DNA of 64,000 nucleotides from a virus, in the IMG/VR virus record IMGVR_UViG_3300005264_000040, positions 62,001 to 126,000 of that record. One strand, written 5' to 3'. Position numbers and translations under genes: made by a program. Of the stretch, positions 1-64,000 are shown one piece after another (the stretch's first letter is position 1; every line of letters starts with the position of its first letter). The notes beneath the pieces were generated by a model. The model ran no database searches and was not told the DNA's origin. It was given only the letters and a program-made list of their open reading frames with translations.

Positions 1-167
1 GCTTGTTAAGCATTGATAAAGATGTTTCACAGTATAAAAAAAGTTTTTTAAACTTTTGTTTTGTAGAACATCTTAGAATGTTATACTTGCCAAATTTCTT
101 TACTTACACGCTTACTATTCCTTACGAGGAAGGTAAAAAACTCCTTCAGACTATGTATTACTTTTAG
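1..167 (+). CDS. C-terminal end of an unrecognised gene (partial)
   Basis: The frame is open from the window edge to a TAG at 165-167 and would encode about 54 residues ending in LLQTMYYF. No start is inside the window, so this is the 3' end of a + strand gene lying upstream. It is followed at once by an intrinsic terminator, which supports it being a real gene end. I do not recognise the protein from this fragment. Confidence 0.55.
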   Translation, partial: LLSIDKDVSQYKKSFLNFCFVEHLRMLYLPNFFTYTLTIPYEEGKKLLQTMYYF

Positions 168-189
168 TCCCTTGTGGGACTTTTTTTTT
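167..189 (+). terminator. Intrinsic terminator
   Basis: GTCCC-TTGT-GGGAC stem-loop followed by nine T residues, directly after the stop codon of the partial gene at the window start. Confidence 0.85.
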
Positions 190-227
190 ACCATGTGCAC
201 TAAAAATATAGGAACGTCTGTAACCCG

Positions 228-315
228 CTATTCATAGGGGTGCGTTTGAGGGGCAACGACTCTATTATATATATATAATAGGATCGTTAAACGTCATTTG
301 CACCCCTTTGAATAG
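228..315. repeat. 88-bp nested palindromic element, copy A
   Basis: Imperfect palindrome with arms of about 40 nt around an alternating TA centre. Outer arms carry CTATTCA, GGGGTGC and their complements GCACCCC, TGAATAG; inner arms carry AACGA..CTATTAT. A second 88-bp copy lies at 60006-60093. The outer 22 nt on each side match in direct orientation (43 of 44), but the central 44 nt match better when one copy is inverted (41 of 44 against 33 of 44 direct). Both copies lie upstream of a promoter with the same 20-nt core. Function unknown; origin, recombination site or regulatory cruciform are possible. Confidence 0.85.
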
Positions 316-448
316 TGGATTTGCGACGTTTTGGAACGCAAATATGCTAATCTATTGCGTTTTGAATATCATAAAAAATATGGTAAAATAAATTAAAGTT
401 TCAAAATAAGCAATGAAAGCATAAGATGTCATAAGATAAACGTTAGTT

Positions 449-476
449 AGCAGAAATAAAAGACTTATGGTATAAT
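449..476 (+). promoter_or_regulatory. Promoter with extended -10 for the head gene block
   Basis: TGGTATAAT (-10 TATAAT at 471-476) with AGCAGA at 449-454, spacer 16. The 20-nt string TTATGGTATAATAATATCGA (465-484) is repeated exactly before the gene at 60229. Confidence 0.75.
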
Positions 477-508
477 AATATCGAAAAAGAAGAAATGGAG
501 GGTGCATT

Positions 509-1612
509 ATGGATGACAATGCAGTAGTATATCAAAGATATGCTCAAGAAGCAGCTGAAAAATTTCTTAATCAAAATATACCCCTTAACGATACAATTGC
601 TAAAATAGCAAAAGAAAATAGACTTGCCGAAGAAGAAATCCGACGTATAGTTGGATATGCAAATAAAATAGTCTTCTTAAAACTTTATGCTTCAACAGAA
701 GAAAAAGATAAAATAAACTTTCCTTTAGCAGATGCAGATGAAATATTTTCAATGATTCCAGAATTAGAAAAAGCTCAAGAAAGAGCAAATGCAGCGTCAA
801 ATGAAAATTTAACGAACGAAGAAAAAAGAAGTGGAACTGTAGCTGAGCAAGAAAAAACTGCTTCAGCTATAGATTCTTCATTATTTGATCTTACTGATGA
901 AGAATTAAAAGAAATAGAGAATATGAATCCTTATGAAACAAAGGTAGAAGCATTTAGAAAAAAAGCTAGTATGGATTCATATTATGTAGATGAAGATATG
1001 TTTATAGATGTTACACGTCCTCTTACTGAAGAAGAACAAATGTATTTTGATATGATGAAAGAAAAAGAAGAAATAAAAAAAAGTTATGAGCAAAGTAATG
1101 AAATAGCAAAAAAATATGCATCTTTAGACGGTAATAGACTTGTTTTAAACAATGAAAAAATAAATAAATTATATATAAACTTCAAAGAAGCACACACAAA
1201 ATATGCAAGCTATAGAACACAAAGCGTACATTTGAGAAATGCTTTGGAAAAAGAAATATTAAGGTTGAGCAAAAATGAAGGATTACTACCTACCGATATA
1301 GTAAAAATTGCAAGGAATTTTGCTAAAAAAGACGGGACAGAATTTGATGCAAATGATATTTATTTATTAAAAGGTGTAGCAGAAGAAATAGTAGAAACAC
1401 ATCCGGAAATAATTCAATTCGTAAAAAAAGCAAATTTGGATTACAACTCAACAGTAAAAGAATCGTTAGAAAAAATAATGGATACTACTAAAGCTTTACT
1501 TACTAGTATAATAGAAACATCTTATTATAAAAACACATATCAAGAAAAAGAGGAAGAACTAAGGAAAGTAGCAAGGGCGTTTCCAGAAATATATTCAATG
1601 TATAAAATATAG
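509..1612 (+). CDS. Virion/inner-core protein with repeated K-x-A-S motifs
   Basis: 367 residues, ATG start 8 nt after GGAGGG. Highly charged, mostly helical, with coiled-coil-like Glu/Lys stretches and no recognisable fold. Notable are four copies of a K-x-A-S tetrapeptide (KTAS near 116, KKAS near 151, KYAS near 202 and 231), plus KLYAS near 58. The same tetrapeptide recurs in the protease gene downstream and in the capsid protein N-terminus, so I infer that this is a prohead-internal protein cut several times during maturation. It is the first gene of a + strand head operon. Function beyond this is unknown. Confidence 0.75.
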   Translation: MDDNAVVYQRYAQEAAEKFLNQNIPLNDTIAKIAKENRLAEEEIRRIVGYANKIVFLKLYASTEEKDKINFPLADADEIFSMIPELEKAQERANAASNENLTNEEKRSGTVAEQEKTASAIDSSLFDLTDEELKEIENMNPYETKVEAFRKKASMDSYYVDEDMFIDVTRPLTEEEQMYFDMMKEKEEIKKSYEQSNEIAKKYASLDGNRLVLNNEKINKLYINFKEAHTKYASYRTQSVHLRNALEKEILRLSKNEGLLPTDIVKIARNFAKKDGTEFDANDIYLLKGVAEEIVETHPEIIQFVKKANLDYNSTVKESLEKIMDTTKALLTSIIETSYYKNTYQEKEEELRKVARAFPEIYSMYKI

Positions 1613-1649
1613 GGTTCTATATAAAAAAATGCAAAAGAGGAGGTGAAAA

Positions 1650-1675
1650 GTTCCGGGGTTAATAAAACCTGGAAC
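1650..1675 (+). promoter_or_regulatory. Hairpin between ribosome binding site and start codon
   Basis: GTTCC pairs with GGAAC (1671-1675), extended inward by GG/CC and TT/AA. A strong AGAGGAGGTGA lies at 1637-1647, about 37 nt before ATG 1684; folding this hairpin brings them to about 11 nt. The same ribosome binding site could also initiate GTG at 1643, giving a 21-codon leader that ends at 1708. Confidence 0.5.
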
Positions 1676-1683
1676 GAATTAAT

Positions 1684-2721
1684 ATGGAAAAATGGAGAAC
1701 ATTATTAATGAAATTAGCTGAAAAGGGTGCAGAAACACAGAATACCAAAGAACAGGAAACACAACCAGTAGAAACACCTGAAACCGAAACAGAAGACAAA
1801 CCAGTTTTATCTTTGGACGAACTTACGGAATTGGATGCTTTAGCAGAAAAAGCTACCGATATGATAGAAGAAGGTAAAAATCCAGAAGAAGTTTTAGGGA
1901 AAGCAGAAGAAATTGTTGAAGAATATTTTGAAGAAAAACAGTTAGTAGATAAAGAAATATTAACAGAAGAAGATGTAGCTAAGGCTTTAGATTATTTGGT
2001 AAAAGAAAAAGGTATGAATCCTGAAGAAGCGCAAGAAACTTTAATTCAACAATTAAAAACACAAGGATATGAACCTTATCAAGAACAAAACACAGAACAA
2101 AACGCAAAACAAGAAACTCCAGAGGAGATAACAGAAGAAGAAGTGCAAGCTGCATATAACGATTTAATACAGCAAGGATATTCTCCTGAAGAAGCAGAAA
2201 CTGCTATTTTGCAAGCTTTGAAAGAGCAGGGATATGAAGTAGAAAATATGGAACAAGCTAATGAAATTGAAAATATAGATGAAGAACAATTAGTAAATTC
2301 AATTTTAGAAAATGGTATTGAAGAACAAGATATAGAAGATGCATACAACGAATTAATACAAAGCGGATTATCTCCTGAAGAAGCACAAGAAGCTTTAGAA
2401 GAAACACTTCAAGAATTATCTCAAATAGCAGAAATAAATCAAGCTTATAACGAATTGATACAACAAGGATATACTCCAGAACAAGCACAACAAGCTATAG
2501 CTGAAGCATTAGAAACAGAACCTCAAGAAGGACAAGAGGAAGTTACACAAGAAGATGTAGATGCAGCATTTGAACAATTATTGCAACAAGGATACTCTCC
2601 AGATGATGCTTTAAATATAATACAACAAAATTTGGCGGAGTTAGGCTATTCTTTAGAAGAAGGAGAAGAAGAAAATACTGATATAGATACAGATACTTTA
2701 TTAAATATGTTAAGGGAATAA
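1684..2721 (+). CDS. Acidic protein with UBA-like helical repeats; candidate scaffold
   Basis: 345 residues from ATG 1684; ATG 1708 (with GGAG 10 nt upstream) is an alternative start. Very Glu/Gln-rich and acidic. At least five repeats of 33-40 residues fit the pattern [AF]-[YF]-N-[ED]-L-I-Q-Q-G-Y-[ST]-P-E-[ED]-A-x-x-A-I-x-x-A-L; each looks like two or three short helices with a G-[YLM]-[ST]-P-[ED]-[EDQ]-A turn, similar to UBA/CUE-type three-helix folds. An acidic, helical, repetitive protein just upstream of the capsid protease and major capsid protein suggests a scaffolding or core role; this is inference from position and composition. It lacks clear K-x-A-S sites. Confidence 0.75.
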   Translation: MEKWRTLLMKLAEKGAETQNTKEQETQPVETPETETEDKPVLSLDELTELDALAEKATDMIEEGKNPEEVLGKAEEIVEEYFEEKQLVDKEILTEEDVAKALDYLVKEKGMNPEEAQETLIQQLKTQGYEPYQEQNTEQNAKQETPEEITEEEVQAAYNDLIQQGYSPEEAETAILQALKEQGYEVENMEQANEIENIDEEQLVNSILENGIEEQDIEDAYNELIQSGLSPEEAQEALEETLQELSQIAEINQAYNELIQQGYTPEQAQQAIAEALETEPQEGQEEVTQEDVDAAFEQLLQQGYSPDDALNIIQQNLAELGYSLEEGEEENTDIDTDTLLNMLRE

Positions 2722-2727
2722 AGGGTT

Positions 2728-2744
2728 AAGAGCGGAAAGCTCTT
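2728..2744 (+). terminator. Intercistronic hairpin, weak terminator
   Basis: AAGAGC-GGAAA-GCTCTT stem-loop followed by CCCCCTTTCTT. The T tract is interrupted, so it may only attenuate or stabilise the transcript. Confidence 0.45.
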
Positions 2745-2780
2745 CCCCCTTTCTTAATAAAAGAAAGGATGGTGTAAATA

Positions 2781-3290
2781 ATGTTGAAATTGCCTAAGCA
2801 ATATATTGCAATAATAAAAAATAAACCAGTAATAAAACAACCAAAAAAAATAAGATTTAAAAAGAATGCATCTTTAAAAAAAGAAGCTTTCATAGGAGCT
2901 TTAGCTGGTACTTTTGGAAAAGCTTTGGTTGGTGATTTAGCAAAAAAAACTTCAAAAAAACTACTAGGCGGAAATGATGATAGTTTAATGCAAACTTATA
3001 AAAGCAAAATGCAAATAGTTGCACAATCAGCTCCTTATCATGGTTCTATTTCTGCAATGAAAAGAGAAATGGTTCCTTTGATGCAAAAGAAATTTCCTGA
3101 ATTAGATAAATCAAAATTAGAAAAATATATAGTAGATATTTATAGAATTGCACCTTTTATTTTTGTATCACCTGCAGTAGTAGAATCTGCTTTAAAAAGA
3201 GTGGTAACCTATGATGGAATAGACGTAGCTTTTGCTAAAGAACTAGCAGCAGCCAACCAGAACATAATGAAACAATATGTTTTGGTTTAA
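2781..3290 (+). CDS. Basic prohead-associated protein, unrecognised
   Basis: 169 residues, ATG start after AAAGGATGG. The N-terminal 35 residues are very basic and end at KNAS (near 33-36), which fits the putative maturation cleavage motif. A Gly/Ala-rich hydrophobic stretch follows (around 40-55), then a helical domain. It sits immediately upstream of the protease gene with a 20-nt gap. No family recognised; likely a minor capsid or core protein by context. Confidence 0.7.
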   Translation: MLKLPKQYIAIIKNKPVIKQPKKIRFKKNASLKKEAFIGALAGTFGKALVGDLAKKTSKKLLGGNDDSLMQTYKSKMQIVAQSAPYHGSISAMKREMVPLMQKKFPELDKSKLEKYIVDIYRIAPFIFVSPAVVESALKRVVTYDGIDVAFAKELAAANQNIMKQYVLV

Positions 3291-3310
3291 AAAAAGGTTG
3301 GTGATAACAA

Positions 3311-4921
3311 GTGATTGAAAAAACAATTTATCCTGATATATTAGGAACTGAAGAAGCTATATGGGGTTTTACAGATAAAAAAGATTTTATAAAAAAAGCA
3401 AGTATAAATTTTCAAGGAGAAATAGATCCTCAATTAAGAGAATTCCTTGATAATTTTAAACCAGACCCTAATTATGCATATGCACATGTTGTTGCAGTAG
3501 GAGCAGGAGAATATTGGGATGCAAATAGAAATGGCGATTACTTTCCAGAAAAATCATTAATAGAAAGCTATCATACTTTTTTAGATGGAAAAGTTTATGT
3601 AGAACACCAACATTCAGATGAATATGCAATAGGTAAAATAGTATTTGCTTATTACAATAAAAAGATGCATAGAGTAGAATTAATTATTGCTATAGATAGA
3701 GGCTTATCTCCAGAAACAGCCGAACAATTGGATAAAGGTGAAATGTTTGATGTTTCAATGGGTTGTAAAGTTCCATATGATGTTTGTTCTGTTTGCGGAA
3801 ATAAAGCTAAAACAACGGCAGAATATTGTGAGCATTTAAAGTATCAAATGGGAAAAATACTTGATAATCCTAAAGGGTTAAGAGTATATGCAATTAATGA
3901 AAAACCGACGTTTTTTGACATAAGTAAAGTTGCAGTGGGTGCAGAACCAACTGCGAAAGCTTTAAAGAAGGTGGCCTCTTTGAAAGGTTCTAATATAATG
4001 CTAAAGAAAGCAAAAGAAGATAAATATGCTTCTATTTTGAAAAAATTAAAAGGTTTAGCAATTGGAATGGATTCGGATGACTTTGCAAGAAATGCTGATA
4101 TAGAATTAGATAAAACAGAACCAATTCCAAAAGTAGTAATAATTAAAATGGTAAGGGAAGCAGATGGGGATCCTTTAGCTGTAATAAGAGAAGGTATGAG
4201 ATTTGGAATTCAATTTAGAGATGATGAAATAGATCAAATGCTTAGATGTGGAGACCCCGCTTTTGGAGCTTTGAATCAATCTGAAATGGGAAGTCTTATA
4301 GCTAATCCTTATAGACCATTGCCTGGAAGAGCAGGATTAGGTATAAGAAGAATGTTAGCATCATTTATGCCAAGACGTTCCTATTTGCCATATTTCTTTA
4401 TGCTGAGAATGGCACACAACCCTATTAACAAACTTGCATCAATAAGTAAAATGCCAGTTTTTCATGAAATGTATAGAACTGCTTTAGAAAAGAATGCAAG
4501 TCTTGTAGGAGATGTAGGAGAAGTAGGATTATTATTAGCTTTATTAGCAGCAGTAAAAAACAAACCAAAATATTATGTGGATCCATATGAAATATATAAA
4601 GCAAAAACAGTTAAAAGAAATGATCCATTTGTAAAACAATCTTCTTATCAAGATTATATGGAAAAAATTGCGGTAGTGTTCGGTCCAGTAATTTCTTTTG
4701 GTACAGGATTAGCAGCTTCACACGCTTTGAGTAGGCAAGCTAATCAAGAGAATGTAAGAAGAGCAAAAAGAGGAGAAATGCCAGATCCAATGTTAGATTA
4801 TTTAGCAAAACATCCAAATTTAGTAGGTTTTGCCGCAGGAGCAGCACTGTATCCAAGAACTAGAAAATTCTTTACTGCTGGATTAAAAGCTGCAAAAAAA
4901 GGAAAAACAATAGGAATTTAA
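3311..4921 (+). CDS. Capsid maturation (prohead) protease with C-terminal structural region
   Basis: 536 residues from a GTG start. Residues about 50-210 resemble phage head maturation proteases of the assemblin-like serine type: a His pair in VYVEHQHSDE (99, 101), the candidate nucleophile Ser149 in FDVSMGC, and a CxxC...C-x-H cluster (C159, C162, C173, H175) that may bind zinc. The domain is bracketed by two copies of the putative cleavage motif (KKAS near 28-31, KVAS near 220-223), with more in the C-terminal half (KYAS, KLAS, KNAS), as expected for an autoprocessing precursor. The roughly 310-residue C-terminal part is unrecognised. It lies three genes upstream of the decoration and major capsid genes. 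Family assignment is from motif layout only. Confidence 0.7.
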   Translation: MIEKTIYPDILGTEEAIWGFTDKKDFIKKASINFQGEIDPQLREFLDNFKPDPNYAYAHVVAVGAGEYWDANRNGDYFPEKSLIESYHTFLDGKVYVEHQHSDEYAIGKIVFAYYNKKMHRVELIIAIDRGLSPETAEQLDKGEMFDVSMGCKVPYDVCSVCGNKAKTTAEYCEHLKYQMGKILDNPKGLRVYAINEKPTFFDISKVAVGAEPTAKALKKVASLKGSNIMLKKAKEDKYASILKKLKGLAIGMDSDDFARNADIELDKTEPIPKVVIIKMVREADGDPLAVIREGMRFGIQFRDDEIDQMLRCGDPAFGALNQSEMGSLIANPYRPLPGRAGLGIRRMLASFMPRRSYLPYFFMLRMAHNPINKLASISKMPVFHEMYRTALEKNASLVGDVGEVGLLLALLAAVKNKPKYYVDPYEIYKAKTVKRNDPFVKQSSYQDYMEKIAVVFGPVISFGTGLAASHALSRQANQENVRRAKRGEMPDPMLDYLAKHPNLVGFAAGAALYPRTRKFFTAGLKAAKKGKTIGI

Positions 4922-4947
4922 AATTTTAAAATATGGAGGTGTTCTTA

Positions 4948-5259
4948 ATGGATGATATGATCAAAACTGCAGCAGATGCTGAAATAGCAAGATTAGGTGA
5001 AATAATGGGAAATTCATTTGCAGATGCAGTTTTAAAGAAGTTTGCTTCTGCTGGAATCACAACAGAACAAGCAACAGAAATATTAGCCAAAGAAGCAGCT
5101 GATAATGAAGTTTCAGGCGTAGTTGCAAAATTAAAAAGTTTAGCAGGAGCAGAATTAGTGAGTGCTATGAAGTCGTTGAGCCCTGATATGCAGAGAAAAG
5201 TTTTAGAAGCATCACCAGAATTAAAACAGAAACTTGCACAAGCTATGGCTGGTAAGTAA
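4948..5259 (+). CDS. Small prohead-associated protein, unrecognised
   Basis: 103 residues. I chose ATG 4948 because the GGAGGTG at 4935-4941 is 6 nt upstream; an earlier in-frame ATG overlaps that site. Helical and Ala-rich. KTAA occurs near residue 7 and KFAS near 31, matching the head-protein cleavage motif. Possible scaffold or core component by position. Confidence 0.7.
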   Translation: MDDMIKTAADAEIARLGEIMGNSFADAVLKKFASAGITTEQATEILAKEAADNEVSGVVAKLKSLAGAELVSAMKSLSPDMQRKVLEASPELKQKLAQAMAGK

Positions 5260-5293
5260 AAATGGTTTTAAAAACCAAAGAAGGTGATAACTT

Positions 5294-6004
5294 ATGAGTT
5301 TAGGAGAAGTTTTAATAAATACTACAGCAGTAAGACAAGTACTTGCAGATACTCCGATTATGGAACATATAAAAAGTGCAGCTTTAAGTCCGAAAGTTTT
5401 GAAATTATTATCAAAAACAAAAAAAGTAGGCGCTGCCGCTGCCGCTGGTTCCAAATTAGGTAAAACAAAAGAAATGTTAGATACTGCTTCAAGTGCTGGC
5501 AATTTAGCTTTTACAGGTTTGATGCTTGGTTCAATGGCACAAATGCAAAATGACGCTAAAGAAAAAGAAGAACAACAGAAGACTGCAAGTGTGGCTGGAT
5601 TGTTGATGAAACCAGTAAAATTTGTAGCAAAAAAGACTGGGAAATTTGCTTTAAAGCATGCTTTACCAGTAGCTGGAGTTGCTTCAGATTTGTCACAAAT
5701 GAGTGCAGCTAAACAGAAACCTTTAAATTTAACAGGAAAATATGCTTCTTATGAAGAAGGTGCAGATTTAAAAGATGTTATTGACGAAGCGTTAGGAAGT
5801 TTGAATGATTTTGAAGTAGAAAATTTTGAAGTAGAAAATATTAAGACTGCTTCAACTTCTGAAGGTACTTTAAAGGAAATTATGGAAATTTCGATGTCTC
5901 CTGAATCAATTGAATACACATTCGCGCCTTCAGAAGGAACAAGCGCAAATTACGATGATGTAATGGCGGAAATAGATCAAATTTCAGCGTTAGATTTAAT
6001 GTAA
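5294..6004 (+). CDS. Prohead-associated protein with four K-x-A-S/A sites
   Basis: 236 residues, ATG start after AAGGTG. Carries KSAA (27-30), KTAS (96-99), KYAS (149-152) and KTAS (184-187), so maturation could cut it into five peptides. An Ala/Gly-rich helical stretch lies around 45-85 and a small tandem duplication of FEVEN around 173-182. It directly precedes the decoration and major capsid genes. No family recognised; inferred internal capsid/core protein. Confidence 0.72.
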   Translation: MSLGEVLINTTAVRQVLADTPIMEHIKSAALSPKVLKLLSKTKKVGAAAAAGSKLGKTKEMLDTASSAGNLAFTGLMLGSMAQMQNDAKEKEEQQKTASVAGLLMKPVKFVAKKTGKFALKHALPVAGVASDLSQMSAAKQKPLNLTGKYASYEEGADLKDVIDEALGSLNDFEVENFEVENIKTASTSEGTLKEIMEISMSPESIEYTFAPSEGTSANYDDVMAEIDQISALDLM

Positions 6005-6032
6005 ATTATAAATATATTTAGGAGGTGTTTTT

Positions 6033-6425
6033 ATGTTTGAAGTTAGAACAGGTGTTATGAATGTACTCCATATTTCAAAGGAATTAGGCGTTGCTCCAGA
6101 AGTTTTAAAATATGGGATGGCAGTAACGGTAAATAATGAAGGAAAGGTTGTTCCACCAATAAAGGGTAAAGGGCCAATTTTCTTTGTATGGTCACATCCT
6201 GAAAGACCATCTGTAAAAGAATCAAATACAGTTGATTTAATTATGGGGGACATGTTAATTGAAACAAACAACTTTGACCCTGCAACAGCATCAATGCTTG
6301 TATCAGGAACAGCAGTGACTGTTGATAATCAAGGAAGACTTATTCCTGCTGACACAGCAGCTGGAGATTATGTAGTGGGTACAGTTGTGAAATTTAATGG
6401 TACAACTGTAGAAGTAAAAATATAA
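6033..6425 (+). CDS. Putative capsid decoration/head protein
   Basis: 130 residues, start after AGGAGGTG. Predicted mostly beta, with two similar stretches of the form G-x-A-V-T-V-[ND]-[ND]-x-G-[KR]-[VL]-[VI]-P (around 30-42 and 90-102), suggesting an internal duplication or barrel. A small beta protein directly before the major capsid gene is the usual position of a decoration or stabilisation protein. Function inferred from position and fold type. Confidence 0.6.
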   Translation: MFEVRTGVMNVLHISKELGVAPEVLKYGMAVTVNNEGKVVPPIKGKGPIFFVWSHPERPSVKESNTVDLIMGDMLIETNNFDPATASMLVSGTAVTVDNQGRLIPADTAAGDYVVGTVVKFNGTTVEVKI

Positions 6426-6462
6426 TTAAGATAAATTAAAAATATTTTAGGAGGTGTTTTTA

Positions 6463-7344
6463 ATGAACGTATCATTCGAATATATCAACAACAATTACAC
6501 TGATATGGTAAAAACGGCAGCAGCTCAAGTAGATGAATACGGTGCATACTTTTTAAGAACAAAAATCAGAGAAGCTTCTTTCTTCAGAGCTATACTTGAT
6601 CCAGAACCAAAGACATGGCAAGAACTTATCAGAGGTTGGAACGAAGAAGAACCATACGTAGTAGTACATAAAGAACCAGATGCTACTGCATTCGTTATTG
6701 ACTTCCGTGGTGAAACTCCATATAAATACGTAGAAGAAGAAAGATATCCTGTTTATTTCAAACAGATCCAAGCAGAAAACTACGAAAAGGATCTTATCGA
6801 ATTAAAAATAACAAAGATTCCTTTAATCAAAATCTTAAAAGATATCATGCTCAAAGAAATAGCTTACACAGAAGATAAATCATTTATGCAGACATTAGAA
6901 GCTGCTGTTAATGATGGTGGTAAAATACTTAATTCTTCTAATCCATTACCTCAAAGAGAAGATTTTGTAAATCTCATGAATTTGCTTGATGGTGACAAAT
7001 TAAAGACAGAATTAATCCTTATGTCAAATGTTATGTTCAACAACATTCAGCTTTGGAATTATGCTGATTTCGGTGAAAAATTAGTTGGTGAAGTAACAGT
7101 TAATGGATTAAAAATTCCAACATTATTTGGAAGAAAATTAATTACTACAAATAAAACTGATTTAGTTCCTGAAGGAGTAGCTTATGCATTCACTGCAAGA
7201 GAATTCTTAGGACATTCATTCAAAATAGAAGATGTTAATTTCTATACCAAGACAGATAAGAAGAAAATGACATTTACAGCTTGGGAATTTTTAGGTGCTT
7301 CTATAGGAAACTCAAAAGCTGTAGCAAAGTTAGTTCTTGCATAA
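6463..7344 (+). CDS. Major capsid protein (HK97-like fold expected)
   Basis: 293 residues. ATG 6463 lies 6 nt after AGGAGGTG; an upstream in-frame GTG overlaps that site. The gene is flanked by the decoration protein and a strong terminator, and its first half is richer in C-ending codons (AAC, ATC, TTC, TAC) than its neighbours, as expected of the most highly expressed virion gene. KTAA at 17-20 matches the proposed protease site, so cleavage would remove about 19 residues. The order of extended-loop-like (VVVHKEP), helical (residues about 115-180) and C-terminal beta segments is compatible with HK97 capsid proteins. Assigned from context, expression signature and processing motif. Confidence 0.78.
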   Translation: MNVSFEYINNNYTDMVKTAAAQVDEYGAYFLRTKIREASFFRAILDPEPKTWQELIRGWNEEEPYVVVHKEPDATAFVIDFRGETPYKYVEEERYPVYFKQIQAENYEKDLIELKITKIPLIKILKDIMLKEIAYTEDKSFMQTLEAAVNDGGKILNSSNPLPQREDFVNLMNLLDGDKLKTELILMSNVMFNNIQLWNYADFGEKLVGEVTVNGLKIPTLFGRKLITTNKTDLVPEGVAYAFTAREFLGHSFKIEDVNFYTKTDKKKMTFTAWEFLGASIGNSKAVAKLVLA

Positions 7345-7345
7345 T

Positions 7346-7368
7346 AAAAGCCTCTTTGAGAGGCTTTT
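7346..7368 (+). terminator. Intrinsic terminator after major capsid gene
   Basis: AAAAGCCTC-TTTGA-GAGGCTTTT stem-loop running into a T-rich stretch. Probably lowers transcription of the neck and tail genes relative to the capsid gene. Confidence 0.8.
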
Positions 7369-7414
7369 ATTGCATTGTATGTTTTTATAATTATATTAGA
7401 AGGGGGTAATTTAA

Positions 7415-7858
7415 TTGAAAATCAGGGTAAGATCTAGTAATCCAAACAAATATATTTCTTTAAAAACAATGATTATTGGGAAAGAGTGGGTTGTAGTAGA
7501 TGATTCAAATCCAATTATAAAACGATTGCTAAAAGGTGGTTTTATAGAAACATATAGCGCATCGAAAAAAAATCAAAAACATTTAGAAGAAAAAGTAAAA
7601 AGTAATGTATCAATGAAAAATAAAGGTTTTATATATTTTGCTAAAGATAAAAAGAAAATGAAATACGGCGAAGTTTTAGATTCAGAAAAATTGCCAAATA
7701 GTCAAGAAGAAATAAAAATGTTTATTGATAGAGGTGTTTTAGTAGAAGTTTCTGAAAAGACGGAAGAAAAACCAAAAAAAGAAGAAAAAACAGAAGAGGT
7801 TGTTGAAGAAAAAACTCAAGAAAAGAAAATAAAGAAAAATTCAAAAAAGAAGCAATGA
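7415..7858 (+). CDS. Unrecognised head/neck protein with charged tail
   Basis: 147 residues from a TTG start placed 8 nt after AGGGGGT. The first 60 residues look like a small beta domain; the last 40 are an alternating Lys/Glu tail (KKEEKTEEVVEEKTQEKK type). Located between major capsid and connector-like genes. No family recognised. Confidence 0.65.
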   Translation: MKIRVRSSNPNKYISLKTMIIGKEWVVVDDSNPIIKRLLKGGFIETYSASKKNQKHLEEKVKSNVSMKNKGFIYFAKDKKKMKYGEVLDSEKLPNSQEEIKMFIDRGVLVEVSEKTEEKPKKEEKTEEVVEEKTQEKKIKKNSKKKQ

Positions 7859-7887
7859 AATTAATAATGAAAGCGGGATGATTTTTT

Positions 7888-8568
7888 ATGATACTAATTA
7901 GAACTCTTTCACTTTACTTAAAAGTACCAAGGACTACAAACAGACTAATTTCAGTAACAATAGGAAAATATCATCTTACCGACACAAGACACTTATCTGT
8001 GTGGATACAGCCTGCTCCCGCTTTTAAAAAAATAACTGCTTATGTTCCACATTTAAATTCAAGAAGAGAGATACATCTCCACTGCACAATACAAGGTTAT
8101 GGTGAATTCGAACCTTTTATAAAAAAATTAAGAGAGGTACTTTTAGACAATGAATTAGCTAATGATTTATTAAATTCTAAAGAGTTTTCAAATGAAACAT
8201 TGTACAAAGCTCTTCGCTTCTCTTTAGAAACAATAAACACAGCGCCTCCTATGCAAACTGCTTTTGGAATATTAACATTTCCACGACCGCAACTAATAAT
8301 AGACGGAGCTCTAGTATATTTATATAGAAGTTTAATGTTGTTAGAGTATAGAAATCAATTGAATTATGCAAATTCTCAAATAAATGTAGGCATTCATGAT
8401 AAAGGTCCAATTTATCAACAATTATATAATCAATTCAAACAAGAATTTGAAATGAAAGTAGCTAAATTCAAATCTCAATATAATGTAGAAAACAGTTGGT
8501 CAGGTGTATTTGGATTAGAATATGGTGATTGGGATTATTCGTGGTTGCCTGATATAGGATGGTGGTAG
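7888..8568 (+). CDS. Putative head-tail connector/neck protein
   Basis: 226 residues, ATG start with only a weak ribosome binding site (GCGGGATGA). Mixed alpha/beta with a tryptophan-rich C-terminus (GDWDYSWLPDIGWW). It ends 1 nt before the next start, so translation is probably coupled. Position between capsid and sheath suggests a neck or completion protein. Confidence 0.6.
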   Translation: MILIRTLSLYLKVPRTTNRLISVTIGKYHLTDTRHLSVWIQPAPAFKKITAYVPHLNSRREIHLHCTIQGYGEFEPFIKKLREVLLDNELANDLLNSKEFSNETLYKALRFSLETINTAPPMQTAFGILTFPRPQLIIDGALVYLYRSLMLLEYRNQLNYANSQINVGIHDKGPIYQQLYNQFKQEFEMKVAKFKSQYNVENSWSGVFGLEYGDWDYSWLPDIGWW

Positions 8569-8569
8569 T

Positions 8570-9397
8570 ATGTCAGCTTATTATGCTAAATTATATGTAA
8601 AACAAGAAGGTGAGCATATTAAACTCAGTCCTATAATTGTAGGTTTGGATTATTCCAAAATTAAAACGATAGCGCTCTACATAGGCAACGCGTCCAACAC
8701 CTTAGAGTTATATGAAAAACTTGGGACTGATACCCAATACTTTAAAATACCTTCAGGACTCGCTTTAAATTATAATGGGTATTCAGTGATTGCCCAAGTA
8801 AAAATTTTTGATTTTGAAGATAAACTCTTAATGGAATCTATGCCTTTAAATTTAACAGGAACTTTTAGCCATATATCTGAAATTATAAAAGAAAAAATAG
8901 ATAAGGCAATCCGTTCAGTGGATGGAGAACCTTATGCTCTTTTGGCAAGGAAAATATTAGGGAGTCCCTGTTCCGTGTGCAGAAATGTTTTTACAAACAC
9001 GGCCTCTGATCCAAATTGTCCTGTTTGTTTTGGGACAGGAATCGAGGGTGGTTATTATAAAGGGATCTCTGTGTTTTTAAGGAAGTTAAAGATTCCAAAT
9101 AGGAGATATGTTTCTGAACAAAAACCAGCATTTCAAACATCACCCGATGAAATTTTCCAAGGGTCTGCAAAAAACCTTATGAAAGAAGGCGATGTGTTGG
9201 TTAATTTAAAAACAGGAGTGCGTTTTAAAATATATGCAGTGGAGATGTCCTCTTTTAGGAATATACCCGTAGATCAGACAATTTATGCTAAAAGGATAAA
9301 GGGTGATGTAATAGAGAAAAAAATCCCAGTACCTCCAAACCTCTATGCACAGGTGGAAACCGAACGTTTAGCACGTTTGACCAATCGCATGTTATAA
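8570..9397 (+). CDS. Neck/head-completion protein with zinc knuckle
   Basis: 275 residues. A treble-clef-like pair CSVC (around 134-137) and CPVC (around 150-153) followed by FGTGIEGGYY resembles a zinc knuckle found in head-completion/neck proteins of large myoviruses. The N-terminal 100 residues are beta-rich. Translationally coupled to the preceding gene (1-nt gap). Codons use more C/G endings than neighbours over parts of the gene. Role inferred. Confidence 0.65.
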   Translation: MSAYYAKLYVKQEGEHIKLSPIIVGLDYSKIKTIALYIGNASNTLELYEKLGTDTQYFKIPSGLALNYNGYSVIAQVKIFDFEDKLLMESMPLNLTGTFSHISEIIKEKIDKAIRSVDGEPYALLARKILGSPCSVCRNVFTNTASDPNCPVCFGTGIEGGYYKGISVFLRKLKIPNRRYVSEQKPAFQTSPDEIFQGSAKNLMKEGDVLVNLKTGVRFKIYAVEMSSFRNIPVDQTIYAKRIKGDVIEKKIPVPPNLYAQVETERLARLTNRML

Positions 9398-9415
9398 TTA
9401 AAGGGAGGTTTTTAT

Positions 9416-10039
9416 ATGGGACATATAAATTCGAATATACCTTTTGGTGCTTTGGAAAAGAAACATTTTCCTACAACAGAATGGCAAAGTTTAGAAGAAA
9501 GAATTTCTGATATTATTATTTCTTGGATTTTGAATGTCATAAAAAGTCATACAACATATAGTTATGACGAAGAAATACAAAAGTCGGATATTTATGTAGG
9601 TGTTCCTTGGAATATAAATAATATAGAACATATGCCGGCACGTTTAATTACATTTGAAGTTCAGAGTTATGGGGACAATAAACCCTTTGATGTATTTAAA
9701 CATGATACAAGGCCTATCCCAGGTGATGTCCCAACAGGTAGTACTTATGAAATTTTTAGTGTTCAGGGAATGTTGTATGTACAAACACCAAATAGGTTAG
9801 AAACTCAAAGATTAATCTTTTTACTTTACACTGCTTTTAAACATTACGAAAGACAATTTTTGAAATACAGAATTAGAAATATATTCCCAGGAGTAGTTTC
9901 GACAGCACAAGCATCACAAGCTGCGGATGTATCCTACGTTTCTCAAATGTCTGTAAGTTTTGAATATGAATTTAGTAGTTTTGTAAAGGACTTAAGAGAA
10001 TTTACAATAAATAACATAAGGTTAGTTTTAAATTATTAA
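9416..10039 (+). CDS. Putative tail terminator/completion protein
   Basis: 207 residues, ATG after AAGGGAGG. Alpha/beta protein immediately upstream of the sheath gene, the usual place for a tail-terminator or sheath-capping protein. Contains a beta stretch with aromatic residues (MPARLITFEVQSYG) and a long central helix. No direct family motif seen. Confidence 0.6.
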   Translation: MGHINSNIPFGALEKKHFPTTEWQSLEERISDIIISWILNVIKSHTTYSYDEEIQKSDIYVGVPWNINNIEHMPARLITFEVQSYGDNKPFDVFKHDTRPIPGDVPTGSTYEIFSVQGMLYVQTPNRLETQRLIFLLYTAFKHYERQFLKYRIRNIFPGVVSTAQASQAADVSYVSQMSVSFEYEFSSFVKDLREFTINNIRLVLNY

Positions 10040-10066
10040 AGAATATATTTGTGGAGGTGACATTAA

Positions 10067-11929
10067 ATGCCTTATAAGAAACCAGGTGTTACGGTAGTAC
10101 AAGAATTTACACAACCGGCAGTGCCGGAGATTACAACAATATTGCCACCTGCAATAATTGGTGCATGTAATGTTGTAATAGAAGGACAGAATGCAAATAC
10201 GGGAACTGTTTTTAATCTCAACGAAGAATTAACACAGAATCCTGGAGCAACTAATTTAGGAGTTATAGTTGCTTTCGAAGATCCATATAATCCTTCAATG
10301 GATGTAGAAGATCCTAGTTCTGTTAGGGTTTTACTTGTAGAAAAGAAAAATGCTGATGCATTTGATTACAGACCTTTTGTAAGAGAATTCATGCAAAATA
10401 TAGGAGCACATCCTAAAAAGGCATTTTTGCCAAAATACCCTTATGCAGAAATCAAAAAATCTTGGTTAGAACATATGCCAGGTTATGGTGTTGAAATCAA
10501 AAACATCGAACAATGGGATGCTTCATCAACAGGAAACATCGCTGATATTTTAGAAACATATAATGGTTTTACTTTTGATGCTGATTTAGATTACATGATT
10601 TTCGTATTCTACAAAGCTCATAGAACATCAGAAATAAAGAAACAAATTATCGTAAATGTGAATGACACTGCAAGCACAATTTATCTTGAAGATGCTCCAT
10701 TGACAGATTCACCAGTTATAATAACAATGGGTACAAATCAATATAATGAAAGTCCAAGTACTTTTGAAGTAGATAGAGTTGGAGGTATAATTAGACTTGC
10801 TCCTGGTTTTATTACAGGTTCAGATGTATATCTAACAGTTGATTATGCTATCTACAATCCTATTTATAACAAACCTGTAGCATTACACCAAGTCCAGGAT
10901 ATACAAAAAGAATTTGGTCCAATACATCCATATAATCCTGTAGCTTACGGTGCTTATTTAGCTATGATGAAAAATGGAAACATCGGAAAGACTGTATATG
11001 CTATTGCAGCTGAAACACCAAACAGTCAATTGACTGATGACTTAGATCCTGATGTTGGATTAGGTAACGCATTAAATAACATTAATAAAGTAAATTATTA
11101 TACTTTAGCAGTTATGGCTGATGTAAAACTTGGCGTGGGTGCTTCTACTGTTTATGACAGAGTAGAAAGCTTGATTAATCAAAATGCTGATGAATATGCA
11201 TCAAGACCAACAATTGCTATGTTAGGATTTAAAACATTGACAAGTGCTTCTAATTTGTTCTTAACTGAACTTAATACAGAAAAGATAATGAAAGATATTA
11301 ATCTTTTCTTTAGAGCAAAAATAAATAGAAGAATTAGAGTAGTATTCCCACCATTACTTAAAACTAAATATGCAGGAGAAACTTTGGTAATTCCTGGATA
11401 CTTCTATGGTGCAATGTATGCTGGGTTGGTACAAGCATATGAAGATAAAGCTGCTACTCCATTTACATTGAAACAAGAACCAGATATAATAGGTTTTTAT
11501 TATCCAAATGGAACAGACATGTTCTTCACTGACAAAGAATTAGATATAATTGCAGCTGAAGGTGCTTGGATTTTATTCATGGATGAAAACAATGTAGTAA
11601 AAATCAGACATCAATTAACAATGGATACAACAATGCCAGAAAAGAGAGAAGATTCAATCGTTAGAGCTATGGACTTCATCTCAAAAGATTTAAAAGCATT
11701 CATCTATTCAATGATGCCAGAGAAAAATATTACCCCTTCTTTGATCAATAATTTGAGAATTATGATTGCTAATAAAATTCAAAATTATATAGAGAATGAA
11801 TTAGCAGGTGCTGGTACTCAATTAGTTTCTATTGAGAAAGATCCAGAATCACCAGATAGTTTAATAGCTATCTTAGATTATCAACCACTTTATCCATTTA
11901 ATAGAATGAGAATTGTAATTAGAGTATAA
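10067..11929 (+). CDS. Contractile tail sheath protein
   Basis: 620 residues. The N-terminus MPYKKPGVTVVQEFTQPA is typical of sheath proteins (Y-x-x-P-G-V-x-v-x-E), followed by a variable insertion region and a C-terminal half with alternating helices and strands. The C-terminal segment shows the expected layout: a late helix MMPEKNITPSLINNLRIMI, a coupling region with an E-N-E-L-A-G motif, then LDYQPLYPFNRMRIVIRV as the terminal strand that threads into neighbouring subunits. Strong GGAGGTGA ribosome binding site. Followed by a hairpin and the tube genes. Confidence 0.92.
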   Translation: MPYKKPGVTVVQEFTQPAVPEITTILPPAIIGACNVVIEGQNANTGTVFNLNEELTQNPGATNLGVIVAFEDPYNPSMDVEDPSSVRVLLVEKKNADAFDYRPFVREFMQNIGAHPKKAFLPKYPYAEIKKSWLEHMPGYGVEIKNIEQWDASSTGNIADILETYNGFTFDADLDYMIFVFYKAHRTSEIKKQIIVNVNDTASTIYLEDAPLTDSPVIITMGTNQYNESPSTFEVDRVGGIIRLAPGFITGSDVYLTVDYAIYNPIYNKPVALHQVQDIQKEFGPIHPYNPVAYGAYLAMMKNGNIGKTVYAIAAETPNSQLTDDLDPDVGLGNALNNINKVNYYTLAVMADVKLGVGASTVYDRVESLINQNADEYASRPTIAMLGFKTLTSASNLFLTELNTEKIMKDINLFFRAKINRRIRVVFPPLLKTKYAGETLVIPGYFYGAMYAGLVQAYEDKAATPFTLKQEPDIIGFYYPNGTDMFFTDKELDIIAAEGAWILFMDENNVVKIRHQLTMDTTMPEKREDSIVRAMDFISKDLKAFIYSMMPEKNITPSLINNLRIMIANKIQNYIENELAGAGTQLVSIEKDPESPDSLIAILDYQPLYPFNRMRIVIRV

Positions 11930-11938
11930 AACCGGATT

Positions 11939-11958
11939 GATAGCCTGCAGAGGCTATC
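11939..11958 (+). terminator. Hairpin after sheath gene
   Basis: Perfect GATAGCCT-GCAG-AGGCTATC stem-loop followed by ATATCCTTTA. Likely partial terminator or mRNA stabiliser between sheath and tube genes. Confidence 0.6.
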
Positions 11959-11988
11959 ATATCCTTTATAAAGAAGGTTGGTGTAAAA

Positions 11989-12627
11989 ATGATAACCCAA
12001 TCAATGTTAGGGAGATTATCAAAAACTCAAGATACAGATAAAGGATATTTAGCACCTATAAACGATAGATTTGTATATATTGGGTTTGCTGTAAATGATA
12101 AAGAAGAACCAGTTTTTTCAACAAGTGATATGAGTGATGTAATTTGGTTAGGATTGGCTCAAAGTTTTGCAGATACAAATCAGGTTAATATACAACCAGT
12201 TAAAGAAATGGGAACATTTAGGACTTATTTGGTTTCTGATGGAACAGTTAATTCAAATTACCAATTGACTGGAGTAATGTTAGGATATGATAATTATCTT
12301 GCACAAATATATGGGAAAATTAAAGTGTCAAACAAACTCCCCGCATATTTGAAACCAGGGTTTAAAGGTAAAACAGCTAGATTTTATGCTAATTTACAAT
12401 CATTCATTTTTAGAAAATCCTTTTGTTTGATAATAGGGATGGCAAATCCAGAAATTTCAATGCCTAATGCAGGATTTTATCAATTTTCAACTTTTTATGC
12501 AATAGAAGGTGCAACTATTAATTCATATAATCTTAGCGTACAAACAAACAGTTTAATGATTTATGAAAATTTAGTAGGAAGTTATTCATATAAACGTATT
12601 CTGGAAGTAGAAACTCCAGCAGAATAA
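11989..12627 (+). CDS. Tail tube protein, paralogue 1
   Basis: 212 residues, ATG after AAGGTTGG. Shares with the next gene the segments D-[VI]-[IV]-W-L-G-L-A-Q, a G-V-[ML]-L-x-x-[ED]-N-Y-L, F-x-x-N-[LI]-Q-S-x-I-F, [MI]-A-N-P-E and a C-terminal Y-E-x-L-x-G-x-Y-x-x-K-R. These are spaced as in phage tail-tube beta barrels, and the position directly after the sheath is diagnostic. Shorter than the second paralogue, lacking the N-terminal extension and a central insertion. Confidence 0.82.
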   Translation: MITQSMLGRLSKTQDTDKGYLAPINDRFVYIGFAVNDKEEPVFSTSDMSDVIWLGLAQSFADTNQVNIQPVKEMGTFRTYLVSDGTVNSNYQLTGVMLGYDNYLAQIYGKIKVSNKLPAYLKPGFKGKTARFYANLQSFIFRKSFCLIIGMANPEISMPNAGFYQFSTFYAIEGATINSYNLSVQTNSLMIYENLVGSYSYKRILEVETPAE

Positions 12628-12656
12628 AAGAATAATATAAATGGAGGTGTATTTAT

Positions 12657-13430
12657 ATGAGCGAAGTAAAAGGAGGAGCTACAGGAGCAAACAAACGTAT
12701 AACATGGGATCCATATGGTGGCCCTATAAATGAAAACTATGATTCTCATGTTGCTCTTAATAGTAAGTTCTTTGCAATTGGAGTAGGACTTTCCAAAGTT
12801 GAAGGAAGCGAAGGAACAATGCCTGCCGCAAGATGGGATAATGTAACTGATATAGTATGGTTAGGATTAGCTCAACAATTTACAGATGCAGACCAAAAAC
12901 AAGTACAACAGTTGTTCGAAATAGGTTCAGATGAAATGTATTCTATTCCTGGAAGGACATTCCATAATTTCACAATAAATGGTGTTTTATTAGCAAGAGA
13001 AAATTATCTTTTCACAATGTATAACGGAATGATGAATAGAATAAAGAAAAAATTGACAGACAAATATAACGCAACTGTAGCAAATGGAGTTACTACAGCT
13101 ATTAACGCAAACAAATTAAATGCTCCTGGAACTACTGCAGATGGAAAATCAGGATTTTTCTTCAATATTCAATCCCCAATTTTTGACAGACCAATTTGTT
13201 TAGTAGTTGCTATTGCTAATCCGGAAGTGACAGTTGGCGGTTATACTGATTTAGTAACAGCTTATGCTTTAGAAAAGGCTTACATTTCAAATTATAATAT
13301 TTCAACTTCAGCCGGAGATGTAGTAATTTATGAATCGTTATCAGGAACATATACAAGAAAAAGACCGTTAATTGTTGATAGCAATACTGAAAATGAAGTA
13401 GCAGGTGGAAATGCTTTTGAACTAGAATAA
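12657..13430 (+). CDS. Tail tube protein, paralogue 2
   Basis: 257 residues, ATG after TGGAGGTG. Clear paralogue of the preceding protein over its whole length, with an extra N-terminal segment of about 30 residues and a central insertion (around 125-160) rich in Asn/Ala/Thr. Two tandem tube paralogues suggest a tube of mixed composition, or a main tube plus a special terminal ring. Ends at a bidirectional terminator. Confidence 0.82.
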   Translation: MSEVKGGATGANKRITWDPYGGPINENYDSHVALNSKFFAIGVGLSKVEGSEGTMPAARWDNVTDIVWLGLAQQFTDADQKQVQQLFEIGSDEMYSIPGRTFHNFTINGVLLARENYLFTMYNGMMNRIKKKLTDKYNATVANGVTTAINANKLNAPGTTADGKSGFFFNIQSPIFDRPICLVVAIANPEVTVGGYTDLVTAYALEKAYISNYNISTSAGDVVIYESLSGTYTRKRPLIVDSNTENEVAGGNAFELE

Positions 13431-13434
13431 TATT

Positions 13435-13460
13435 AAAAGACCCTTCAAGGGTCTTTTTTT
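13435..13460. terminator. Bidirectional terminator between convergent blocks
   Basis: AAAAGACCCTT and AAGGGTCTTTTTTT form a stem with T tracts on both strands; it ends the + strand tail operon and the - strand HD-GYP operon. Confidence 0.85.
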
Positions 13461-13684
13461 AATAGTTCTATATAATCTTTTTTATAATGATGAGGTAATG
13501 CATATAAAACTTGTAAAAAACTTATTGTTTCTTTAGTTAAAATAAAATTTTTGAAGGTGTCTAATAGCAAAGGATCGTAATATATCGCTCTATATTTCAT
13601 AAGTTCTGTAATAGTTAGTTTTACTTTTAAACAAAAAAAATCATAATTTGAAATATCATTATGGACAGCGTAATACCGCATCAA
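13445..13684 (-). pseudogene. Out-of-frame C-terminal end of the HD-GYP domain
   Basis: 79 residues from a TTG, no ribosome binding site, overlapping the upstream gene by 26 nt in the +1 frame. Its middle (ELMKYRAIYYDPLLLDTFKNFI) fits the last helices of HD-GYP domains, where a G-T-x-F-D-P-x-x-V-x-x-F-like segment is expected. It therefore looks like the missing end of the preceding gene rather than an independent protein. A single-nucleotide change would restore one continuous protein of about 465 residues. Confidence 0.6.
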
Positions 13685-14825
13685 AACTATCTATTATACG
13701 TAAAATTCTTGCAAGATATATAATATTAGTTCCTTTCAAACCCATAGGATATCCTTTCCCATTAAAATCTTCGTGATGCTGTAAAATTATATTTTTCATA
13801 TTTGGATCTTTAAAAAGAGAATTGGCAATTTGAGCTCCAATTATTGGATGCCTTAATATTTTTTGTTTTTGTTCTGGCGTTAAAGGGTCTTCGGGATCTA
13901 CTTCAAAAACTTCAGGGATAAATATCAATCCAATATCGTGATATAATGCGCTTTTGGTTAAAAGTTCTATTTGTTGTTCGCCCAAATCTAGGAAGTAGCC
14001 AAACTTTTCTGCAATGTTTTGGACTTTTACTGAATGATAAGGGTTGTTTTTTATAATTTGCTCAAGATTAGTAATTGCAACTTCAATAATATGTTCATGT
14101 ACATGAGAATCTCTTTCTAGAAAACTTTTGATTTCATAATAAAGTATTAGCATTTTAGATACATATTCTAAAGATTCTTTTTCTAGAAAAGTTAGAGAAG
14201 TAGTTTTTGGATATGTTGCTATTAGCATAACATGTTTTAATGATGTTTTCAACAACACTTTTGCATATACTTTATAATTAAGAAAATTATCTAAAATTAA
14301 ATTCAAAGTTTGTTTCATTCTATAAGGAAGCTTTGAAAAAAAAGCAAGACTTCCATAAGCCACATTATTAGGAAGGGTTAAATGGTTTCCAGCTATTAGA
14401 TTTTTGTCAAAAAAATGTTTAAATTCTTCGTTCGAAGAATATATACAAACCCAACGTTCATCTTTTGCATGGCGTTTCTTCTGTTTTTCAATTATCGAAA
14501 TATTAGTCAAAGTTGGCACTAAAATTTTCAATCCTTGAACTGTGCCTGCTATATAAGAAACATGATCTTTTGTTCCTTCAAGTTTTATAATTGAATTAAG
14601 CAGAGTTTTGAACCCATTTATAAATTTTATATCTTCGTTTCTGTTTTTCAATATAGTTTGTTCTGTGCTACTTAAAATAGCATTCTTTTCATTTATGCAT
14701 TTTTCATATTGTGTTTTTAAATTACTAATTTCAAGTTGCAAATCATGCCTTTTTTTTGAAGCTGTTATAGCGTGTATAATTATAAGTATCATTATAATCA
14801 TAATTAAACCAAAGAAAACATACAT
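13659..14825 (-). CDS. Membrane-anchored HD-GYP domain protein (frameshifted near the end)
   Basis: 388 residues from ATG 14825 (GGGAGG 8 nt upstream). One N-terminal transmembrane helix (residues about 2-22), a coiled coil (30-65), a GAF-like sensor-like region (about 65-215), then an HD-GYP domain. Metal and signature residues are present: HD in ALYHDIG, H in LRHPIIG, HHEDFNGKGYP and the D in RIIDSFDA. HD-GYP proteins are usually c-di-GMP phosphodiesterases; activity here is inferred. The frame stops right after DSFDAVLRCP; the remaining helices are in the +1 frame. Such a protein in a phage lysis/packaging operon is unusual. It could alter host second-messenger signalling at the envelope. 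Confidence 0.8.
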   Translation of the reverse strand: MYVFFGLIMIIMILIIIHAITASKKRHDLQLEISNLKTQYEKCINEKNAILSSTEQTILKNRNEDIKFINGFKTLLNSIIKLEGTKDHVSYIAGTVQGLKILVPTLTNISIIEKQKKRHAKDERWVCIYSSNEEFKHFFDKNLIAGNHLTLPNNVAYGSLAFFSKLPYRMKQTLNLILDNFLNYKVYAKVLLKTSLKHVMLIATYPKTTSLTFLEKESLEYVSKMLILYYEIKSFLERDSHVHEHIIEVAITNLEQIIKNNPYHSVKVQNIAEKFGYFLDLGEQQIELLTKSALYHDIGLIFIPEVFEVDPEDPLTPEQKQKILRHPIIGAQIANSLFKDPNMKNIILQHHEDFNGKGYPMGLKGTNIIYLARILRIIDSFDAVLRCP

Positions 14826-14845
14826 ACGGGCCACCTCCCTTCAAC

Positions 14846-14885
14846 AAAAAAAAGGTGGGAGTAATAAATCATTCAAACCCCCACC
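14846..14885 (-). terminator. Terminator upstream of HD-GYP gene
   Basis: On the - strand GGTGGG and CCCACC form a stem with a loop of roughly 20 nt followed by eight T residues; it lies after the holin-like gene. Confidence 0.6.
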
Positions 14886-14894
14886 ATAATATAA

Positions 14895-15007
14895 TTATTT
14901 TTTGAAATTAATAGATGCATTTCCTGGATGTTTATTCCAGTCTTTAGCTAATTCTTCAGCCATTTCTTTTGCTTTCTCTTCTGTTTGTTTCTTTTTGAAT
15001 TCTTCTA
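14895..15007 (-). other. Out-of-frame extension of the holin-like gene
   Basis: Directly beyond the A10 run that ends the holin-like frame, a second frame encodes 37 further residues, starting IEEFKKKQTEEKAKEM and ending at a TAA (14895-14897). It is charged and helical, continuous in style with the upstream protein, and has no start codon or ribosome binding site of its own. One inserted A (transcriptional slippage) or a -1 ribosomal shift would give a 122-residue protein. Confidence 0.6.
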
Positions 15008-15262
15008 TTTTTTTTTTGCATCAAAATTTTCGGGTTTTTCTTCATCGGGATGTAAATCTTTTAAGGTCTTCCCGATTTTTATCATTTCTTCTCCAATCAA
15101 ATTTTCCACTTGGTTCAAAGTATCTGTATTTTTAATTACTTTTGAAAGAAATTTTGAAAATAACTTAGCTGCTGCAGCAGGCTTGATAGCTGCAAATAAT
15201 GTTGGTAACCCCCAACTAACGATTATAGTAATTAAAATCTGAATCCAATCAAAATTTTCCAT
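15005..15262 (-). CDS. Small membrane protein, holin-like, ending at an A10 slippery run
   Basis: 85 residues, ATG after GGGAGG. One strong transmembrane segment (WIQILITIIVSWGLPTLFAAI, about 6-26) followed by an amphipathic, charged cytoplasmic part ending in DAKKK. A single-TM small protein beside another membrane protein suggests a holin or lysis accessory role. The stop codon lies straight after ten A residues on the coding strand, with coding sequence continuing in the other frame, so two products are possible. Confidence 0.65.
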   Translation of the reverse strand: MENFDWIQILITIIVSWGLPTLFAAIKPAAAAKLFSKFLSKVIKNTDTLNQVENLIGEEMIKIGKTLKDLHPDEEKPENFDAKKK

Positions 15263-15266
15263 ATTT

Positions 15267-15707
15267 TCAACCTCCCGTAAAATAGTGTATTAAGATTTTA
15301 AATATACCATCACCTGCAAGTAATAACGTGACAATTTGGATCATTAATTTTCTTAATTCTTTTTTAAAAGCATTTTTTGCAATTCTTTCTTCCAAAAGGC
15401 TATCTATGAATTTTTCAAGATATTTATCTAAAGAATTTTTTTGAGTATTTAATATTTTTAATGAATTTTGATAACTGTTTATAATTGCATTAAATTCAGC
15501 TTCTTTTAATTCAAGTGTCGTTCGAAGTTCTGTTATTTCAGCAGTTAAATTCTGATGTTCCTTCTCTTGTTCTTTTATTTTATCAGCTAATATATCCATC
15601 CTAGTTCCTAATGATTTTAAAGTAACAGCAATCATTCCTGGATCTTGTAGATAAACTTCTGCTATTTCTCTTATTTTTTCTTCAGGAAAATCTTCATTCA
15701 TATCCAT
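15267..15707 (-). CDS. Coiled-coil protein with C-terminal membrane segment
   Basis: 146 residues, ATG 11 nt after AGGAGG. A long coiled coil (about 35-115) is followed by a hydrophobic C-terminal segment (IQIVTLLLAGDGIFKILIHYF). Four nucleotides separate it from the holin-like gene. The topology (helical stalk plus tail anchor) would suit a holin partner, antiholin or spanin-like component; no signature identifies which. Confidence 0.65.
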   Translation of the reverse strand: MDMNEDFPEEKIREIAEVYLQDPGMIAVTLKSLGTRMDILADKIKEQEKEHQNLTAEITELRTTLELKEAEFNAIINSYQNSLKILNTQKNSLDKYLEKFIDSLLEERIAKNAFKKELRKLMIQIVTLLLAGDGIFKILIHYFTGG

Positions 15708-15733
15708 GGTTTCGACATCCTCCTTTTACTTTT

Positions 15734-15761
15734 ATGATAACATAAAAAGTGTAACTTTGCT
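15734..15761 (-). promoter_or_regulatory. Putative promoter for the lysis-like genes
   Basis: TGTTATCAT with AGCAAA 16 nt upstream. One mismatch to TATAAT, so weaker than the other promoters of this class. Confidence 0.45.
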
Positions 15762-15781
15762 ATCTTGTTTGAACCTTATAA

Positions 15782-17407
15782 TCAAGGCTCATTTTGAATT
15801 ATTCCTTTGTCAAGGCGGCCTGAATAAAACAGTGCAGCCATTACCGCATATGTGACACTATGTACAGAATCATCGTAAGTTTCAGGGTCATGATCATAAA
15901 TAACTTTTGTGCCGTTTCTTGTGTCACTTTGTTCAACATATAAAGATAAAAAGTCTTTAGCAAAATTCTCCCACACTTGATATTTAGGGAATAATATCCT
16001 AAGATTTTTTATATTTTTTATAATCCAACGAATAGCTATGGTTCTATTCATAACAAATTTTTCAGAACTTTTATCCCATTTTAAAAAAGCAGAAGAATTT
16101 CCGGAATAGTAAAATTCTAATACAGGATTATATTCTAACACACGCATAACAGCTGTACGAATAGCACTATTTGCTCCACCTGCACCTACTCCCCAATCTA
16201 CTCCTATATATTTTGGTTTAAATGTATTAAATAATGGAATGACATAATTTTGTACAATTTTAAATGGATCCGAATTTGTTTTTTCAAATCTCAACATTTT
16301 GACAACTTTAAAATGTATTCCATCAAATGCTAAAATAGTAATTACTGTAGAAGCATTTTTAGTAGAAGTAGTTGCCCAGTCAATTCCCATAAAATAATTG
16401 GTGGAAAACTTTAATTTGTCAGGTTTTTCTAAAAAGTCCCAATCCCCAGAAGCTCTTATCAAATCTTCTTGTGACAAAGGCCTTTCTGCATCTTCCCACG
16501 AAATTCCCAAAACTTCGTTAGCAAATTGTGTAATTGTATAATTTTCATTCATATATTTTTCCCAATAAATATTTTCCCAGGAAATCCATTTAACCATTAA
16601 TTGAGAAATATGAATTCCTCTTACACGTGCTCCTGGGTTTAATGCGGCCCATTGCCCTTCTTTAGGATTTACTAAACCTCCACATCTAAGACAATGAAAA
16701 CCATCTTCTTTGAAGATTTTGTCATGGTTTTCTACTAATGCAGGATCAGATGCTGCGTGCCAATACCCACAATGCGGACATTTGAATACCCATTGAATTT
16801 GAGTAGATTTTTGCCATGTGGTTTCTATAATATTCTGTCGTGTTTTAGGAGTTCCTGCATAATATTTTAATTTATAAGGGGAATGTGATAAAGATTCTTC
16901 TATGATTGGAATTGAATCTCTTAAATGGTCCTGGAATTCATCGAAAATATTTGCATCAGCAGAGAAACCCCTTGCACGGTCTCCAGCACCTTCTTTCTTT
17001 TTATTAGAAGCACCAGAATATGTCACAATTATGTGAGAACCATTTTTGAACTTTCTTTCCATAACTTTATTGATTAATCTTCTATCTACCATGTATTTTC
17101 TAAAATAAGGTGATTCTTCTATAAAAGGATTTAACTTTTCATTCGCAAATAATTCTGCTTGGAATTTTGAAGGAGCAATATAACCCGATACGAAGTAAGG
17201 AATTGCAACACTTAAAGATAAAATTTTTCCTGCGGCAGTAGTAGATTTTTCAACTTGCCTTGCGGTTTTTAAAACAGTGGGATGCGTAATATCATCATAA
17301 ATAAGTTTTAAATAATCCCTGCCTTTAAGAGAGAAAGGTTTTCCCCCTAATGTCAGAACCGCTTGAGCTATATCGCTCAAGCGGGTTCTTTTAGTTTTTG
17401 TCTCCAT
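15782..17407 (-). CDS. terL: Terminase large subunit
   Basis: 541 residues, ATG after AAGGGG, overlapping the upstream small gene by 17 nt. ATPase: RQVEKST (49-56) occupies the Walker A position, with Glu where many terminases have Gly; Walker B with catalytic acid is NIFDEFQD (153-160). A CPHC (210-213) and CLRC (239-242) pair forms a zinc finger, as in lambda gpA-type terminases. Nuclease acids are GIDWAT (341-346), VDWGVG (403-408) and DDSVHS (about 519). It packages DNA into proheads through the portal. Unusually it is about 37 kb away from the portal gene. Confidence 0.93.
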   Translation of the reverse strand: METKTKRTRLSDIAQAVLTLGGKPFSLKGRDYLKLIYDDITHPTVLKTARQVEKSTTAAGKILSLSVAIPYFVSGYIAPSKFQAELFANEKLNPFIEESPYFRKYMVDRRLINKVMERKFKNGSHIIVTYSGASNKKKEGAGDRARGFSADANIFDEFQDHLRDSIPIIEESLSHSPYKLKYYAGTPKTRQNIIETTWQKSTQIQWVFKCPHCGYWHAASDPALVENHDKIFKEDGFHCLRCGGLVNPKEGQWAALNPGARVRGIHISQLMVKWISWENIYWEKYMNENYTITQFANEVLGISWEDAERPLSQEDLIRASGDWDFLEKPDKLKFSTNYFMGIDWATTSTKNASTVITILAFDGIHFKVVKMLRFEKTNSDPFKIVQNYVIPLFNTFKPKYIGVDWGVGAGGANSAIRTAVMRVLEYNPVLEFYYSGNSSAFLKWDKSSEKFVMNRTIAIRWIIKNIKNLRILFPKYQVWENFAKDFLSLYVEQSDTRNGTKVIYDHDPETYDDSVHSVTYAVMAALFYSGRLDKGIIQNEP

Positions 17408-17594
17408 AAACGATTCCCCTTACACTATTATTTATATCAATTATATCCAATAACCAATTTTTTAATTTTTCTGGCAAATCTTTTTTTAATACATCATTTC
17501 TGGATAATTGCCCACTATGAGCTAATTTTATTAAATTTGTATATTCTGGATTGTCAGAATAATAAACCCCTTCTTTTCTCATACCACCTGTCAT
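17391..17594 (-). CDS. Small protein upstream of terminase; possible small-subunit candidate
   Basis: 67 residues, ATG after AAAGGGGGC. Mixed charge, helical C-terminal half. It overlaps the large terminase start by 17 nt, so the two are translationally coupled. The position is where a terminase small subunit is often found, but it is shorter than usual and has no recognisable helix-turn-helix. Function unknown. Confidence 0.6.
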   Translation of the reverse strand: MTGGMRKEGVYYSDNPEYTNLIKLAHSGQLSRNDVLKKDLPEKLKNWLLDIIDINNSVRGIVYGDKN

Positions 17595-17609
17595 TGTTTT
17601 GCCCCCTTT

Positions 17610-18641
17610 TTACGAATAAAAACGCATACCTGCTTTTTGTTGTTTTAATTTTTGTTGTAATTCTTCTTTTGCATCTAGTAATTTGTTTGAAAGATTTTGC
17701 CTTTGTTGGTATGACATATTTGTAGCCTTGTTTTTAATATGTGGTTTGTAAGAATTGGCTATTTGTTGTGTTTGTATGTCTTTAAATCTTGGATTATAAG
17801 TATAGACTTTTTTAGCGTATAAATTTTTAGGAGTAACTTTAGGAGCGCTTTTTACAGTTTTAGAGATTGTTTTTGTTGCTGATTTATTTTTGACAAAAGC
17901 TCCTAAAAATTTAGAAGTGAGACTTCCTCCTTTTTCCATATACCCATTTAAAATTTTTTGGAAATCTTTTGTATATTTCTTTTTTTGAACAGAAGGTCTG
18001 GAAGCAACAACTGGAGTTCCATTTTTGTTCAAACGAACTTTTTGAATAGCGGAAATAGACGTTACTTTTCCGTTAGTACCAGTTGCTTTCCCTATAGTTT
18101 TTGGCATAATTGAAATAGGACGATTGTATTTATTAATTTTTAAAGATGCTGTTTTGTTTCTTTTTTTAGAAGACTTTTTCTTTCTTGTAGGACTAGAAAT
18201 TTTATTTTTCTTTTTTTTGGTTTTTCTCATATATTCATCATTTTTCATTTGAGGATTTCCTCTGTTTAAAACAGAATACAAACTAAAATAAGTTCTACTA
18301 ACAGTATCTGTACTTCTCACTAAAGCTGGTAATTCACGTATTTGTGTTTTTAACATATAGAAATTTTTATTTTTATAAGCAGCAGTTTTAACCCCTTTTC
18401 GTTTTAATCCTTTTATAACTTTTTTTGCTTTTGGTTCTTCTTTAGGATGCAAAATGGAAGTAGCTTCAGTTTTACCATTACTTTTAATAGCAATGGTAAG
18501 CACATGCTTATATCCGTTTTTATCATAAACTACTTTTCTACGCCACTTTGAAACTCCTTTTGGATCTTTTTCTGTTATATATTCTTTTACATATTCTTTC
18601 CCAGGTTCATATTCTTTCCCTTTATATTTAATGCCGGGCAT
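17610..18641 (-). CDS. Very basic virion-like protein
   Basis: 343 residues, ATG after GGAGG. Strongly Lys/Arg-rich, with a KKKKNK/KKKSSKKR cluster around 140-165 and low complexity in the second half. It contains KTAA (about 85-88) and KTAS (about 167-170), the motif shared by proteins that appear to be cut by the capsid protease. A basic, processed protein in a packaging operon suggests a capsid-internal DNA-binding protein; inferred from composition. Confidence 0.68.
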   Translation of the reverse strand: MPGIKYKGKEYEPGKEYVKEYITEKDPKGVSKWRRKVVYDKNGYKHVLTIAIKSNGKTEATSILHPKEEPKAKKVIKGLKRKGVKTAAYKNKNFYMLKTQIRELPALVRSTDTVSRTYFSLYSVLNRGNPQMKNDEYMRKTKKKKNKISSPTRKKKSSKKRNKTASLKINKYNRPISIMPKTIGKATGTNGKVTSISAIQKVRLNKNGTPVVASRPSVQKKKYTKDFQKILNGYMEKGGSLTSKFLGAFVKNKSATKTISKTVKSAPKVTPKNLYAKKVYTYNPRFKDIQTQQIANSYKPHIKNKATNMSYQQRQNLSNKLLDAKEELQQKLKQQKAGMRFYS

Positions 18642-18673
18642 TTTAAAACCTCCTTCAATAATTCTCAGTTATT

Positions 18674-18702
18674 ATTATATCATAAATATGGAAATCTTTT
18701 CT
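18674..18702 (-). promoter_or_regulatory. Promoter for the packaging operon
   Basis: TGATATAAT (-10 at 18674-18679) with AGAAAA 17 nt upstream. Its TGA is also the stop codon of the gene that ends at 18680. Confidence 0.6.
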
Positions 18703-21700
18703 GAGTAACTTTTCTAAATGTGTTGTTTTCTTCTTGATATTCAATTTCTATTCCATCAAGTTGATCGTTTATAATTAGTTTTGCATAAGTGAATCTTAGA
18801 CTTAGCAACCCATTTTTGACTAAATCCATGTTAAAATCTTTTTTTATACTGTCCCATAAATAAAGATAATCATTAATAAACTCAGAACGCCAACCATAGA
18901 ATATCACTAGTTCTTTTGGAGCTATAGAAATATTTCCGCGTCCATCTAATAAAATATTTTTTACAATACTATTAGTAGTGTTTTCAACAATTGTCACTGG
19001 AAATCTGAATACTTCTTGCGAAACAGAACATGTCAATGCATTCTGAATTCTTACAACATTTTTTAATTCAAAAAGCATAGTGAATTTCTTTTCATCAAAA
19101 CCCACATTTGCAATATTTGTATATATGTCTTTTCGGGTTTTTGAACAATCCTTTTTATACCCTAATAAAATCAATTGATATCTTGAAAATCTCTTTATAT
19201 TAATGTCAAAACTTTCTATTAACTTTTTATATTGACTTAATTCATTGTGTATATATAGTTGTAAAGCAGTTGATTGCATTTTTGTATTGGCTTTTATATT
19301 AGCAGAATTAATATTATATTGTGATATTTCAGATTTTAAAGAAAAATAGTTTTTATGAGCTATAACAAACTGTATGTCGATATTTAAAGACAAACTTAGA
19401 AGTTGCATAAGAATTGCATTTAATTCCTTTTCAAATAATGCTACGTCTTTTTTATATCCTTTAAGAACTCTTTTTATTGGCAAAGAATACGATACTAAAT
19501 TCATATCTATGAAATTTGAAGAAATATCATATTGTGTTACTTTATTTTCTATAAATAATTGATAGTGTTGTAAATTATGTAAAGCTGAAACTATGCGAAC
19601 ATCTGTATCAGAATATTGAAGTGCTTTAGAAAATACAGGATCAATATTCAATTTTTGTAATTGTATATAATAAACAACTACATACGAATCAATTTCATTT
19701 TCTTCAGTTAGGGTTGATGGGACTATTTCACACTCTAATAACTTATTATTATTTTCAGTTGGATATTGAGCGATTTCTACATCATCTATAAATATTGGTT
19801 CTGGTTCCCTAGAAAGTAATTTGTATATAGCGTTAATATGTATAGGTTCTGTTTTAGGGGCAACAGAATGTTGGAAAACTGTGCTTCCTATAAAAACTTG
19901 TGGTAATACCCATACTAGTGCATTTATGTTTCTTAAGGTTCGATTTGTAAAAGTAGGATTATTCAAAAATTGTTTAGAATTAAAATATAAAAGTCCTTCA
20001 GTTAAATTATTAGTATCATTTCTTAAACCTAAAACATTAAAAGCCGGATTGAGGAAACGTCCTGTCCTAGCCAATTTAAAACTTGAAGTTAAAGCTAAAG
20101 TATAATCTCTTTTTTGAACTTCTAAAAAAGTATCTTCTTGAATTAATCTTTTTTCTGGCTCATCAACGTGTTTTAAAAAAGTTATATAATTATTTTGTTT
20201 TCCAACAAAATATTTCGAATTAGTACTAATATTGAAAAAATCATAGTAATAATTATAAGGAGTAGAATTATCAAGATACGTTCGAACTAATGTATCGGAT
20301 ACGTTCGGGTCTAAAGAAAAATATTCTTCATATATAATTTTCAAATTAGAATCCAAAGAGGAATTACTTGCTGCCTTAATTGCTCTAAAAGTATTAGGAG
20401 AATTGATGTAACAATAATGAATAGAATAATTAAATAGGAATGTAAAATCATCTATACTAAAACGATTATAAAATATTATTTCTTTATGAGTAATAGTTGA
20501 AAACGTATCTAAATCATAGTAAATTAAGAGGAGCCCATATTTTCCTTGTTCATAGTCTTTAACCATAGCTCCTACAATCAATACATTAGAATAAACTTTA
20601 TTATCATATATCAATGTATCAAGAGGTCTGAAAAACATGTATCCTTGTGCTCCTGAATATCCGAAATCATTTACATGTGTTGGAAAACCTATACTATTAA
20701 CAGTATCAGTTTCAGGATCATATATATATTTTGATATGGGGTTATATATTACATTATAATTTGAAGGATCTTTAAAAAATAAACTAGGAATATTTGAATA
20801 ATTGCTTCCTATTTGAGTAACTTCTAAATTTACAGGATCTAAACGATATTTTGAATTGCTATAAAAAAATTCGTAAGTATTAGGGTTAAAAAATACAAAT
20901 GGAGTTATAAAATTATAAGGAGTAGATTTAAATCGTATGCTAGAGTTATTTTGATTTAGCTCTATTAGATATTTAGAGGCTGAAGTATCTCCTGTTAATT
21001 TTACGATCGAATCTAAAAGTTTGAAATATTTACGATTTGGATCAGTTTTACTTACAAATAAACCATACAGACCAAATATTGCGTCAATGCCAGAATTATT
21101 TTCTCTAAGTAGTAAATACATATATTTTTTATCATTAGCTTCTGCCAGATAATAAAGATCAAAGTCATTAGTTATTGCTAGGTTATCGTCTCCGTTTATA
21201 TATTGTGTTTCTTTAAGACTTACTTTTAATCCTTTTAATTCGTAAATTTCAACTTCGCAGTTTAGTGTATTAGTAGAATCAGAATGTATAGGAATGTAAG
21301 TTGGTATATCTATATTTTCTCCAAAAACAATCCAATTTAAATATAATATGTCATTATTTCTTTTATAATAAGAAGATTCACTAATATTGTCAATTGTAGT
21401 TTGTGTTGGCCACGGATAAACAGTTTCTGAAGTTGGATTTGTTGTCAAATCATACAAATGAATTCCATCGGTAGCTATTAAATAAAATTTGTATTTATTC
21501 GTAGAAAACCGCCATCCTGTATATCCAGCTCCAAGCATATATGTAGGCCAATTTGAAATTGTGCTTTCTGCTTTTATGTCAAATGAAACAAATCCATCTG
21601 TAGGGTTAGGACCTACTAAAGCATCTACTACTGAGATTTTATTTGTAGATGTATCATATAATAATAAAGGTATATAAGGCATTGAAGTAGATTTTATATC

Positions 21701-22576
21701 TCCTGCAATATCCCCAGCTGTCAAAGCTGTATATACAGGGCTTTTAGAACCCCACACATAATCAATGACGTGCATTGCTGTAATATCCATTTGAGATGGA
21801 TCTTCTGGCAAATATAATTGAAACCTAATTATTTTTGTAGTAATTAAAATATATTCGTAATGGTCATCGTCTATTTTTCTAATTGCTCTAAATCCGGATC
21901 TATTTTTCCCATTGTTTGTATAAAAATAAGTAGAAGAAACTTCTGAACCTGCGGGATAAATTGCTTGCAACGGAATGGGTGAATCAGTTGTGCTAGTAGC
22001 CCAATGAGCAAGACCATATTTTTCGTATTTATGGTTTCTGTATAAAATAAAATAATAATCATATACTGGATGTTTGAATAATTCATGTATTATTCCAGTT
22101 GTTGCATTATTATGAGTATAAATAGTAGAAGTATTGTCTAGTGCTCTTATCGTATAATATTTCCCAATATTAAGTGATCGAGATGTAATAGAATACCTTT
22201 CTACAACATCAAGACCTGCTTCTCTTGCTAACAAATTCCACAACATTATGTTAGCATAAGAAAGATCAGGTTGGGAGTTTGAACCTTGTGCGTGATAAAG
22301 TTCTTTTACGTGAAAATTATAATCTTTGTTATCTTCTAAATTCATCCAACCACAATAATAAAGAGTTTCGTCAGGATTAGTATAATTTAATGTTTGAGTC
22401 AAATTATTAGGTGTATTGTAAAAATTCAAAACAAAGGAATCTCCGGGATTTAGACATATAAAACTAGAAGCAAAATTAAACTTTAAATACCAATCATTGT
22501 GTGATGACAAAGATTTAAAAAAATGAAATTCGGTGCGAACTCTTTTATTGTTAATCCAAAACTCCAAGCCATACAT
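18680..22576 (-). CDS. Giant propeller/solenoid family protein, member 1
   Basis: 1298 residues, ATG 3 nt after the stop of the upstream family member. The first 850 residues are beta-rich with many Tyr/Asn/Asp and repeated Y-D-x-x-T-x-x-I-type blades, resembling beta-propeller proteins. From about 985 come solenoid-like rungs with Q-Y (LQHYQLF, VTQYDIS, ISQYNIN). The last 110 residues carry the family C-terminal module: IAPKELVIFYGW, then a helix, then LIINDQLD. It lacks the R-D of NDxRD. No signal peptide. Probably a virion surface or fibre component; inferred. Confidence 0.75.
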   Translation of the reverse strand: MYGLEFWINNKRVRTEFHFFKSLSSHNDWYLKFNFASSFICLNPGDSFVLNFYNTPNNLTQTLNYTNPDETLYYCGWMNLEDNKDYNFHVKELYHAQGSNSQPDLSYANIMLWNLLAREAGLDVVERYSITSRSLNIGKYYTIRALDNTSTIYTHNNATTGIIHELFKHPVYDYYFILYRNHKYEKYGLAHWATSTTDSPIPLQAIYPAGSEVSSTYFYTNNGKNRSGFRAIRKIDDDHYEYILITTKIIRFQLYLPEDPSQMDITAMHVIDYVWGSKSPVYTALTAGDIAGDIKSTSMPYIPLLLYDTSTNKISVVDALVGPNPTDGFVSFDIKAESTISNWPTYMLGAGYTGWRFSTNKYKFYLIATDGIHLYDLTTNPTSETVYPWPTQTTIDNISESSYYKRNNDILYLNWIVFGENIDIPTYIPIHSDSTNTLNCEVEIYELKGLKVSLKETQYINGDDNLAITNDFDLYYLAEANDKKYMYLLLRENNSGIDAIFGLYGLFVSKTDPNRKYFKLLDSIVKLTGDTSASKYLIELNQNNSSIRFKSTPYNFITPFVFFNPNTYEFFYSNSKYRLDPVNLEVTQIGSNYSNIPSLFFKDPSNYNVIYNPISKYIYDPETDTVNSIGFPTHVNDFGYSGAQGYMFFRPLDTLIYDNKVYSNVLIVGAMVKDYEQGKYGLLLIYYDLDTFSTITHKEIIFYNRFSIDDFTFLFNYSIHYCYINSPNTFRAIKAASNSSLDSNLKIIYEEYFSLDPNVSDTLVRTYLDNSTPYNYYYDFFNISTNSKYFVGKQNNYITFLKHVDEPEKRLIQEDTFLEVQKRDYTLALTSSFKLARTGRFLNPAFNVLGLRNDTNNLTEGLLYFNSKQFLNNPTFTNRTLRNINALVWVLPQVFIGSTVFQHSVAPKTEPIHINAIYKLLSREPEPIFIDDVEIAQYPTENNNKLLECEIVPSTLTEENEIDSYVVVYYIQLQKLNIDPVFSKALQYSDTDVRIVSALHNLQHYQLFIENKVTQYDISSNFIDMNLVSYSLPIKRVLKGYKKDVALFEKELNAILMQLLSLSLNIDIQFVIAHKNYFSLKSEISQYNINSANIKANTKMQSTALQLYIHNELSQYKKLIESFDINIKRFSRYQLILLGYKKDCSKTRKDIYTNIANVGFDEKKFTMLFELKNVVRIQNALTCSVSQEVFRFPVTIVENTTNSIVKNILLDGRGNISIAPKELVIFYGWRSEFINDYLYLWDSIKKDFNMDLVKNGLLSLRFTYAKLIINDQLDGIEIEYQEENNTFRKVTQKRFPYL

Positions 22577-22579
22577 AAA

Positions 22580-24121
22580 TTACCACCACCTTACTTCTTT
22601 CGAATCGCGACTATCATTATAAAAGATTGTGGTTTTTCCGTAATAAATATCTAAAACACCCTCGGGATTTCGAGTATATTTTTTTTCATTATTCACATAG
22701 ACATTTCTTACAAAATTCTTCACGCTCCACATCTTTTCAAGATGTTTTGCATGACCGTATATAATCAAAGGTTTATTCGGTTCTAGTGTAGGAAATTCTT
22801 GATTATTTACTTCTAAATTTTTCAATATTCTTCCACTAATATTCAATATTGTAGTTGAGTCTATCATTTGTTCTTGTGAAACTGATACTTTTATATATTT
22901 TTTGTCTTCAGTTATAATAGATATTTTTTCTAACAAAACCTGTATTTGCATTAATCGAATTAATGTTGTTTGTGATGTTATGAATAACGAAGAACCCATA
23001 TCTTCTTTTATTACACTGATTTCTAAGAATTTGCTTGTAAAAATCGAATTAGCATTTATTTCGGCTTCTATATTTTTGCTTTTTTCCCTTTTGACAGTAC
23101 TTATAGCATTTATGTTGAGATTTAGAATATTGTGTATTAAAGTATTTGAAATAAGAAAAGATTGAGCATTTTCAGGTGAAGCTAAAGATCCACCTATATT
23201 CATAGAATCAATTATGTTTTTGCTCATAAAAGAATCTAAAAAAATTGATTTGCTTACATGTACATTAAACTGCGAATGTAAAACTCGATTCACTTTGTCA
23301 TAAATTATTATTATTTCTTTATCTATATCATGTATAACATAAATTATTTTGTCACTGTATATAGAACTTCCAATCTTATCTGTATTGTTAAATCTATACA
23401 TATTTATATTTTCAGCATCTGTTAAAGCAACAATAACAGAATCAACTTCCTCATAATCTACACTTATATATGCTCCTTCATTATTTTGTTGAAAAGTGCA
23501 TTTAATCAATTTGAAAATCAAATTAGTTCCTTGAGTATGTTTCACTATTTGCCAAATAGAAGTCGTCGTAATAGAACCTGAAGTAACACCTTTTGCTTCA
23601 AAAGAGCGTTCATCTAAATCTACAGTTTCTGGTAAAGTATATCTCATAGTTGCTAGGTTATAATGCACATATTGTCCTAAATCAAAATTGGAAGTTATTT
23701 CTACAGGATTATTTTGTTCTATTCGAGCTGTTTTCCATAAAGAATAATTAGTTTTATCAAAATATGTAACAATTAATGAATTAAAAATATTCATTGAATA
23801 GTGCAATGTAGAAATAACATCTTTAAAGTAAGGATCTGCAAAATTTGATATAGTTACATATTTTATTTTTCCGTATGTAGAAGGATCATAAGTTATATAC
23901 AAAATTTGATTAGGATGAGATTGAATGTTCAAATAAGTTATATCTTTTATATCAATAACTTCTTCGGTAGAAGTTAGCATTTCCAATGTGACTGAATAAG
24001 GATTATAATTTATATTCGGAATTTTAAAAAAACTATAATAAGAAGTCGAGCTACCTTTGATTGAATTATGAACATAATAAACTTGATCTCCATATGAAGA
24101 TGAAATAGTTATTCTAAACAT
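22580..24121 (-). CDS. Propeller/solenoid family protein, member 2
   Basis: 513 residues, ATG after AAAGGAG. Beta-rich N-terminal half with propeller-like strands, a middle of short alternating hydrophobic rungs, and a complete C-terminal module: LEPNKPLIIYGH, an amphipathic helix, NFVRNVYVNN, LDIYYG and FYNDSRDSKE. This last module is nearly the same as in the 680-residue member. Part of a four-gene tandem array on the - strand. Confidence 0.75.
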   Translation of the reverse strand: MFRITISSSYGDQVYYVHNSIKGSSTSYYSFFKIPNINYNPYSVTLEMLTSTEEVIDIKDITYLNIQSHPNQILYITYDPSTYGKIKYVTISNFADPYFKDVISTLHYSMNIFNSLIVTYFDKTNYSLWKTARIEQNNPVEITSNFDLGQYVHYNLATMRYTLPETVDLDERSFEAKGVTSGSITTTSIWQIVKHTQGTNLIFKLIKCTFQQNNEGAYISVDYEEVDSVIVALTDAENINMYRFNNTDKIGSSIYSDKIIYVIHDIDKEIIIIYDKVNRVLHSQFNVHVSKSIFLDSFMSKNIIDSMNIGGSLASPENAQSFLISNTLIHNILNLNINAISTVKREKSKNIEAEINANSIFTSKFLEISVIKEDMGSSLFITSQTTLIRLMQIQVLLEKISIITEDKKYIKVSVSQEQMIDSTTILNISGRILKNLEVNNQEFPTLEPNKPLIIYGHAKHLEKMWSVKNFVRNVYVNNEKKYTRNPEGVLDIYYGKTTIFYNDSRDSKEVRWW

Positions 24122-24142
24122 ATTACAAGCTCCTTTCGCAGG

Positions 24143-27100
24143 CTATTTGATTAATTGCTCAAATTGCCATTTGTCTAATATATTTATGGTTTTTATTTTG
24201 TTTTCCTTCAAATCGCGATAATCATTTAGCACTATTGTTTTTTGAACATCATATATATCTAAAGAACCTTCTGCATTCATTACATTTTTTATTCCATTTT
24301 TACTATAATAGTTTCGTATCCAAAATCTATCTTTTAATTCTTGATAGATTTCAAAGTATTCATCTAAAAAATAAAATGCACTATCTTTAGGTAATACTTT
24401 TATATGTGGCAAATTATATATAGGTTTTCCGCTTATATTAACAACTAGCTTTAAATCTATCAAAATAGCTTTGCAAATTTCTACTTCTATTTTTCTAAAA
24501 GACTGAACAAATAAAAACTGAATCCCTCCACAATTTTCCAATTTGACAGGGGGACAACTATCTTCTGTCGCGTATTGAGATACGAATATATCTGTATAAA
24601 TAGGAGGACAATTGTCTTCTGTTGCATGCTGTAGTACATACACATCAAAGTTTATAGAAGGATGTACGTATTGCATTAAATCAGCGAATTCTATATCAAT
24701 AGGAGGACAATTATCTTCTGTTGCATGCTGAATTAAATTAGCAAACTCAATGCTAATCGGAGGACAGTTTTCTTCTGTTGCATATTGCATCAAATCTGAA
24801 AATGTAAAACGCACAGGTTCTTTTGTATTGAATACTGAATATTGCGATATTCGAATATCCATATCAATAGGAGGACAACTATCTTCGTCTTGTGTTGCAT
24901 ATTGCAATAAATTCAAAGTAAGATATTTTGAAACATCAGTATAAGGCATTTTATAATCTTTATTTGTATATTCTAAAACAGTGCATTTAATTGTATTTTT
25001 AGGTTTAATTTCGAAAGGAGTTTTTTCAATATCTACATATTGAGTTAAATTAGCAAACTCTATATCAATAGGGGGACAACTGTCTTCGTCTTCTGTTGCG
25101 TATTGCATTAAATCAGCAAACTCTATATCAATAGGAGGACAACTATCTTCGTCTTGTGTTGCATATTGCATTAAATCAGCAAACTCTATATCAATAGGAG
25201 GGCAACTGTCTTCGTCTTCTGTCGCGTATTGCGTTAAATTAGCGAATTCAATATCAATAGGAGGACAACTGTCTTCATCTTCTGTTGCATATTGAGTTAA
25301 ATCAGCGAATTCAATATCAATAGGAGGACAACTGTCTTCATCTTCTGTTGCATATTGTAATAGAGTAACAGGTTTAACATCAATAGGGGGGCAACTATCC
25401 TCATCTTGTGTTGCGTATTGCATTAGATTTGCAAACTCTATATCAATAGGAGGACAGCTATCTTCGTCTTGTGTTGCATATTGTAATAGAGTAACAGGTT
25501 TAACATCAATAGGGGGGCAACTATCCTCATCTTGTGTTGCGTATTGCATTAGATTTGCAAAAGTTATAAATTTAGAAACATCAGTATAGGGCATATGATA
25601 ATCTTTATTTGTATATTCTATTATGACACATTTAATTGAATTGTGGGGCCTTTTATCTAAAGGTGTCTTTTCTTCATCTATATATTGAATAAGATCTGCC
25701 AAGTCTATTTTGTGACTTTCTTTTTTATGATAAATTTTACGTTCCCACTGACACTCGATTGATGCATGAGGTCTTTTGTCTAAAGGTGTTTTCTCTTCAT
25801 CTATATATTGCATCAAATCTGGAAATTCTATTTTCTTTTCTTTTTTTATATGATAAATAATAGGTTCATAAACACATTCAATTGGAATACCAGGCCTTGT
25901 TACTTTATGAAGAACAGTCTGATAAAGATCAAACATATATATAGAACGGTTTGTATCTTCTCCATAACTCGCAACAACAAAAGAAGGGCCTGCTTGGTTT
26001 GTATATCTTTTTGTGAAAACACTTAAATATTTCGCATTTATTATATTTAAATCATAAAATAAATGTATCGGATACACTATATCTGGATATCCGTAGAAAA
26101 TATTCGTTTCATCATGATGATCGGGAATTTTTATTATATAAACTCTTTCATCTATTGTACTATTAGCTATAATAAAATATCCATATATATCAACTGTATA
26201 ATAGCTAAAATCAAAGTTTTCTATATCAGGTATTTTTGTTTGTAAAATGTCTGATATATATCCTACGTGATAAAAAAACTTTTCTAATCCTCCATTATTA
26301 TCTATTGAAAATTTAATTTGTTTAGTGTGTAAGGTATATATGGAATGGGTAGAACTAGGATATTTTGCATAATAAGTTAATCTTCCAAGATAAGAGTTAA
26401 AACGAACAGGATTGCTGGTATTAAACATCCCATTCAAACTTTCTCTTATACCTTGCCCATCTTTAGGATATAAAAGATAATATTGAAAGTTATGATCTTC
26501 TACATTATATTTCATGTTTGCAATTTCTATAAAATAGTAATCCGGAATATCTATTGGAGTTGTGCTACCATTATAATTTTCCTTGATTAAAACAAGGTTT
26601 TGAACACCGCCTGTCCATATAAACCATTGATATGGTTTTGCTTTTGATTGCAAAACCATAACAGGTAAATAAAGAGGTTCGTTTCTATATTCTACATTAT
26701 TAGTAATATCTTTTATATAAACAGTATAAAAATCATCATTTGCAGTATATTGAACATATGTACTGTAGCCTATTACGCCTTGAGATATATCAAAAGCGGA
26801 AGAATCAGGAAGATCTGCATATTGTATATTTTGATTTACCAAATCCAAAAGAAGAATTTTATTTTGACTTCTACTTAAAACCATTACATAACCATTAAAA
26901 GGCCAAATATCATTTCTATCATCTAACCACGTATCGTCTGGAGTAACAAAAAGAGAACCTTCGCCTATTGGATCCACGCCTCTTCTTCCATATTTTATAA
27001 TAGCATTAGTTGGTTCCATAGCAGTCATTATCCACCAGTCTTCCAACAAATAAGTTCTATGCAATCTGAAAGGTACTAAATTACTAGCATTTGGATCATT

Positions 27101-27475
27101 ATATACATATATTCTGCTAAAACTTCGATTATCTATATCGAATTTTACTAAATAACAATGTTGAACTGTTTGATAATAATCGGAAAAACCTACTCTCCCT
27201 ATATATATATCTTTATTTTCTCTATCATAAATAGCACGTCTTGTATAATTTCCGCTTGAACCATTTGGCATAGTATAAGTATGAACGGATATAATTGAAT
27301 AATCATATCCTACCAGAGTTATTCTTAAATTCTGATAATAAGTTTCTACTATAGCAAACTTAATCGTTTCATCTATATTATGAATATAATCAATAGTACT
27401 TGTGATATTATATGTTTCTTCTATATTTATATTTACTTTATTCACTACAAAAGTATAACTTGTCACATCGCTCAT
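24143..27475 (-). CDS. Propeller/solenoid family protein, member 3, with Cys-containing tandem repeats
   Basis: 1110 residues, ATG after GGGGTGG. About 500 N-terminal residues are propeller-like. Then come two units with YIDEEKTPLDKRPH, eight near-identical 21-residue units (QYAT-[QE]-DEDSCPPID-x-x-x-x-x-L-x), a spacer and five more divergent CPP units, so at least 13 units each hold one Cys. The C-terminal module follows (VLPKDSAFYFLDE, FWIRNYY, LDIYDVQ, LNDYRDLKE). The nearly identical DNA units imply recent expansion. Likely an elongated repeat shaft with a C-terminal attachment domain. Confidence 0.78.
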   Translation of the reverse strand: MSDVTSYTFVVNKVNINIEETYNITSTIDYIHNIDETIKFAIVETYYQNLRITLVGYDYSIISVHTYTMPNGSSGNYTRRAIYDRENKDIYIGRVGFSDYYQTVQHCYLVKFDIDNRSFSRIYVYNDPNASNLVPFRLHRTYLLEDWWIMTAMEPTNAIIKYGRRGVDPIGEGSLFVTPDDTWLDDRNDIWPFNGYVMVLSRSQNKILLLDLVNQNIQYADLPDSSAFDISQGVIGYSTYVQYTANDDFYTVYIKDITNNVEYRNEPLYLPVMVLQSKAKPYQWFIWTGGVQNLVLIKENYNGSTTPIDIPDYYFIEIANMKYNVEDHNFQYYLLYPKDGQGIRESLNGMFNTSNPVRFNSYLGRLTYYAKYPSSTHSIYTLHTKQIKFSIDNNGGLEKFFYHVGYISDILQTKIPDIENFDFSYYTVDIYGYFIIANSTIDERVYIIKIPDHHDETNIFYGYPDIVYPIHLFYDLNIINAKYLSVFTKRYTNQAGPSFVVASYGEDTNRSIYMFDLYQTVLHKVTRPGIPIECVYEPIIYHIKKEKKIEFPDLMQYIDEEKTPLDKRPHASIECQWERKIYHKKESHKIDLADLIQYIDEEKTPLDKRPHNSIKCVIIEYTNKDYHMPYTDVSKFITFANLMQYATQDEDSCPPIDVKPVTLLQYATQDEDSCPPIDIEFANLMQYATQDEDSCPPIDVKPVTLLQYATEDEDSCPPIDIEFADLTQYATEDEDSCPPIDIEFANLTQYATEDEDSCPPIDIEFADLMQYATQDEDSCPPIDIEFADLMQYATEDEDSCPPIDIEFANLTQYVDIEKTPFEIKPKNTIKCTVLEYTNKDYKMPYTDVSKYLTLNLLQYATQDEDSCPPIDMDIRISQYSVFNTKEPVRFTFSDLMQYATEENCPPISIEFANLIQHATEDNCPPIDIEFADLMQYVHPSINFDVYVLQHATEDNCPPIYTDIFVSQYATEDSCPPVKLENCGGIQFLFVQSFRKIEVEICKAILIDLKLVVNISGKPIYNLPHIKVLPKDSAFYFLDEYFEIYQELKDRFWIRNYYSKNGIKNVMNAEGSLDIYDVQKTIVLNDYRDLKENKIKTINILDKWQFEQLIK
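25047..25550 (-). repeat. Eight tandem 63-bp coding repeats
   Basis: In-frame tandem copies of a 63-bp unit inside the 1110-residue gene, encoding QYATxDEDSCPPID plus seven variable residues. Two unit types alternate at one end (ending VKPVTLL) and one type dominates elsewhere (ending IEFADLM). More diverged units occupy 24541-24910. Boundaries are approximate. Confidence 0.85.
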
Positions 27476-27507
27476 TTTATATCCACCCCTGTCTTTATAT
27501 CCTTCTT

Positions 27508-27536
27508 ATTATAACATCTTCACTCATAAAAATGCC
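27508..27536 (-). promoter_or_regulatory. Promoter for family members 3, 2 and 1
   Basis: TGTTATAAT (-10 at 27508-27513) with GGCATT (27531-27536), spacer 17. Confidence 0.7.
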
Positions 27537-27548
27537 AATAAACAATTT

Positions 27549-29591
27549 TTATTCTTCAAAAAGTGCAGAAGGCATATCCTTGTCATATGCAATTTCTTTT
27601 GAATCTCTACTATCATTTAATATTGGAGCATAATCCCGCATATATTGAATATCTACTAAACCGTCAGGATTGTATGTATATTTTTTTCTATCTTCTAGAT
27701 AAATATGTCTAACTAAATTGTCTTTTGCGAGTTCTTTTTCTAATTTTTGTAATCGGCCCAAAACTTTTATACATTCATGTGGCTTTAAAGTTTTTATTTG
27801 TCTATTTTTATAAGTTAGATTGGATAAAATCTTATCCGATGCATTAATTAATAAAGTATAATCTGTTTTTCTGTCGGTAGCAACATACATTTCTATTGTA
27901 GCTTTCTTTTGATTTTCTAAATAATTAACAAAACTTTTCAGGAACAAAGGAGATGTTTTTGTTTTTCTATTTATAAAACTATTTAATTCTTTTTTTGAAA
28001 TATTATTAGTTAAAAATACATTGCTATTTATAAACAAACTTAAATTGTCATCAAAAGATGCAACATTTGCTAGTATATTTTTATTTCTTTTCAAACCTAA
28101 AAGCTGTACATTTGCAAATATATCTTTTATATTAAGTTCAGTTAATGCCAATCTATTAAATTTAAAACGATAATAACTGTATTCTGCAGAATTATTATAA
28201 GTCGCTTGATCAATAAAATACTGTAGTTCCCAATTCTGATCGTAAATAGCTTGAAGAGCAGCATGCCTAAAATTATTTCCGTATTCTGCGTTTATATCTT
28301 GATAATATAGAGAAGAACCTGACAATGCAATAGCTTCCATATTTATCGTATTATAAGCAGTATCCCTTACTATTATAGCGGGAAAAGGATCCAAAGTAGT
28401 GAAGATTGCTGGCGCTTGATATGTATTTACTAAAGGAACATTGCCTTTGTATTCAAAATCAACAGAAAATGTAGCATCTTCATTAACGTTTAATAGAATA
28501 GAACTAAGAATTTGAATGCTGTTTGTTGCGGAATCATATTTAGTTATTATTTTTTCTTGAGGATAAAAATAAGGTTTATATTCTGAAAAATTGTATTCTT
28601 GATAATATACATTTTCCCTAAAGATAGCTTTAGCAATAGGAAAACTTTTATATTTCATATTGAGAGGAGTTTTGCTTCTAGTATCAGCATTGTATAAATC
28701 GTAATTATAATCTTCCAAAAATACAATATATCCGTGCAAAACAGAATTTGAATCACTAGTTGTATTAGAATAAATTACTGCTGTTTTAACAGTTATTGTT
28801 TTTGTATATTCATTTGTATCTTTGTTGTAAAAAAATAAAATAGGGTCATTGAGTTCTAAGGTGAATTCTTTAAAGAAACCGTTTAAACTAAAACTAACTG
28901 TTTCATCCCAAATTAAGTCTGGTAAAGGATAATTTTGTATTGTTCTTTCTTTTAAATCCACAATATGCATAGTATTTTCTTTATCTATATTTATATATTT
29001 TATTTTGTAAAAGTTATTTTTATCTAAATAGGTAATAGGGATCCCTTGATTTTTTTTAAATAATTGGTTTGGAAGAACAAAAGTCCAATCACTCCTGTCA
29101 TTCTCTAAATCTGATATATTTTCACTATACATAAATGGCGTAGAACTAGAAGAACCGTCAAAAGGGACCAAAAGCCATTCTCCATTTTTAAACATATACA
29201 GATTTCTAGCTGGATAATTTGTATAGATTTTACTTGTTGTTATTTCACCCACTGTTCCATCATCTAAGAGTGGAATTTTTATCAATACATCATTTACACA
29301 TGTATTGTATGAATCTGTTAAGCCTAAAAATATGGTATAAAAAGAACGAGATTGAGGATTGTACCACCCGTTATAATTATAAGTGCCTGACCCTGCAGTT
29401 GGCATTCTCTTATGTTTTTGTTGTATTTGATTAAAATTTTCATCATATACTTTTACATAGAAATCATAATAAGAAGAATAAAGCCAAATTTTATTTCCTT
29501 GTAAAAAATCAAAATTATCTAACCATCTTGATGTAGAACTGGGAACTGCAGTATTTTTCTTGTTTTCTATTTTTAAAATTTTAATATCCAT
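27549..29591 (-). CDS. Propeller/solenoid family protein, member 4
   Basis: 680 residues, ATG after AAAGGAGG. Beta-rich N-terminal 450 residues, then a rung-like region of alternating hydrophobics (LELNDP-type to LFINSNVFL) and the C-terminal module: IKTLKPHECIKVLGR, a helix, NLVRHIYLED, KKYTYNPDGLVDIQY and LNDSRDSKE. It has its own promoter. Closest to the 513-residue member in the C-terminal module. Confidence 0.75.
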   Translation of the reverse strand: MDIKILKIENKKNTAVPSSTSRWLDNFDFLQGNKIWLYSSYYDFYVKVYDENFNQIQQKHKRMPTAGSGTYNYNGWYNPQSRSFYTIFLGLTDSYNTCVNDVLIKIPLLDDGTVGEITTSKIYTNYPARNLYMFKNGEWLLVPFDGSSSSTPFMYSENISDLENDRSDWTFVLPNQLFKKNQGIPITYLDKNNFYKIKYINIDKENTMHIVDLKERTIQNYPLPDLIWDETVSFSLNGFFKEFTLELNDPILFFYNKDTNEYTKTITVKTAVIYSNTTSDSNSVLHGYIVFLEDYNYDLYNADTRSKTPLNMKYKSFPIAKAIFRENVYYQEYNFSEYKPYFYPQEKIITKYDSATNSIQILSSILLNVNEDATFSVDFEYKGNVPLVNTYQAPAIFTTLDPFPAIIVRDTAYNTINMEAIALSGSSLYYQDINAEYGNNFRHAALQAIYDQNWELQYFIDQATYNNSAEYSYYRFKFNRLALTELNIKDIFANVQLLGLKRNKNILANVASFDDNLSLFINSNVFLTNNISKKELNSFINRKTKTSPLFLKSFVNYLENQKKATIEMYVATDRKTDYTLLINASDKILSNLTYKNRQIKTLKPHECIKVLGRLQKLEKELAKDNLVRHIYLEDRKKYTYNPDGLVDIQYMRDYAPILNDSRDSKEIAYDKDMPSALFEE

Positions 29592-29614
29592 TCTATTCGA
29601 CCTCCTTTTTTAGT

Positions 29615-29643
29615 ATTATATCATTTAAAATTTATATGATGCT
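29615..29643 (-). promoter_or_regulatory. Promoter for family member 4
   Basis: TGATATAAT (-10 at 29615-29620) with AGCATC (29638-29643), spacer 17. Confidence 0.7.
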
Positions 29644-29646
29644 ATT

Positions 29647-29677
29647 AAAAAAAAATTCGGGATATACATCCCGAATT
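29647..29677 (-). terminator. Intrinsic terminator after RNA polymerase genes
   Basis: Perfect AATTCGGGAT / ATCCCGAATT stem followed by nine T residues on the - strand. The beta' stop codon lies inside the stem. Confidence 0.9.
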
Positions 29678-32600
29678 AGTACTTTCCTTTTTCGCCTTTC
29701 CCAAAAGTAACACCTCTTGCCCATTGAGCTATTGGTGAATAACTATGTTTCTTTGTTTTTGCACCTGTCATAGCTGAATGAGGAACAGTTTGTCTTAAAT
29801 ACCTAAAACTCATTCTATGTTCAAAATCATCTGCAATTGTAGGTTGTTTTGCTGAACCTAGTAATAAATTCTTGTATTTTATCTTATCGTTATAAACAGT
29901 AACTTTTTTTATACCTGCTTTTTCTAATTCTTCTTTTATATCTTCATCTATTAAAGTTCCTTTTGAAATATGAGCTGTGTCATCATATAATCTATGTCCT
30001 ATTGCATCTTTTAAAGGGACTGTCATAGAAGAATCTCTATTTAAAGAATCGATATAATTCCAATTTACGACATCTCCTGTTTTTAATTTATGTTCATAAG
30101 GTCCTGGATCCACTACTACAGCTTTATCAGTAACAGATCTTACAATAGTTTCCGTTACTTGAGGATTCATCTTTTTATCTATTTGGTTATATACAATATC
30201 ATTTAATTCATTGAGCATTGCTTTTTGTGCTTCAGGCACACCTCTTAATCTTGCTAATTGTTTGTGAGGCAAAATACCATGGGACAGTTTGTCTCCTTTT
30301 TTTACAAATTGTCCTTCCTTCACAACTAATCCTAAACGTTTAGGGATTTTGTGTATTTTATCTTTGATTTTCACTTCATAAACTGAAGATTTTTCTACAA
30401 TTTTTTCAACTTTTCCACTACGTTCTGCAAGTTTTGCAAAATTAGGATTACTTTCAGGCATTCTTAATAATGTAGAAACTTGTGTAAATACATCCCCTAT
30501 ATTTTCATTTCCTGCTCCTACTACACTACCGGAATGAAACAATGACATAGAGGTTTGAGCTAAAGGTTCTGTTACAGCTTGTCCTGATTTTATCCCTATA
30601 TTTTCTCCTATTTCAGGTAATTTATAACTTTCATCAATACCAAAAGATTTAGCCGCTATTCCTTCAGGTAATGTTGATGTTAAAGGGGATTTTATGTATA
30701 TAGACGTTATTCCGCTTTGTTTTAAATCTTTAATCATTTCAGCGGTTACTTCTTCGCCTTTTTTATATTCTGTTTTCTTACCTTTTATATTTTGAGCTAA
30801 AAACCTTCCTATATATTTTTCATCTACATTTACTTTTAAACCTGGATCTTTGTCATCATCTTTATCAGCAACAACTAAGGTCATTAAAGATTCTAATAAT
30901 TCTTTGTTCAAAGCTCCAGGTTCAGAAACCATAGATTTTCTTGCAATCATACCAGAACGAGCACCATACCCTACACTTAAATATTCAGCAGGAGTTAAAC
31001 CTTCTGCGAAACTTCTTTTTACTACAATTGGTGCAGGTTTTCCTTTTGCGTCCTGAACTAATAAAGGAGTAGCTGCAATTTGCCTTATTTGTCCAATACT
31101 TCCTTTTGCTCCTGACATCGACATGTTGTATAATCCATTCTCCTTATATTTTTTAGAACGTTTATCTTCAAGGGATTTATCTAATTTCTTTTGTAAATCC
31201 ATAGCTTTTTCTATTTTTTGTTTATAAGGAAGTTGATTTATTTTATCCACTTCTTCTTTGATTTTTTTGACATCATCATCTTCTTCTTTAATATCATCAA
31301 TACCTACACTTAATCCAATTCTTGTAATTGCGAATCTTCCTACATCTTTCCAAGTTGAGAATATTCTATTTATCTCTTCTCCTAATAAACGCCCTTTGGA
31401 TTTTTCAATAGCTAATTCATTAGCTAATTGTTGAATCATTTTTTTGTTCCATGTAGAATTTTTATTTGGTTCTATATATTTTCTGTAGAATTCTCTTTTA
31501 AGATTTTCATCTTGGATAGTTAATAAAACATCCATAATCAAATGCCTTCCTGCAGTTGCACTATACCTGTATCTCGGATCTACTCCTAATATTTCCACTG
31601 TATCATTCCATTTTATTTGGTTATTTAAAAATCTATCATACAATTCATCATAACTTTTTACCATTATTTTTCTTCCTGGTTTTTCTGGTGGTTCTGTCAC
31701 TCTAAATATTCCATTTAAATATTCCATTGAAGGCAAATGCATTATTTGTTTTGTTCCAGGTTTTAAAAGATTATTAGAAGGCAACATTTTAAATGCTTCT
31801 TTTCTTGCTTCTTCAGTAACCGGAACATGAATTCCCATCGTATCACCATCAAAATCAGCATTAAAGCCTTTTACAACCAATGGATTAAGTTGAACAGCTT
31901 TCCCTTCTATAAGTCTTGGCTTAAAAGATAATATAGAAAATTTGTGTAATGAAGGCGCTCTATTTAACATTATAGGACGTTTTTTCATTTCTTCTTGTAC
32001 AATATCCCAAACCATATCATTAGGATCTTTCAATAATTCAGTAATTCTTTTATTGTCATATCCCATTTTTTTGAGTTCTTTCTTTATAAATGGTTTGTAA
32101 AGATTCAAAGCAACGGGTTTAGGAATACCAGCTTCATCTAATTCTAAATCAGCACCCGGTTCTATTAATCCTGTTCCTGAAAGTTCTTGCCTTTTCTTCA
32201 CTACTTTTGACTGAAAATATCCAGATTTAGGAGATTTACCTGGAGCACCTGCCACATAATGTAGAGCTCCGGCTGGTTCTTCTTGTTTGCTGTTTTTCAT
32301 AGGAGGATTACTTCCAACAACAGCTCCTACAGCTTCCAATAATTTTTGTCTATATTTTGCTGCACGTTTAGGGGATAAATTATCTTTCATTTCTTTGAAA
32401 CGTTGGTTTAAATTAATCAAATCTTGATATACATAATTTATTTGAGAAACTCTTACATCTGATTTATCGGTGGGAGAAGGATACACCGGCCTAAATTTTG
32501 GTGGGATTACTGGGATTTTAGAAATAACTAAATCTTCAGGTTTTAATTTATTTTCCTTCAACATTTTTAACATTTGCACTTTTCTTAAAGCTTTGTCAAG

Positions 32601-34097
32601 AGTTCTTTGTTCATTACTATTTTTCAAATGTTCTTCTGCTTTTTTTAATTCTTCATCCACATTTATTTTTGACAATAAATATTTAACAGCTTCGCCTCCG
32701 CCAATTGCTTTATCTTTTGGAGATACTTTATTTACATCTACTAATTTACCATCTTTTAAGACCATTTTACCTTCCATGATTTTTCTTAAATCTTTTTGTT
32801 TTAAATCTAATAATTCAGCTATTTGTTTTTCGAATAAAGGATTTACAATAGGTTCTGCTAATTCTATTTTCCCCCATTTATCTCCTTTAAGGCCACCTAA
32901 TTTATGCGGGTCAAACAATCCACCTTTTTCTGGTAAAAGGTTGTGGCCTGCTAAAATTTTAGCGTTTTCTACTTCACCTGCGGCTAAATTATCTACATCT
33001 TTATCGGTAATAGGTCTATATTTAATCTCCTCTTTGTTTTCTTCTGAATAAATACCAGCACCAGTTAAATAGGCTCTAAATTTTTCATATGCAAAAGGAG
33101 TTTTCATGGTTGAAGGAGGGGGTACTTCCCCGTTCTCAATGGCCCTCCAGAATTCATCATTTTTCTCAGCTTTATAGGTGGCCATTTCACGCAGGTTTTC
33201 CCTTGCGTTGTGCGCTACCATCCCGTAGAATGTTAGCGCATCTAAAGAACGAGCACCCCCACCAGCACCAGTTCCTTTTAAAGGTTGTAAATCTGAATCG
33301 TAAGCCCAATATTCGCCTCTTGTATTAGTTTTCTTATCTACTTGTTGAGGAAGTTTTATAAAATATTGATATCCCACCAAAGCCGGTGTTTCCATTTCAC
33401 CTTCTCCAGGAATATATATTTTTTCCTTATCTTTAATATTATATTTTTTCATTAATTGTTTTGTATATTCTGTCATATCCTTTTCCGTATCAAACAAAGG
33501 CACTTTAATAGGATGTCCAGCTTTAACTGCAGCTTTCCCAGCTACAGTCTCTAATATCTGCGATGGATTGATACGTGAAGGCAACGAAAGAGGATTTAAA
33601 AGGACATCGATAGGTTTCCCTTTTTCATCTTTAGGCATTTCGTCATCAGGTAATATTAAAGATACAGTACCTTTATTCCCGTGTCTTCCGGTCAATTTAT
33701 CTCCAACTTGCATTGGAGATTCATATTTTACCATAACACGAATTTTATCTCCTAATCTATATACTTTTACTACTTCTCCTATTTCTTTATGTTTCCATAC
33801 GATACTTTTATCTACATAATCTCTTAAAACTTTATCTGCAAAAGCACCTAATATTTTATCATTTTCTGAAGGTACTCTTTCTCTCAAAACTACTGCAATA
33901 GGATCCCCATTTTCAAGTTTAATTCCTTTTTTTGCAATACCTTCATTATCTAATTTTTCTAGTTGGTTTGCACTATATTTAGTTGGATAATATGCTTGAT
34001 ATTTCTTTTTATCAAGAATAGTTTCTGGTGTAATTTCGATATCGTATTCTACCAAGTGTTCAGAAGTCATTTTTTTTGCTGCAGTTTCTGAAAGCAC
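29676..34097 (-). CDS. RNA polymerase beta C-terminal part fused to beta' subunit
   Basis: 1473 residues from a GTG that has no ribosome binding site. Residues 1-345 are the beta C-terminus: GRHGNKG (about 134-140), LNPLSLPSR (about 168-176), then the terminal domain ending TGAGI. Beta' follows without a break: GLFDPHKLGG near its N-terminus without the usual zinc cysteines, KKRPIMLNRAPSLHK, the catalytic NADFDGD (about 744-750), the bridge helix (FAEGLTPAEYLSVGYGAR, about 1030) and the trigger helix (EPLAQTSMSLFHSG, about 1180) keeping the His. The beta part picks up at AIVLSE, in a different frame from the N-terminal gene. All catalytic aspartates remain. It makes phage-directed transcripts, presumably with the sigma-like protein at 49197. 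Confidence 0.92.
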   Translation of the reverse strand: MLSETAAKKMTSEHLVEYDIEITPETILDKKKYQAYYPTKYSANQLEKLDNEGIAKKGIKLENGDPIAVVLRERVPSENDKILGAFADKVLRDYVDKSIVWKHKEIGEVVKVYRLGDKIRVMVKYESPMQVGDKLTGRHGNKGTVSLILPDDEMPKDEKGKPIDVLLNPLSLPSRINPSQILETVAGKAAVKAGHPIKVPLFDTEKDMTEYTKQLMKKYNIKDKEKIYIPGEGEMETPALVGYQYFIKLPQQVDKKTNTRGEYWAYDSDLQPLKGTGAGGGARSLDALTFYGMVAHNARENLREMATYKAEKNDEFWRAIENGEVPPPSTMKTPFAYEKFRAYLTGAGIYSEENKEEIKYRPITDKDVDNLAAGEVENAKILAGHNLLPEKGGLFDPHKLGGLKGDKWGKIELAEPIVNPLFEKQIAELLDLKQKDLRKIMEGKMVLKDGKLVDVNKVSPKDKAIGGGEAVKYLLSKINVDEELKKAEEHLKNSNEQRTLDKALRKVQMLKMLKENKLKPEDLVISKIPVIPPKFRPVYPSPTDKSDVRVSQINYVYQDLINLNQRFKEMKDNLSPKRAAKYRQKLLEAVGAVVGSNPPMKNSKQEEPAGALHYVAGAPGKSPKSGYFQSKVVKKRQELSGTGLIEPGADLELDEAGIPKPVALNLYKPFIKKELKKMGYDNKRITELLKDPNDMVWDIVQEEMKKRPIMLNRAPSLHKFSILSFKPRLIEGKAVQLNPLVVKGFNADFDGDTMGIHVPVTEEARKEAFKMLPSNNLLKPGTKQIMHLPSMEYLNGIFRVTEPPEKPGRKIMVKSYDELYDRFLNNQIKWNDTVEILGVDPRYRYSATAGRHLIMDVLLTIQDENLKREFYRKYIEPNKNSTWNKKMIQQLANELAIEKSKGRLLGEEINRIFSTWKDVGRFAITRIGLSVGIDDIKEEDDDVKKIKEEVDKINQLPYKQKIEKAMDLQKKLDKSLEDKRSKKYKENGLYNMSMSGAKGSIGQIRQIAATPLLVQDAKGKPAPIVVKRSFAEGLTPAEYLSVGYGARSGMIARKSMVSEPGALNKELLESLMTLVVADKDDDKDPGLKVNVDEKYIGRFLAQNIKGKKTEYKKGEEVTAEMIKDLKQSGITSIYIKSPLTSTLPEGIAAKSFGIDESYKLPEIGENIGIKSGQAVTEPLAQTSMSLFHSGSVVGAGNENIGDVFTQVSTLLRMPESNPNFAKLAERSGKVEKIVEKSSVYEVKIKDKIHKIPKRLGLVVKEGQFVKKGDKLSHGILPHKQLARLRGVPEAQKAMLNELNDIVYNQIDKKMNPQVTETIVRSVTDKAVVVDPGPYEHKLKTGDVVNWNYIDSLNRDSSMTVPLKDAIGHRLYDDTAHISKGTLIDEDIKEELEKAGIKKVTVYNDKIKYKNLLLGSAKQPTIADDFEHRMSFRYLRQTVPHSAMTGAKTKKHSYSPIAQWARGVTFGKGEKGKY

Positions 34098-36030
34098 TAT
34101 AGCATGCTGTTTTTAAATTTTTACCTGTTGTAAGCTGATTCTTTTTAGAATAATTACTTTCTGCCAAAACAGTTCCTGGAGATACTTTATCTCCTTTTTT
34201 GATTTTAGGAGTATGTCTAATGAAACTCGTAGGACCCGTTTTCAAATATGAGGCCATATTAAAGGTCTTAATAGTACCGTCTGGCTGTTTTACTTTGATA
34301 GAGTTTTCAGACACGTCAGAGACGACGCCAGACACATCTGAGACGATATTAGTTTCAGTTGCAAGTAATTTTCCTACATCTGTTTTTCCTTTTTGAGTAG
34401 CTTGTACTAAAGGTATCTCAGCATCTTTTAATGGGATAGCTTGTGTCATCTGTTTTGCTGCCATAGCAGCCCTACCTCCCTGCAATGATTGTAAATAAGG
34501 AATTTGCAAGGTGGTTGCATCAAATAATTGATCTACATCTGTAAAAATATGAGTTACATCTTTTCTATTTACAACATCAAGTTTTCCGTGATTTAATGCT
34601 TTTACATCATTTTCTTTTGCTATCCATTTTATGTTTTTCACTTTGCCTTTATCATCTTTTTCTATTTTAGCTTCTCCATATAATGCAATAACATATTTAT
34701 CATAGTCAATTGGTCTTACCAGTTCATAATCTTTCTTCTTAATATTATAAAGTTTAGCTGCCAAATCTTTCCCTTTTCCTTTTTTAACAACTTGAGTTTG
34801 CATAGTTTTATACAATGTTACACCTAACTTATCCGATTCAGGTGTATGAACAGGATCTACAACTCCAAATTGATAATCGTTTAAAGACCTATCCATTGTA
34901 GTAATTTGTTGTTCGTCTTCCAACCCGCCTTCACCTGTTAATATAACTTTATTATTGTGTGCTAAAACAGAGAGAGGGTTATAACCATCCACTACTTGAG
35001 ATAATGATGAAGTTTTAAAAAATTTGAATATTGTGTTTGAAAATGTTTTTTTCAAAAATTCCAAATCTTTTATAGAAGATATAGAATCAACTTTATCTTC
35101 TAACGATTTTTGTATATATTTCATTTGATTTGAAAGTTTTTCTCCTAGTATATCTTCTATTTCAACAACTTTTTTGTATTTAAAATTAGAAGTTTCTGTA
35201 GGTTCTTTTTTACCTCCAGCTAAATCTATTGCAGATTTTATTAAATCTACTATATAATCTAAAGAAACTTTTTCGTGGGGAACATCAATGTTTAATTGAT
35301 TAACTTCAGGATCCATTATAGTTCCATTGAAATAGTCTTTAATTTTATCTACCATATAAGAATGTTCCCTTTTTTCAGGGTCCTTAAATATAATCTTATA
35401 AAAAGTTTCTACTGCTTGCTGAGAAGCTGTATTCAAATCTCCTTTAACATGTTTCAATGCATCATCAACAACATCTTTTCCTAACTTCTTTTTTAAATTT
35501 TCTACGCTATATCCCATACCAATTAAGAATGGGATAGCATCCATTGTTTTTGACATAAATAATTTAATTGTGCCTTTAATTGGATTATAAATTATTTTAA
35601 AATTCAAACCTTTTTCAAGGAAAGCCCTTGCTTCGTATTCGTCTCTTGAAGTTAATTTGAGATAGGATCCAGCTTTAAGTCTTAATTGAGTTGGAACAGA
35701 ATACTGTGTTCCATCTACAATAAAAGTCCCATGAATTCCCATAATAGGAAATTCCATAAGCGTAATCGTATCTTCATCTATTATTTTATTATTCTTTTTT
35801 AATTGTAATTTTGTATTAAGTTTAGCAGTAAGACTTCTATCAGTATTAAAGATTTCTTCAAGTTCTTTATAGTCTTTATAAGCTTCAGCCATATCTATTT
35901 TATAATCAACTAAATCAATAATTTGTGTTTTACCTTTAATAGGGAAAACTTTTTTTAATAATTGTTCTGCAGTTCTGATTAAAGAATTATTGACTCTTTC
36001 AACTGTTTTTTTAAGACTATTTTCAGACAT
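34060..36030 (-). CDS. RNA polymerase beta subunit, N-terminal part
   Basis: 656 residues, ATG after AAGGTGG. Recognisable bacterial beta segments: MGIHGTFIVDGTQYSVPTQL (about 94-113), NPLSVLAHNNKVILTGEGGL (about 350), the RQAVPL-equivalent GGRAAMAAKQMTQAIPLKDA (about 525-545) and NQLTTGKNLKTA near the end. The final 14 or so residues (CYSAFRNCSKKNDF) are an out-of-frame reading of the next gene. Between GKNLKTA and AIVLSE the normal MPWEGYNFED segment, with the conserved acidic pair (E813-D814 in E. coli), is absent from the DNA. Overlaps the next gene by 38 nt. Confidence 0.9.
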   Translation of the reverse strand: MSENSLKKTVERVNNSLIRTAEQLLKKVFPIKGKTQIIDLVDYKIDMAEAYKDYKELEEIFNTDRSLTAKLNTKLQLKKNNKIIDEDTITLMEFPIMGIHGTFIVDGTQYSVPTQLRLKAGSYLKLTSRDEYEARAFLEKGLNFKIIYNPIKGTIKLFMSKTMDAIPFLIGMGYSVENLKKKLGKDVVDDALKHVKGDLNTASQQAVETFYKIIFKDPEKREHSYMVDKIKDYFNGTIMDPEVNQLNIDVPHEKVSLDYIVDLIKSAIDLAGGKKEPTETSNFKYKKVVEIEDILGEKLSNQMKYIQKSLEDKVDSISSIKDLEFLKKTFSNTIFKFFKTSSLSQVVDGYNPLSVLAHNNKVILTGEGGLEDEQQITTMDRSLNDYQFGVVDPVHTPESDKLGVTLYKTMQTQVVKKGKGKDLAAKLYNIKKKDYELVRPIDYDKYVIALYGEAKIEKDDKGKVKNIKWIAKENDVKALNHGKLDVVNRKDVTHIFTDVDQLFDATTLQIPYLQSLQGGRAAMAAKQMTQAIPLKDAEIPLVQATQKGKTDVGKLLATETNIVSDVSGVVSDVSENSIKVKQPDGTIKTFNMASYLKTGPTSFIRHTPKIKKGDKVSPGTVLAESNYSKKNQLTTGKNLKTACYSAFRNCSKKNDF

Positions 36031-36071
36031 AGAAAATGCACCACCTTCTTAAAATTGTTTTCTTCAATGGT

Positions 36072-36100
36072 ATTATATCATAAAAAGGAAAACAGTCGCT
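36072..36100 (-). promoter_or_regulatory. Promoter for RNA polymerase genes
   Basis: TGATATAAT (-10 at 36072-36077) with AGCGAC (36095-36100), spacer 17. The -35 lies within the stem of the upstream operon's terminator. Confidence 0.65.
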
Positions 36101-36115
36101 ACGTGCGACTGTTTT
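36089..36115 (-). terminator. Intrinsic terminator of the gene at 36127
   Basis: Perfect 11-bp stem AAAACAGTCGC / GCGACTGTTTT with a five-base loop, followed by CCTTTTTAT on the - strand. Confidence 0.85.
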
Positions 36116-36126
36116 GTTATATTGAT

Positions 36127-37026
36127 TTAATAATCATAATCCTCATATTCTTGGTATGAATTATCATAATCATTGTATTCATCATAAATTGGCTCTTCGT
36201 TCTCTACAATAGGAGCATGTTGGCCTATAGTTATATCTCTGTCTTCACCTTTATACTCCTTACCACTAGAATATGTTTCTTGGGTACCACCTACAACTTC
36301 ATCAAAGGTTGCTATTTGCGAATCTTCCACTTGTTCTAATTGTAATTCAAGGAATTCAATAGGACTTTGTTCAGATTCTTTATCGTATCTATAAAGCAAT
36401 TCAATAGCTTTTAAAGCGAGAGAAGCATTTCTAGGATCTGACATATTAGCCTTTAATTGATCTTGAATAGCTTTCATTCCAGAAGCAATTAATAATTTCA
36501 TAAAATCTTTTGGAGCAACATCAGGAATTAAACCTAAAGAAAGTTCCGCATCCATTCTTCTTCCTGTATATACTAAATTTAATTTTTCTGCATATTGTGC
36601 TCCCATATGATTAATAATATCAAGAATTTTATCCATATCAACACCAGTTGTATCCCAAAACACTTTATGAAAAGCTTCAATAGCAGGTGCAGGATAAAAA
36701 CCATAACCTGCTTGAGATATTCTAGTGGATATTTTGTCATAATCTTCAGTTCCGTCTAATTCCATACTTCCTATCAAAACTGTTCTTAAATCTTTATTTA
36801 CCAAAAATCTATAAAACAAAATATCAAAATCTGGGTCAATTGCTTCATTCCTTAACCATTTCAAAAGACGATATACCCACTCATTTGGTGGGGTCTTTTC
36901 TAATACTATTTTAAATTCGTCTTTATTTATTGTAGGCAAACTCATTTTTTTTAATTCTCTATTAATTTCATTGAAATTCATACCGTAGAGGAAAAAGCCT
37001 TGTAACATTCTTAGGTATGGCACCAT
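36127..37026 (-). CDS. Unrecognised helical protein with acidic Tyr/Asp tail
   Basis: 299 residues, ATG after GGAGG. Helical, Leu-rich N-terminal 220 residues, then an acidic tail ending in repeated YDxY/DYD units (YDEYNDYDNSYQEYEDYDY). It is a single-gene unit with its own promoter and terminator, directly upstream of the RNA polymerase genes and transcribed the same way. An acidic unstructured tail recalls nucleic-acid-mimicking transcription factors such as RNA polymerase delta, but there is no sequence evidence for that; a head or packaging role is equally possible. Confidence 0.7.
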   Translation of the reverse strand: MVPYLRMLQGFFLYGMNFNEINRELKKMSLPTINKDEFKIVLEKTPPNEWVYRLLKWLRNEAIDPDFDILFYRFLVNKDLRTVLIGSMELDGTEDYDKISTRISQAGYGFYPAPAIEAFHKVFWDTTGVDMDKILDIINHMGAQYAEKLNLVYTGRRMDAELSLGLIPDVAPKDFMKLLIASGMKAIQDQLKANMSDPRNASLALKAIELLYRYDKESEQSPIEFLELQLEQVEDSQIATFDEVVGGTQETYSSGKEYKGEDRDITIGQHAPIVENEEPIYDEYNDYDNSYQEYEDYDY

Positions 37027-37061
37027 GTTAAAACCTCCGTTTTGACAAAACGCTCAATCCT

Positions 37062-37090
37062 ATTATATCACATGTTTTGACGTTCTTGCC
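37062..37090 (-). promoter_or_regulatory. Promoter for the acidic-tailed protein
   Basis: TGATATAAT (-10 at 37062-37067) with GGCAAG (37085-37090), spacer 17. Confidence 0.65.
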
Positions 37091-37105
37091 AAAAATACTA
37101 AAAAT

Positions 37106-37127
37106 AAAGGCCTTTTGACAGGCCTTT
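37106..37127 (-). terminator. Intrinsic terminator
   Basis: AAAGGCCT / AGGCCTTT stem followed by ATTTTTAGTATTTTT on the - strand, at the end of family member 5. Confidence 0.85.
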
Positions 37128-39126
37128 AAAGTAATCTTTTGTACCCTTTTTGTTTTAACTCTTGATAATCACGTCTATCATTAATAAAAATATATCCCAG
37201 TTCAACCATTATATGAATTTTTTCATATGGATTTTCGGAGGTTATAACTATTTTGTTTCGTTTTGAAAAGAAAGAAATCAAATTTCTTTTTAAAAATTCT
37301 TCAATGAGCTCGTCAAAATAGCCTATGAAAGCTATACTTCTTTTAGGTTCCAAACGTTCGACAAAAGGTAAATTAGTGTATATAGAATTAGTATTATTAG
37401 TTATAATAGTGAAAAGTGCTTTTTGTTCGCGAGATATTTTTGCATCTATCGTATTTGAAGCTTTGTTTTTTAAAATGAAATATGAATTTTCAATAGGAAT
37501 AATATTTGTGCTTTGAACAAAAATTCTTGTGTCTATCATAATACTTGTTTCTTCACCTAAAGCTTTAACTTGGCAATCAATAGATAAAGGTCGCATACCA
37601 TTCTCATTAACTACAATCATTCCTATATCTTTTTTTAATCTTACATAATTTGTATAATCTCTATGAATAGAATTATAAACATCAAAAGAATTTTGTTGTT
37701 TTAAAATAGGGATTGAATATCCTGAGATAAACAAAGAATCGTTTTGCGGGGATGCAATTTGGGTTTCAATCGCGTTTTGTATATAAATTTGAATTTGCGA
37801 AACATTATTTATAATTATGTTTTTTTGAACCTGCGGTGGCATTTGACTTATATTTGTATAATGAAAAATATAAACATTGGAATCATTTGCCTCTCCCATT
37901 AAATATGTTTCATCGGAATTTATAAATACACCATATGTTTGTGTTGGATTTTTTGGATACAAAGAATCAATAGAAGTATTATATAAAGGAGCTTCAAATA
38001 TTTTCATTCCTTCAGAAAGATTTAATCGTACTACTGTTAAAGTTTCAGAATTAACATCTTTTTTTATAAAAGTTAAAATATAAGCATTTCCCGTATACTC
38101 CAATTCTCCCAACGATGTATGTGTGCCAAAATGTTTTGGAAAATTCACATAATCAAAAGCATCTTCAATATGGATAGTTCTTAACAACCCTGAATATATA
38201 GTGTTGTTTTGGTACGAAATATCAATTTTATATATATATATTTTTTTATTAATAGCATCTCTTGTATATATATATAAAGTTCTATTTTCATAAACACCAA
38301 CAAAATTAGCATCAATCAATGTTCCTGTTATGTGTATGTTTTTTGAAAAATCAACTTGTCCCGTAACGGTATTAATAGCTTCAACATACCAACCATTAGC
38401 ATCAGTTCTAATTATTATATAATATTTAGGCTCAGTTCCTCCTACAGGATCAAAAAAGAAAGCTCTAATTACATAAGATATGTTAAAGTGGTTCAAAAGA
38501 GAAACGTTATTGTTACTAATTTCAAAAACATATAATTGTTGATAAAAAACAAATAAAAATTTATCTTTCAATAAATAGTTAGGAGCTCGCCAATATTGGT
38601 AATGCTTTAATACCTGAGAGGAGATTGTGTATAGACTACTTAAAGTACCGTTAAGAGGATTATCTTTAACATAATCATATTTATATAAAACACTAGAATA
38701 AGAATCACTCGTTGCAAGGATTAAAAAACTTTGATTTATATCATCATATTGTGGGGTTATATTTCGTGTAAATAATATTTTTCCATCTATTATTAAGTTA
38801 TGAAATCTTTTTGTTGTAGGGTTTGTAGGATATATAAATTCATTCGCAATACCATCTGTTGTTATAAAAAAACCATTTGAAGATAAGTTTGTTAAATACA
38901 ATGCGTTATGATCTTTATCATACAAAAAACTATATTTTGGATCAAACGGAAATACAGTAGAGGAATTAAAGGCAATTCCATATATACTATGGAATTGCTT
39001 GGCATAATAAAAAGGAGGATAATCTCTCAATGCATCTGCATAATAAGAAGATAAAGATTGATAACCTGTAAACGAATAATAATCATTAATATTGAATAAA
39101 TATAAATATTTTGACAAAACAGCCAT
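37126..39126 (-). CDS. Propeller/solenoid family protein, member 5
   Basis: 666 residues, ATG after GAGGTG. About 420 residues of beta-rich, Tyr-rich propeller-like sequence (repeated Y-x-Y-x-I-x and F-x-F-x-I-S-N patterns), a short rung region (QIQIYIQNAIETQI), and the C-terminal module: ERLEPKRSIAFIGYFDEL, NLISFFSKRN, KIHIMVELGYIFINDRRD. Follows member 6 with a 16-nt gap and ends in a strong terminator. Confidence 0.75.
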   Translation of the reverse strand: MAVLSKYLYLFNINDYYSFTGYQSLSSYYADALRDYPPFYYAKQFHSIYGIAFNSSTVFPFDPKYSFLYDKDHNALYLTNLSSNGFFITTDGIANEFIYPTNPTTKRFHNLIIDGKILFTRNITPQYDDINQSFLILATSDSYSSVLYKYDYVKDNPLNGTLSSLYTISSQVLKHYQYWRAPNYLLKDKFLFVFYQQLYVFEISNNNVSLLNHFNISYVIRAFFFDPVGGTEPKYYIIIRTDANGWYVEAINTVTGQVDFSKNIHITGTLIDANFVGVYENRTLYIYTRDAINKKIYIYKIDISYQNNTIYSGLLRTIHIEDAFDYVNFPKHFGTHTSLGELEYTGNAYILTFIKKDVNSETLTVVRLNLSEGMKIFEAPLYNTSIDSLYPKNPTQTYGVFINSDETYLMGEANDSNVYIFHYTNISQMPPQVQKNIIINNVSQIQIYIQNAIETQIASPQNDSLFISGYSIPILKQQNSFDVYNSIHRDYTNYVRLKKDIGMIVVNENGMRPLSIDCQVKALGEETSIMIDTRIFVQSTNIIPIENSYFILKNKASNTIDAKISREQKALFTIITNNTNSIYTNLPFVERLEPKRSIAFIGYFDELIEEFLKRNLISFFSKRNKIVITSENPYEKIHIMVELGYIFINDRRDYQELKQKGYKRLL

Positions 39127-39142
39127 ATTATTACACCTCTTT

Positions 39143-40609
39143 TTATTCTATTTTTATATAAAGTTTTGAATACGGATCTGAATCGTTCTTTATTATTCTT
39201 CCATCGATTTTAAAGTAACTTACAAGATTTCTTTCTAAAAGAGCATAAGCAACTTTTTCTTGCCTCCCGGAAAGTGTAATTGTAGTATTAGATTCAATTT
39301 CATTTAAGATAGGAATGTTTTTATAAATAACATTTCTGTTATTTATAATAATGGTTTGATAATCATGTTTTTGTTTTAAATTTAAGTCTTCAACATTAAT
39401 ATCAGTTCTTATTCCATTTTGTATATTTTTTAAATGATATACAAAATTTTTATAAACTTCATTTACTGTTTCTCTTATTTGCAAAATTAATTCGTTTTCG
39501 TTTATAAACTTCGAAAATGAAAGAACTACATTTTTCCCCATTGAAACAGGCAAAACACTGATTTTTATTTCTTTTGTAGAAAAATCTATTATATATACAT
39601 GAAGTTGTTTTAATTTTATGTTGTATTTCAAAGCTAAAAGTTTTTTATTAGTTGGATTATAATAAAAGTCTTCTATAAAATCAGGATAAAAATTAGTTTT
39701 AGGTATTGGGTACATTTCTATTACAGTATTAGTTGTTTTATTTATATTCCAAAAGCAATATTCTGAAACTAAAATATTATTGGATACTATTTTCCCTTCA
39801 GTAATTAAATATAAATTAGAACCTTCTTCTTTAAAATTAACTACTTCTGAAATATCTATCTTATAATTTTGATAAACTTTTGGCACAATATTTGTTTGGT
39901 TAGTACCATTTTGTACTTTCCCTTTTTTTGTCAAATAGCGATTTTCTGACAATCTGTATATTATTTTGTCATCAACAAAAGTATTATTGGTTAAATCACT
40001 ATATCCATATACTACATTATTTTTATAATCTTTCAGCATATTCTTTTTATTTATTATTCTATAACGCAGTTTATCCTTGTATATCATAGTTTCTTTTTGA
40101 ATTACACTTGAATAAAATAGATAAGGTTCTATAAAAGGCAAAAAGAAGATTTTTCCTTTTGTGTTTTTGTATGTTGGATCTAATCCGAATCCTCTTACAA
40201 TACTTGTGATATCGACTTGAGAAGAATCATTAGGATTAACTAACACAACTTTATTTTCTTCTAAAATATTAGAATTTTTTGTATATACTATTTTTATTTC
40301 AGAATTATAATTTATAACACCACTCGGAATTAAATCATCGAAAGGTTGAAAAGTTTTTACTACATCACATGTATTAGGATCTAATTCAAAGATAAGAGAT
40401 TCACCTCTAATGTAATTTGTTCCTTTTACCTCATAGTAATTTCGAGAACTAGAAGGCAAAGTTGTTGTATTTACAACAAGATTGGAGCTAGTATCATATT
40501 TAATGATTTTATTGTCATAAAAAATACAAATTAGATTACCATTCATTTTCACCGCAATATTTTTTTCGGGTATTGTATTTTGAATTATTATATTACTTAA
40601 AACACTCAT
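39143..40609 (-). CDS. Propeller/solenoid family protein, member 6
   Basis: 488 residues, ATG after GGGAGG. Beta-rich, Asn/Lys-rich N-terminal 390 residues with repeated I-x-K-Y-D-T-type strands, then a shortened C-terminal module: NEIESNTTITLSGRQEK, LLERNLVSYFKIDG and KLYIKIE, ending before the NDxRD sequence. It is the smallest intact member. Own promoter, divergent from thymidylate kinase. Confidence 0.72.
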   Translation of the reverse strand: MSVLSNIIIQNTIPEKNIAVKMNGNLICIFYDNKIIKYDTSSNLVVNTTTLPSSSRNYYEVKGTNYIRGESLIFELDPNTCDVVKTFQPFDDLIPSGVINYNSEIKIVYTKNSNILEENKVVLVNPNDSSQVDITSIVRGFGLDPTYKNTKGKIFFLPFIEPYLFYSSVIQKETMIYKDKLRYRIINKKNMLKDYKNNVVYGYSDLTNNTFVDDKIIYRLSENRYLTKKGKVQNGTNQTNIVPKVYQNYKIDISEVVNFKEEGSNLYLITEGKIVSNNILVSEYCFWNINKTTNTVIEMYPIPKTNFYPDFIEDFYYNPTNKKLLALKYNIKLKQLHVYIIDFSTKEIKISVLPVSMGKNVVLSFSKFINENELILQIRETVNEVYKNFVYHLKNIQNGIRTDINVEDLNLKQKHDYQTIIINNRNVIYKNIPILNEIESNTTITLSGRQEKVAYALLERNLVSYFKIDGRIIKNDSDPYSKLYIKIE

Positions 40610-40638
40610 ATTTAATTCCTCCCTTCATCATTTATTTT

Positions 40639-40667
40639 ATTATAACAGAAAAAAAAAGAAAATTGCT
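40639..40667 (-). promoter_or_regulatory. Promoter for family members 6 and 5
   Basis: TGTTATAAT (-10 at 40639-40644) with AGCAAT (40662-40667), spacer 17. Back to back with the thymidylate kinase promoter, one base apart at the -35 sites. Confidence 0.7.
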
Positions 40668-40668
40668 A

Positions 40669-40697
40669 TTGGAAGAAGTCTCAAATTATGTTATAAT
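40669..40697 (+). promoter_or_regulatory. Promoter for the DNA-metabolism operon
   Basis: TTGGAA (40669-40674), spacer 17, TATAAT (40692-40697) preceded by TGT. A near-classical sigma-A promoter, unlike those of the virion genes. Confidence 0.75.
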
Positions 40698-40727
40698 TAT
40701 AATGAATAATTGAAAGGGGGGTACGTT

Positions 40728-41351
40728 GTGAAATTCATTGTTTTTGAAGGAATAGACGGCTCAGGCAAAAGTACTTTGTTAAATAAATTAGCAGAACATT
40801 TGACAACGAAAGGTTTTGATGTGGAGAAAATACAAAATCCTGGAACTTTCGAAATTAGTCAAGATATTAGAATGATTCTTGAAAAATATCCACGACTAGA
40901 AGAACAAGAAAAATTTTTATTATTCGCAACTAATCATTATTTAGTTTCAAAATATATTGCAGCTTTCCTTGATAATAAAAAGAAAATATTTCTTATGGAT
41001 AGATATATTTTCTCTACTTTTGTATATCAAAAAAACGAAACAAATGGTCTCACAATTGAATATATGAAATATGTATTCAAATACTTACCAATTATGCCTA
41101 CTTTAACAATTGTTGCGAAGGTGCATCCTCTCATTGCAAAAGAAAGAATACTTCAAAGATCTGAAAAGACTACTTTGGATGAGCATGCACTGAATAGACT
41201 TTTTGAACTGTATGACAGGTATGAAGAACTTCCTACTATTTTCCCAAATCAAAAATTTGAATTTATAAGTACAGCTAAAAGTGAAGAAGAAAGTTTTGAA
41301 AAACTGTTAGAAAAAGTAAAGCCTATTTTAGGTGATTTATATGTGGAATGA
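40728..41351 (+). CDS. tmk: Thymidylate kinase
   Basis: 207 residues. GTG 40728 is chosen because AAAGGGGGG ends 7 nt upstream; an earlier TTG would overlap that site. P-loop FEGIDGSGKST (about 6-16), the DRY motif of thymidylate kinases in LMDRYIFST (about 94), and a LID-region stretch RILQRSEKTTLDEHAL. Converts dTMP to dTDP, supporting dTTP supply for AT-rich phage DNA. First gene of a seven-gene + strand operon. Confidence 0.92.
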   Translation: MKFIVFEGIDGSGKSTLLNKLAEHLTTKGFDVEKIQNPGTFEISQDIRMILEKYPRLEEQEKFLLFATNHYLVSKYIAAFLDNKKKIFLMDRYIFSTFVYQKNETNGLTIEYMKYVFKYLPIMPTLTIVAKVHPLIAKERILQRSEKTTLDEHALNRLFELYDRYEELPTIFPNQKFEFISTAKSEEESFEKLLEKVKPILGDLYVE

Positions 41352-41856
41352 GCTTTTTGCGGATAATATTTTTATATTAAGTGAAAGCTATGGTTTAATT
41401 TATTTTTATTACAAGAAAAACCCTTTAAAAAAAGCTTTGTATTATATTAATTACCCAGAAAAATGGTTTGACAAAATAATAGAATATGTTTCAAAAATAG
41501 AAATGCCTTTATCGGATGATATAAATAAAAAATTTTTAAAATTTACATTTTCTAAATTAGATAAGGCTTTAAGAGATATTCATTACACAAATAAAATTTC
41601 AGATCTTAAAAAGTTTTCAGGAAAAAAATTTTATGGTTCTTCGTTTATAATAGTTGATAAAGAAATAAATGTATTTAAAAACTTATATTTCCAATCTCCT
41701 TATTTTTCAACATATAATGTTGTTGTGCCTGTTTTAATAGATTCAATAAGAAAATTTAAAACTATTCAACCAGAATTATTAAAAGAAAGAGGTCTTTATG
41801 ATATTGATAATGCTGCACAATTATTTGAATTTATTGTAAGGAGGAATAATGCATGA
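41341..41856 (+). CDS. Unrecognised protein in the thymidylate kinase operon
   Basis: 171 residues from ATG 41341 (TAGGTG 7 nt upstream), overlapping thymidylate kinase by 11 nt. Aromatic- and Lys-rich alpha/beta protein; no motif recognised. Ends in an ATGA overlap with the next reading frame at 41853. Confidence 0.68.
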   Translation: MWNELFADNIFILSESYGLIYFYYKKNPLKKALYYINYPEKWFDKIIEYVSKIEMPLSDDINKKFLKFTFSKLDKALRDIHYTNKISDLKKFSGKKFYGSSFIIVDKEINVFKNLYFQSPYFSTYNVVVPVLIDSIRKFKTIQPELLKERGLYDIDNAAQLFEFIVRRNNA

Positions 41857-42074
41857 AAATGGTAATTAACAACAGTGGAAGTTGGTCCCGAAGGTCTCAA
41901 CCGATTTCTATTAGAATGGGAAACACACATTACACACACGAGGTGAAAATCGATGAAAAAACGTCCAATCCAGTGGTCAGATTTGGTTTCTATCATAAAA
42001 GAAGGATCGAAGAAGACGATTGCGATGTGTCCAAAATGTGGCAAGAAGACAGCGACGATTTCACACATTACTGA
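41853..42074 (+). CDS. Small protein overlapping the zinc-ribbon gene
   Basis: 73 residues, ATG in a 4-nt overlap with the previous gene and 8 nt after AAGGAGG, so initiation is well supported. The last 40 codons share 122 nt with the zinc-ribbon gene in another frame; that half reads as a charged string (RRIEEDDCDVSKMWQEDSDD) and may not be conserved. No function recognised. Either a true overlapping gene or a short leader that delivers ribosomes to the next start. Confidence 0.45.
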   Translation: MKMVINNSGSWSRRSQPISIRMGNTHYTHEVKIDEKTSNPVVRFGFYHKRRIEEDDCDVSKMWQEDSDDFTHY

Positions 42075-42228
42075 TATTCTATATTGCAAAAATTGTGGCT
42101 TTTATGGTACTATAGAAACAGTTTATCTTGTTAAAAATAAAACAGCAAAAAAAATAGGTTTAAAACCTCAAATGAAAGACCCAAGACCCAAAGAAGGGGA
42201 TACCTTACCCTTACCTTTGGATTTGTGA
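41953..42228 (+). CDS. Small zinc-ribbon protein
   Basis: 91 residues, ATG after GAGGTG. CPKCGKK (about 26-32) and CKNCGF (about 45-50) form a classical four-Cys zinc ribbon with 15 residues between pairs. Ribbons of this type occur in DNA primases, transcription factors and nucleases; here nothing else is present. Its place in a DNA-metabolism operon suggests nucleic-acid binding. Confidence 0.75.
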   Translation: MKKRPIQWSDLVSIIKEGSKKTIAMCPKCGKKTATISHITDILYCKNCGFYGTIETVYLVKNKTAKKIGLKPQMKDPRPKEGDTLPLPLDL

Positions 42229-42246
42229 AGGGAGGGAATTAGTTGC

Positions 42247-42726
42247 GTGTTCGCTTATTACGCTAATGACTATAACAAAGAATTCGTTAAAACGTGGTTT
42301 CTATACCAAAAACAAAATGTAGGAACCCTTTTAAGAGATTTAGGAGAAGAAGGATTTTTTACTAAATGGTCTATAGAACCTGTTGTATATATTCCGAGAC
42401 ACTTGTTTTTACCTATTTATAAAGATATGAACCATGTCTTGGAAAAATATAGTCAAATAAAAGTTTCTTCCATAAGTATTGAAAGAAAAAACTTAGGCAT
42501 TACAAGACCATTTATAATCAAATATAAAAAAACTTTTTATGCATTATCCCCTACAAAATGTATGTCATTATCAGTATTAACTCATCCGTTAGAACTTAAA
42601 ATTCAAGAAAGGTATTTTTACAATGCTTTCAAATGGTTTTTCAAATACATGGAGAAAGTTCTTAAAACAACCTCTGAAGATGTAAAAGATTTAGCAACTG
42701 TTTTTTATGTCAATCCAAACATTTAG
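42247..42726 (+). CDS. Unrecognised protein in the DNA-metabolism operon
   Basis: 159 residues from a GTG 11 nt after GGGAGGG. Aromatic-rich alpha/beta protein with no motif I recognise. The start is uncertain because no ATG precedes the conserved-looking region. Confidence 0.62.
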   Translation: MFAYYANDYNKEFVKTWFLYQKQNVGTLLRDLGEEGFFTKWSIEPVVYIPRHLFLPIYKDMNHVLEKYSQIKVSSISIERKNLGITRPFIIKYKKTFYALSPTKCMSLSVLTHPLELKIQERYFYNAFKWFFKYMEKVLKTTSEDVKDLATVFYVNPNI

Positions 42727-42740
42727 AAAGGTGGAGAAAA

Positions 42741-43124
42741 ATGGCAGAATCTTACGAATTTATAATTGAACAAGTTCCTCCAAGTGTCAATCGAATTTAC
42801 AGATTTAATAGAAGATATGGTAATATGTACAAAACAAAAGAAGCAAAGGATTTCCAAGATAAATATATTTTACCTAAGTATAAAGGAAAATTTTTTAAGA
42901 CAGAAAAGGTAAAACTGAGCATTATTTTTGTGCATAATAGAGATAGAGATATTGACAACATTTTAAAAGTATTATTAGATTCATTTCAGAAAATTATTTA
43001 TGAAAATGACAAACAAGTATATGAGTTGAATATAAAGAAAGTTAAGAGGAAAGGTACATCTTTCGTAAAAGTAAAAGTAGAAGAATTGCCGCCAGAAGCA
43101 ATAGAGGGGGTGGGGTTAATTTGA
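42741..43124 (+). CDS. rusA: RusA-like Holliday junction resolvase
   Basis: 127 residues, ATG after AAAGGTGG. Typical RusA features: N-terminal PPSVNRIY, the acidic metal-binding signature RDIDNILKVLLDSF (about 73-86) and YENDKQVYEL (about 91-100). RusA-type enzymes cut Holliday junctions and branched DNA, clearing replication and recombination intermediates before packaging. Overlaps the next gene by 4 nt (TTGA). Confidence 0.88.
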   Translation: MAESYEFIIEQVPPSVNRIYRFNRRYGNMYKTKEAKDFQDKYILPKYKGKFFKTEKVKLSIIFVHNRDRDIDNILKVLLDSFQKIIYENDKQVYELNIKKVKRKGTSFVKVKVEELPPEAIEGVGLI

Positions 43125-43684
43125 AAAAAGATTCTGTTATTTATAGTATCCCTAGTAAATTAAACAAACTAAAAACAAGCGATTTACAAAGTTTAATTAT
43201 TTCATATGCAGAAGAAGTCGGCGTAAGTTCTCCTAGTTTTATCAGGACATTAATTGATTTTTTAATTACTTTTTTAAAAGAAATAATTCCTGAAGAAGAA
43301 TATGAGACTTGGCCCGAAAAAGATGAGTATGTCCAAATGGTAAAAGATTTACTTTCTTCTTTTGATGAAAACTTTACTACTTTACAAAAAATTACATTGA
43401 TAAAAGAAAGCAAAACTACTTTCAACCCAAATCTTTATGCTTCACAATCATGGGAATTAGATGATTTGTTAAACACTTGGTTTAAAGAAGCTATTTACGA
43501 CATGATTTTGGATTATTTCGATAAAGTAGATGAAGTTAATATAAACAGCCCTTTGTTATTGGATTATCTTGTAAAACAATTAAAAATTTCTAGCAATGAG
43601 AAAGCACATTCTGTTGTAGTAAAAATTTCTAATACAAAAACAATGACTGCAGATGTAATGATTATAAAAAATGGACCTCAATAA
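43121..43684 (+). CDS. Unrecognised protein, last gene of the DNA-metabolism operon
   Basis: 187 residues from a TTG overlapping the resolvase stop; GGGGGTGGGG lies just upstream. Helical N-terminal 120 residues, then a beta C-terminus (AHSVVVKISNTKTMTADVMIIKNG). A member of no family I recognise. Followed by a bidirectional terminator. Confidence 0.65.
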   Translation: MKKDSVIYSIPSKLNKLKTSDLQSLIISYAEEVGVSSPSFIRTLIDFLITFLKEIIPEEEYETWPEKDEYVQMVKDLLSSFDENFTTLQKITLIKESKTTFNPNLYASQSWELDDLLNTWFKEAIYDMILDYFDKVDEVNINSPLLLDYLVKQLKISSNEKAHSVVVKISNTKTMTADVMIIKNGPQ

Positions 43685-43700
43685 AGGTCCATTATTTTTT
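43670..43700. terminator. Bidirectional terminator between convergent genes
   Basis: Perfect AATGGACCT / AGGTCCATT stem with T tracts on both strands, ending the RusA operon and the HU gene. Confidence 0.85.
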
Positions 43701-43984
43701 TAAAGATATTTTTTTAAATCAGAAGCTGGTCTGAACTTTACTACAATTCTATCTCTTGTTTGTACTTGTCTCTTTTCTGGTGTAAAACCAAGAGTATAAA
43801 GTTTTCCTTTCCTTTTTTCTGCTTTAAAGGCACCAAAACCTCTGAATTTTACAGAACCTTCCTTTTCTATAAGTTCTTCTTTCATTACGTCCAATGCGTA
43901 GTTAAGGACATCTTTTACCACTTTTTTGCTTGCTTCTCCACTCATCTTGTTTGCTACGATATTAATAAGTTCTCCTTTAGTCAT
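43700..43984 (-). CDS. HU/IHF-family DNA-binding protein
   Basis: 94 residues, ATG 9 nt after GGGGGTG. The whole HU fold is visible: N-terminal helices (MTKGELINIVANKM), KFRGFGAFKAEKR, a DNA-binding arm and the C-terminal VKFRPASDLKKYL. The arm tip RQVQTRDRI lacks the usual R-N-P sequence, so DNA intercalation may differ. Phage HU proteins bend DNA in replication, late transcription or packaging. Single-gene unit with its own promoter. Confidence 0.93.
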   Translation of the reverse strand: MTKGELINIVANKMSGEASKKVVKDVLNYALDVMKEELIEKEGSVKFRGFGAFKAEKRKGKLYTLGFTPEKRQVQTRDRIVVKFRPASDLKKYL

Positions 43985-44027
43985 TTATTAGACACCCCCA
44001 GTATATATAATATTTTGCAACATTTAA

Positions 44028-44056
44028 ATTATAGCACGTTTTTTCGTGAAAATCAA
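44028..44056 (-). promoter_or_regulatory. Promoter for the HU gene
   Basis: TTGATT (44051-44056), spacer 17, TATAAT (44028-44033) preceded by TGC: a classical sigma-A-type promoter. Confidence 0.8.
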
Positions 44057-44059
44057 GTC

Positions 44060-45856
44060 CTATGCGAGATAAACGGATTGGATAAAGTCATCGATTTTAA
44101 AAACTACCTCTTGGAGTAATTTGTCATTGATAAGTATATTGCCCAAATAGCTCATTAATAACAGTTTTAAAAGATATTGTTTTATTTCTTCCATTTCAGG
44201 AAGTTTTTCTTTCAAATTTTCTGCATCAACATCTCCAACTATTGCTAAAGTGATTAAAGTTTCTAATGCTAAATCTGGTATATCAGAATATTGTGTCAAA
44301 TCATTGGCTAATTTAAGGAATGAAGTTCTATCGTCATATGTCATAGATCTTATTTTAGAAGCAATCTTAACAACATATTTTTTAGTATTTTCAGCCCATT
44401 CTTTTTGCCAATCTGGTACTTTGCCTAAATCTGAATATTTTCCTCTAATTATGGTAATTAATTTTACTTTCATATTTTTTAAATTAGATCCTAATATTTT
44501 TTTTATTTCATTTTTATCTACTCCGAATGAAGCTAATTTTTCCATTATACCATATTTATCGTATATTTCTTTTGTATAACCATCTTCTACTTCAAACATG
44601 CCATTTGGTTTTTTCTTAATATACCATTCAATTGAATGGTCATTAGCCGTTTTTGTTTCTTCAACCTCATATAGTTTCCAATGCAAAGGAATATATATTG
44701 TATTATCCGATTTGAAAATTTGTTTTAATCCTGCTACTTTTTTAAATTCTAATTCTTTGTTAGACCACAACGTTTGAATTAATCCACTTTTACCGTTATC
44801 ATATATTCCTTCGATTACAAAAGGTTCTGTTGTATGATTCTTTTCTCCCAATAAACCTGAAAAAACGCATGGTCTTTCATATGCTAATATTTCTGGTTCA
44901 TAAAATTCTTTTAATGAAGCTGTTTTTCTAGTTTCAAAAGAAACTTCAGGACTATCTAAATTTGTATATTGATTTATAACATCAGGAGTAACTTGTGCTA
45001 CTGCTCCTGCTACTATAGGAAGTATATCTATATCCTTTTCAGGATTCCATTTGCTTACATCTACTCCTTTATACATTAACAATTGAACTACTTGTTCTTT
45101 TGCCAAACCAGGAGCTTTTTGAAGAGGTTCTGCTTTTGGTTCAGTTTTCACTTCTACAGTATAAATAGGTTCTCCATATGGTTGTGGAGTTTTCAATATT
45201 TTGACATATCTTGCTTGCTGCATCTCGTCATCTTCTTCTCTTTCTTGTTGCATTGGTGGTTGTTGTGTATCTTGAAGATTTGTATCTTGCATTTGCTTCT
45301 TTTGTATTATATTCATTAATTGATTAGAAGCTTTCTTTATTAATTGTCTAAATTTTGGGTTAGTTTGAAAATCATGTAATAAATCAGAATCCATTTTTAT
45401 AAAATATTCGATATCTTGCAATGCTTGTTCCGGATTCTTGAGAGAACCTACTTTTATTCCCATACCATTAACAGAGTGGGAAGGAATAAATGGCAAAGGT
45501 TTTTCTGCTGTAGGTGGCTTTTCTTTTATAGGTCTTCCTATAGTATTTGCATTTTGTGCCAAGTTATTAAAATGATTTTCATCAAGCACTTCTAAATTCC
45601 CATTATTATCAATAAATATTGTCAGAGGAGCTAACTTTTTGTTTTTTATAATAGCAGGAACTACAAATTGTATTTCTCCTAATTTAAATACTAAAGCAAA
45701 AACAGTTTTCATCATATCATCTTCTACTATTTTTACTTTAACAGAATCGTATTTTACATATGGATGCAAACTTTTAAACACTTTTATTATATAAAATGGC
45801 CACTCTGATTTTTGACTCGGCATTTTCTTTTCTTTTATTTTAGAAACATCAATCAT
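44060..45856 (-). CDS. Virion protein with repeated K-x-A-S motifs
   Basis: 598 residues from ATG 45856 (GGAG 8 nt upstream; an in-frame GTG at 45865 is less well placed). N-terminal 100 residues are alpha/beta, then a Pro/Gln/Glu-rich linker (about 185-220) and a helical C-terminal half. It carries KKAS (about 174), KTAS (about 311), KLAS and KIAS (last third), plus KVAG, the tetrapeptide seen in the head operon, so it is likely packaged in the prohead and cut by the protease although its gene is 39 kb away. Otherwise unrecognised. Own promoter. Confidence 0.7.
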   Translation of the reverse strand: MIDVSKIKEKKMPSQKSEWPFYIIKVFKSLHPYVKYDSVKVKIVEDDMMKTVFALVFKLGEIQFVVPAIIKNKKLAPLTIFIDNNGNLEVLDENHFNNLAQNANTIGRPIKEKPPTAEKPLPFIPSHSVNGMGIKVGSLKNPEQALQDIEYFIKMDSDLLHDFQTNPKFRQLIKKASNQLMNIIQKKQMQDTNLQDTQQPPMQQEREEDDEMQQARYVKILKTPQPYGEPIYTVEVKTEPKAEPLQKAPGLAKEQVVQLLMYKGVDVSKWNPEKDIDILPIVAGAVAQVTPDVINQYTNLDSPEVSFETRKTASLKEFYEPEILAYERPCVFSGLLGEKNHTTEPFVIEGIYDNGKSGLIQTLWSNKELEFKKVAGLKQIFKSDNTIYIPLHWKLYEVEETKTANDHSIEWYIKKKPNGMFEVEDGYTKEIYDKYGIMEKLASFGVDKNEIKKILGSNLKNMKVKLITIIRGKYSDLGKVPDWQKEWAENTKKYVVKIASKIRSMTYDDRTSFLKLANDLTQYSDIPDLALETLITLAIVGDVDAENLKEKLPEMEEIKQYLLKLLLMSYLGNILINDKLLQEVVFKIDDFIQSVYLA

Positions 45857-45888
45857 GTTTGTCACTCCTTTTTATGGCTTTTTATTTT

Positions 45889-45917
45889 ATTATAACATAT
45901 TTTTTTCGTGATTTCTT
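45889..45917 (-). promoter_or_regulatory. Promoter for the virion protein at 44060
   Basis: TGTTATAAT (-10 at 45889-45894) with AGAAAT (45911-45916), spacer 16, at the -35 position. Confidence 0.6.
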
Positions 45918-45956
45918 ATTAAAAACTCACTTTTGATTATACCATAAAATAAAAAG

Positions 45957-45982
45957 AGGTTGCCAAAACAGATTGGCAACCT
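45957..45982 (-). terminator. Terminator of the baseplate/portal operon
   Basis: Perfect AGGTTGCCA / TGGCAACCT stem followed by CTTTTTATTTTAT on the - strand, after the spike gene. Confidence 0.85.
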
Positions 45983-46005
45983 TACTCAATTCTAAAGGAG
46001 GGATA

Positions 46006-47631
46006 CTAAGATAGCGGTGGGGTCATTGGTGTGGTAGGAGCACCTGGTCCCGTACTTACATGCGTATGCGCATTTAAAGAGGTTTTTAGCGTTGTCAAAA
46101 TTTGTTCCATTTTGGTTTTATATTCTTCAAATTCTGTTTTTGTAATAACATTATCTCCGTTTCTTTTTAAATTACCGGTTATATCAAAATTCCCGTCTAT
46201 TAAAAAATCTCCTTTAATTGATATTTTATTTCCTGTAATATATACTTCCTTTCCTTTTATTACTACATCTTCTCCTGCTTCCAAACTTACACCTTTTTTA
46301 GAAGCGTAAGTCAAAGGCTCATCTGTAGAAAATTTAATTCCTTCATTAGTGACAAGAATAGAATGTTTCCCAGATTTTAATTCTATTTGATTTCTTTTTA
46401 TAGAAATAAAAGAGCGTTCTGTTTCTTCAGTTGATTGTGTTAAGTTAAGATCAGAATCAATCCTAAGATTAGATGCATTGGATTGTTCCTGTGAATTTTC
46501 TACCATTATTTTTATTTCACCGTCTTGGTTAGAATATATAAAAATACCATCTTGATTATAAATTGTTTTTACAATAGAATCTTTATTTTTATAATTTCCT
46601 ATTTCTATTAATTCAGGATTCATAGAAAACTTTGTTATAGGCAATCCTTTTTCTGGTATATCTTTTGGATCTTCAGGATCTCTTGGAGATGAAGTTAAAG
46701 TCATTTGATTTTCATCCATATAAATAAGATTTCTAAAAATATTGTAATTAAAAGAGAAAGGACCTAATGCTAATCCTGATGAAACAGCCCATTCGGGAGT
46801 TTCTTGTCCAACTTTTTTATTATAGCTCCATGTCATTTGAAGCTTTTGAGAAGGTTCTCCAAATGTTGTTAATAAATTAGTAGTTACTTCTTTCCCTAAA
46901 GGTCTATCGTAATAGTTGAACACAAAACTAGTACTTCTTTCTTTTAAGTCATACTGTACGTTCATTTCAGTATTTAATAATTTTATAGCTAATTGTGGTA
47001 ATTTCATTTTTAAAACAGGAATTATAAGAGGAACAGATTGAATATATTCTATCCTCAAAGGTGAAAAAAGTTCTGAAGAATAATCTTCCATTTCTTTATG
47101 GAATTCTTCTGATGTCTTAATGTCTAATGCATTAAGATGTTCTAACATTGGATAATTAAATATTCTAAAACTCATGTCTCCAGAACTTTTTATAATATAA
47201 CTATATGTATAAAAGAAACCATATTTATCTCCATAATCAGGAATTATATTAGAAAAAGAAGAACCAGCTTTTGATTCTTTTATTCCTTTGTTTTCAGGTA
47301 AAAACTTTTTGAAAGCTATCAAATTTTGTTGCTTGTCAAAGTTTTCATAAGTTGCTATTGTCCTTTGTAAAAGATATGCTTTATTAGTATCTTCATCCAC
47401 TAGTATTACAACATGTTCTCCAGGAGTTGGAATTTGAAATTGATAACCGTATATAGGATGTTGAACTCCTATTTCTTTTCCTTTTTTATTTTGAGTTCTC
47501 ATTTGAACATATTTTTGCATAGAATCAAAAACATATCTTGTAACGTATATTGAACCATCTTCTGCTAAAACTTCTATTGAATGTGTTTCTTTTATAACTT
47601 TTTTTATTATACCCTCTTTTATCGAAATCAT
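46006..47631 (-). CDS. Baseplate central spike/hub protein
   Basis: 541 residues, ATG after AAGGAG. An N-terminal OB-like domain (about 1-110, IPTPGEHVVILVDEDTNKAYLLQ), a long middle region, then a beta-helix-like series from about 380 (IKRNQIELKSGKHSILV, GKEVYITGNKISIKGD, FLIDGNFDITGNLKRNG). The C-terminus NAHTHVSTGPGAPTTPMTPPL matches the His- and Pro-rich end of phage spikes, where HxH-type residues hold a metal at the tip. It would pierce the host envelope on contraction. Last gene of the operon. Confidence 0.82.
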   Translation of the reverse strand: MISIKEGIIKKVIKETHSIEVLAEDGSIYVTRYVFDSMQKYVQMRTQNKKGKEIGVQHPIYGYQFQIPTPGEHVVILVDEDTNKAYLLQRTIATYENFDKQQNLIAFKKFLPENKGIKESKAGSSFSNIIPDYGDKYGFFYTYSYIIKSSGDMSFRIFNYPMLEHLNALDIKTSEEFHKEMEDYSSELFSPLRIEYIQSVPLIIPVLKMKLPQLAIKLLNTEMNVQYDLKERSTSFVFNYYDRPLGKEVTTNLLTTFGEPSQKLQMTWSYNKKVGQETPEWAVSSGLALGPFSFNYNIFRNLIYMDENQMTLTSSPRDPEDPKDIPEKGLPITKFSMNPELIEIGNYKNKDSIVKTIYNQDGIFIYSNQDGEIKIMVENSQEQSNASNLRIDSDLNLTQSTEETERSFISIKRNQIELKSGKHSILVTNEGIKFSTDEPLTYASKKGVSLEAGEDVVIKGKEVYITGNKISIKGDFLIDGNFDITGNLKRNGDNVITKTEFEEYKTKMEQILTTLKTSLNAHTHVSTGPGAPTTPMTPPLS

Positions 47632-47643
47632 ACTTCCAACTCC

Positions 47644-47916
47644 TTAGAATGAATGGAATCCGTCATTTTCAACCTTTGCTTTTATTTCAGGGTCTGTTTT
47701 ATCTTTATCTAAAGAATAAGAAGGTTTTTCACTATAATTTGAGTAAGTTTTTATCCAACCTGTTTTATCCACTATTTTCAAAGCTGGTTTGCTTATCAAT
47801 CTTATCATAGGAGCACCACAAGTACTACATGTTTTTGGTTTATCTCTATCTTTTACAGATCTAAATTCTGTTTCTTCGTTAAAACATATTTCACAATAAT
47901 ATTTATACATTGGCAT
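47644..47916 (-). CDS. FmdB-like zinc-ribbon protein
   Basis: 90 residues from ATG 47916 (GGGGTGG 7 nt upstream). MPMYKYYCEICFNEETEF followed by CSTCGAP is the FmdB-type CxxC...CxxC putative regulatory zinc ribbon, extended by 45 unstructured residues. Such small ribbons are common in baseplate or head operons of large phages; molecular role unknown. Confidence 0.78.
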   Translation of the reverse strand: MPMYKYYCEICFNEETEFRSVKDRDKPKTCSTCGAPMIRLISKPALKIVDKTGWIKTYSNYSEKPSYSLDKDKTDPEIKAKVENDGFHSF

Positions 47917-47934
47917 TATCAATCCACCCCTTTC

Positions 47935-49191
47935 TTATACTATAACTAAATTAAGATTTAAATTTATCACAGTAGGTCTCTGAGGGTCCTGCAATAAATT
48001 AAAACTTTGTATTGTACCTGTCAAAAACGAATCAGTTTCTGTTTTGGAATAATTCTTAAAAAATTCTTTTTCAAAAAAATAAGAACTTCTCAATGAAATA
48101 GTTGCGCCTGTTCTCATTATACCATTTAAAATACTTTCAAAAATGTTATATACTGCAAACGGGTTCTCATCTATTTTTAATTCTTCTACCAAATCAGCTA
48201 CATCAAACATAACATTTATATTCATAGAAGTGGTAGAAATATCATAATAAAACAAGGATATAGTTCTTACATATTCACGTAATGCACTTGAAGGATTTAA
48301 CGAAATACTTAAATTTGTCAAAATCCCAGGTAATATATATTTATGTTTTTCAGATAAATTTAAAATCAACTTTACTTCTGTTTCCTCTTCAGAATTCAAA
48401 TAATCCAAAAATGCATTATTCCATCTCATCTCTTGGATATCGCCTTTTATTTTTGTTATTATTTTTTCATCAGTTTGATGATGTAATACAGGAGTGTATA
48501 GTCTAAATTTACCTTTCGGATCTACTATAGGATCTTTTAATATATTAGTAGTAGGCATTTTACTTTCTTGTATGTAATCATACCATGCAGTTCTTTCTTT
48601 ATCTAAAGTATATCTATCAATAGAAGATAATAGAATGCCGGTCAAACCTCCTGTTATTGCTGGTGTATTTGCATCCCACATATAAGAAAACCCTACAGGA
48701 GCAAATAAATAAACTCCATTTTGTGAAGCGATGTAAGTTATATAATTGCCAGCAAAAAAACCAGTCCAAATATGTTTATAGAACCAATCCAAAAACGCAA
48801 AAGCATTTCTTAATTGTCTTTGTAAAATTTGTGCAGTTTCAGAAGCATACGGATTTGTATTTTGAATATTTAAAGCATAGTCTTTATCATGCACAGCAGG
48901 AAACATAAATCCCAAATTTATTCGTGGAAAACTTGGTGTAGAATATACAGGCTGTGCTTGTTTTAAAGTATATAAAGTTTGCATTCTTGAGTTTTGATTT
49001 ATTGTCAAAGAATTCATAAATGCATCTACAAAAAGAGGTTCTCTGACTATTTTAGGTTTATCATATCCGGAATCCTCAGTAATTTCTTGATAAACAATTC
49101 CAAACTCTACTTCGCTTACATCGTCATATTCATACCCTGCTTTATTCAATATTTCTTCATAAATTTGGAGTTTCGAAGTTTTATTTGCCAT
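47935..49191 (-). CDS. Baseplate structural protein, unrecognised
   Basis: 418 residues from ATG 49191 (AGGTG 6 nt upstream, overlapping the sigma-like gene's end). Alpha/beta throughout, with a C-terminal strand series ending QRPTVINLNLNLVIV, typical of subunits that join a beta sheet in an assembly. Position between spike and hub genes suggests a baseplate wedge or hub component. Confidence 0.65.
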   Translation of the reverse strand: MANKTSKLQIYEEILNKAGYEYDDVSEVEFGIVYQEITEDSGYDKPKIVREPLFVDAFMNSLTINQNSRMQTLYTLKQAQPVYSTPSFPRINLGFMFPAVHDKDYALNIQNTNPYASETAQILQRQLRNAFAFLDWFYKHIWTGFFAGNYITYIASQNGVYLFAPVGFSYMWDANTPAITGGLTGILLSSIDRYTLDKERTAWYDYIQESKMPTTNILKDPIVDPKGKFRLYTPVLHHQTDEKIITKIKGDIQEMRWNNAFLDYLNSEEETEVKLILNLSEKHKYILPGILTNLSISLNPSSALREYVRTISLFYYDISTTSMNINVMFDVADLVEELKIDENPFAVYNIFESILNGIMRTGATISLRSSYFFEKEFFKNYSKTETDSFLTGTIQSFNLLQDPQRPTVINLNLNLVIV

Positions 49192-49196
49192 TTTTA

Positions 49197-49931
49197 TCAC
49201 CTATCAATTTTTATTTTGTCCAATTGCATTTTAGAAATCTTTGTAATTTGACTTTCAGCATTAAGATAATCTTGTAATATTTTTGTTGATTTGTTTTTGA
49301 TTTGAGAAACTCTTGCATTTGATATTTTGTATTTTTTACTAATCTCGTTTCCAGATTTTCCTTGAAGAATATCATTAAAAATTGGGATATGTTCTTGAGG
49401 AAGTTTTTGTTTGGCATAGTCAATAGCATTTTTATATTTTAAACTTGTGTCATCTTCGACTGGATCGAAACTAGTATAATCAACACTTACACCTGGCTTT
49501 AACATTTGCTGCATTTTATTCACCTTCGAAACTGGCCATTTTAATTCGTCAGCTAGTTGTTGTGGTGTTGGGTTTATTCCACCGTTTCTTGATTTGAGTT
49601 TTTCTCTTACTGACAAAAATGTACCTGCTTCCAATTTATAATTTTCTGGAAGCCTTACAGCTGTTTGATTATCATTTACAAATCTATATAATTTGTTTAA
49701 ATAACTTGACACTACAGCTTGTACAGGTACTCCTCTATTAGGATTATACACCTTTAATGCTTGTATAATCAATCTATCCGCTTCAGCTTCTATTACTGAA
49801 GGAGATACTCCACTTCCATAATATTTCTTTATGGCATTGACTTTTTGTCCTTCTAAATCATCAAGGATTTCATCTAATAACATTGGATCTTTTGTTTGTT
49901 GCCATTTAACTACTTTTTCTTTAAGTGTCAT
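49197..49931 (-). CDS. Sigma-70-like transcription factor
   Basis: 244 residues, ATG after AAGGATGG. Layout resembles a compact sigma factor: a helical region-2-like part (LDEILDDLEGQKVNAIKKYY through AVVSSYLNKLYRFV, about 18-90), a region-3-like TPQQLADELKWPVSKVNKMQ (about 126-145), and a region-4-like helix-turn-helix GKSGNEISKKYKISNARVSQ (about 193-212). It would direct RNA polymerase to phage promoters; whether it partners the phage beta/beta' enzyme or the host core is not shown. Its location inside the baseplate operon implies late expression. Confidence 0.78.
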   Translation of the reverse strand: MTLKEKVVKWQQTKDPMLLDEILDDLEGQKVNAIKKYYGSGVSPSVIEAEADRLIIQALKVYNPNRGVPVQAVVSSYLNKLYRFVNDNQTAVRLPENYKLEAGTFLSVREKLKSRNGGINPTPQQLADELKWPVSKVNKMQQMLKPGVSVDYTSFDPVEDDTSLKYKNAIDYAKQKLPQEHIPIFNDILQGKSGNEISKKYKISNARVSQIKNKSTKILQDYLNAESQITKISKMQLDKIKIDR

Positions 49932-49951
49932 TTTTCAACACCATCCTTTTT

Positions 49952-52342
49952 TTACTCATCAAGTATAATATTTGTCATAACTTGCCATGCGCCTGGTAAT
50001 AAACTTTTTAAGTTATTATCAATTTTATGTACTTGTTCCCAATCTTTTCTTACTGATGTAACTTGATTAGTAATCATAAAATTCTTTATATCTCTAACGA
50101 TTACTTTGTTAGGATAAAGTTCCTTTGCTTTATTTAAAAGAAAAGCTGTTGCAGTATTCTCGGCTGGTTTATAAGTTTCCTGATTAATTCTTACATGTAG
50201 CCCTAAATCTGATTTATAAGGTAAATTCCTTTTTCTTATTTTATATATTTTTTCTAATTGTTCATAAGTAGGATTAAAGAATTTAATTCCTTCTTCGTTT
50301 TCTAAATCTATATGATTGAATGCATTCTTATCTTCAGGATTTAAATTGGCTAACACATATTTAAACATTTCAGAATTTACTATTTTAGGTGTATTAAAAC
50401 CTTCAAACCATTCTTTAGAAACCCATGGCAATGGAACTCCGTATTTTTCGCTCCAACTTGCGCCTGTTAAATCGTTTTCTATACTATTAGGCTCAATCCA
50501 ATTTTGAGTGCCATATTCTGCTTCTGCAGTTATTGGTAAAGGTTGTATGATTGTCAAATTAGTAATTGCAGTTCCTGAATTTGCATCTATAGTATGAGTT
50601 AAACCTTCTAAAGTAGCAATAATAAATAAACCATTTAAATCTATCAAAACAGGCATTCCTACTATTAAATAAGGATTAAATTTAACTGTAATAGAAGTTT
50701 GAGCAGCTTGAGTAACGTGTTGATAATAAACAGCAGCTGCATAACTAGCTCCATAGTTGTCATATAAGTTTCTTACCACATCATTTACTTTAACTTCAGA
50801 ATCAGCCATAGCTTTTTGAATATCTTGTATTTCTACTGTAGCAGGATTTTCATATTGTTGTTTTTCTATATCCAATCTTTCTTTACTATATTGCTCTGTT
50901 TTTCCTTTCAATCCCGGTATTAATTGAAACAACAATAGAGAGGTTGCATCTGAACCTACTTCTGAAGTTGTAGTTTTACTGTCACCATCCACATAAGATA
51001 TTTGTGATAAACCATTGAATACCATATTTAATAAAGGATAACTATCCTGCACCATTTTAATTGGTTTATAATATTCAGCAGCTAAAAATGGATCTTTTAT
51101 AGGTGTGTTTTGGGTATAAGCATTTTCCCATAATCCACCTCCTACATAATCAAAATAACCTAATAACATATTTTTCGAGACAACTTCCAAAAGAGTAGTA
51201 GAATTTTCATATATAGATTTTGCGCTCGAAGCAATGTCATTTAAAAAGTCATTTGTTTTTAAAGACAGGTAATTATTATCGTCTCCTCCAAAATCATTAC
51301 TTAGGTTTCTAGCTATTTTATTATTAGGAAAGAAAGATAACATAGGAATTTGCCCACCATTTGTGCCAGAAGGATAAACCATAACTCTAGTAGGCATAGC
51401 AAAATAATCTTGCCCAACATTTACATTAATTATATCTTCTGGAATTAATACATTGCACAAAGGTACTCTTCTTCCTGCAATCCAAACTGGATTAGCTGTC
51501 ATTCTAATAACTTGCATACTAAGTTCTTTGTTTTTCCCTACTTTTTTCAGATAAGGAGCTTGACAATACATCTTACTTGACACTGCTCCTATAATATTAT
51601 AAAAAGCCCCGCCTATTGTTCCGGAACGCATATAATTTGTTGTAGAATAACTTTGCAACTCAACTAATTTAGCCGCACCCATTCCGGCGGATAAACTTCC
51701 TATCCCTTTTATACTTTCGTATAATCCATATTTCATATCAATATATTTACTATATAAAGTCAATTGCCCAAACAATTCTTTTAAGAATTTAGTTAATTCA
51801 TTTAACGGGATTTCACCATTTCTGTTGAAAAAATCCAAAAGTTCAAGTACTATATAAGTTCCCGCTTCTCGCCTTGTAGTAGTGAGCATAGCTTCATACA
51901 TCGATGAATTTAAATTAATGACATCTGCACCATTATTTAAAATAGCATAAGGGATTCTAAACATTAAGTTCGGAATCCCTTCTACATTTATCGAGACACT
52001 ATGGGATATAGCAGTTTTATTATATGCATAACCAGATACTACTCCATCTGCAATAAGTACTTCTTTTCCCGTTTCGTCTTCAAAAGTTACTTGTACCCAT
52101 GACATTGGTGGAATTCTAGTCATCACCATATAAGGGGGAAATGAAATTTGAATGGTAATATTATTTTCGCCTGCAACTATATTTATATTAGAAAAGTCAA
52201 ATTCTATGCCTTCTATATAAACATGGAAGCGTTCTACTGGATTGGGAACCATTCTTATATCATATTTATTGTTTTCCTTTATTATTTTGTTGAATTTATC
52301 GAAATCGGTTAATTCGGTGAGTTGGTTGAATTTTTCATCCAT
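49952..52342 (-). CDS. Large baseplate hub-like protein
   Basis: 796 residues, ATG after AAGGGGGG. An N-terminal beta domain (VYIEGIEFDFSNINIVAG, VQVTFEDETGKEVLIADGVV) and a late beta-barrel-like stretch (VKFNPYLIVGMPVLIDLNG, LEGLTHTID) follow the pattern of gpD/gp27-type hub proteins, which define the baseplate axis above the spike. The middle is helical and unique. Sits between the glucosaminidase and sigma-like genes. Confidence 0.7.
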   Translation of the reverse strand: MDEKFNQLTELTDFDKFNKIIKENNKYDIRMVPNPVERFHVYIEGIEFDFSNINIVAGENNITIQISFPPYMVMTRIPPMSWVQVTFEDETGKEVLIADGVVSGYAYNKTAISHSVSINVEGIPNLMFRIPYAILNNGADVINLNSSMYEAMLTTTRREAGTYIVLELLDFFNRNGEIPLNELTKFLKELFGQLTLYSKYIDMKYGLYESIKGIGSLSAGMGAAKLVELQSYSTTNYMRSGTIGGAFYNIIGAVSSKMYCQAPYLKKVGKNKELSMQVIRMTANPVWIAGRRVPLCNVLIPEDIINVNVGQDYFAMPTRVMVYPSGTNGGQIPMLSFFPNNKIARNLSNDFGGDDNNYLSLKTNDFLNDIASSAKSIYENSTTLLEVVSKNMLLGYFDYVGGGLWENAYTQNTPIKDPFLAAEYYKPIKMVQDSYPLLNMVFNGLSQISYVDGDSKTTTSEVGSDATSLLLFQLIPGLKGKTEQYSKERLDIEKQQYENPATVEIQDIQKAMADSEVKVNDVVRNLYDNYGASYAAAVYYQHVTQAAQTSITVKFNPYLIVGMPVLIDLNGLFIIATLEGLTHTIDANSGTAITNLTIIQPLPITAEAEYGTQNWIEPNSIENDLTGASWSEKYGVPLPWVSKEWFEGFNTPKIVNSEMFKYVLANLNPEDKNAFNHIDLENEEGIKFFNPTYEQLEKIYKIRKRNLPYKSDLGLHVRINQETYKPAENTATAFLLNKAKELYPNKVIVRDIKNFMITNQVTSVRKDWEQVHKIDNNLKSLLPGAWQVMTNIILDE

Positions 52343-52354
52343 TTAAAATCCCCC

Positions 52355-53104
52355 TTATTCCTCAAGTCCAAAAAATTTTCTATATTTATAAGATGTTTTA
52401 GGCCCAAAAATGCCATCTGGCTGAGCTCCTACCATTTGTTGTATATTTTTTATCAAAGTTTTTAACGGAGGATGTACGTTATATAATTTATAAACCTTAT
52501 AACATTTTTTAGCGTAATCTGGATCAGTTGCATATCTATGTTCTTGTAGTTGCTGATAGAAATATTCTACTTTTAATTTTCTTCTATAAACAATAGTTGT
52601 CCAATCAAAATACCTTGAAATAAACTGTACATAAGTTTCAAAAAAATCTTCAGGATTTCTAAAAACTGCAAAAGTTTCTAAGGACAACACTTTGTTTCTA
52701 TATTTTGTTGATTTAGTACCACCTTTTATCAATTTGTATTGTTTTAACCTTGATAAATGTCTAGAACCATAATACTCAACAACTTCCACTTCAACTTTTT
52801 CTGCTTTTTCCATCCAATCACGATACTTTAAATTACCGAAATTATATCCATAAACTCTTCCGTTTATAACAGCGCTTTTGACATTAGTGAACCATTCAGT
52901 CTCCAAAGCAAACTGTCCTAATATTGCATCATGTACTAGTTTTCTTCTTTTGTTATTAACTTGGTCAAAAGTTTTTAACCATTCCATTATTATAGGTGAC
53001 AAAATTCTTTCTGCCGTAAGTTTAGCAAGATATACTTTTTCGCTCAAATTTAAATCTTCGGTAATCACTCCCGGTACAAGAAATCCTTCATACAAATTAC
53101 TCAT
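52355..53104 (-). CDS. Virion glucosaminidase with C-terminal peptidoglycan-binding-like domain
   Basis: 249 residues from ATG 53104 (AAAGGAG 9 nt upstream; an in-frame ATG 33 nt earlier has none). A FlgJ/endo-beta-N-acetylglucosaminidase-type domain: AILGQFALETEWF holds the likely catalytic Glu (about 70), followed by GYNFGNLK, FAVFRNPEDFFETY and YATDPDYAKK, the conserved end of this family. The C-terminus (IQQMVGAQPDGIFGPKTSYKYRKFFG) looks like half of a peptidoglycan-binding repeat. It probably digests cell wall during DNA injection, as a baseplate part. Overlaps the upstream gene by 8 nt. Confidence 0.85.
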   Translation of the reverse strand: MSNLYEGFLVPGVITEDLNLSEKVYLAKLTAERILSPIIMEWLKTFDQVNNKRRKLVHDAILGQFALETEWFTNVKSAVINGRVYGYNFGNLKYRDWMEKAEKVEVEVVEYYGSRHLSRLKQYKLIKGGTKSTKYRNKVLSLETFAVFRNPEDFFETYVQFISRYFDWTTIVYRRKLKVEYFYQQLQEHRYATDPDYAKKCYKVYKLYNVHPPLKTLIKNIQQMVGAQPDGIFGPKTSYKYRKFFGLEE

Positions 53105-53651
53105 ATTGTTCAACTCCTTTCTTTTTAAAATATTCATCCAGCTGCACCTTTATATTTTCATATAAAATTTGTTTAACTGTTTCCCTCAAAGTTTCGAATA
53201 ATGGTTGCAATTTTTCATTTTCTTCATCAAATAAAACAATTTCTTTTTCGCTCATTTCTGTTGCTTTTAACCATACCGTCTCAAAAGCAATTCTATCTAT
53301 TTTTATTCCTTTTTTTCTTATATCTATTTTATCCATAAGAAAATTAGATATAGAAAAATCATCCATATAGTCTTGCGCCTCAATAAAAAGCGGGTCTGTT
53401 TTCAGCATTTCAAATTCTTTTTCAAATATTTTTTCTTCCGCCATTCTTTTAATAGCTTCTTCAAAAAACTCTTTGTAATTAAACAACTTCAAACCAGCTT
53501 TTATTATTTTAGTATCTGATGTATTTTTTATCAAAAAATATACATATAATTCTTCTGACATATTTATAGGAGTTGTTATATCTACTTCTAAAATCTTTGT
53601 TGTATTAACAAATACACTATGATTAAATTCTTTAAAATGTATCCATCCCAT
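53097..53651 (-). CDS. Unrecognised protein between portal and glucosaminidase
   Basis: 184 residues. ATG overlaps the end of the portal gene by 20 nt and has only a poor ribosome binding site, so translation is likely coupled to the portal. An N-terminal beta segment and a long helical C-terminal half. No family recognised; head-tail or baseplate role by context. Confidence 0.65.
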   Translation of the reverse strand: MGWIHFKEFNHSVFVNTTKILEVDITTPINMSEELYVYFLIKNTSDTKIIKAGLKLFNYKEFFEEAIKRMAEEKIFEKEFEMLKTDPLFIEAQDYMDDFSISNFLMDKIDIRKKGIKIDRIAFETVWLKATEMSEKEIVLFDEENEKLQPLFETLRETVKQILYENIKVQLDEYFKKKGVEQYE

Positions 53652-55572
53652 TGCAACCAGGACTTCTTGGCGGCCTTACTTCCGGATTAGATTTTATTTG
53701 CTGGGGATTCTGAGGCTGTTGCGGTTGTTGTGGTTGTTGTGGTTGTTGCCCCCCACTTGTATATTGCTGTAATGCGGCAATTACATCATCTGTTAAATAA
53801 GGCATAATTTGGTCTAAGAAACCTTGGTTAGATTGATCTAATTGTTGTAATTGGCTCAATATTTGTTGTAAATGAGCTGGAGGTTGTGGGCCTCCAGCCT
53901 GTTCGGGTGGTTGTTGAGGTGGTTGCACTTCTGCTGCATTTGGCAAACCATTAATAAGTAATTCTTTTATCTCAAGAGGTGTATAGGTTTTATCTAGTGA
54001 TATAGAAGGTGTAGCCTCAAATGCTTGAGCATTTGTTTGAGCTTCTTCTACAACCTTCTGTGCTCTATATTGTGATAAAGATTGTGTTTCTGCCATTGTT
54101 AATTCTTCCTGTTTTATGTTATTCATTTCTTCTTCGTAATCTAATCCAAAGTTTTCTAACAATGTCTTTCCAGAAACTAATTTCATCTGATTTAAATTCA
54201 TCAATGATTGTTTAAACTGAACGTCATCTGCCATTTTAAATGGTGCAAAATCCACTTTTACTCGTGGTAATTTATGATAATTTGCAATATATTTTACTAT
54301 TTTTCTTAAAACTTCTTTTATTCTATTTCTGTAGTTTATGTATTGATTTTCTAACATTCTCATTGAAACAGAACTTCCACTCCAGGTTAAACCCCCATAA
54401 ACAAATTCTCTTGGAACTCCCATCCCAGCTATAACTTCTTCAGCTAATTGTTGGATTTCAGGTTGCAAAAGATACATTTTACCGTCTCCTGCAAGTTTCC
54501 CTTGACCTACTGGAATAGGGAAAATTCCTACATAAGAAGGGTCTAATTCATATCTTTTTAATTGCATCCTAATTTTGCTTTCTAATTTTTGAAGATTCAT
54601 ATTATTCATATAAGGTGAAGTTGGATCCACGTTTTGTGGAAATAAATAATTCCTTGGAATTACCTGATTAAAAGCAATGTATTCATTAGCTCTTCTTAAC
54701 ATTTGCATATAAAACAAAGTTTTCATTACAGGAGTTATTGCTGGTAATCCCCACCCATTCATATAGTCAGAAGCTGTTCTAGTCTCTTTTATATGAATGA
54801 TTTCGTTAAATTCTACTGCAGGATACCCTTTTAATACTGCGTCTATAAAAGGTTTTGGTGTTGTATAAAGGTACCAGGGTTTTGTTAAAATATTATGTCT
54901 TAAAGAATTTTTTATAAAATACAAATATCGATAAGAATCTGAAGTTTCATTATGTTCTATCATCATATTATTAGGTTGCCATGAAATTATCCTTAATTTC
55001 CCATCTCTTTTTATTTCATCTTTTGATTTCAATGGTTGCATTTTACCGCATTTGTCACAATATCCGTATATTTTGTGATTTCTAATATACCAATTGGGTT
55101 TTGATTTATCTGAACCTGTATTATAAATTGTCTCATTTGTAGAATTAGTATTATCTTTTTTTAATGTAATTTCATGGTCACATACACTACATTTATATGT
55201 TCTTGTAAATGGAGGTAATACAGTTAAAAATACATTTCCATACACTTTTAAATCAATCCCGATTTTTATTAAAGTGTGTTTTATATTCATCTGTTCAAAT
55301 ATATCTTCATATGCTTCTTTTATCTTTTCATCAGTAGTATCAAGTTCTATTGTAGTAATAGGATATTCTGCTGATTTTGATATTATAGCATGTACTAACG
55401 GATTTGTTTCGTAAAAATATTCTGACCATGAAAACAATTCTTTTATATTTTTAGGAAAAAACAAACTTGAAACATCAAAGAAAGGAGAAATAGGTGCATA
55501 CCAAAATAAACTAGCAGCAGTTCCTGTTTTCCTTGTTTCCTTTCTCATTTCTGGATTATTAGTTATACCCAT
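53632..55572 (-). CDS. Portal protein
   Basis: 646 residues, ATG after AAAGGGG. Portal-like features: FYETNPLVHAIISKSAEYP near 55, ETRTASDYMNGWGLPAITPV (about 265), a stem region with long helices, and AGMGVPREFVYGG (about 385). An insertion around 125-175 holds CSVC and CDKC, a probable zinc site unusual for portals. The C-terminal 130 residues are Gln/Pro-rich, including a QQP repeat. It forms the dodecameric DNA entry ring; unusually its gene lies in the baseplate operon rather than beside terminase and capsid. Confidence 0.85.
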   Translation of the reverse strand: MGITNNPEMRKETRKTGTAASLFWYAPISPFFDVSSLFFPKNIKELFSWSEYFYETNPLVHAIISKSAEYPITTIELDTTDEKIKEAYEDIFEQMNIKHTLIKIGIDLKVYGNVFLTVLPPFTRTYKCSVCDHEITLKKDNTNSTNETIYNTGSDKSKPNWYIRNHKIYGYCDKCGKMQPLKSKDEIKRDGKLRIISWQPNNMMIEHNETSDSYRYLYFIKNSLRHNILTKPWYLYTTPKPFIDAVLKGYPAVEFNEIIHIKETRTASDYMNGWGLPAITPVMKTLFYMQMLRRANEYIAFNQVIPRNYLFPQNVDPTSPYMNNMNLQKLESKIRMQLKRYELDPSYVGIFPIPVGQGKLAGDGKMYLLQPEIQQLAEEVIAGMGVPREFVYGGLTWSGSSVSMRMLENQYINYRNRIKEVLRKIVKYIANYHKLPRVKVDFAPFKMADDVQFKQSLMNLNQMKLVSGKTLLENFGLDYEEEMNNIKQEELTMAETQSLSQYRAQKVVEEAQTNAQAFEATPSISLDKTYTPLEIKELLINGLPNAAEVQPPQQPPEQAGGPQPPAHLQQILSQLQQLDQSNQGFLDQIMPYLTDDVIAALQQYTSGGQQPQQPQQPQQPQNPQQIKSNPEVRPPRSPGCNGMDTF

Positions 55573-55585
55573 ATTTACACCCCTT

Positions 55586-56272
55586 TTAAATGAAATCAGG
55601 TAATTCTTCAGCTTTTACAAAATGTTTGGTAGCCATATTAACATTTAATATTTTTTGTATTTGAACATTTAAAACTGCATCTTCTTTTCCTAAAATAGAA
55701 GGTAAATCTTTTTTATCTAAAGTTGGTATAATTCGTTCCAATGCTTTAAAACGTTTCTTATTTTGATTGTCTAAGTTTTTATACAGTTTTTCTTTTGCGA
55801 ATTCCAGATATGTTGGAGGATATAAAAAACCTCTTTCTAATAAAACACCTACTACAAAATCTATTACTTTTTCTTTTTTTACTTTATTATGAATAGTAGG
55901 AAATTCTTTCTTAAAAATACTTTCTGCACAAGTAAGTTCTAAAACTTGAGGTGGTATTATAACACCTTCCTCTGGACCTATGCCATCTATAATCACACTT
56001 ACAACTTTATAATAAGCATACCAATTACCTAATATTAATTCCGGTTTTTTCAAAAAAGTTCTATAAGCGTTTATTTTTTCAAAATTTGAAGGATGTACTT
56101 TACTAGGCAATTTTGATGCAAGTATTTTTATTACTCCTATATCATCTTCTTTTGACCAAGTATATTTTGTATTTATATGAGTTCTAATTGCCTGTTGAAT
56201 ACTATTTATTACAACTGCAGGATGATATGTATTTACATCCGTTAATTTATCCAACTCAACTATTTTGCTCAT
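55586..56272 (-). CDS. Unrecognised protein upstream of portal
   Basis: 228 residues, ATG after GAGGAGATG. Helical alpha/beta, overlapping the upstream family gene by 17 nt and 13 nt before the portal. No motif recognised. Confidence 0.65.
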   Translation of the reverse strand: MSKIVELDKLTDVNTYHPAVVINSIQQAIRTHINTKYTWSKEDDIGVIKILASKLPSKVHPSNFEKINAYRTFLKKPELILGNWYAYYKVVSVIIDGIGPEEGVIIPPQVLELTCAESIFKKEFPTIHNKVKKEKVIDFVVGVLLERGFLYPPTYLEFAKEKLYKNLDNQNKKRFKALERIIPTLDKKDLPSILGKEDAVLNVQIQKILNVNMATKHFVKAEELPDFI

Positions 56273-57143
56273 TGTTTTTCATCTCCTCGTACAATTCACT
56301 TATATCTTTCTTCGTATGTTCAAACCATTGCAATTCATCTATATCTTTCGTGTCATTTATATTATAACCCATTAACTCCACCGAAACGTTTAAATTTCCG
56401 TTAAATTTAAGTAACGGAGTATTATTAATATATAATGTTCCTAGTAAATCTTTGGCCATCATTTCTTTGATTAATTCCTTATCATAACCAATCAAAACAA
56501 TTGGATCATCTTTTTCTACCTTATATTGTACATCGTTAAGTTCAAATGAATAGATTGTATCTTCGTCTATGTCTTTTGCGTATATTCGCATTATGTCTAG
56601 GACCTTGTTGTATTGCAATAATTCTTTTGGATATACAAAACTCCACAATATAGCTTTTTTTGCAAGTGTGCTTTTTACTGTACCTTTTACAAATATACTT
56701 GCAAATCTGCTTCTTATTTTTGCTTCTATCGGCATTATGTGTAGAGAATATTGTAATACTCTTCTTAAATATACACTGATGCTTCTTTTAATTATCCTGC
56801 ATTCATGTATATCGAATGGTATTTCGTTGCTTATTTTTATTTGTTTCATTATAACTAATGCGATATATTTGGATGTCTTGTAGTATTGTACAAAATCTAA
56901 ATCAATCGGTATATCTTCTTCTAGTTTTGTATATTGCATAAAAATATTCATAGGTCGTGAAATGAAAATATTTTGTTTTAAATAACCATTGTAAAAGAGC
57001 CAATCTTCACTATGATCTTTTGACATGTTTTCTATTTGTTTTTGGGTCTTTAAATTAATATGTTGAATATGGCAAAGCATTTCTTTCTTTTTGCATTGTT
57101 TTTGAATATTTATTCCATTGTAAATTAGAACTATATAATACAA
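56256..57143 (-). pseudogene. Out-of-frame C-terminal part of propeller/solenoid family member 7
   Basis: 295 residues from a TTG without ribosome binding site, overlapping the upstream gene by 89 nt in another frame. It continues the same short rungs (FMQYTKLEEDIPID, FVQYYKTSK, VLQYSLHIM, LLQYNKVLD) and ends with the family C-terminal module (DDPIVLIGYDKELI, LLGTLYINN, YNINDTKD). The upstream gene has the rungs but no such module, so the two read as one protein of about 1150 residues split by a frame change near 57060. It may still be made by frameshifting. Confidence 0.65.
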
Positions 57144-59718
57144 GTTGTTGTATCCAATATTGCCACATTTCTATGTAAATTCTTCTAATATGACTACTCC
57201 ATTGCGAAACTTTAATATCAAACCACTTTTGAATTCTCCAAAATTGTAATACATCTATTTCTATTTCTTTGGCGTAAATCGAATACTGCAGCATATTAAC
57301 ATAAAACAATAAATTGTACTTGCTTTCTTGTTGGACTTTTGTATCTATATAATATTTTAATTTTGTATATTGTAATGCGTATATATCTAAATCATAAGGT
57401 AAATTTGTATGTTGCAACATATATCCATATACCCGATATTGAATAAATTGATGTTGTATCAATAATAATTCTATAGGGTTTTGTAAAATTGTATGTTGTA
57501 GCATTTCAATATTCATTTCTTCTTTATATTTTGAATAAACAATGGCGGTTCCTGGTGTCAGAATTTCTACTGTACTGCTTTGTAATACCATTGCATCAAT
57601 CGTTATTTTTTTATGAGAACTCTGTAAAAGGTCTGATTTTACATCTGCTAAGTGCATTCCTATCTGCAATACGATATTTGCTACATTTAATTCTAATATT
57701 GTATATTGACTGATATTTATATCTAATTCTTCTTCTTTTTTTCTTTGGATTTTATTATATGCTTCTATTTGCTTTGATAACTCTGTTTCGTCCATTACAG
57801 AATTTTCTATAATCCTCTTTATAGTAATACCTCTATGGTACATTAATGATTTGAATTCTAAAAATAATTTAGTAACTGCTAAAATTTCCGTTTCAAATAT
57901 TGCCTTAGTTAATGAAAATTGAAGTGTTTTGTTATCTAAACTCTCGTACAAATTTGAATATTGTAGTATTTCTTCTGTTATTATTGCTTTTTCTTCTACA
58001 CTATGTTGGAAAACATAACATCCTATTTCAATTTTATTCTTAGCGTACTGAAGAATTTCATTTTTTATATCCTCAAAAAACACACTATATTGTAGGTTAT
58101 TCGTATTTAAAACTTTGTTTATAAAAGTATGTTGATACATTTCAGCGTATATTCTTCTTTTATCTTTTTTCCATAATATTAATCTCACTATACCAAAAAT
58201 TCTAAATAAAATTTTATACTGATATTCTTGCGCTATTACTTTAGCCTGCTTCTTACTTGTTTGTAAAATTGAATTATCTAATAGAAGGAACAAAACATTA
58301 CGTTGCAAATTATAAGTTTCAATATTTTGCGATAAAATATGATATTGTGAATTAGAACAAAAAATGCTTGTATTCCAATTTATATTTGCTATTTTATTTT
58401 GAGCATTAATAAATTGTCTAATATTATCTACTTCTAAAACATGAGCACTAATATCTTTTTTTTCGCGTAATTTGCTTATATATATTCTAGAAAACAGTTG
58501 ATTATATATTTCATTATAGCTTTTGATTTCAGAATATAATTCAAATTCAAATGAATAAGTTTGTGCATTATATATTTCAATTTCTAAAGTTTTTAAAGAA
58601 TTTGACAAATTTATAGTATATAGCCATCTAACTAAACCTCTCCCATTATAGGAATGAGCAGTTATTTCTTTTTGCTCTTTATTTTTAAACTGTAATTTTA
58701 ATGTTATCGGAGAGATTTTTTTTCTAACATGCAAAGTTTTGTTTTCTATATCTTTTTCTTGAGTTGAGAAATACGTTATTAAACTTTTTAAAGCAAAATT
58801 TATTCTATAATAGTATTCTATAAAAGTTCCAATATATTTATTTATTTCAGTTTCGCTTGTTACATGTGCAGTTATCTCATTTTGTTTATAAAAATATTGA
58901 AAAATACTTCCCCTTATATTTTGAAAGGAGTTTTGTATTAAGGTATTATATATATAAATGTTTCGTGCTTTCGTATTTATTAATAAGGAGTAATTTTGTA
59001 TTTTGTTTTCTTTATAAAGTTCATGTTTTGTATATAAATTTAAAAATAATTGCAAGTTAGAATCCGAAATCAAAGTTGTTTGTAAAAATCTGCATTTTCT
59101 TAATTTGGTATATTCAAAACTTTCAATAGTATTAATATCTAAAGCAATATTACTATTTTTCGAATACAAGGTATTAAAAATTGTGGATATTAATTGCAAA
59201 TGCAAAGGCATAACTTTCACTTTTGGAAAATCATGTCTTTTCATTTTTATATCTAAACCTTTTCTTCTACTGGAAATAATACTATTATAACTTTTAACAA
59301 ATCTTCCCCATTTCACTCCTGTAATATTTAAATCAGAAGTTATTTCTATATTTTCTTTCGACCTCAAAGCATATATACTATCAAAATGTTTTGAAATTAA
59401 AATAGTTTGTTGTTCGAACGGCCTTATATAAGAAATAATAGGTAATCCTACTACTCTAAATACATGATGAAAAAATTGATATTTCCTGTACCATTTTAAA
59501 ATATCTTCACAGTAGGGAGTATTACCATAATAGTAATAATAAAACACAAAATGAAAATAAAACACAACCCATGTATGATCATATCCTCTATATGGGTTTA
59601 TTGTGATGCACTTTTTACAGTGCTTTTTCTTTTTCTTATCTACACATTTATTGTAATCCTCTATCGTCTCACAAATAATAACATCCGTATTCGTACCAGG
59701 ACAACAACTTTTAGGCAT
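57055..59718 (-). CDS. Propeller/solenoid family protein, member 7, N-terminal part
   Basis: 887 residues, ATG after GGAGGG. Cys-rich start (CCPGTNTDVIIC, CVDKKKKKHCKKC), then several hundred residues of Tyr/Ile/Lys-rich beta sequence dominated by 14-20-residue rungs with Q-[YFWH] (LQYTKLKYYIDTK, LQYSIYAKEIEID, LQFWRIQKWFDIK). The last in-frame rung (NALPYSTY) is cut short; its continuation and the C-terminal module are in the next frame. First gene of the long baseplate/portal operon, with its own promoter. Confidence 0.72.
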   Translation of the reverse strand: MPKSCCPGTNTDVIICETIEDYNKCVDKKKKKHCKKCITINPYRGYDHTWVVFYFHFVFYYYYYGNTPYCEDILKWYRKYQFFHHVFRVVGLPIISYIRPFEQQTILISKHFDSIYALRSKENIEITSDLNITGVKWGRFVKSYNSIISSRRKGLDIKMKRHDFPKVKVMPLHLQLISTIFNTLYSKNSNIALDINTIESFEYTKLRKCRFLQTTLISDSNLQLFLNLYTKHELYKENKIQNYSLLINTKARNIYIYNTLIQNSFQNIRGSIFQYFYKQNEITAHVTSETEINKYIGTFIEYYYRINFALKSLITYFSTQEKDIENKTLHVRKKISPITLKLQFKNKEQKEITAHSYNGRGLVRWLYTINLSNSLKTLEIEIYNAQTYSFEFELYSEIKSYNEIYNQLFSRIYISKLREKKDISAHVLEVDNIRQFINAQNKIANINWNTSIFCSNSQYHILSQNIETYNLQRNVLFLLLDNSILQTSKKQAKVIAQEYQYKILFRIFGIVRLILWKKDKRRIYAEMYQHTFINKVLNTNNLQYSVFFEDIKNEILQYAKNKIEIGCYVFQHSVEEKAIITEEILQYSNLYESLDNKTLQFSLTKAIFETEILAVTKLFLEFKSLMYHRGITIKRIIENSVMDETELSKQIEAYNKIQRKKEEELDINISQYTILELNVANIVLQIGMHLADVKSDLLQSSHKKITIDAMVLQSSTVEILTPGTAIVYSKYKEEMNIEMLQHTILQNPIELLLIQHQFIQYRVYGYMLQHTNLPYDLDIYALQYTKLKYYIDTKVQQESKYNLLFYVNMLQYSIYAKEIEIDVLQFWRIQKWFDIKVSQWSSHIRRIYIEMWQYWIQQLVLYSSNLQWNKYSKTMQKERNALPYSTY

Positions 59719-59748
59719 ATTTGTTCCCTCCAGTTTAATTCTGCCTTA

Positions 59749-59777
59749 ATTATAACATAGTGTTTCTCTTAAATGCT
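59749..59777 (-). promoter_or_regulatory. Promoter for the baseplate/portal operon
   Basis: TGTTATAAT (-10 at 59749-59754) with AGCATT (59772-59777), spacer 17. Confidence 0.7.
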
Positions 59778-59878
59778 AAGATTATTTTGTCGAACTATTC
59801 GTTTTTGAAATTATAACTGATTAAAATAATCACGTAACTTAAGCATAATATGGCATACATATTTTAAGTGTGGTATCT

Positions 59879-59981
59879 CTGAAATGCACTATTTATAAGG
59901 TTTTGCTGCAATGTGCTTTCTCCGTTTTCTGGAATTTTTGGCTGAATTTCTAAAATCGTCCCATTTCGGAGTGCATTTCAG
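59879..59981. repeat. 12-nt perfect inverted repeat
   Basis: CTGAAATGCACT (59879-59890) and AGTGCATTTCAG (59970-59981) with a 79-nt loop. Confidence 0.8.
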
Positions 59982-60005
59982 CACCCAAAAAGTACCTCAA
60001 ACTCA

Positions 60006-60093
60006 CTATTCATAGGGGTGCGTTTGACGTTCAACGGTCCTATTATATATATATAATAGAGTCGTTGCCCGTCATTTGCACCCCTTTGAATAT
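60006..60093. repeat. 88-bp nested palindromic element, copy B
   Basis: Same outer flanks as copy A (228-315) in direct orientation, but the inner 44 nt match copy A better as the reverse complement (41 of 44). TA-rich centre identical in both. Confidence 0.85.
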
Positions 60094-60193
60094 GTACGCC
60101 ATATTATGCTGACATTACAAAGATATTACGAACGTAAGGGTTTTCTAAGGTATGAAAAAGAGGAGAAATACCTTAATTTTCTGAAAAAAATTA

Positions 60194-60202
60194 TGGTATA
60201 AT
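60194..60202 (+). promoter_or_regulatory. Extended -10 promoter for the gene at 60229
   Basis: TGGTATAAT within a 20-nt string identical to that before the gene at 509. No AGCA-like -35 at 16-17 nt; a small hairpin lies there instead. Confidence 0.65.
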
Positions 60203-60228
60203 AATATCGAGAAAAGGAGGGTATAAGT

Positions 60229-63200
60229 ATGGCTGATGACTATGTAAATCAAATTTTTGAAAAACGAAAGGAAAATATATTATTAGATTTGCAAAATAAT
60301 ATAAATAATGTATGTAATCAATATAGCCAAATGTTGGAAGAAACAGTCTCGGGGAATTTGAATATAATAGAGGCTATGAAGAACAACGAAGACTTACAGA
60401 CATTTTTTAGGCAAACTGCTGCTGATTTGTATCACGTAGCATATGCTGCTGCTTTCGAATCCGGAGCTATTCCTTTCGTAGATAAAGTGAATCCTGAACC
60501 TGTAGGTGGAGCTTATAAATTATGGCAAGATTTTACTGCTAATTATGAAGTATTTAAAAGTCTTTGGGATGAAGACCCTAATAATTTTATAGACCTTGTA
60601 AAAAGCACATACTTAACTCCTTTAGTTGATTTTTATAATGATTTTTCAAAAGATATAAAAACTTTATGGGATTTGACTTTATATATATTAGATTGGATAA
60701 ACAAATTAAGTGATAAAATGCAAGCAGCTAATGATTTTGACCCTAAGGAAGTTAATAAAATTTTGAATAAGCACAGAACTTTGTTTTATAATGCTGCTTA
60801 TTATATGGATTATGGCGCAATTGATTTATATTATGGATTAAGCCCAAAAACATGGGAAGACTTTTTTAGTGAATTGAGAGAATATAATAATGAATTAAAT
60901 GATTTTCTAGAGCCTTATTTTATATCAACCAAACTAACGATAGGAGTTATGAACATTCCAGGTGATTTTTGTAAAGGAGGAGCTAGTGCTTCTGATATAA
61001 TTGGACTTTTGGAAGCAAAGACATCTTCTGTCAGCAATCTGACACAATATACTGCTGATGCTACAGGATTAGCAGAAGCTAATTTTACACTGAACGATAC
61101 TTTGTTTGGATTCCAATATTTTTTGTATTCAATGATGGATATGCTTTATAAAACAATAACAAATCAACCTGGAGGAAAAGCTTTCTTTTACGAATTTGTA
61201 GAAAAATATGAAGCTAAACTTCAAAACTCATACTACGAAACTATTGCAGATGATTTTAAAAGCACTTTGGACAATCAGATAAAGATAGAAGAAACAAAAA
61301 CACTTCCAGAAGATAATGAAAAACACTATTTTGAGCCTAATGAAGTACCAACAAGTAAAGTAAAAATATTGGGATATTATGATGAATCAAATAATTTTCA
61401 AACTTATGTGCTTGAAATTATACCTGCCGGAAAAAAAGTATATTTAAAACAACAAGATTGGGATGTATTAAAAGGAAGAACCATAAGTTATGTATATTCA
61501 TCTGTAGCAGGTTTATCAAAAGTATTTGAATATTTGGATTTTATCATAAATGCAGTGGCATATGCTACTGGCGATGAACAAACAAAATTAGATGTTGCTA
61601 GTACAAATGATTTTTTAGCAAAATGGTTAGAATATTCAGAAAAAAGGAAAGAAACATTCAATCAAAAAGGATTATCTGTTTTTAATACATTTGAATACAG
61701 GTTGCAATTTATGAATGAATTAGAAACATTAAAAAAAGAATTGAACGATTCTTATTACAAAGAAAACAAATATGAAAAATTTGATTCAGTTTTGCTTTTT
61801 TACAACGATTCTGTAGCTTTTTGGGAAGAGTGGAGTGCAAGGATAGAAGACCTTAGAGTTTTTTCTATTCCTGAAATTGTTGATGCTAACTCTTTGAGTT
61901 TAGAAGAAAGAGTAAAAATTTTATATAATTTTTTATTAGAAATACCTTATGTCGGATTTGTTGTGTATGTACTTGGAGTATCCACAACTTTTTATAAGGA
62001 GATGATGAAACAATTAAGGCAGGTTTTAACTCAATTTTGTAAAGATTTATTAAACCCAAGGATGTATGCATTTTTGGTAGAAAGAGCAGTACCTATACTC
62101 ACTAATTTTAAACTAGCACTAGAAACTTTTGTTGATTTTTATGAGCAGATGATAAAACCAATAATAGATTTTTTAACTAATATGGTTAATATGAATCTTT
62201 CTACAATGGAGAAAAAATTAAGAAGTTTTATTGATAACTTTCAAAAAAATGCTTTATATAGATTCGGCCTTGGAGAATATGTAGATAAATTACAAAATGT
62301 TCTAAAACTTGCAGACTGTGTTGTTAAAAATAAAGATTCAGAATTGGAATTGTTAAAAAAAGGATATGATGCTCTTATAGGAAAAAAAGTAGAAATGGCA
62401 CCTACACCTTTTTCAAATAGAGAAGAACCGGATAAAGTTGTAACTTCTAACAATAAAGTTTTAATGAGCAAAAAAGAGATAGAAACACGAACTCATATAA
62501 AGCCTCTTTCTATCACAGAAAAAGAAATGCAATTTTTATTTGGGACAGAAACAGAAGATGATTTTTTGCGTCAAATTTCAGAAATGAAAGAAATTAACAA
62601 AAAAACCACACAGAAGCAGAAACAATATGTGCCACCTGTAACGGTTTTATCTCCTGAAGTATATTTAAATGGAGATGCTGAGGAATTGCTAAGAAAAATA
62701 GAAGAAATAGATAATAGAACCGGTAATCAAGCAAGCCTTATATTAATGCAAATTGCAGCTGAAGGTTTAGATAATATACCAGACGAACCTATTAAAGATA
62801 TACCACCTGAAGCTTCTGAAGAAGAAAAACAACAAATAGAATTAGAAAATGCTAAAAGGGAATTAAAGAAAACAATAAAGAACTCACCTGATGCTGTAGA
62901 TTTTTTTGAATTTGAAGAAGAAGATTTTGATTTAGCTGCTTATTATAAAGAACAAAAAGAAAAAACTTTAGAAGAACAAAGGCAAAAAATGAAAACAGAA
63001 ATAGAAAAAGCAACCCTTCCTACAAATAAAAACGAAGTAAAAATAACAGCCGGAACTGTTATTGCTGCTAAATTAAAGAAATCAGAATTTAAACCCAAAA
63101 CAAATGTTATCATAAATAATAACAATGTACCCAAAAATGAAAATACAGAAACAAACGCAAATGACGTGTTACCTTTGGATCCTCAAGAAGTTAATGCTAT

Positions 63201-63552
63201 GGCTGGTATCAAAGAGAAGAAACAAGCTGAAGGCTTAGAATTTACTGAAGGAACTGATGAAGAATTAACAAAGACCTCTTTAACCAATACAACATTGATT
63301 ATCAATAATGTAAGTCCATCTGGTTATCCATCGCCTTCTATTGATGGAGCTACTCACCAAATGGAAGTACATCCAGCTGTAGCCCAACTAGTTAATTCTT
63401 CTTTTAACGGATTAGAATTAACTTCAGGGGTAGCAGGACAGGTATTAAGTGAAAAAAATAAAGTAGCAGCTGAAATAGTGAAAAAGACTAAAGCAATAAA
63501 AAATAATGAAGTAATAGACGTATTGGCAGCAATGAACTATTTTACTAAGTAA
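60229..63552 (+). CDS. Giant helical virion protein; candidate tape measure
   Basis: 1107 residues, ATG after AAAGGAGGG. Almost entirely helical for the first 720 residues, with hydrophobic helices near 575-600 (EIPYVGFVVYVLGVSTTFY); a beta insert around 355-395 (SKVKILGYYDE, VLEIIPAGKKVYL). The last 350 residues are charged, low complexity and Asn-rich. It leads a + strand unit that goes on to a baseplate-J-like gene. Length and helicity would fit a tape measure, but it lies far from the sheath and tube genes, so a baseplate role is equally possible. Confidence 0.65.
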   Translation: MADDYVNQIFEKRKENILLDLQNNINNVCNQYSQMLEETVSGNLNIIEAMKNNEDLQTFFRQTAADLYHVAYAAAFESGAIPFVDKVNPEPVGGAYKLWQDFTANYEVFKSLWDEDPNNFIDLVKSTYLTPLVDFYNDFSKDIKTLWDLTLYILDWINKLSDKMQAANDFDPKEVNKILNKHRTLFYNAAYYMDYGAIDLYYGLSPKTWEDFFSELREYNNELNDFLEPYFISTKLTIGVMNIPGDFCKGGASASDIIGLLEAKTSSVSNLTQYTADATGLAEANFTLNDTLFGFQYFLYSMMDMLYKTITNQPGGKAFFYEFVEKYEAKLQNSYYETIADDFKSTLDNQIKIEETKTLPEDNEKHYFEPNEVPTSKVKILGYYDESNNFQTYVLEIIPAGKKVYLKQQDWDVLKGRTISYVYSSVAGLSKVFEYLDFIINAVAYATGDEQTKLDVASTNDFLAKWLEYSEKRKETFNQKGLSVFNTFEYRLQFMNELETLKKELNDSYYKENKYEKFDSVLLFYNDSVAFWEEWSARIEDLRVFSIPEIVDANSLSLEERVKILYNFLLEIPYVGFVVYVLGVSTTFYKEMMKQLRQVLTQFCKDLLNPRMYAFLVERAVPILTNFKLALETFVDFYEQMIKPIIDFLTNMVNMNLSTMEKKLRSFIDNFQKNALYRFGLGEYVDKLQNVLKLADCVVKNKDSELELLKKGYDALIGKKVEMAPTPFSNREEPDKVVTSNNKVLMSKKEIETRTHIKPLSITEKEMQFLFGTETEDDFLRQISEMKEINKKTTQKQKQYVPPVTVLSPEVYLNGDAEELLRKIEEIDNRTGNQASLILMQIAAEGLDNIPDEPIKDIPPEASEEEKQQIELENAKRELKKTIKNSPDAVDFFEFEEEDFDLAAYYKEQKEKTLEEQRQKMKTEIEKATLPTNKNEVKITAGTVIAAKLKKSEFKPKTNVIINNNNVPKNENTETNANDVLPLDPQEVNAMAGIKEKKQAEGLEFTEGTDEELTKTSLTNTTLIINNVSPSGYPSPSIDGATHQMEVHPAVAQLVNSSFNGLELTSGVAGQVLSEKNKVAAEIVKKTKAIKNNEVIDVLAAMNYFTK

Positions 63553-63569
63553 GAAAGGAGCGTAAAATA

Positions 63570-64000
63570 ATGTATCCTGTAGATTTTGATGTTTTTAAAA
63601 AGAATTTCTTTAATCAATTGACAATGATGTATCCTAATATCAATTGGAATGACGAAACCAGTGTTGTTAAGAATCAAATTTTAAATCCTTTACTTTCAGA
63701 ATTTGAAAAGGTTTATAAAGATTACACACAGATGTTTAATAATATAGAAAATTTGATGTATAACAATAACGATTATGCTTCAGGAGAAACTTTGGATTTC
63801 ATTGCTTCTTTATATGGATTAAAAAGAAATCCTGGTTCAAAAACCCGAGGCCTTTTAAGTGTATATATTCCTTTTGAATTTTACCCTAAAATAGAGGCAG
63901 AAGGTTCTTTGATTTTTTCTGATATTATAATTAACATTGAAGGAAAACAATATATAATTCCAAAATTACCTATGACAATATCTCATTTGAATACAGGTGT
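63570..64000 (+). CDS. Baseplate J/gp47-like protein (partial, N-terminal 143 residues)
   Basis: ATG 63570 after AAAGGAG; the frame is open to the window edge. A helical start is followed by LDFIASLYGLKRNPGSKTRG and then strands LLSVYIPFEFYPKIEAEGSLIFSD, the order expected in Mu gp47/P2 gpJ-type baseplate proteins (x-G-x-x-R-x-x-G-S-x-A-x-G, then beta with an I-x-x-G). Likely a baseplate wedge subunit. Identification rests on a short segment. Confidence 0.6.
   Translation, partial: MYPVDFDVFKKNFFNQLTMMYPNINWNDETSVVKNQILNPLLSEFEKVYKDYTQMFNNIENLMYNNNDYASGETLDFIASLYGLKRNPGSKTRGLLSVYIPFEFYPKIEAEGSLIFSDIIINIEGKQYIIPKLPMTISHLNTG

Follow-up and report, generated by a model that had tools for sequence, protein, structure and literature searches.

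The analyzed window comprises 64,000 nucleotides, at positions 62001-126000 of the 177,768-bp virus record IMGVR_UViG_3300005264_000040. We identify the source, an uncultured phage of ~178 kb with its own multisubunit RNA polymerase, as contractile-tailed, since the neighbouring genes include terminase, head, sheath, portal and a Baseplate_J wedge:

Window 3311-4921, head protease
Window 6454-7344, major head protein
Window 10067-11929, sheath
Window 15782-17407, terminase large subunit
Window 29676-36030, multisubunit RNA polymerase
Window 49197-49931, sigma-factor-like gene
Window 52355-53137, endolysin-like gene
Window 53632-55572, portal
Genome 125549-127147, Baseplate_J wedge

The RNA polymerase is a distant relative (~32-35%) of its counterparts in Vibrio phage D181 and Salmonella phage Arash. 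Strong GGAGG ribosome sites, the presence of TATAAT promoters and a low G+C content may suggest a Bacillota-like host.

An expanded family of eleven genes was found in this genome, ten of them carrying a module of ~90 residues at the C-terminus. The genes proposed in the initial annotation were all present on the minus strand, and when the HMM of the C-terminal module that it had suggested, built from the seven aligned C-termini, was run on all ORFs of the genome, three new genes outside the window were also retrieved, making the family bigger than first noted (genes are named here by their first coordinate):

18680-22576, minus strand, member of 1298 aa, module at ~18734-18994
22580-24121, minus strand, member of 513 aa, top-scoring module at 22583-22855
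24143-27475, minus strand, member of 1110 aa with a beta N-terminus, ~20 Q-Y repeats (19-21 aa) and the module at ~24203-24448
27549-29591, minus strand, member of 680 aa with the module at ~27582-27857, next gene 3' of the RNA polymerase
37126-39126, minus strand, member of 666 aa, module at ~37153-37410
39143-40609, minus strand, member of 488 aa, truncated module at ~39143-39355
56256-57143, minus strand, partner 3' of 57055, with a short shaft plus the module (~56325-56582)
57055-59718, minus strand, shaft gene of 887 aa with exact 14-residue Q-Y repeats, without module
Genome 137790-146255, outside the window, 2812 aa with module
Genome 146337-152303, outside the window, 1988 aa with module
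Genome 152310-155717, outside the window, 1128 aa with module

Taken together, the ten genes with a module and the shaft gene 57055 amount to 11,865 codons (35.6 kb, 20% of the genome). The claim that seven genes share the C-terminal module held for most of them, but not for 57055, which has none, and only in part for 39143, in which it is truncated; similarly, the interval 18680-40609 does contain the members attributed to it, although the RNA polymerase genes and gene 36127-37026, also inside it, do not belong to the family. The natural start of 56256 may be an internal ATG. Two other candidates were discarded: gene 46006-47631 showed a weak partial module match and by eye corresponds to a spike/gpV-like protein, and the module match of genome ORF 174409 was doubtful.

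Homology of the C-termini was evaluated by a leave-one-out procedure, in which a profile HMM built from the other nine members was tested on the omitted one, with composition-shuffled targets as control. All ten members were recovered at the C-terminus, with E-values of 3.5e-21 (22580), 1.9e-17 (27549), 1e-13 (37126), 1.3e-13 (152310), 1.1e-7 (24143), 1.6e-6 (56256), 1.7e-6 (18680), 1.7e-5 (146337), 2.8e-4 (39143) and 3.8e-4 (137790), while the best shuffled targets reached ~0.03-0.32 and none fell below 0.03. Conservation is near-invariant at one Asn of the first strand and at the N-D-x-x-D signature, which closes the module just past the last strand. The other modules are only ~21-41% identical to the first, as might be expected if the shared C-terminus reflected chance or compositional similarity; the probability of this explanation is nevertheless negligible, being refuted by the leave-one-out HMM and further contradicted by the shuffles, the extreme C-terminal position in each case and the conserved N-D-x-x-D.

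Among closer pairs, 22580 and 27549 shared 33% identity across their final ~150 aa, and the tandem paralogues 39143 and 37126 are 36% identical in their final 70 aa. The module of 39143 is devoid of the last strand and stops short of N-D-x-R-D. A second, weak copy of the module was apparent inside 152310 (residues ~653-733). Comparisons between members indicated that the C-terminal region alone is common to all ten, the remaining homology corresponding to the shaft of 57055 and 137790 and to one extra domain in 137790 and 146337; no common attachment domain was detected at the N-termini. The view that the N-termini diverged while the C-terminal module was kept was thus borne out by both the leave-one-out profile and these comparisons. 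A domain of ~200 residues occurs in three copies, in 137790 (residues 415-610) and 146337 (residues 61-261 and 549-741), and by eye has the look of a lectin-like jelly roll.

In AlphaFold2 models the module was compact and predicted with high confidence, both at the C-terminus of 22580 (pLDDT 88-95) and in the shaft plus module of 24143 (~79-96 per ten-residue block). The order of elements agreed in the two models (long strand, short strands, helix, hairpin, long strand, helix). A fold search with both models returned nothing at E<=0.001, which is weak evidence as the queries hold long low-confidence stretches. The module is best described as a small, predicted alpha/beta domain with no known counterpart.

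Neither the module nor the whole members had homologues in Pfam, PHROGs or NCBIfam, nor among PDB sequences, and tblastn of the members against phage records was also negative. The module was absent from ~100 related-phage contigs and, in a separate check, from Arash and D181. Viral contigs and prokaryotic genomes, scanned with exact peptide patterns that distant relatives would escape, yielded no homologue. Within what was searched, the module would be private to this lineage. The proposal of an undescribed family is thereby supported, and no strong match to a known fibre family was obtained for the members in Pfam, PHROGs or NCBIfam. None of the N-terminal domains matched a known binding fold in profile searches.

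A Tyr/Asn-rich beta N-terminus, attributed to all members by the initial annotation, was supported by composition in most of them, but not in all. The first 400 residues of most members contained 6-11% Tyr and 7-12% Asn, compared with 5.3 ± 1.3% and 6.1 ± 1.4% in the other genes of the window, and beta-favouring residues accounted for 32-38% in members vs. 29.9%. The Q-Y rungs, in turn, are real in a few members but not a common trait: the repeat signal was strong in 137790, outside the window, as well as in 24143 (period 21, z 23) and 57055 (periods 14/28/42, z 5-7.5); it was weak in 18680 and 56256, and the Q-Y motif was absent from 22580, 27549, 37126 and 39143. In 24143 the repeats measure 19-21 residues, those of 21 residues being near-identical and encoded by a 63-bp tandem array of 8.3 copies (25036-25561, minus strand); each of the latter was modelled mostly as one ~12-residue strand plus a loop (AlphaFold2, pLDDT ~57-75). 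In 57055 the period is exactly 14 residues, with periods 14, 28 and 42 prominent, a Q-Y spacing of 14 found eleven times and the consensus I-D-[IVA]-x-x-L-Q-[YFHW]-[ST]-x-L-x-x-x (in shorter form I-D-[IVA]-x-x-L-Q-Y-S-x-L-x-x-x). This protein shares homology with the shaft present in the 2812-aa product of 137790 (BLAST, E 1e-8). In the pair 57055/56256, a gene for a shaft alone seems to precede one for a shaft plus module, and a recent frameshift is not demonstrated, since 57055 ends in frame within repeat-like sequence. The propeller mentioned in the initial annotation is an impression, and no member matched one in Pfam or among PDB sequences.

The gene context was also considered. In the block 18680-40609 the members lie 3-99 bp apart, packed together with terminase and polymerase genes, and the portal gene likewise shares a compact block with members. 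The outside trio (genome 137790-155717) comes after the baseplate block. Six members are placed around the RNA polymerase genes, within a single compact minus-strand block, an arrangement compatible with virion proteins that are not exposed, i.e. internal head or ejected proteins delivered alongside a virion RNA polymerase. We regard this as improbable, given the beta-rich composition with raised Tyr and Asn, the repetitive shafts, the occurrence of paralogues of very different length and the lectin and beta-helix proteins found at the equivalent place in relatives. In the nearest polymerase relative (37% identity), the ORF directly 3' of the polymerase gene, in the place occupied here by 27549, matched Peptidase_M26_N (8.5e-9) and, below the cut-off, the GLUG motif, and is of a beta-helix surface-protein type. 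In a second relative, IMGVR_UViG_3300031576_000004 (L094), Laminin_G_3 and TIG proteins lie just 5' of the polymerase, and the polymerase neighbourhood thus repeatedly holds surface proteins. These relatives support a surface or host-recognition role, as initially proposed, as the most likely one.

Two of the Laminin_G_3/TIG proteins from L094 share their last 83 residues (75% identical) and are unlike in the remainder, providing a parallel for a kept C-terminus with swapped displays in the same neighbourhood. In contrast, their C-terminus was compared with the module and found unrelated, it may be part of a lectin-like domain, and the set comprises two clear members plus a weak one.

Promoter-like sequences TTAGCA-N18/19-TATAAT, followed by a ribosome site, were located 5' of the head-gene operon (window 447), 57055, 152310 and others (10 sites vs. 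~4.5 expected). This promoter-like sequence and the block packing, both shared with structural genes, lend modest support to a putative late, structural expression of the family. The same features argue against proteins acting in infection outside the virion, such as secreted or cytoplasmic host-takeover or superinfection proteins; no signal peptides were seen by eye in the members, their size is very large, and this option appears quite unlikely.

The organization of the members recalls that of tentaclins, in which a variable N-terminal binding domain and a repeated beta spacer precede a conserved stretch of the last ~100 residues proposed as virion anchor, these parts being a C-type lectin head, Ig spacers and a C-terminal Ig domain, respectively (Int J Mol Sci 2023, PMC10743442). 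A variable N-terminus and a conserved C-terminus of ~100 residues are present here too, as in tentaclins and Hoc, and the working principle would be alike. In contrast, the module is predicted as alpha/beta, and a single genome contains eleven genes encoding up to 2812 aa. Members were not classified as tentaclins/Hoc: the C-terminal Ig-like anchor was unmatched in Pfam, PHROG and NCBIfam, and no member matched a C-type lectin domain or Ig spacers, divergent versions of which could lie below profile sensitivity. Large, beta-rich host-recognition proteins, as the members would be, are also represented by the propeller-bearing receptor-binding proteins phi11 Gp45 and PhiKZ gp131 (PMC4901313); Gp45, however, is attached through an N-terminal stem, unlike the C-terminal docking that we infer here.

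Considering the above, we favour, with a probability of roughly one half, a virion array of adhesins or fibres with variable displayed domains and a shared C-terminal docking module, probably sited on the tail or baseplate, where it would bind the host. The best reading of the family is that of a lineage-specific one whose C-terminal module would serve in docking or assembly. According to this proposal, an ancestral gene would have been duplicated again and again, the displayed N-terminal beta domains would have diverged beyond recognition, and some members would have gained beta-repeat shafts, lengthened through tandem duplication. The alpha/beta module would in turn have been retained because it docks every member onto one same virion component.

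Fibres usually attach through the N-terminus and not through the C-terminus, which counts against this proposal, as do the truncated module of 39143 and its absence from 57055. So do the failure of every N-terminal domain to match a known binding fold, the unrelatedness of the L094 C-terminus to the module and the frequency of the promoter-like sequence (10 sites, with ~4.5 expected). The main rival to the docking reading, which we consider possible but rather doubtful, is that the members are virion fibres attached elsewhere, the module acting at the distal end of the beta-shaft as a folding nucleus, trimerisation cap or maturation chaperone. Phage fibres commonly bear conserved C-terminal folding domains, such as Peptidase_S74 chaperones and foldons, and a conserved C-terminal module common to otherwise unlike fibres is a trait of the S74 type as well as of this family. 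Moreover, the module comes after beta-repeat shafts in several members, its weak internal copy in 152310 sits between beta regions and is as compatible with a shaft cap as with a dock, and the monomer models have low confidence in the shaft strands, as expected of an oligomer. Unlike S74-type fibres, however, the members gave no profile match to Peptidase_S74 or another known fibre chaperone in their C-terminal region, and were not assigned to that type. A shared N-terminal attachment domain, expected for fibres attached elsewhere, was not found either, and the module is kept in 22580, 27549 and 37126 despite there being no clear shaft. The common docking domain of the initial annotation is plausible, and the evidence accommodates it and a folding or trimerisation cap alike.

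More tentatively, the module could represent a novel kind of virion docking domain, lacking known relatives by fold, by which one phage would mount at least ten interchangeable giant adhesins on a single type of site; the 14-residue beta-shaft repeat (I-D-I-x-x-L-Q-Y-S), adjustable in length, would likewise be new. If the array is confirmed, a single phage particle would bear a toolkit of unlike host-binding proteins that all fit one socket, a modular display of adhesins of natural origin. Such a system would also offer a handle on host recognition in a large, little-known clade of phages that encode their own RNA polymerase, and would provide structural biology with a new module and a new shaft repeat.

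Other features of the genome were recorded. A reverse transcriptase of 340 aa (genome 36604-37623, plus strand) carries QGTYTSP and YTRYADD and is retron-like, not DGR-type; as it is the sole reverse transcriptase found, has the retron-type QGxxxSP motif and is accompanied by no nearby TR/VR pair with family genes, a role of these as DGR targets was rejected. An ORF of 3203 codons (genome 163867-173475, minus strand) had no significant family match. A near-perfect palindrome of ~85-100 bp, with core TATTATATATATATAATA and arms GGGGTGC/GCACCCC, is present in five copies, and none of the related-phage loci compared contained it in full:

Window 212-328, palindrome copy
Window 59998-60092, palindrome copy
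Genome 3277-3370, palindrome copy
Genome 43463-43576, palindrome copy
Genome 155921-156020, palindrome copy

The copies are next to points where transcription blocks start or end, for instance 5' of the head operon, in the gap separating the divergent blocks 59718/60229 and 5' of gene 152310. Finally, the beta and beta' subunits of the RNA polymerase apparently form one open frame of ~2000-2900 codons in many related phages (contigs L012/L064 and L093-L169; e.g. L131:7004-15490), and are split in the window at 34060-34097, with an overlap of 38 bp.
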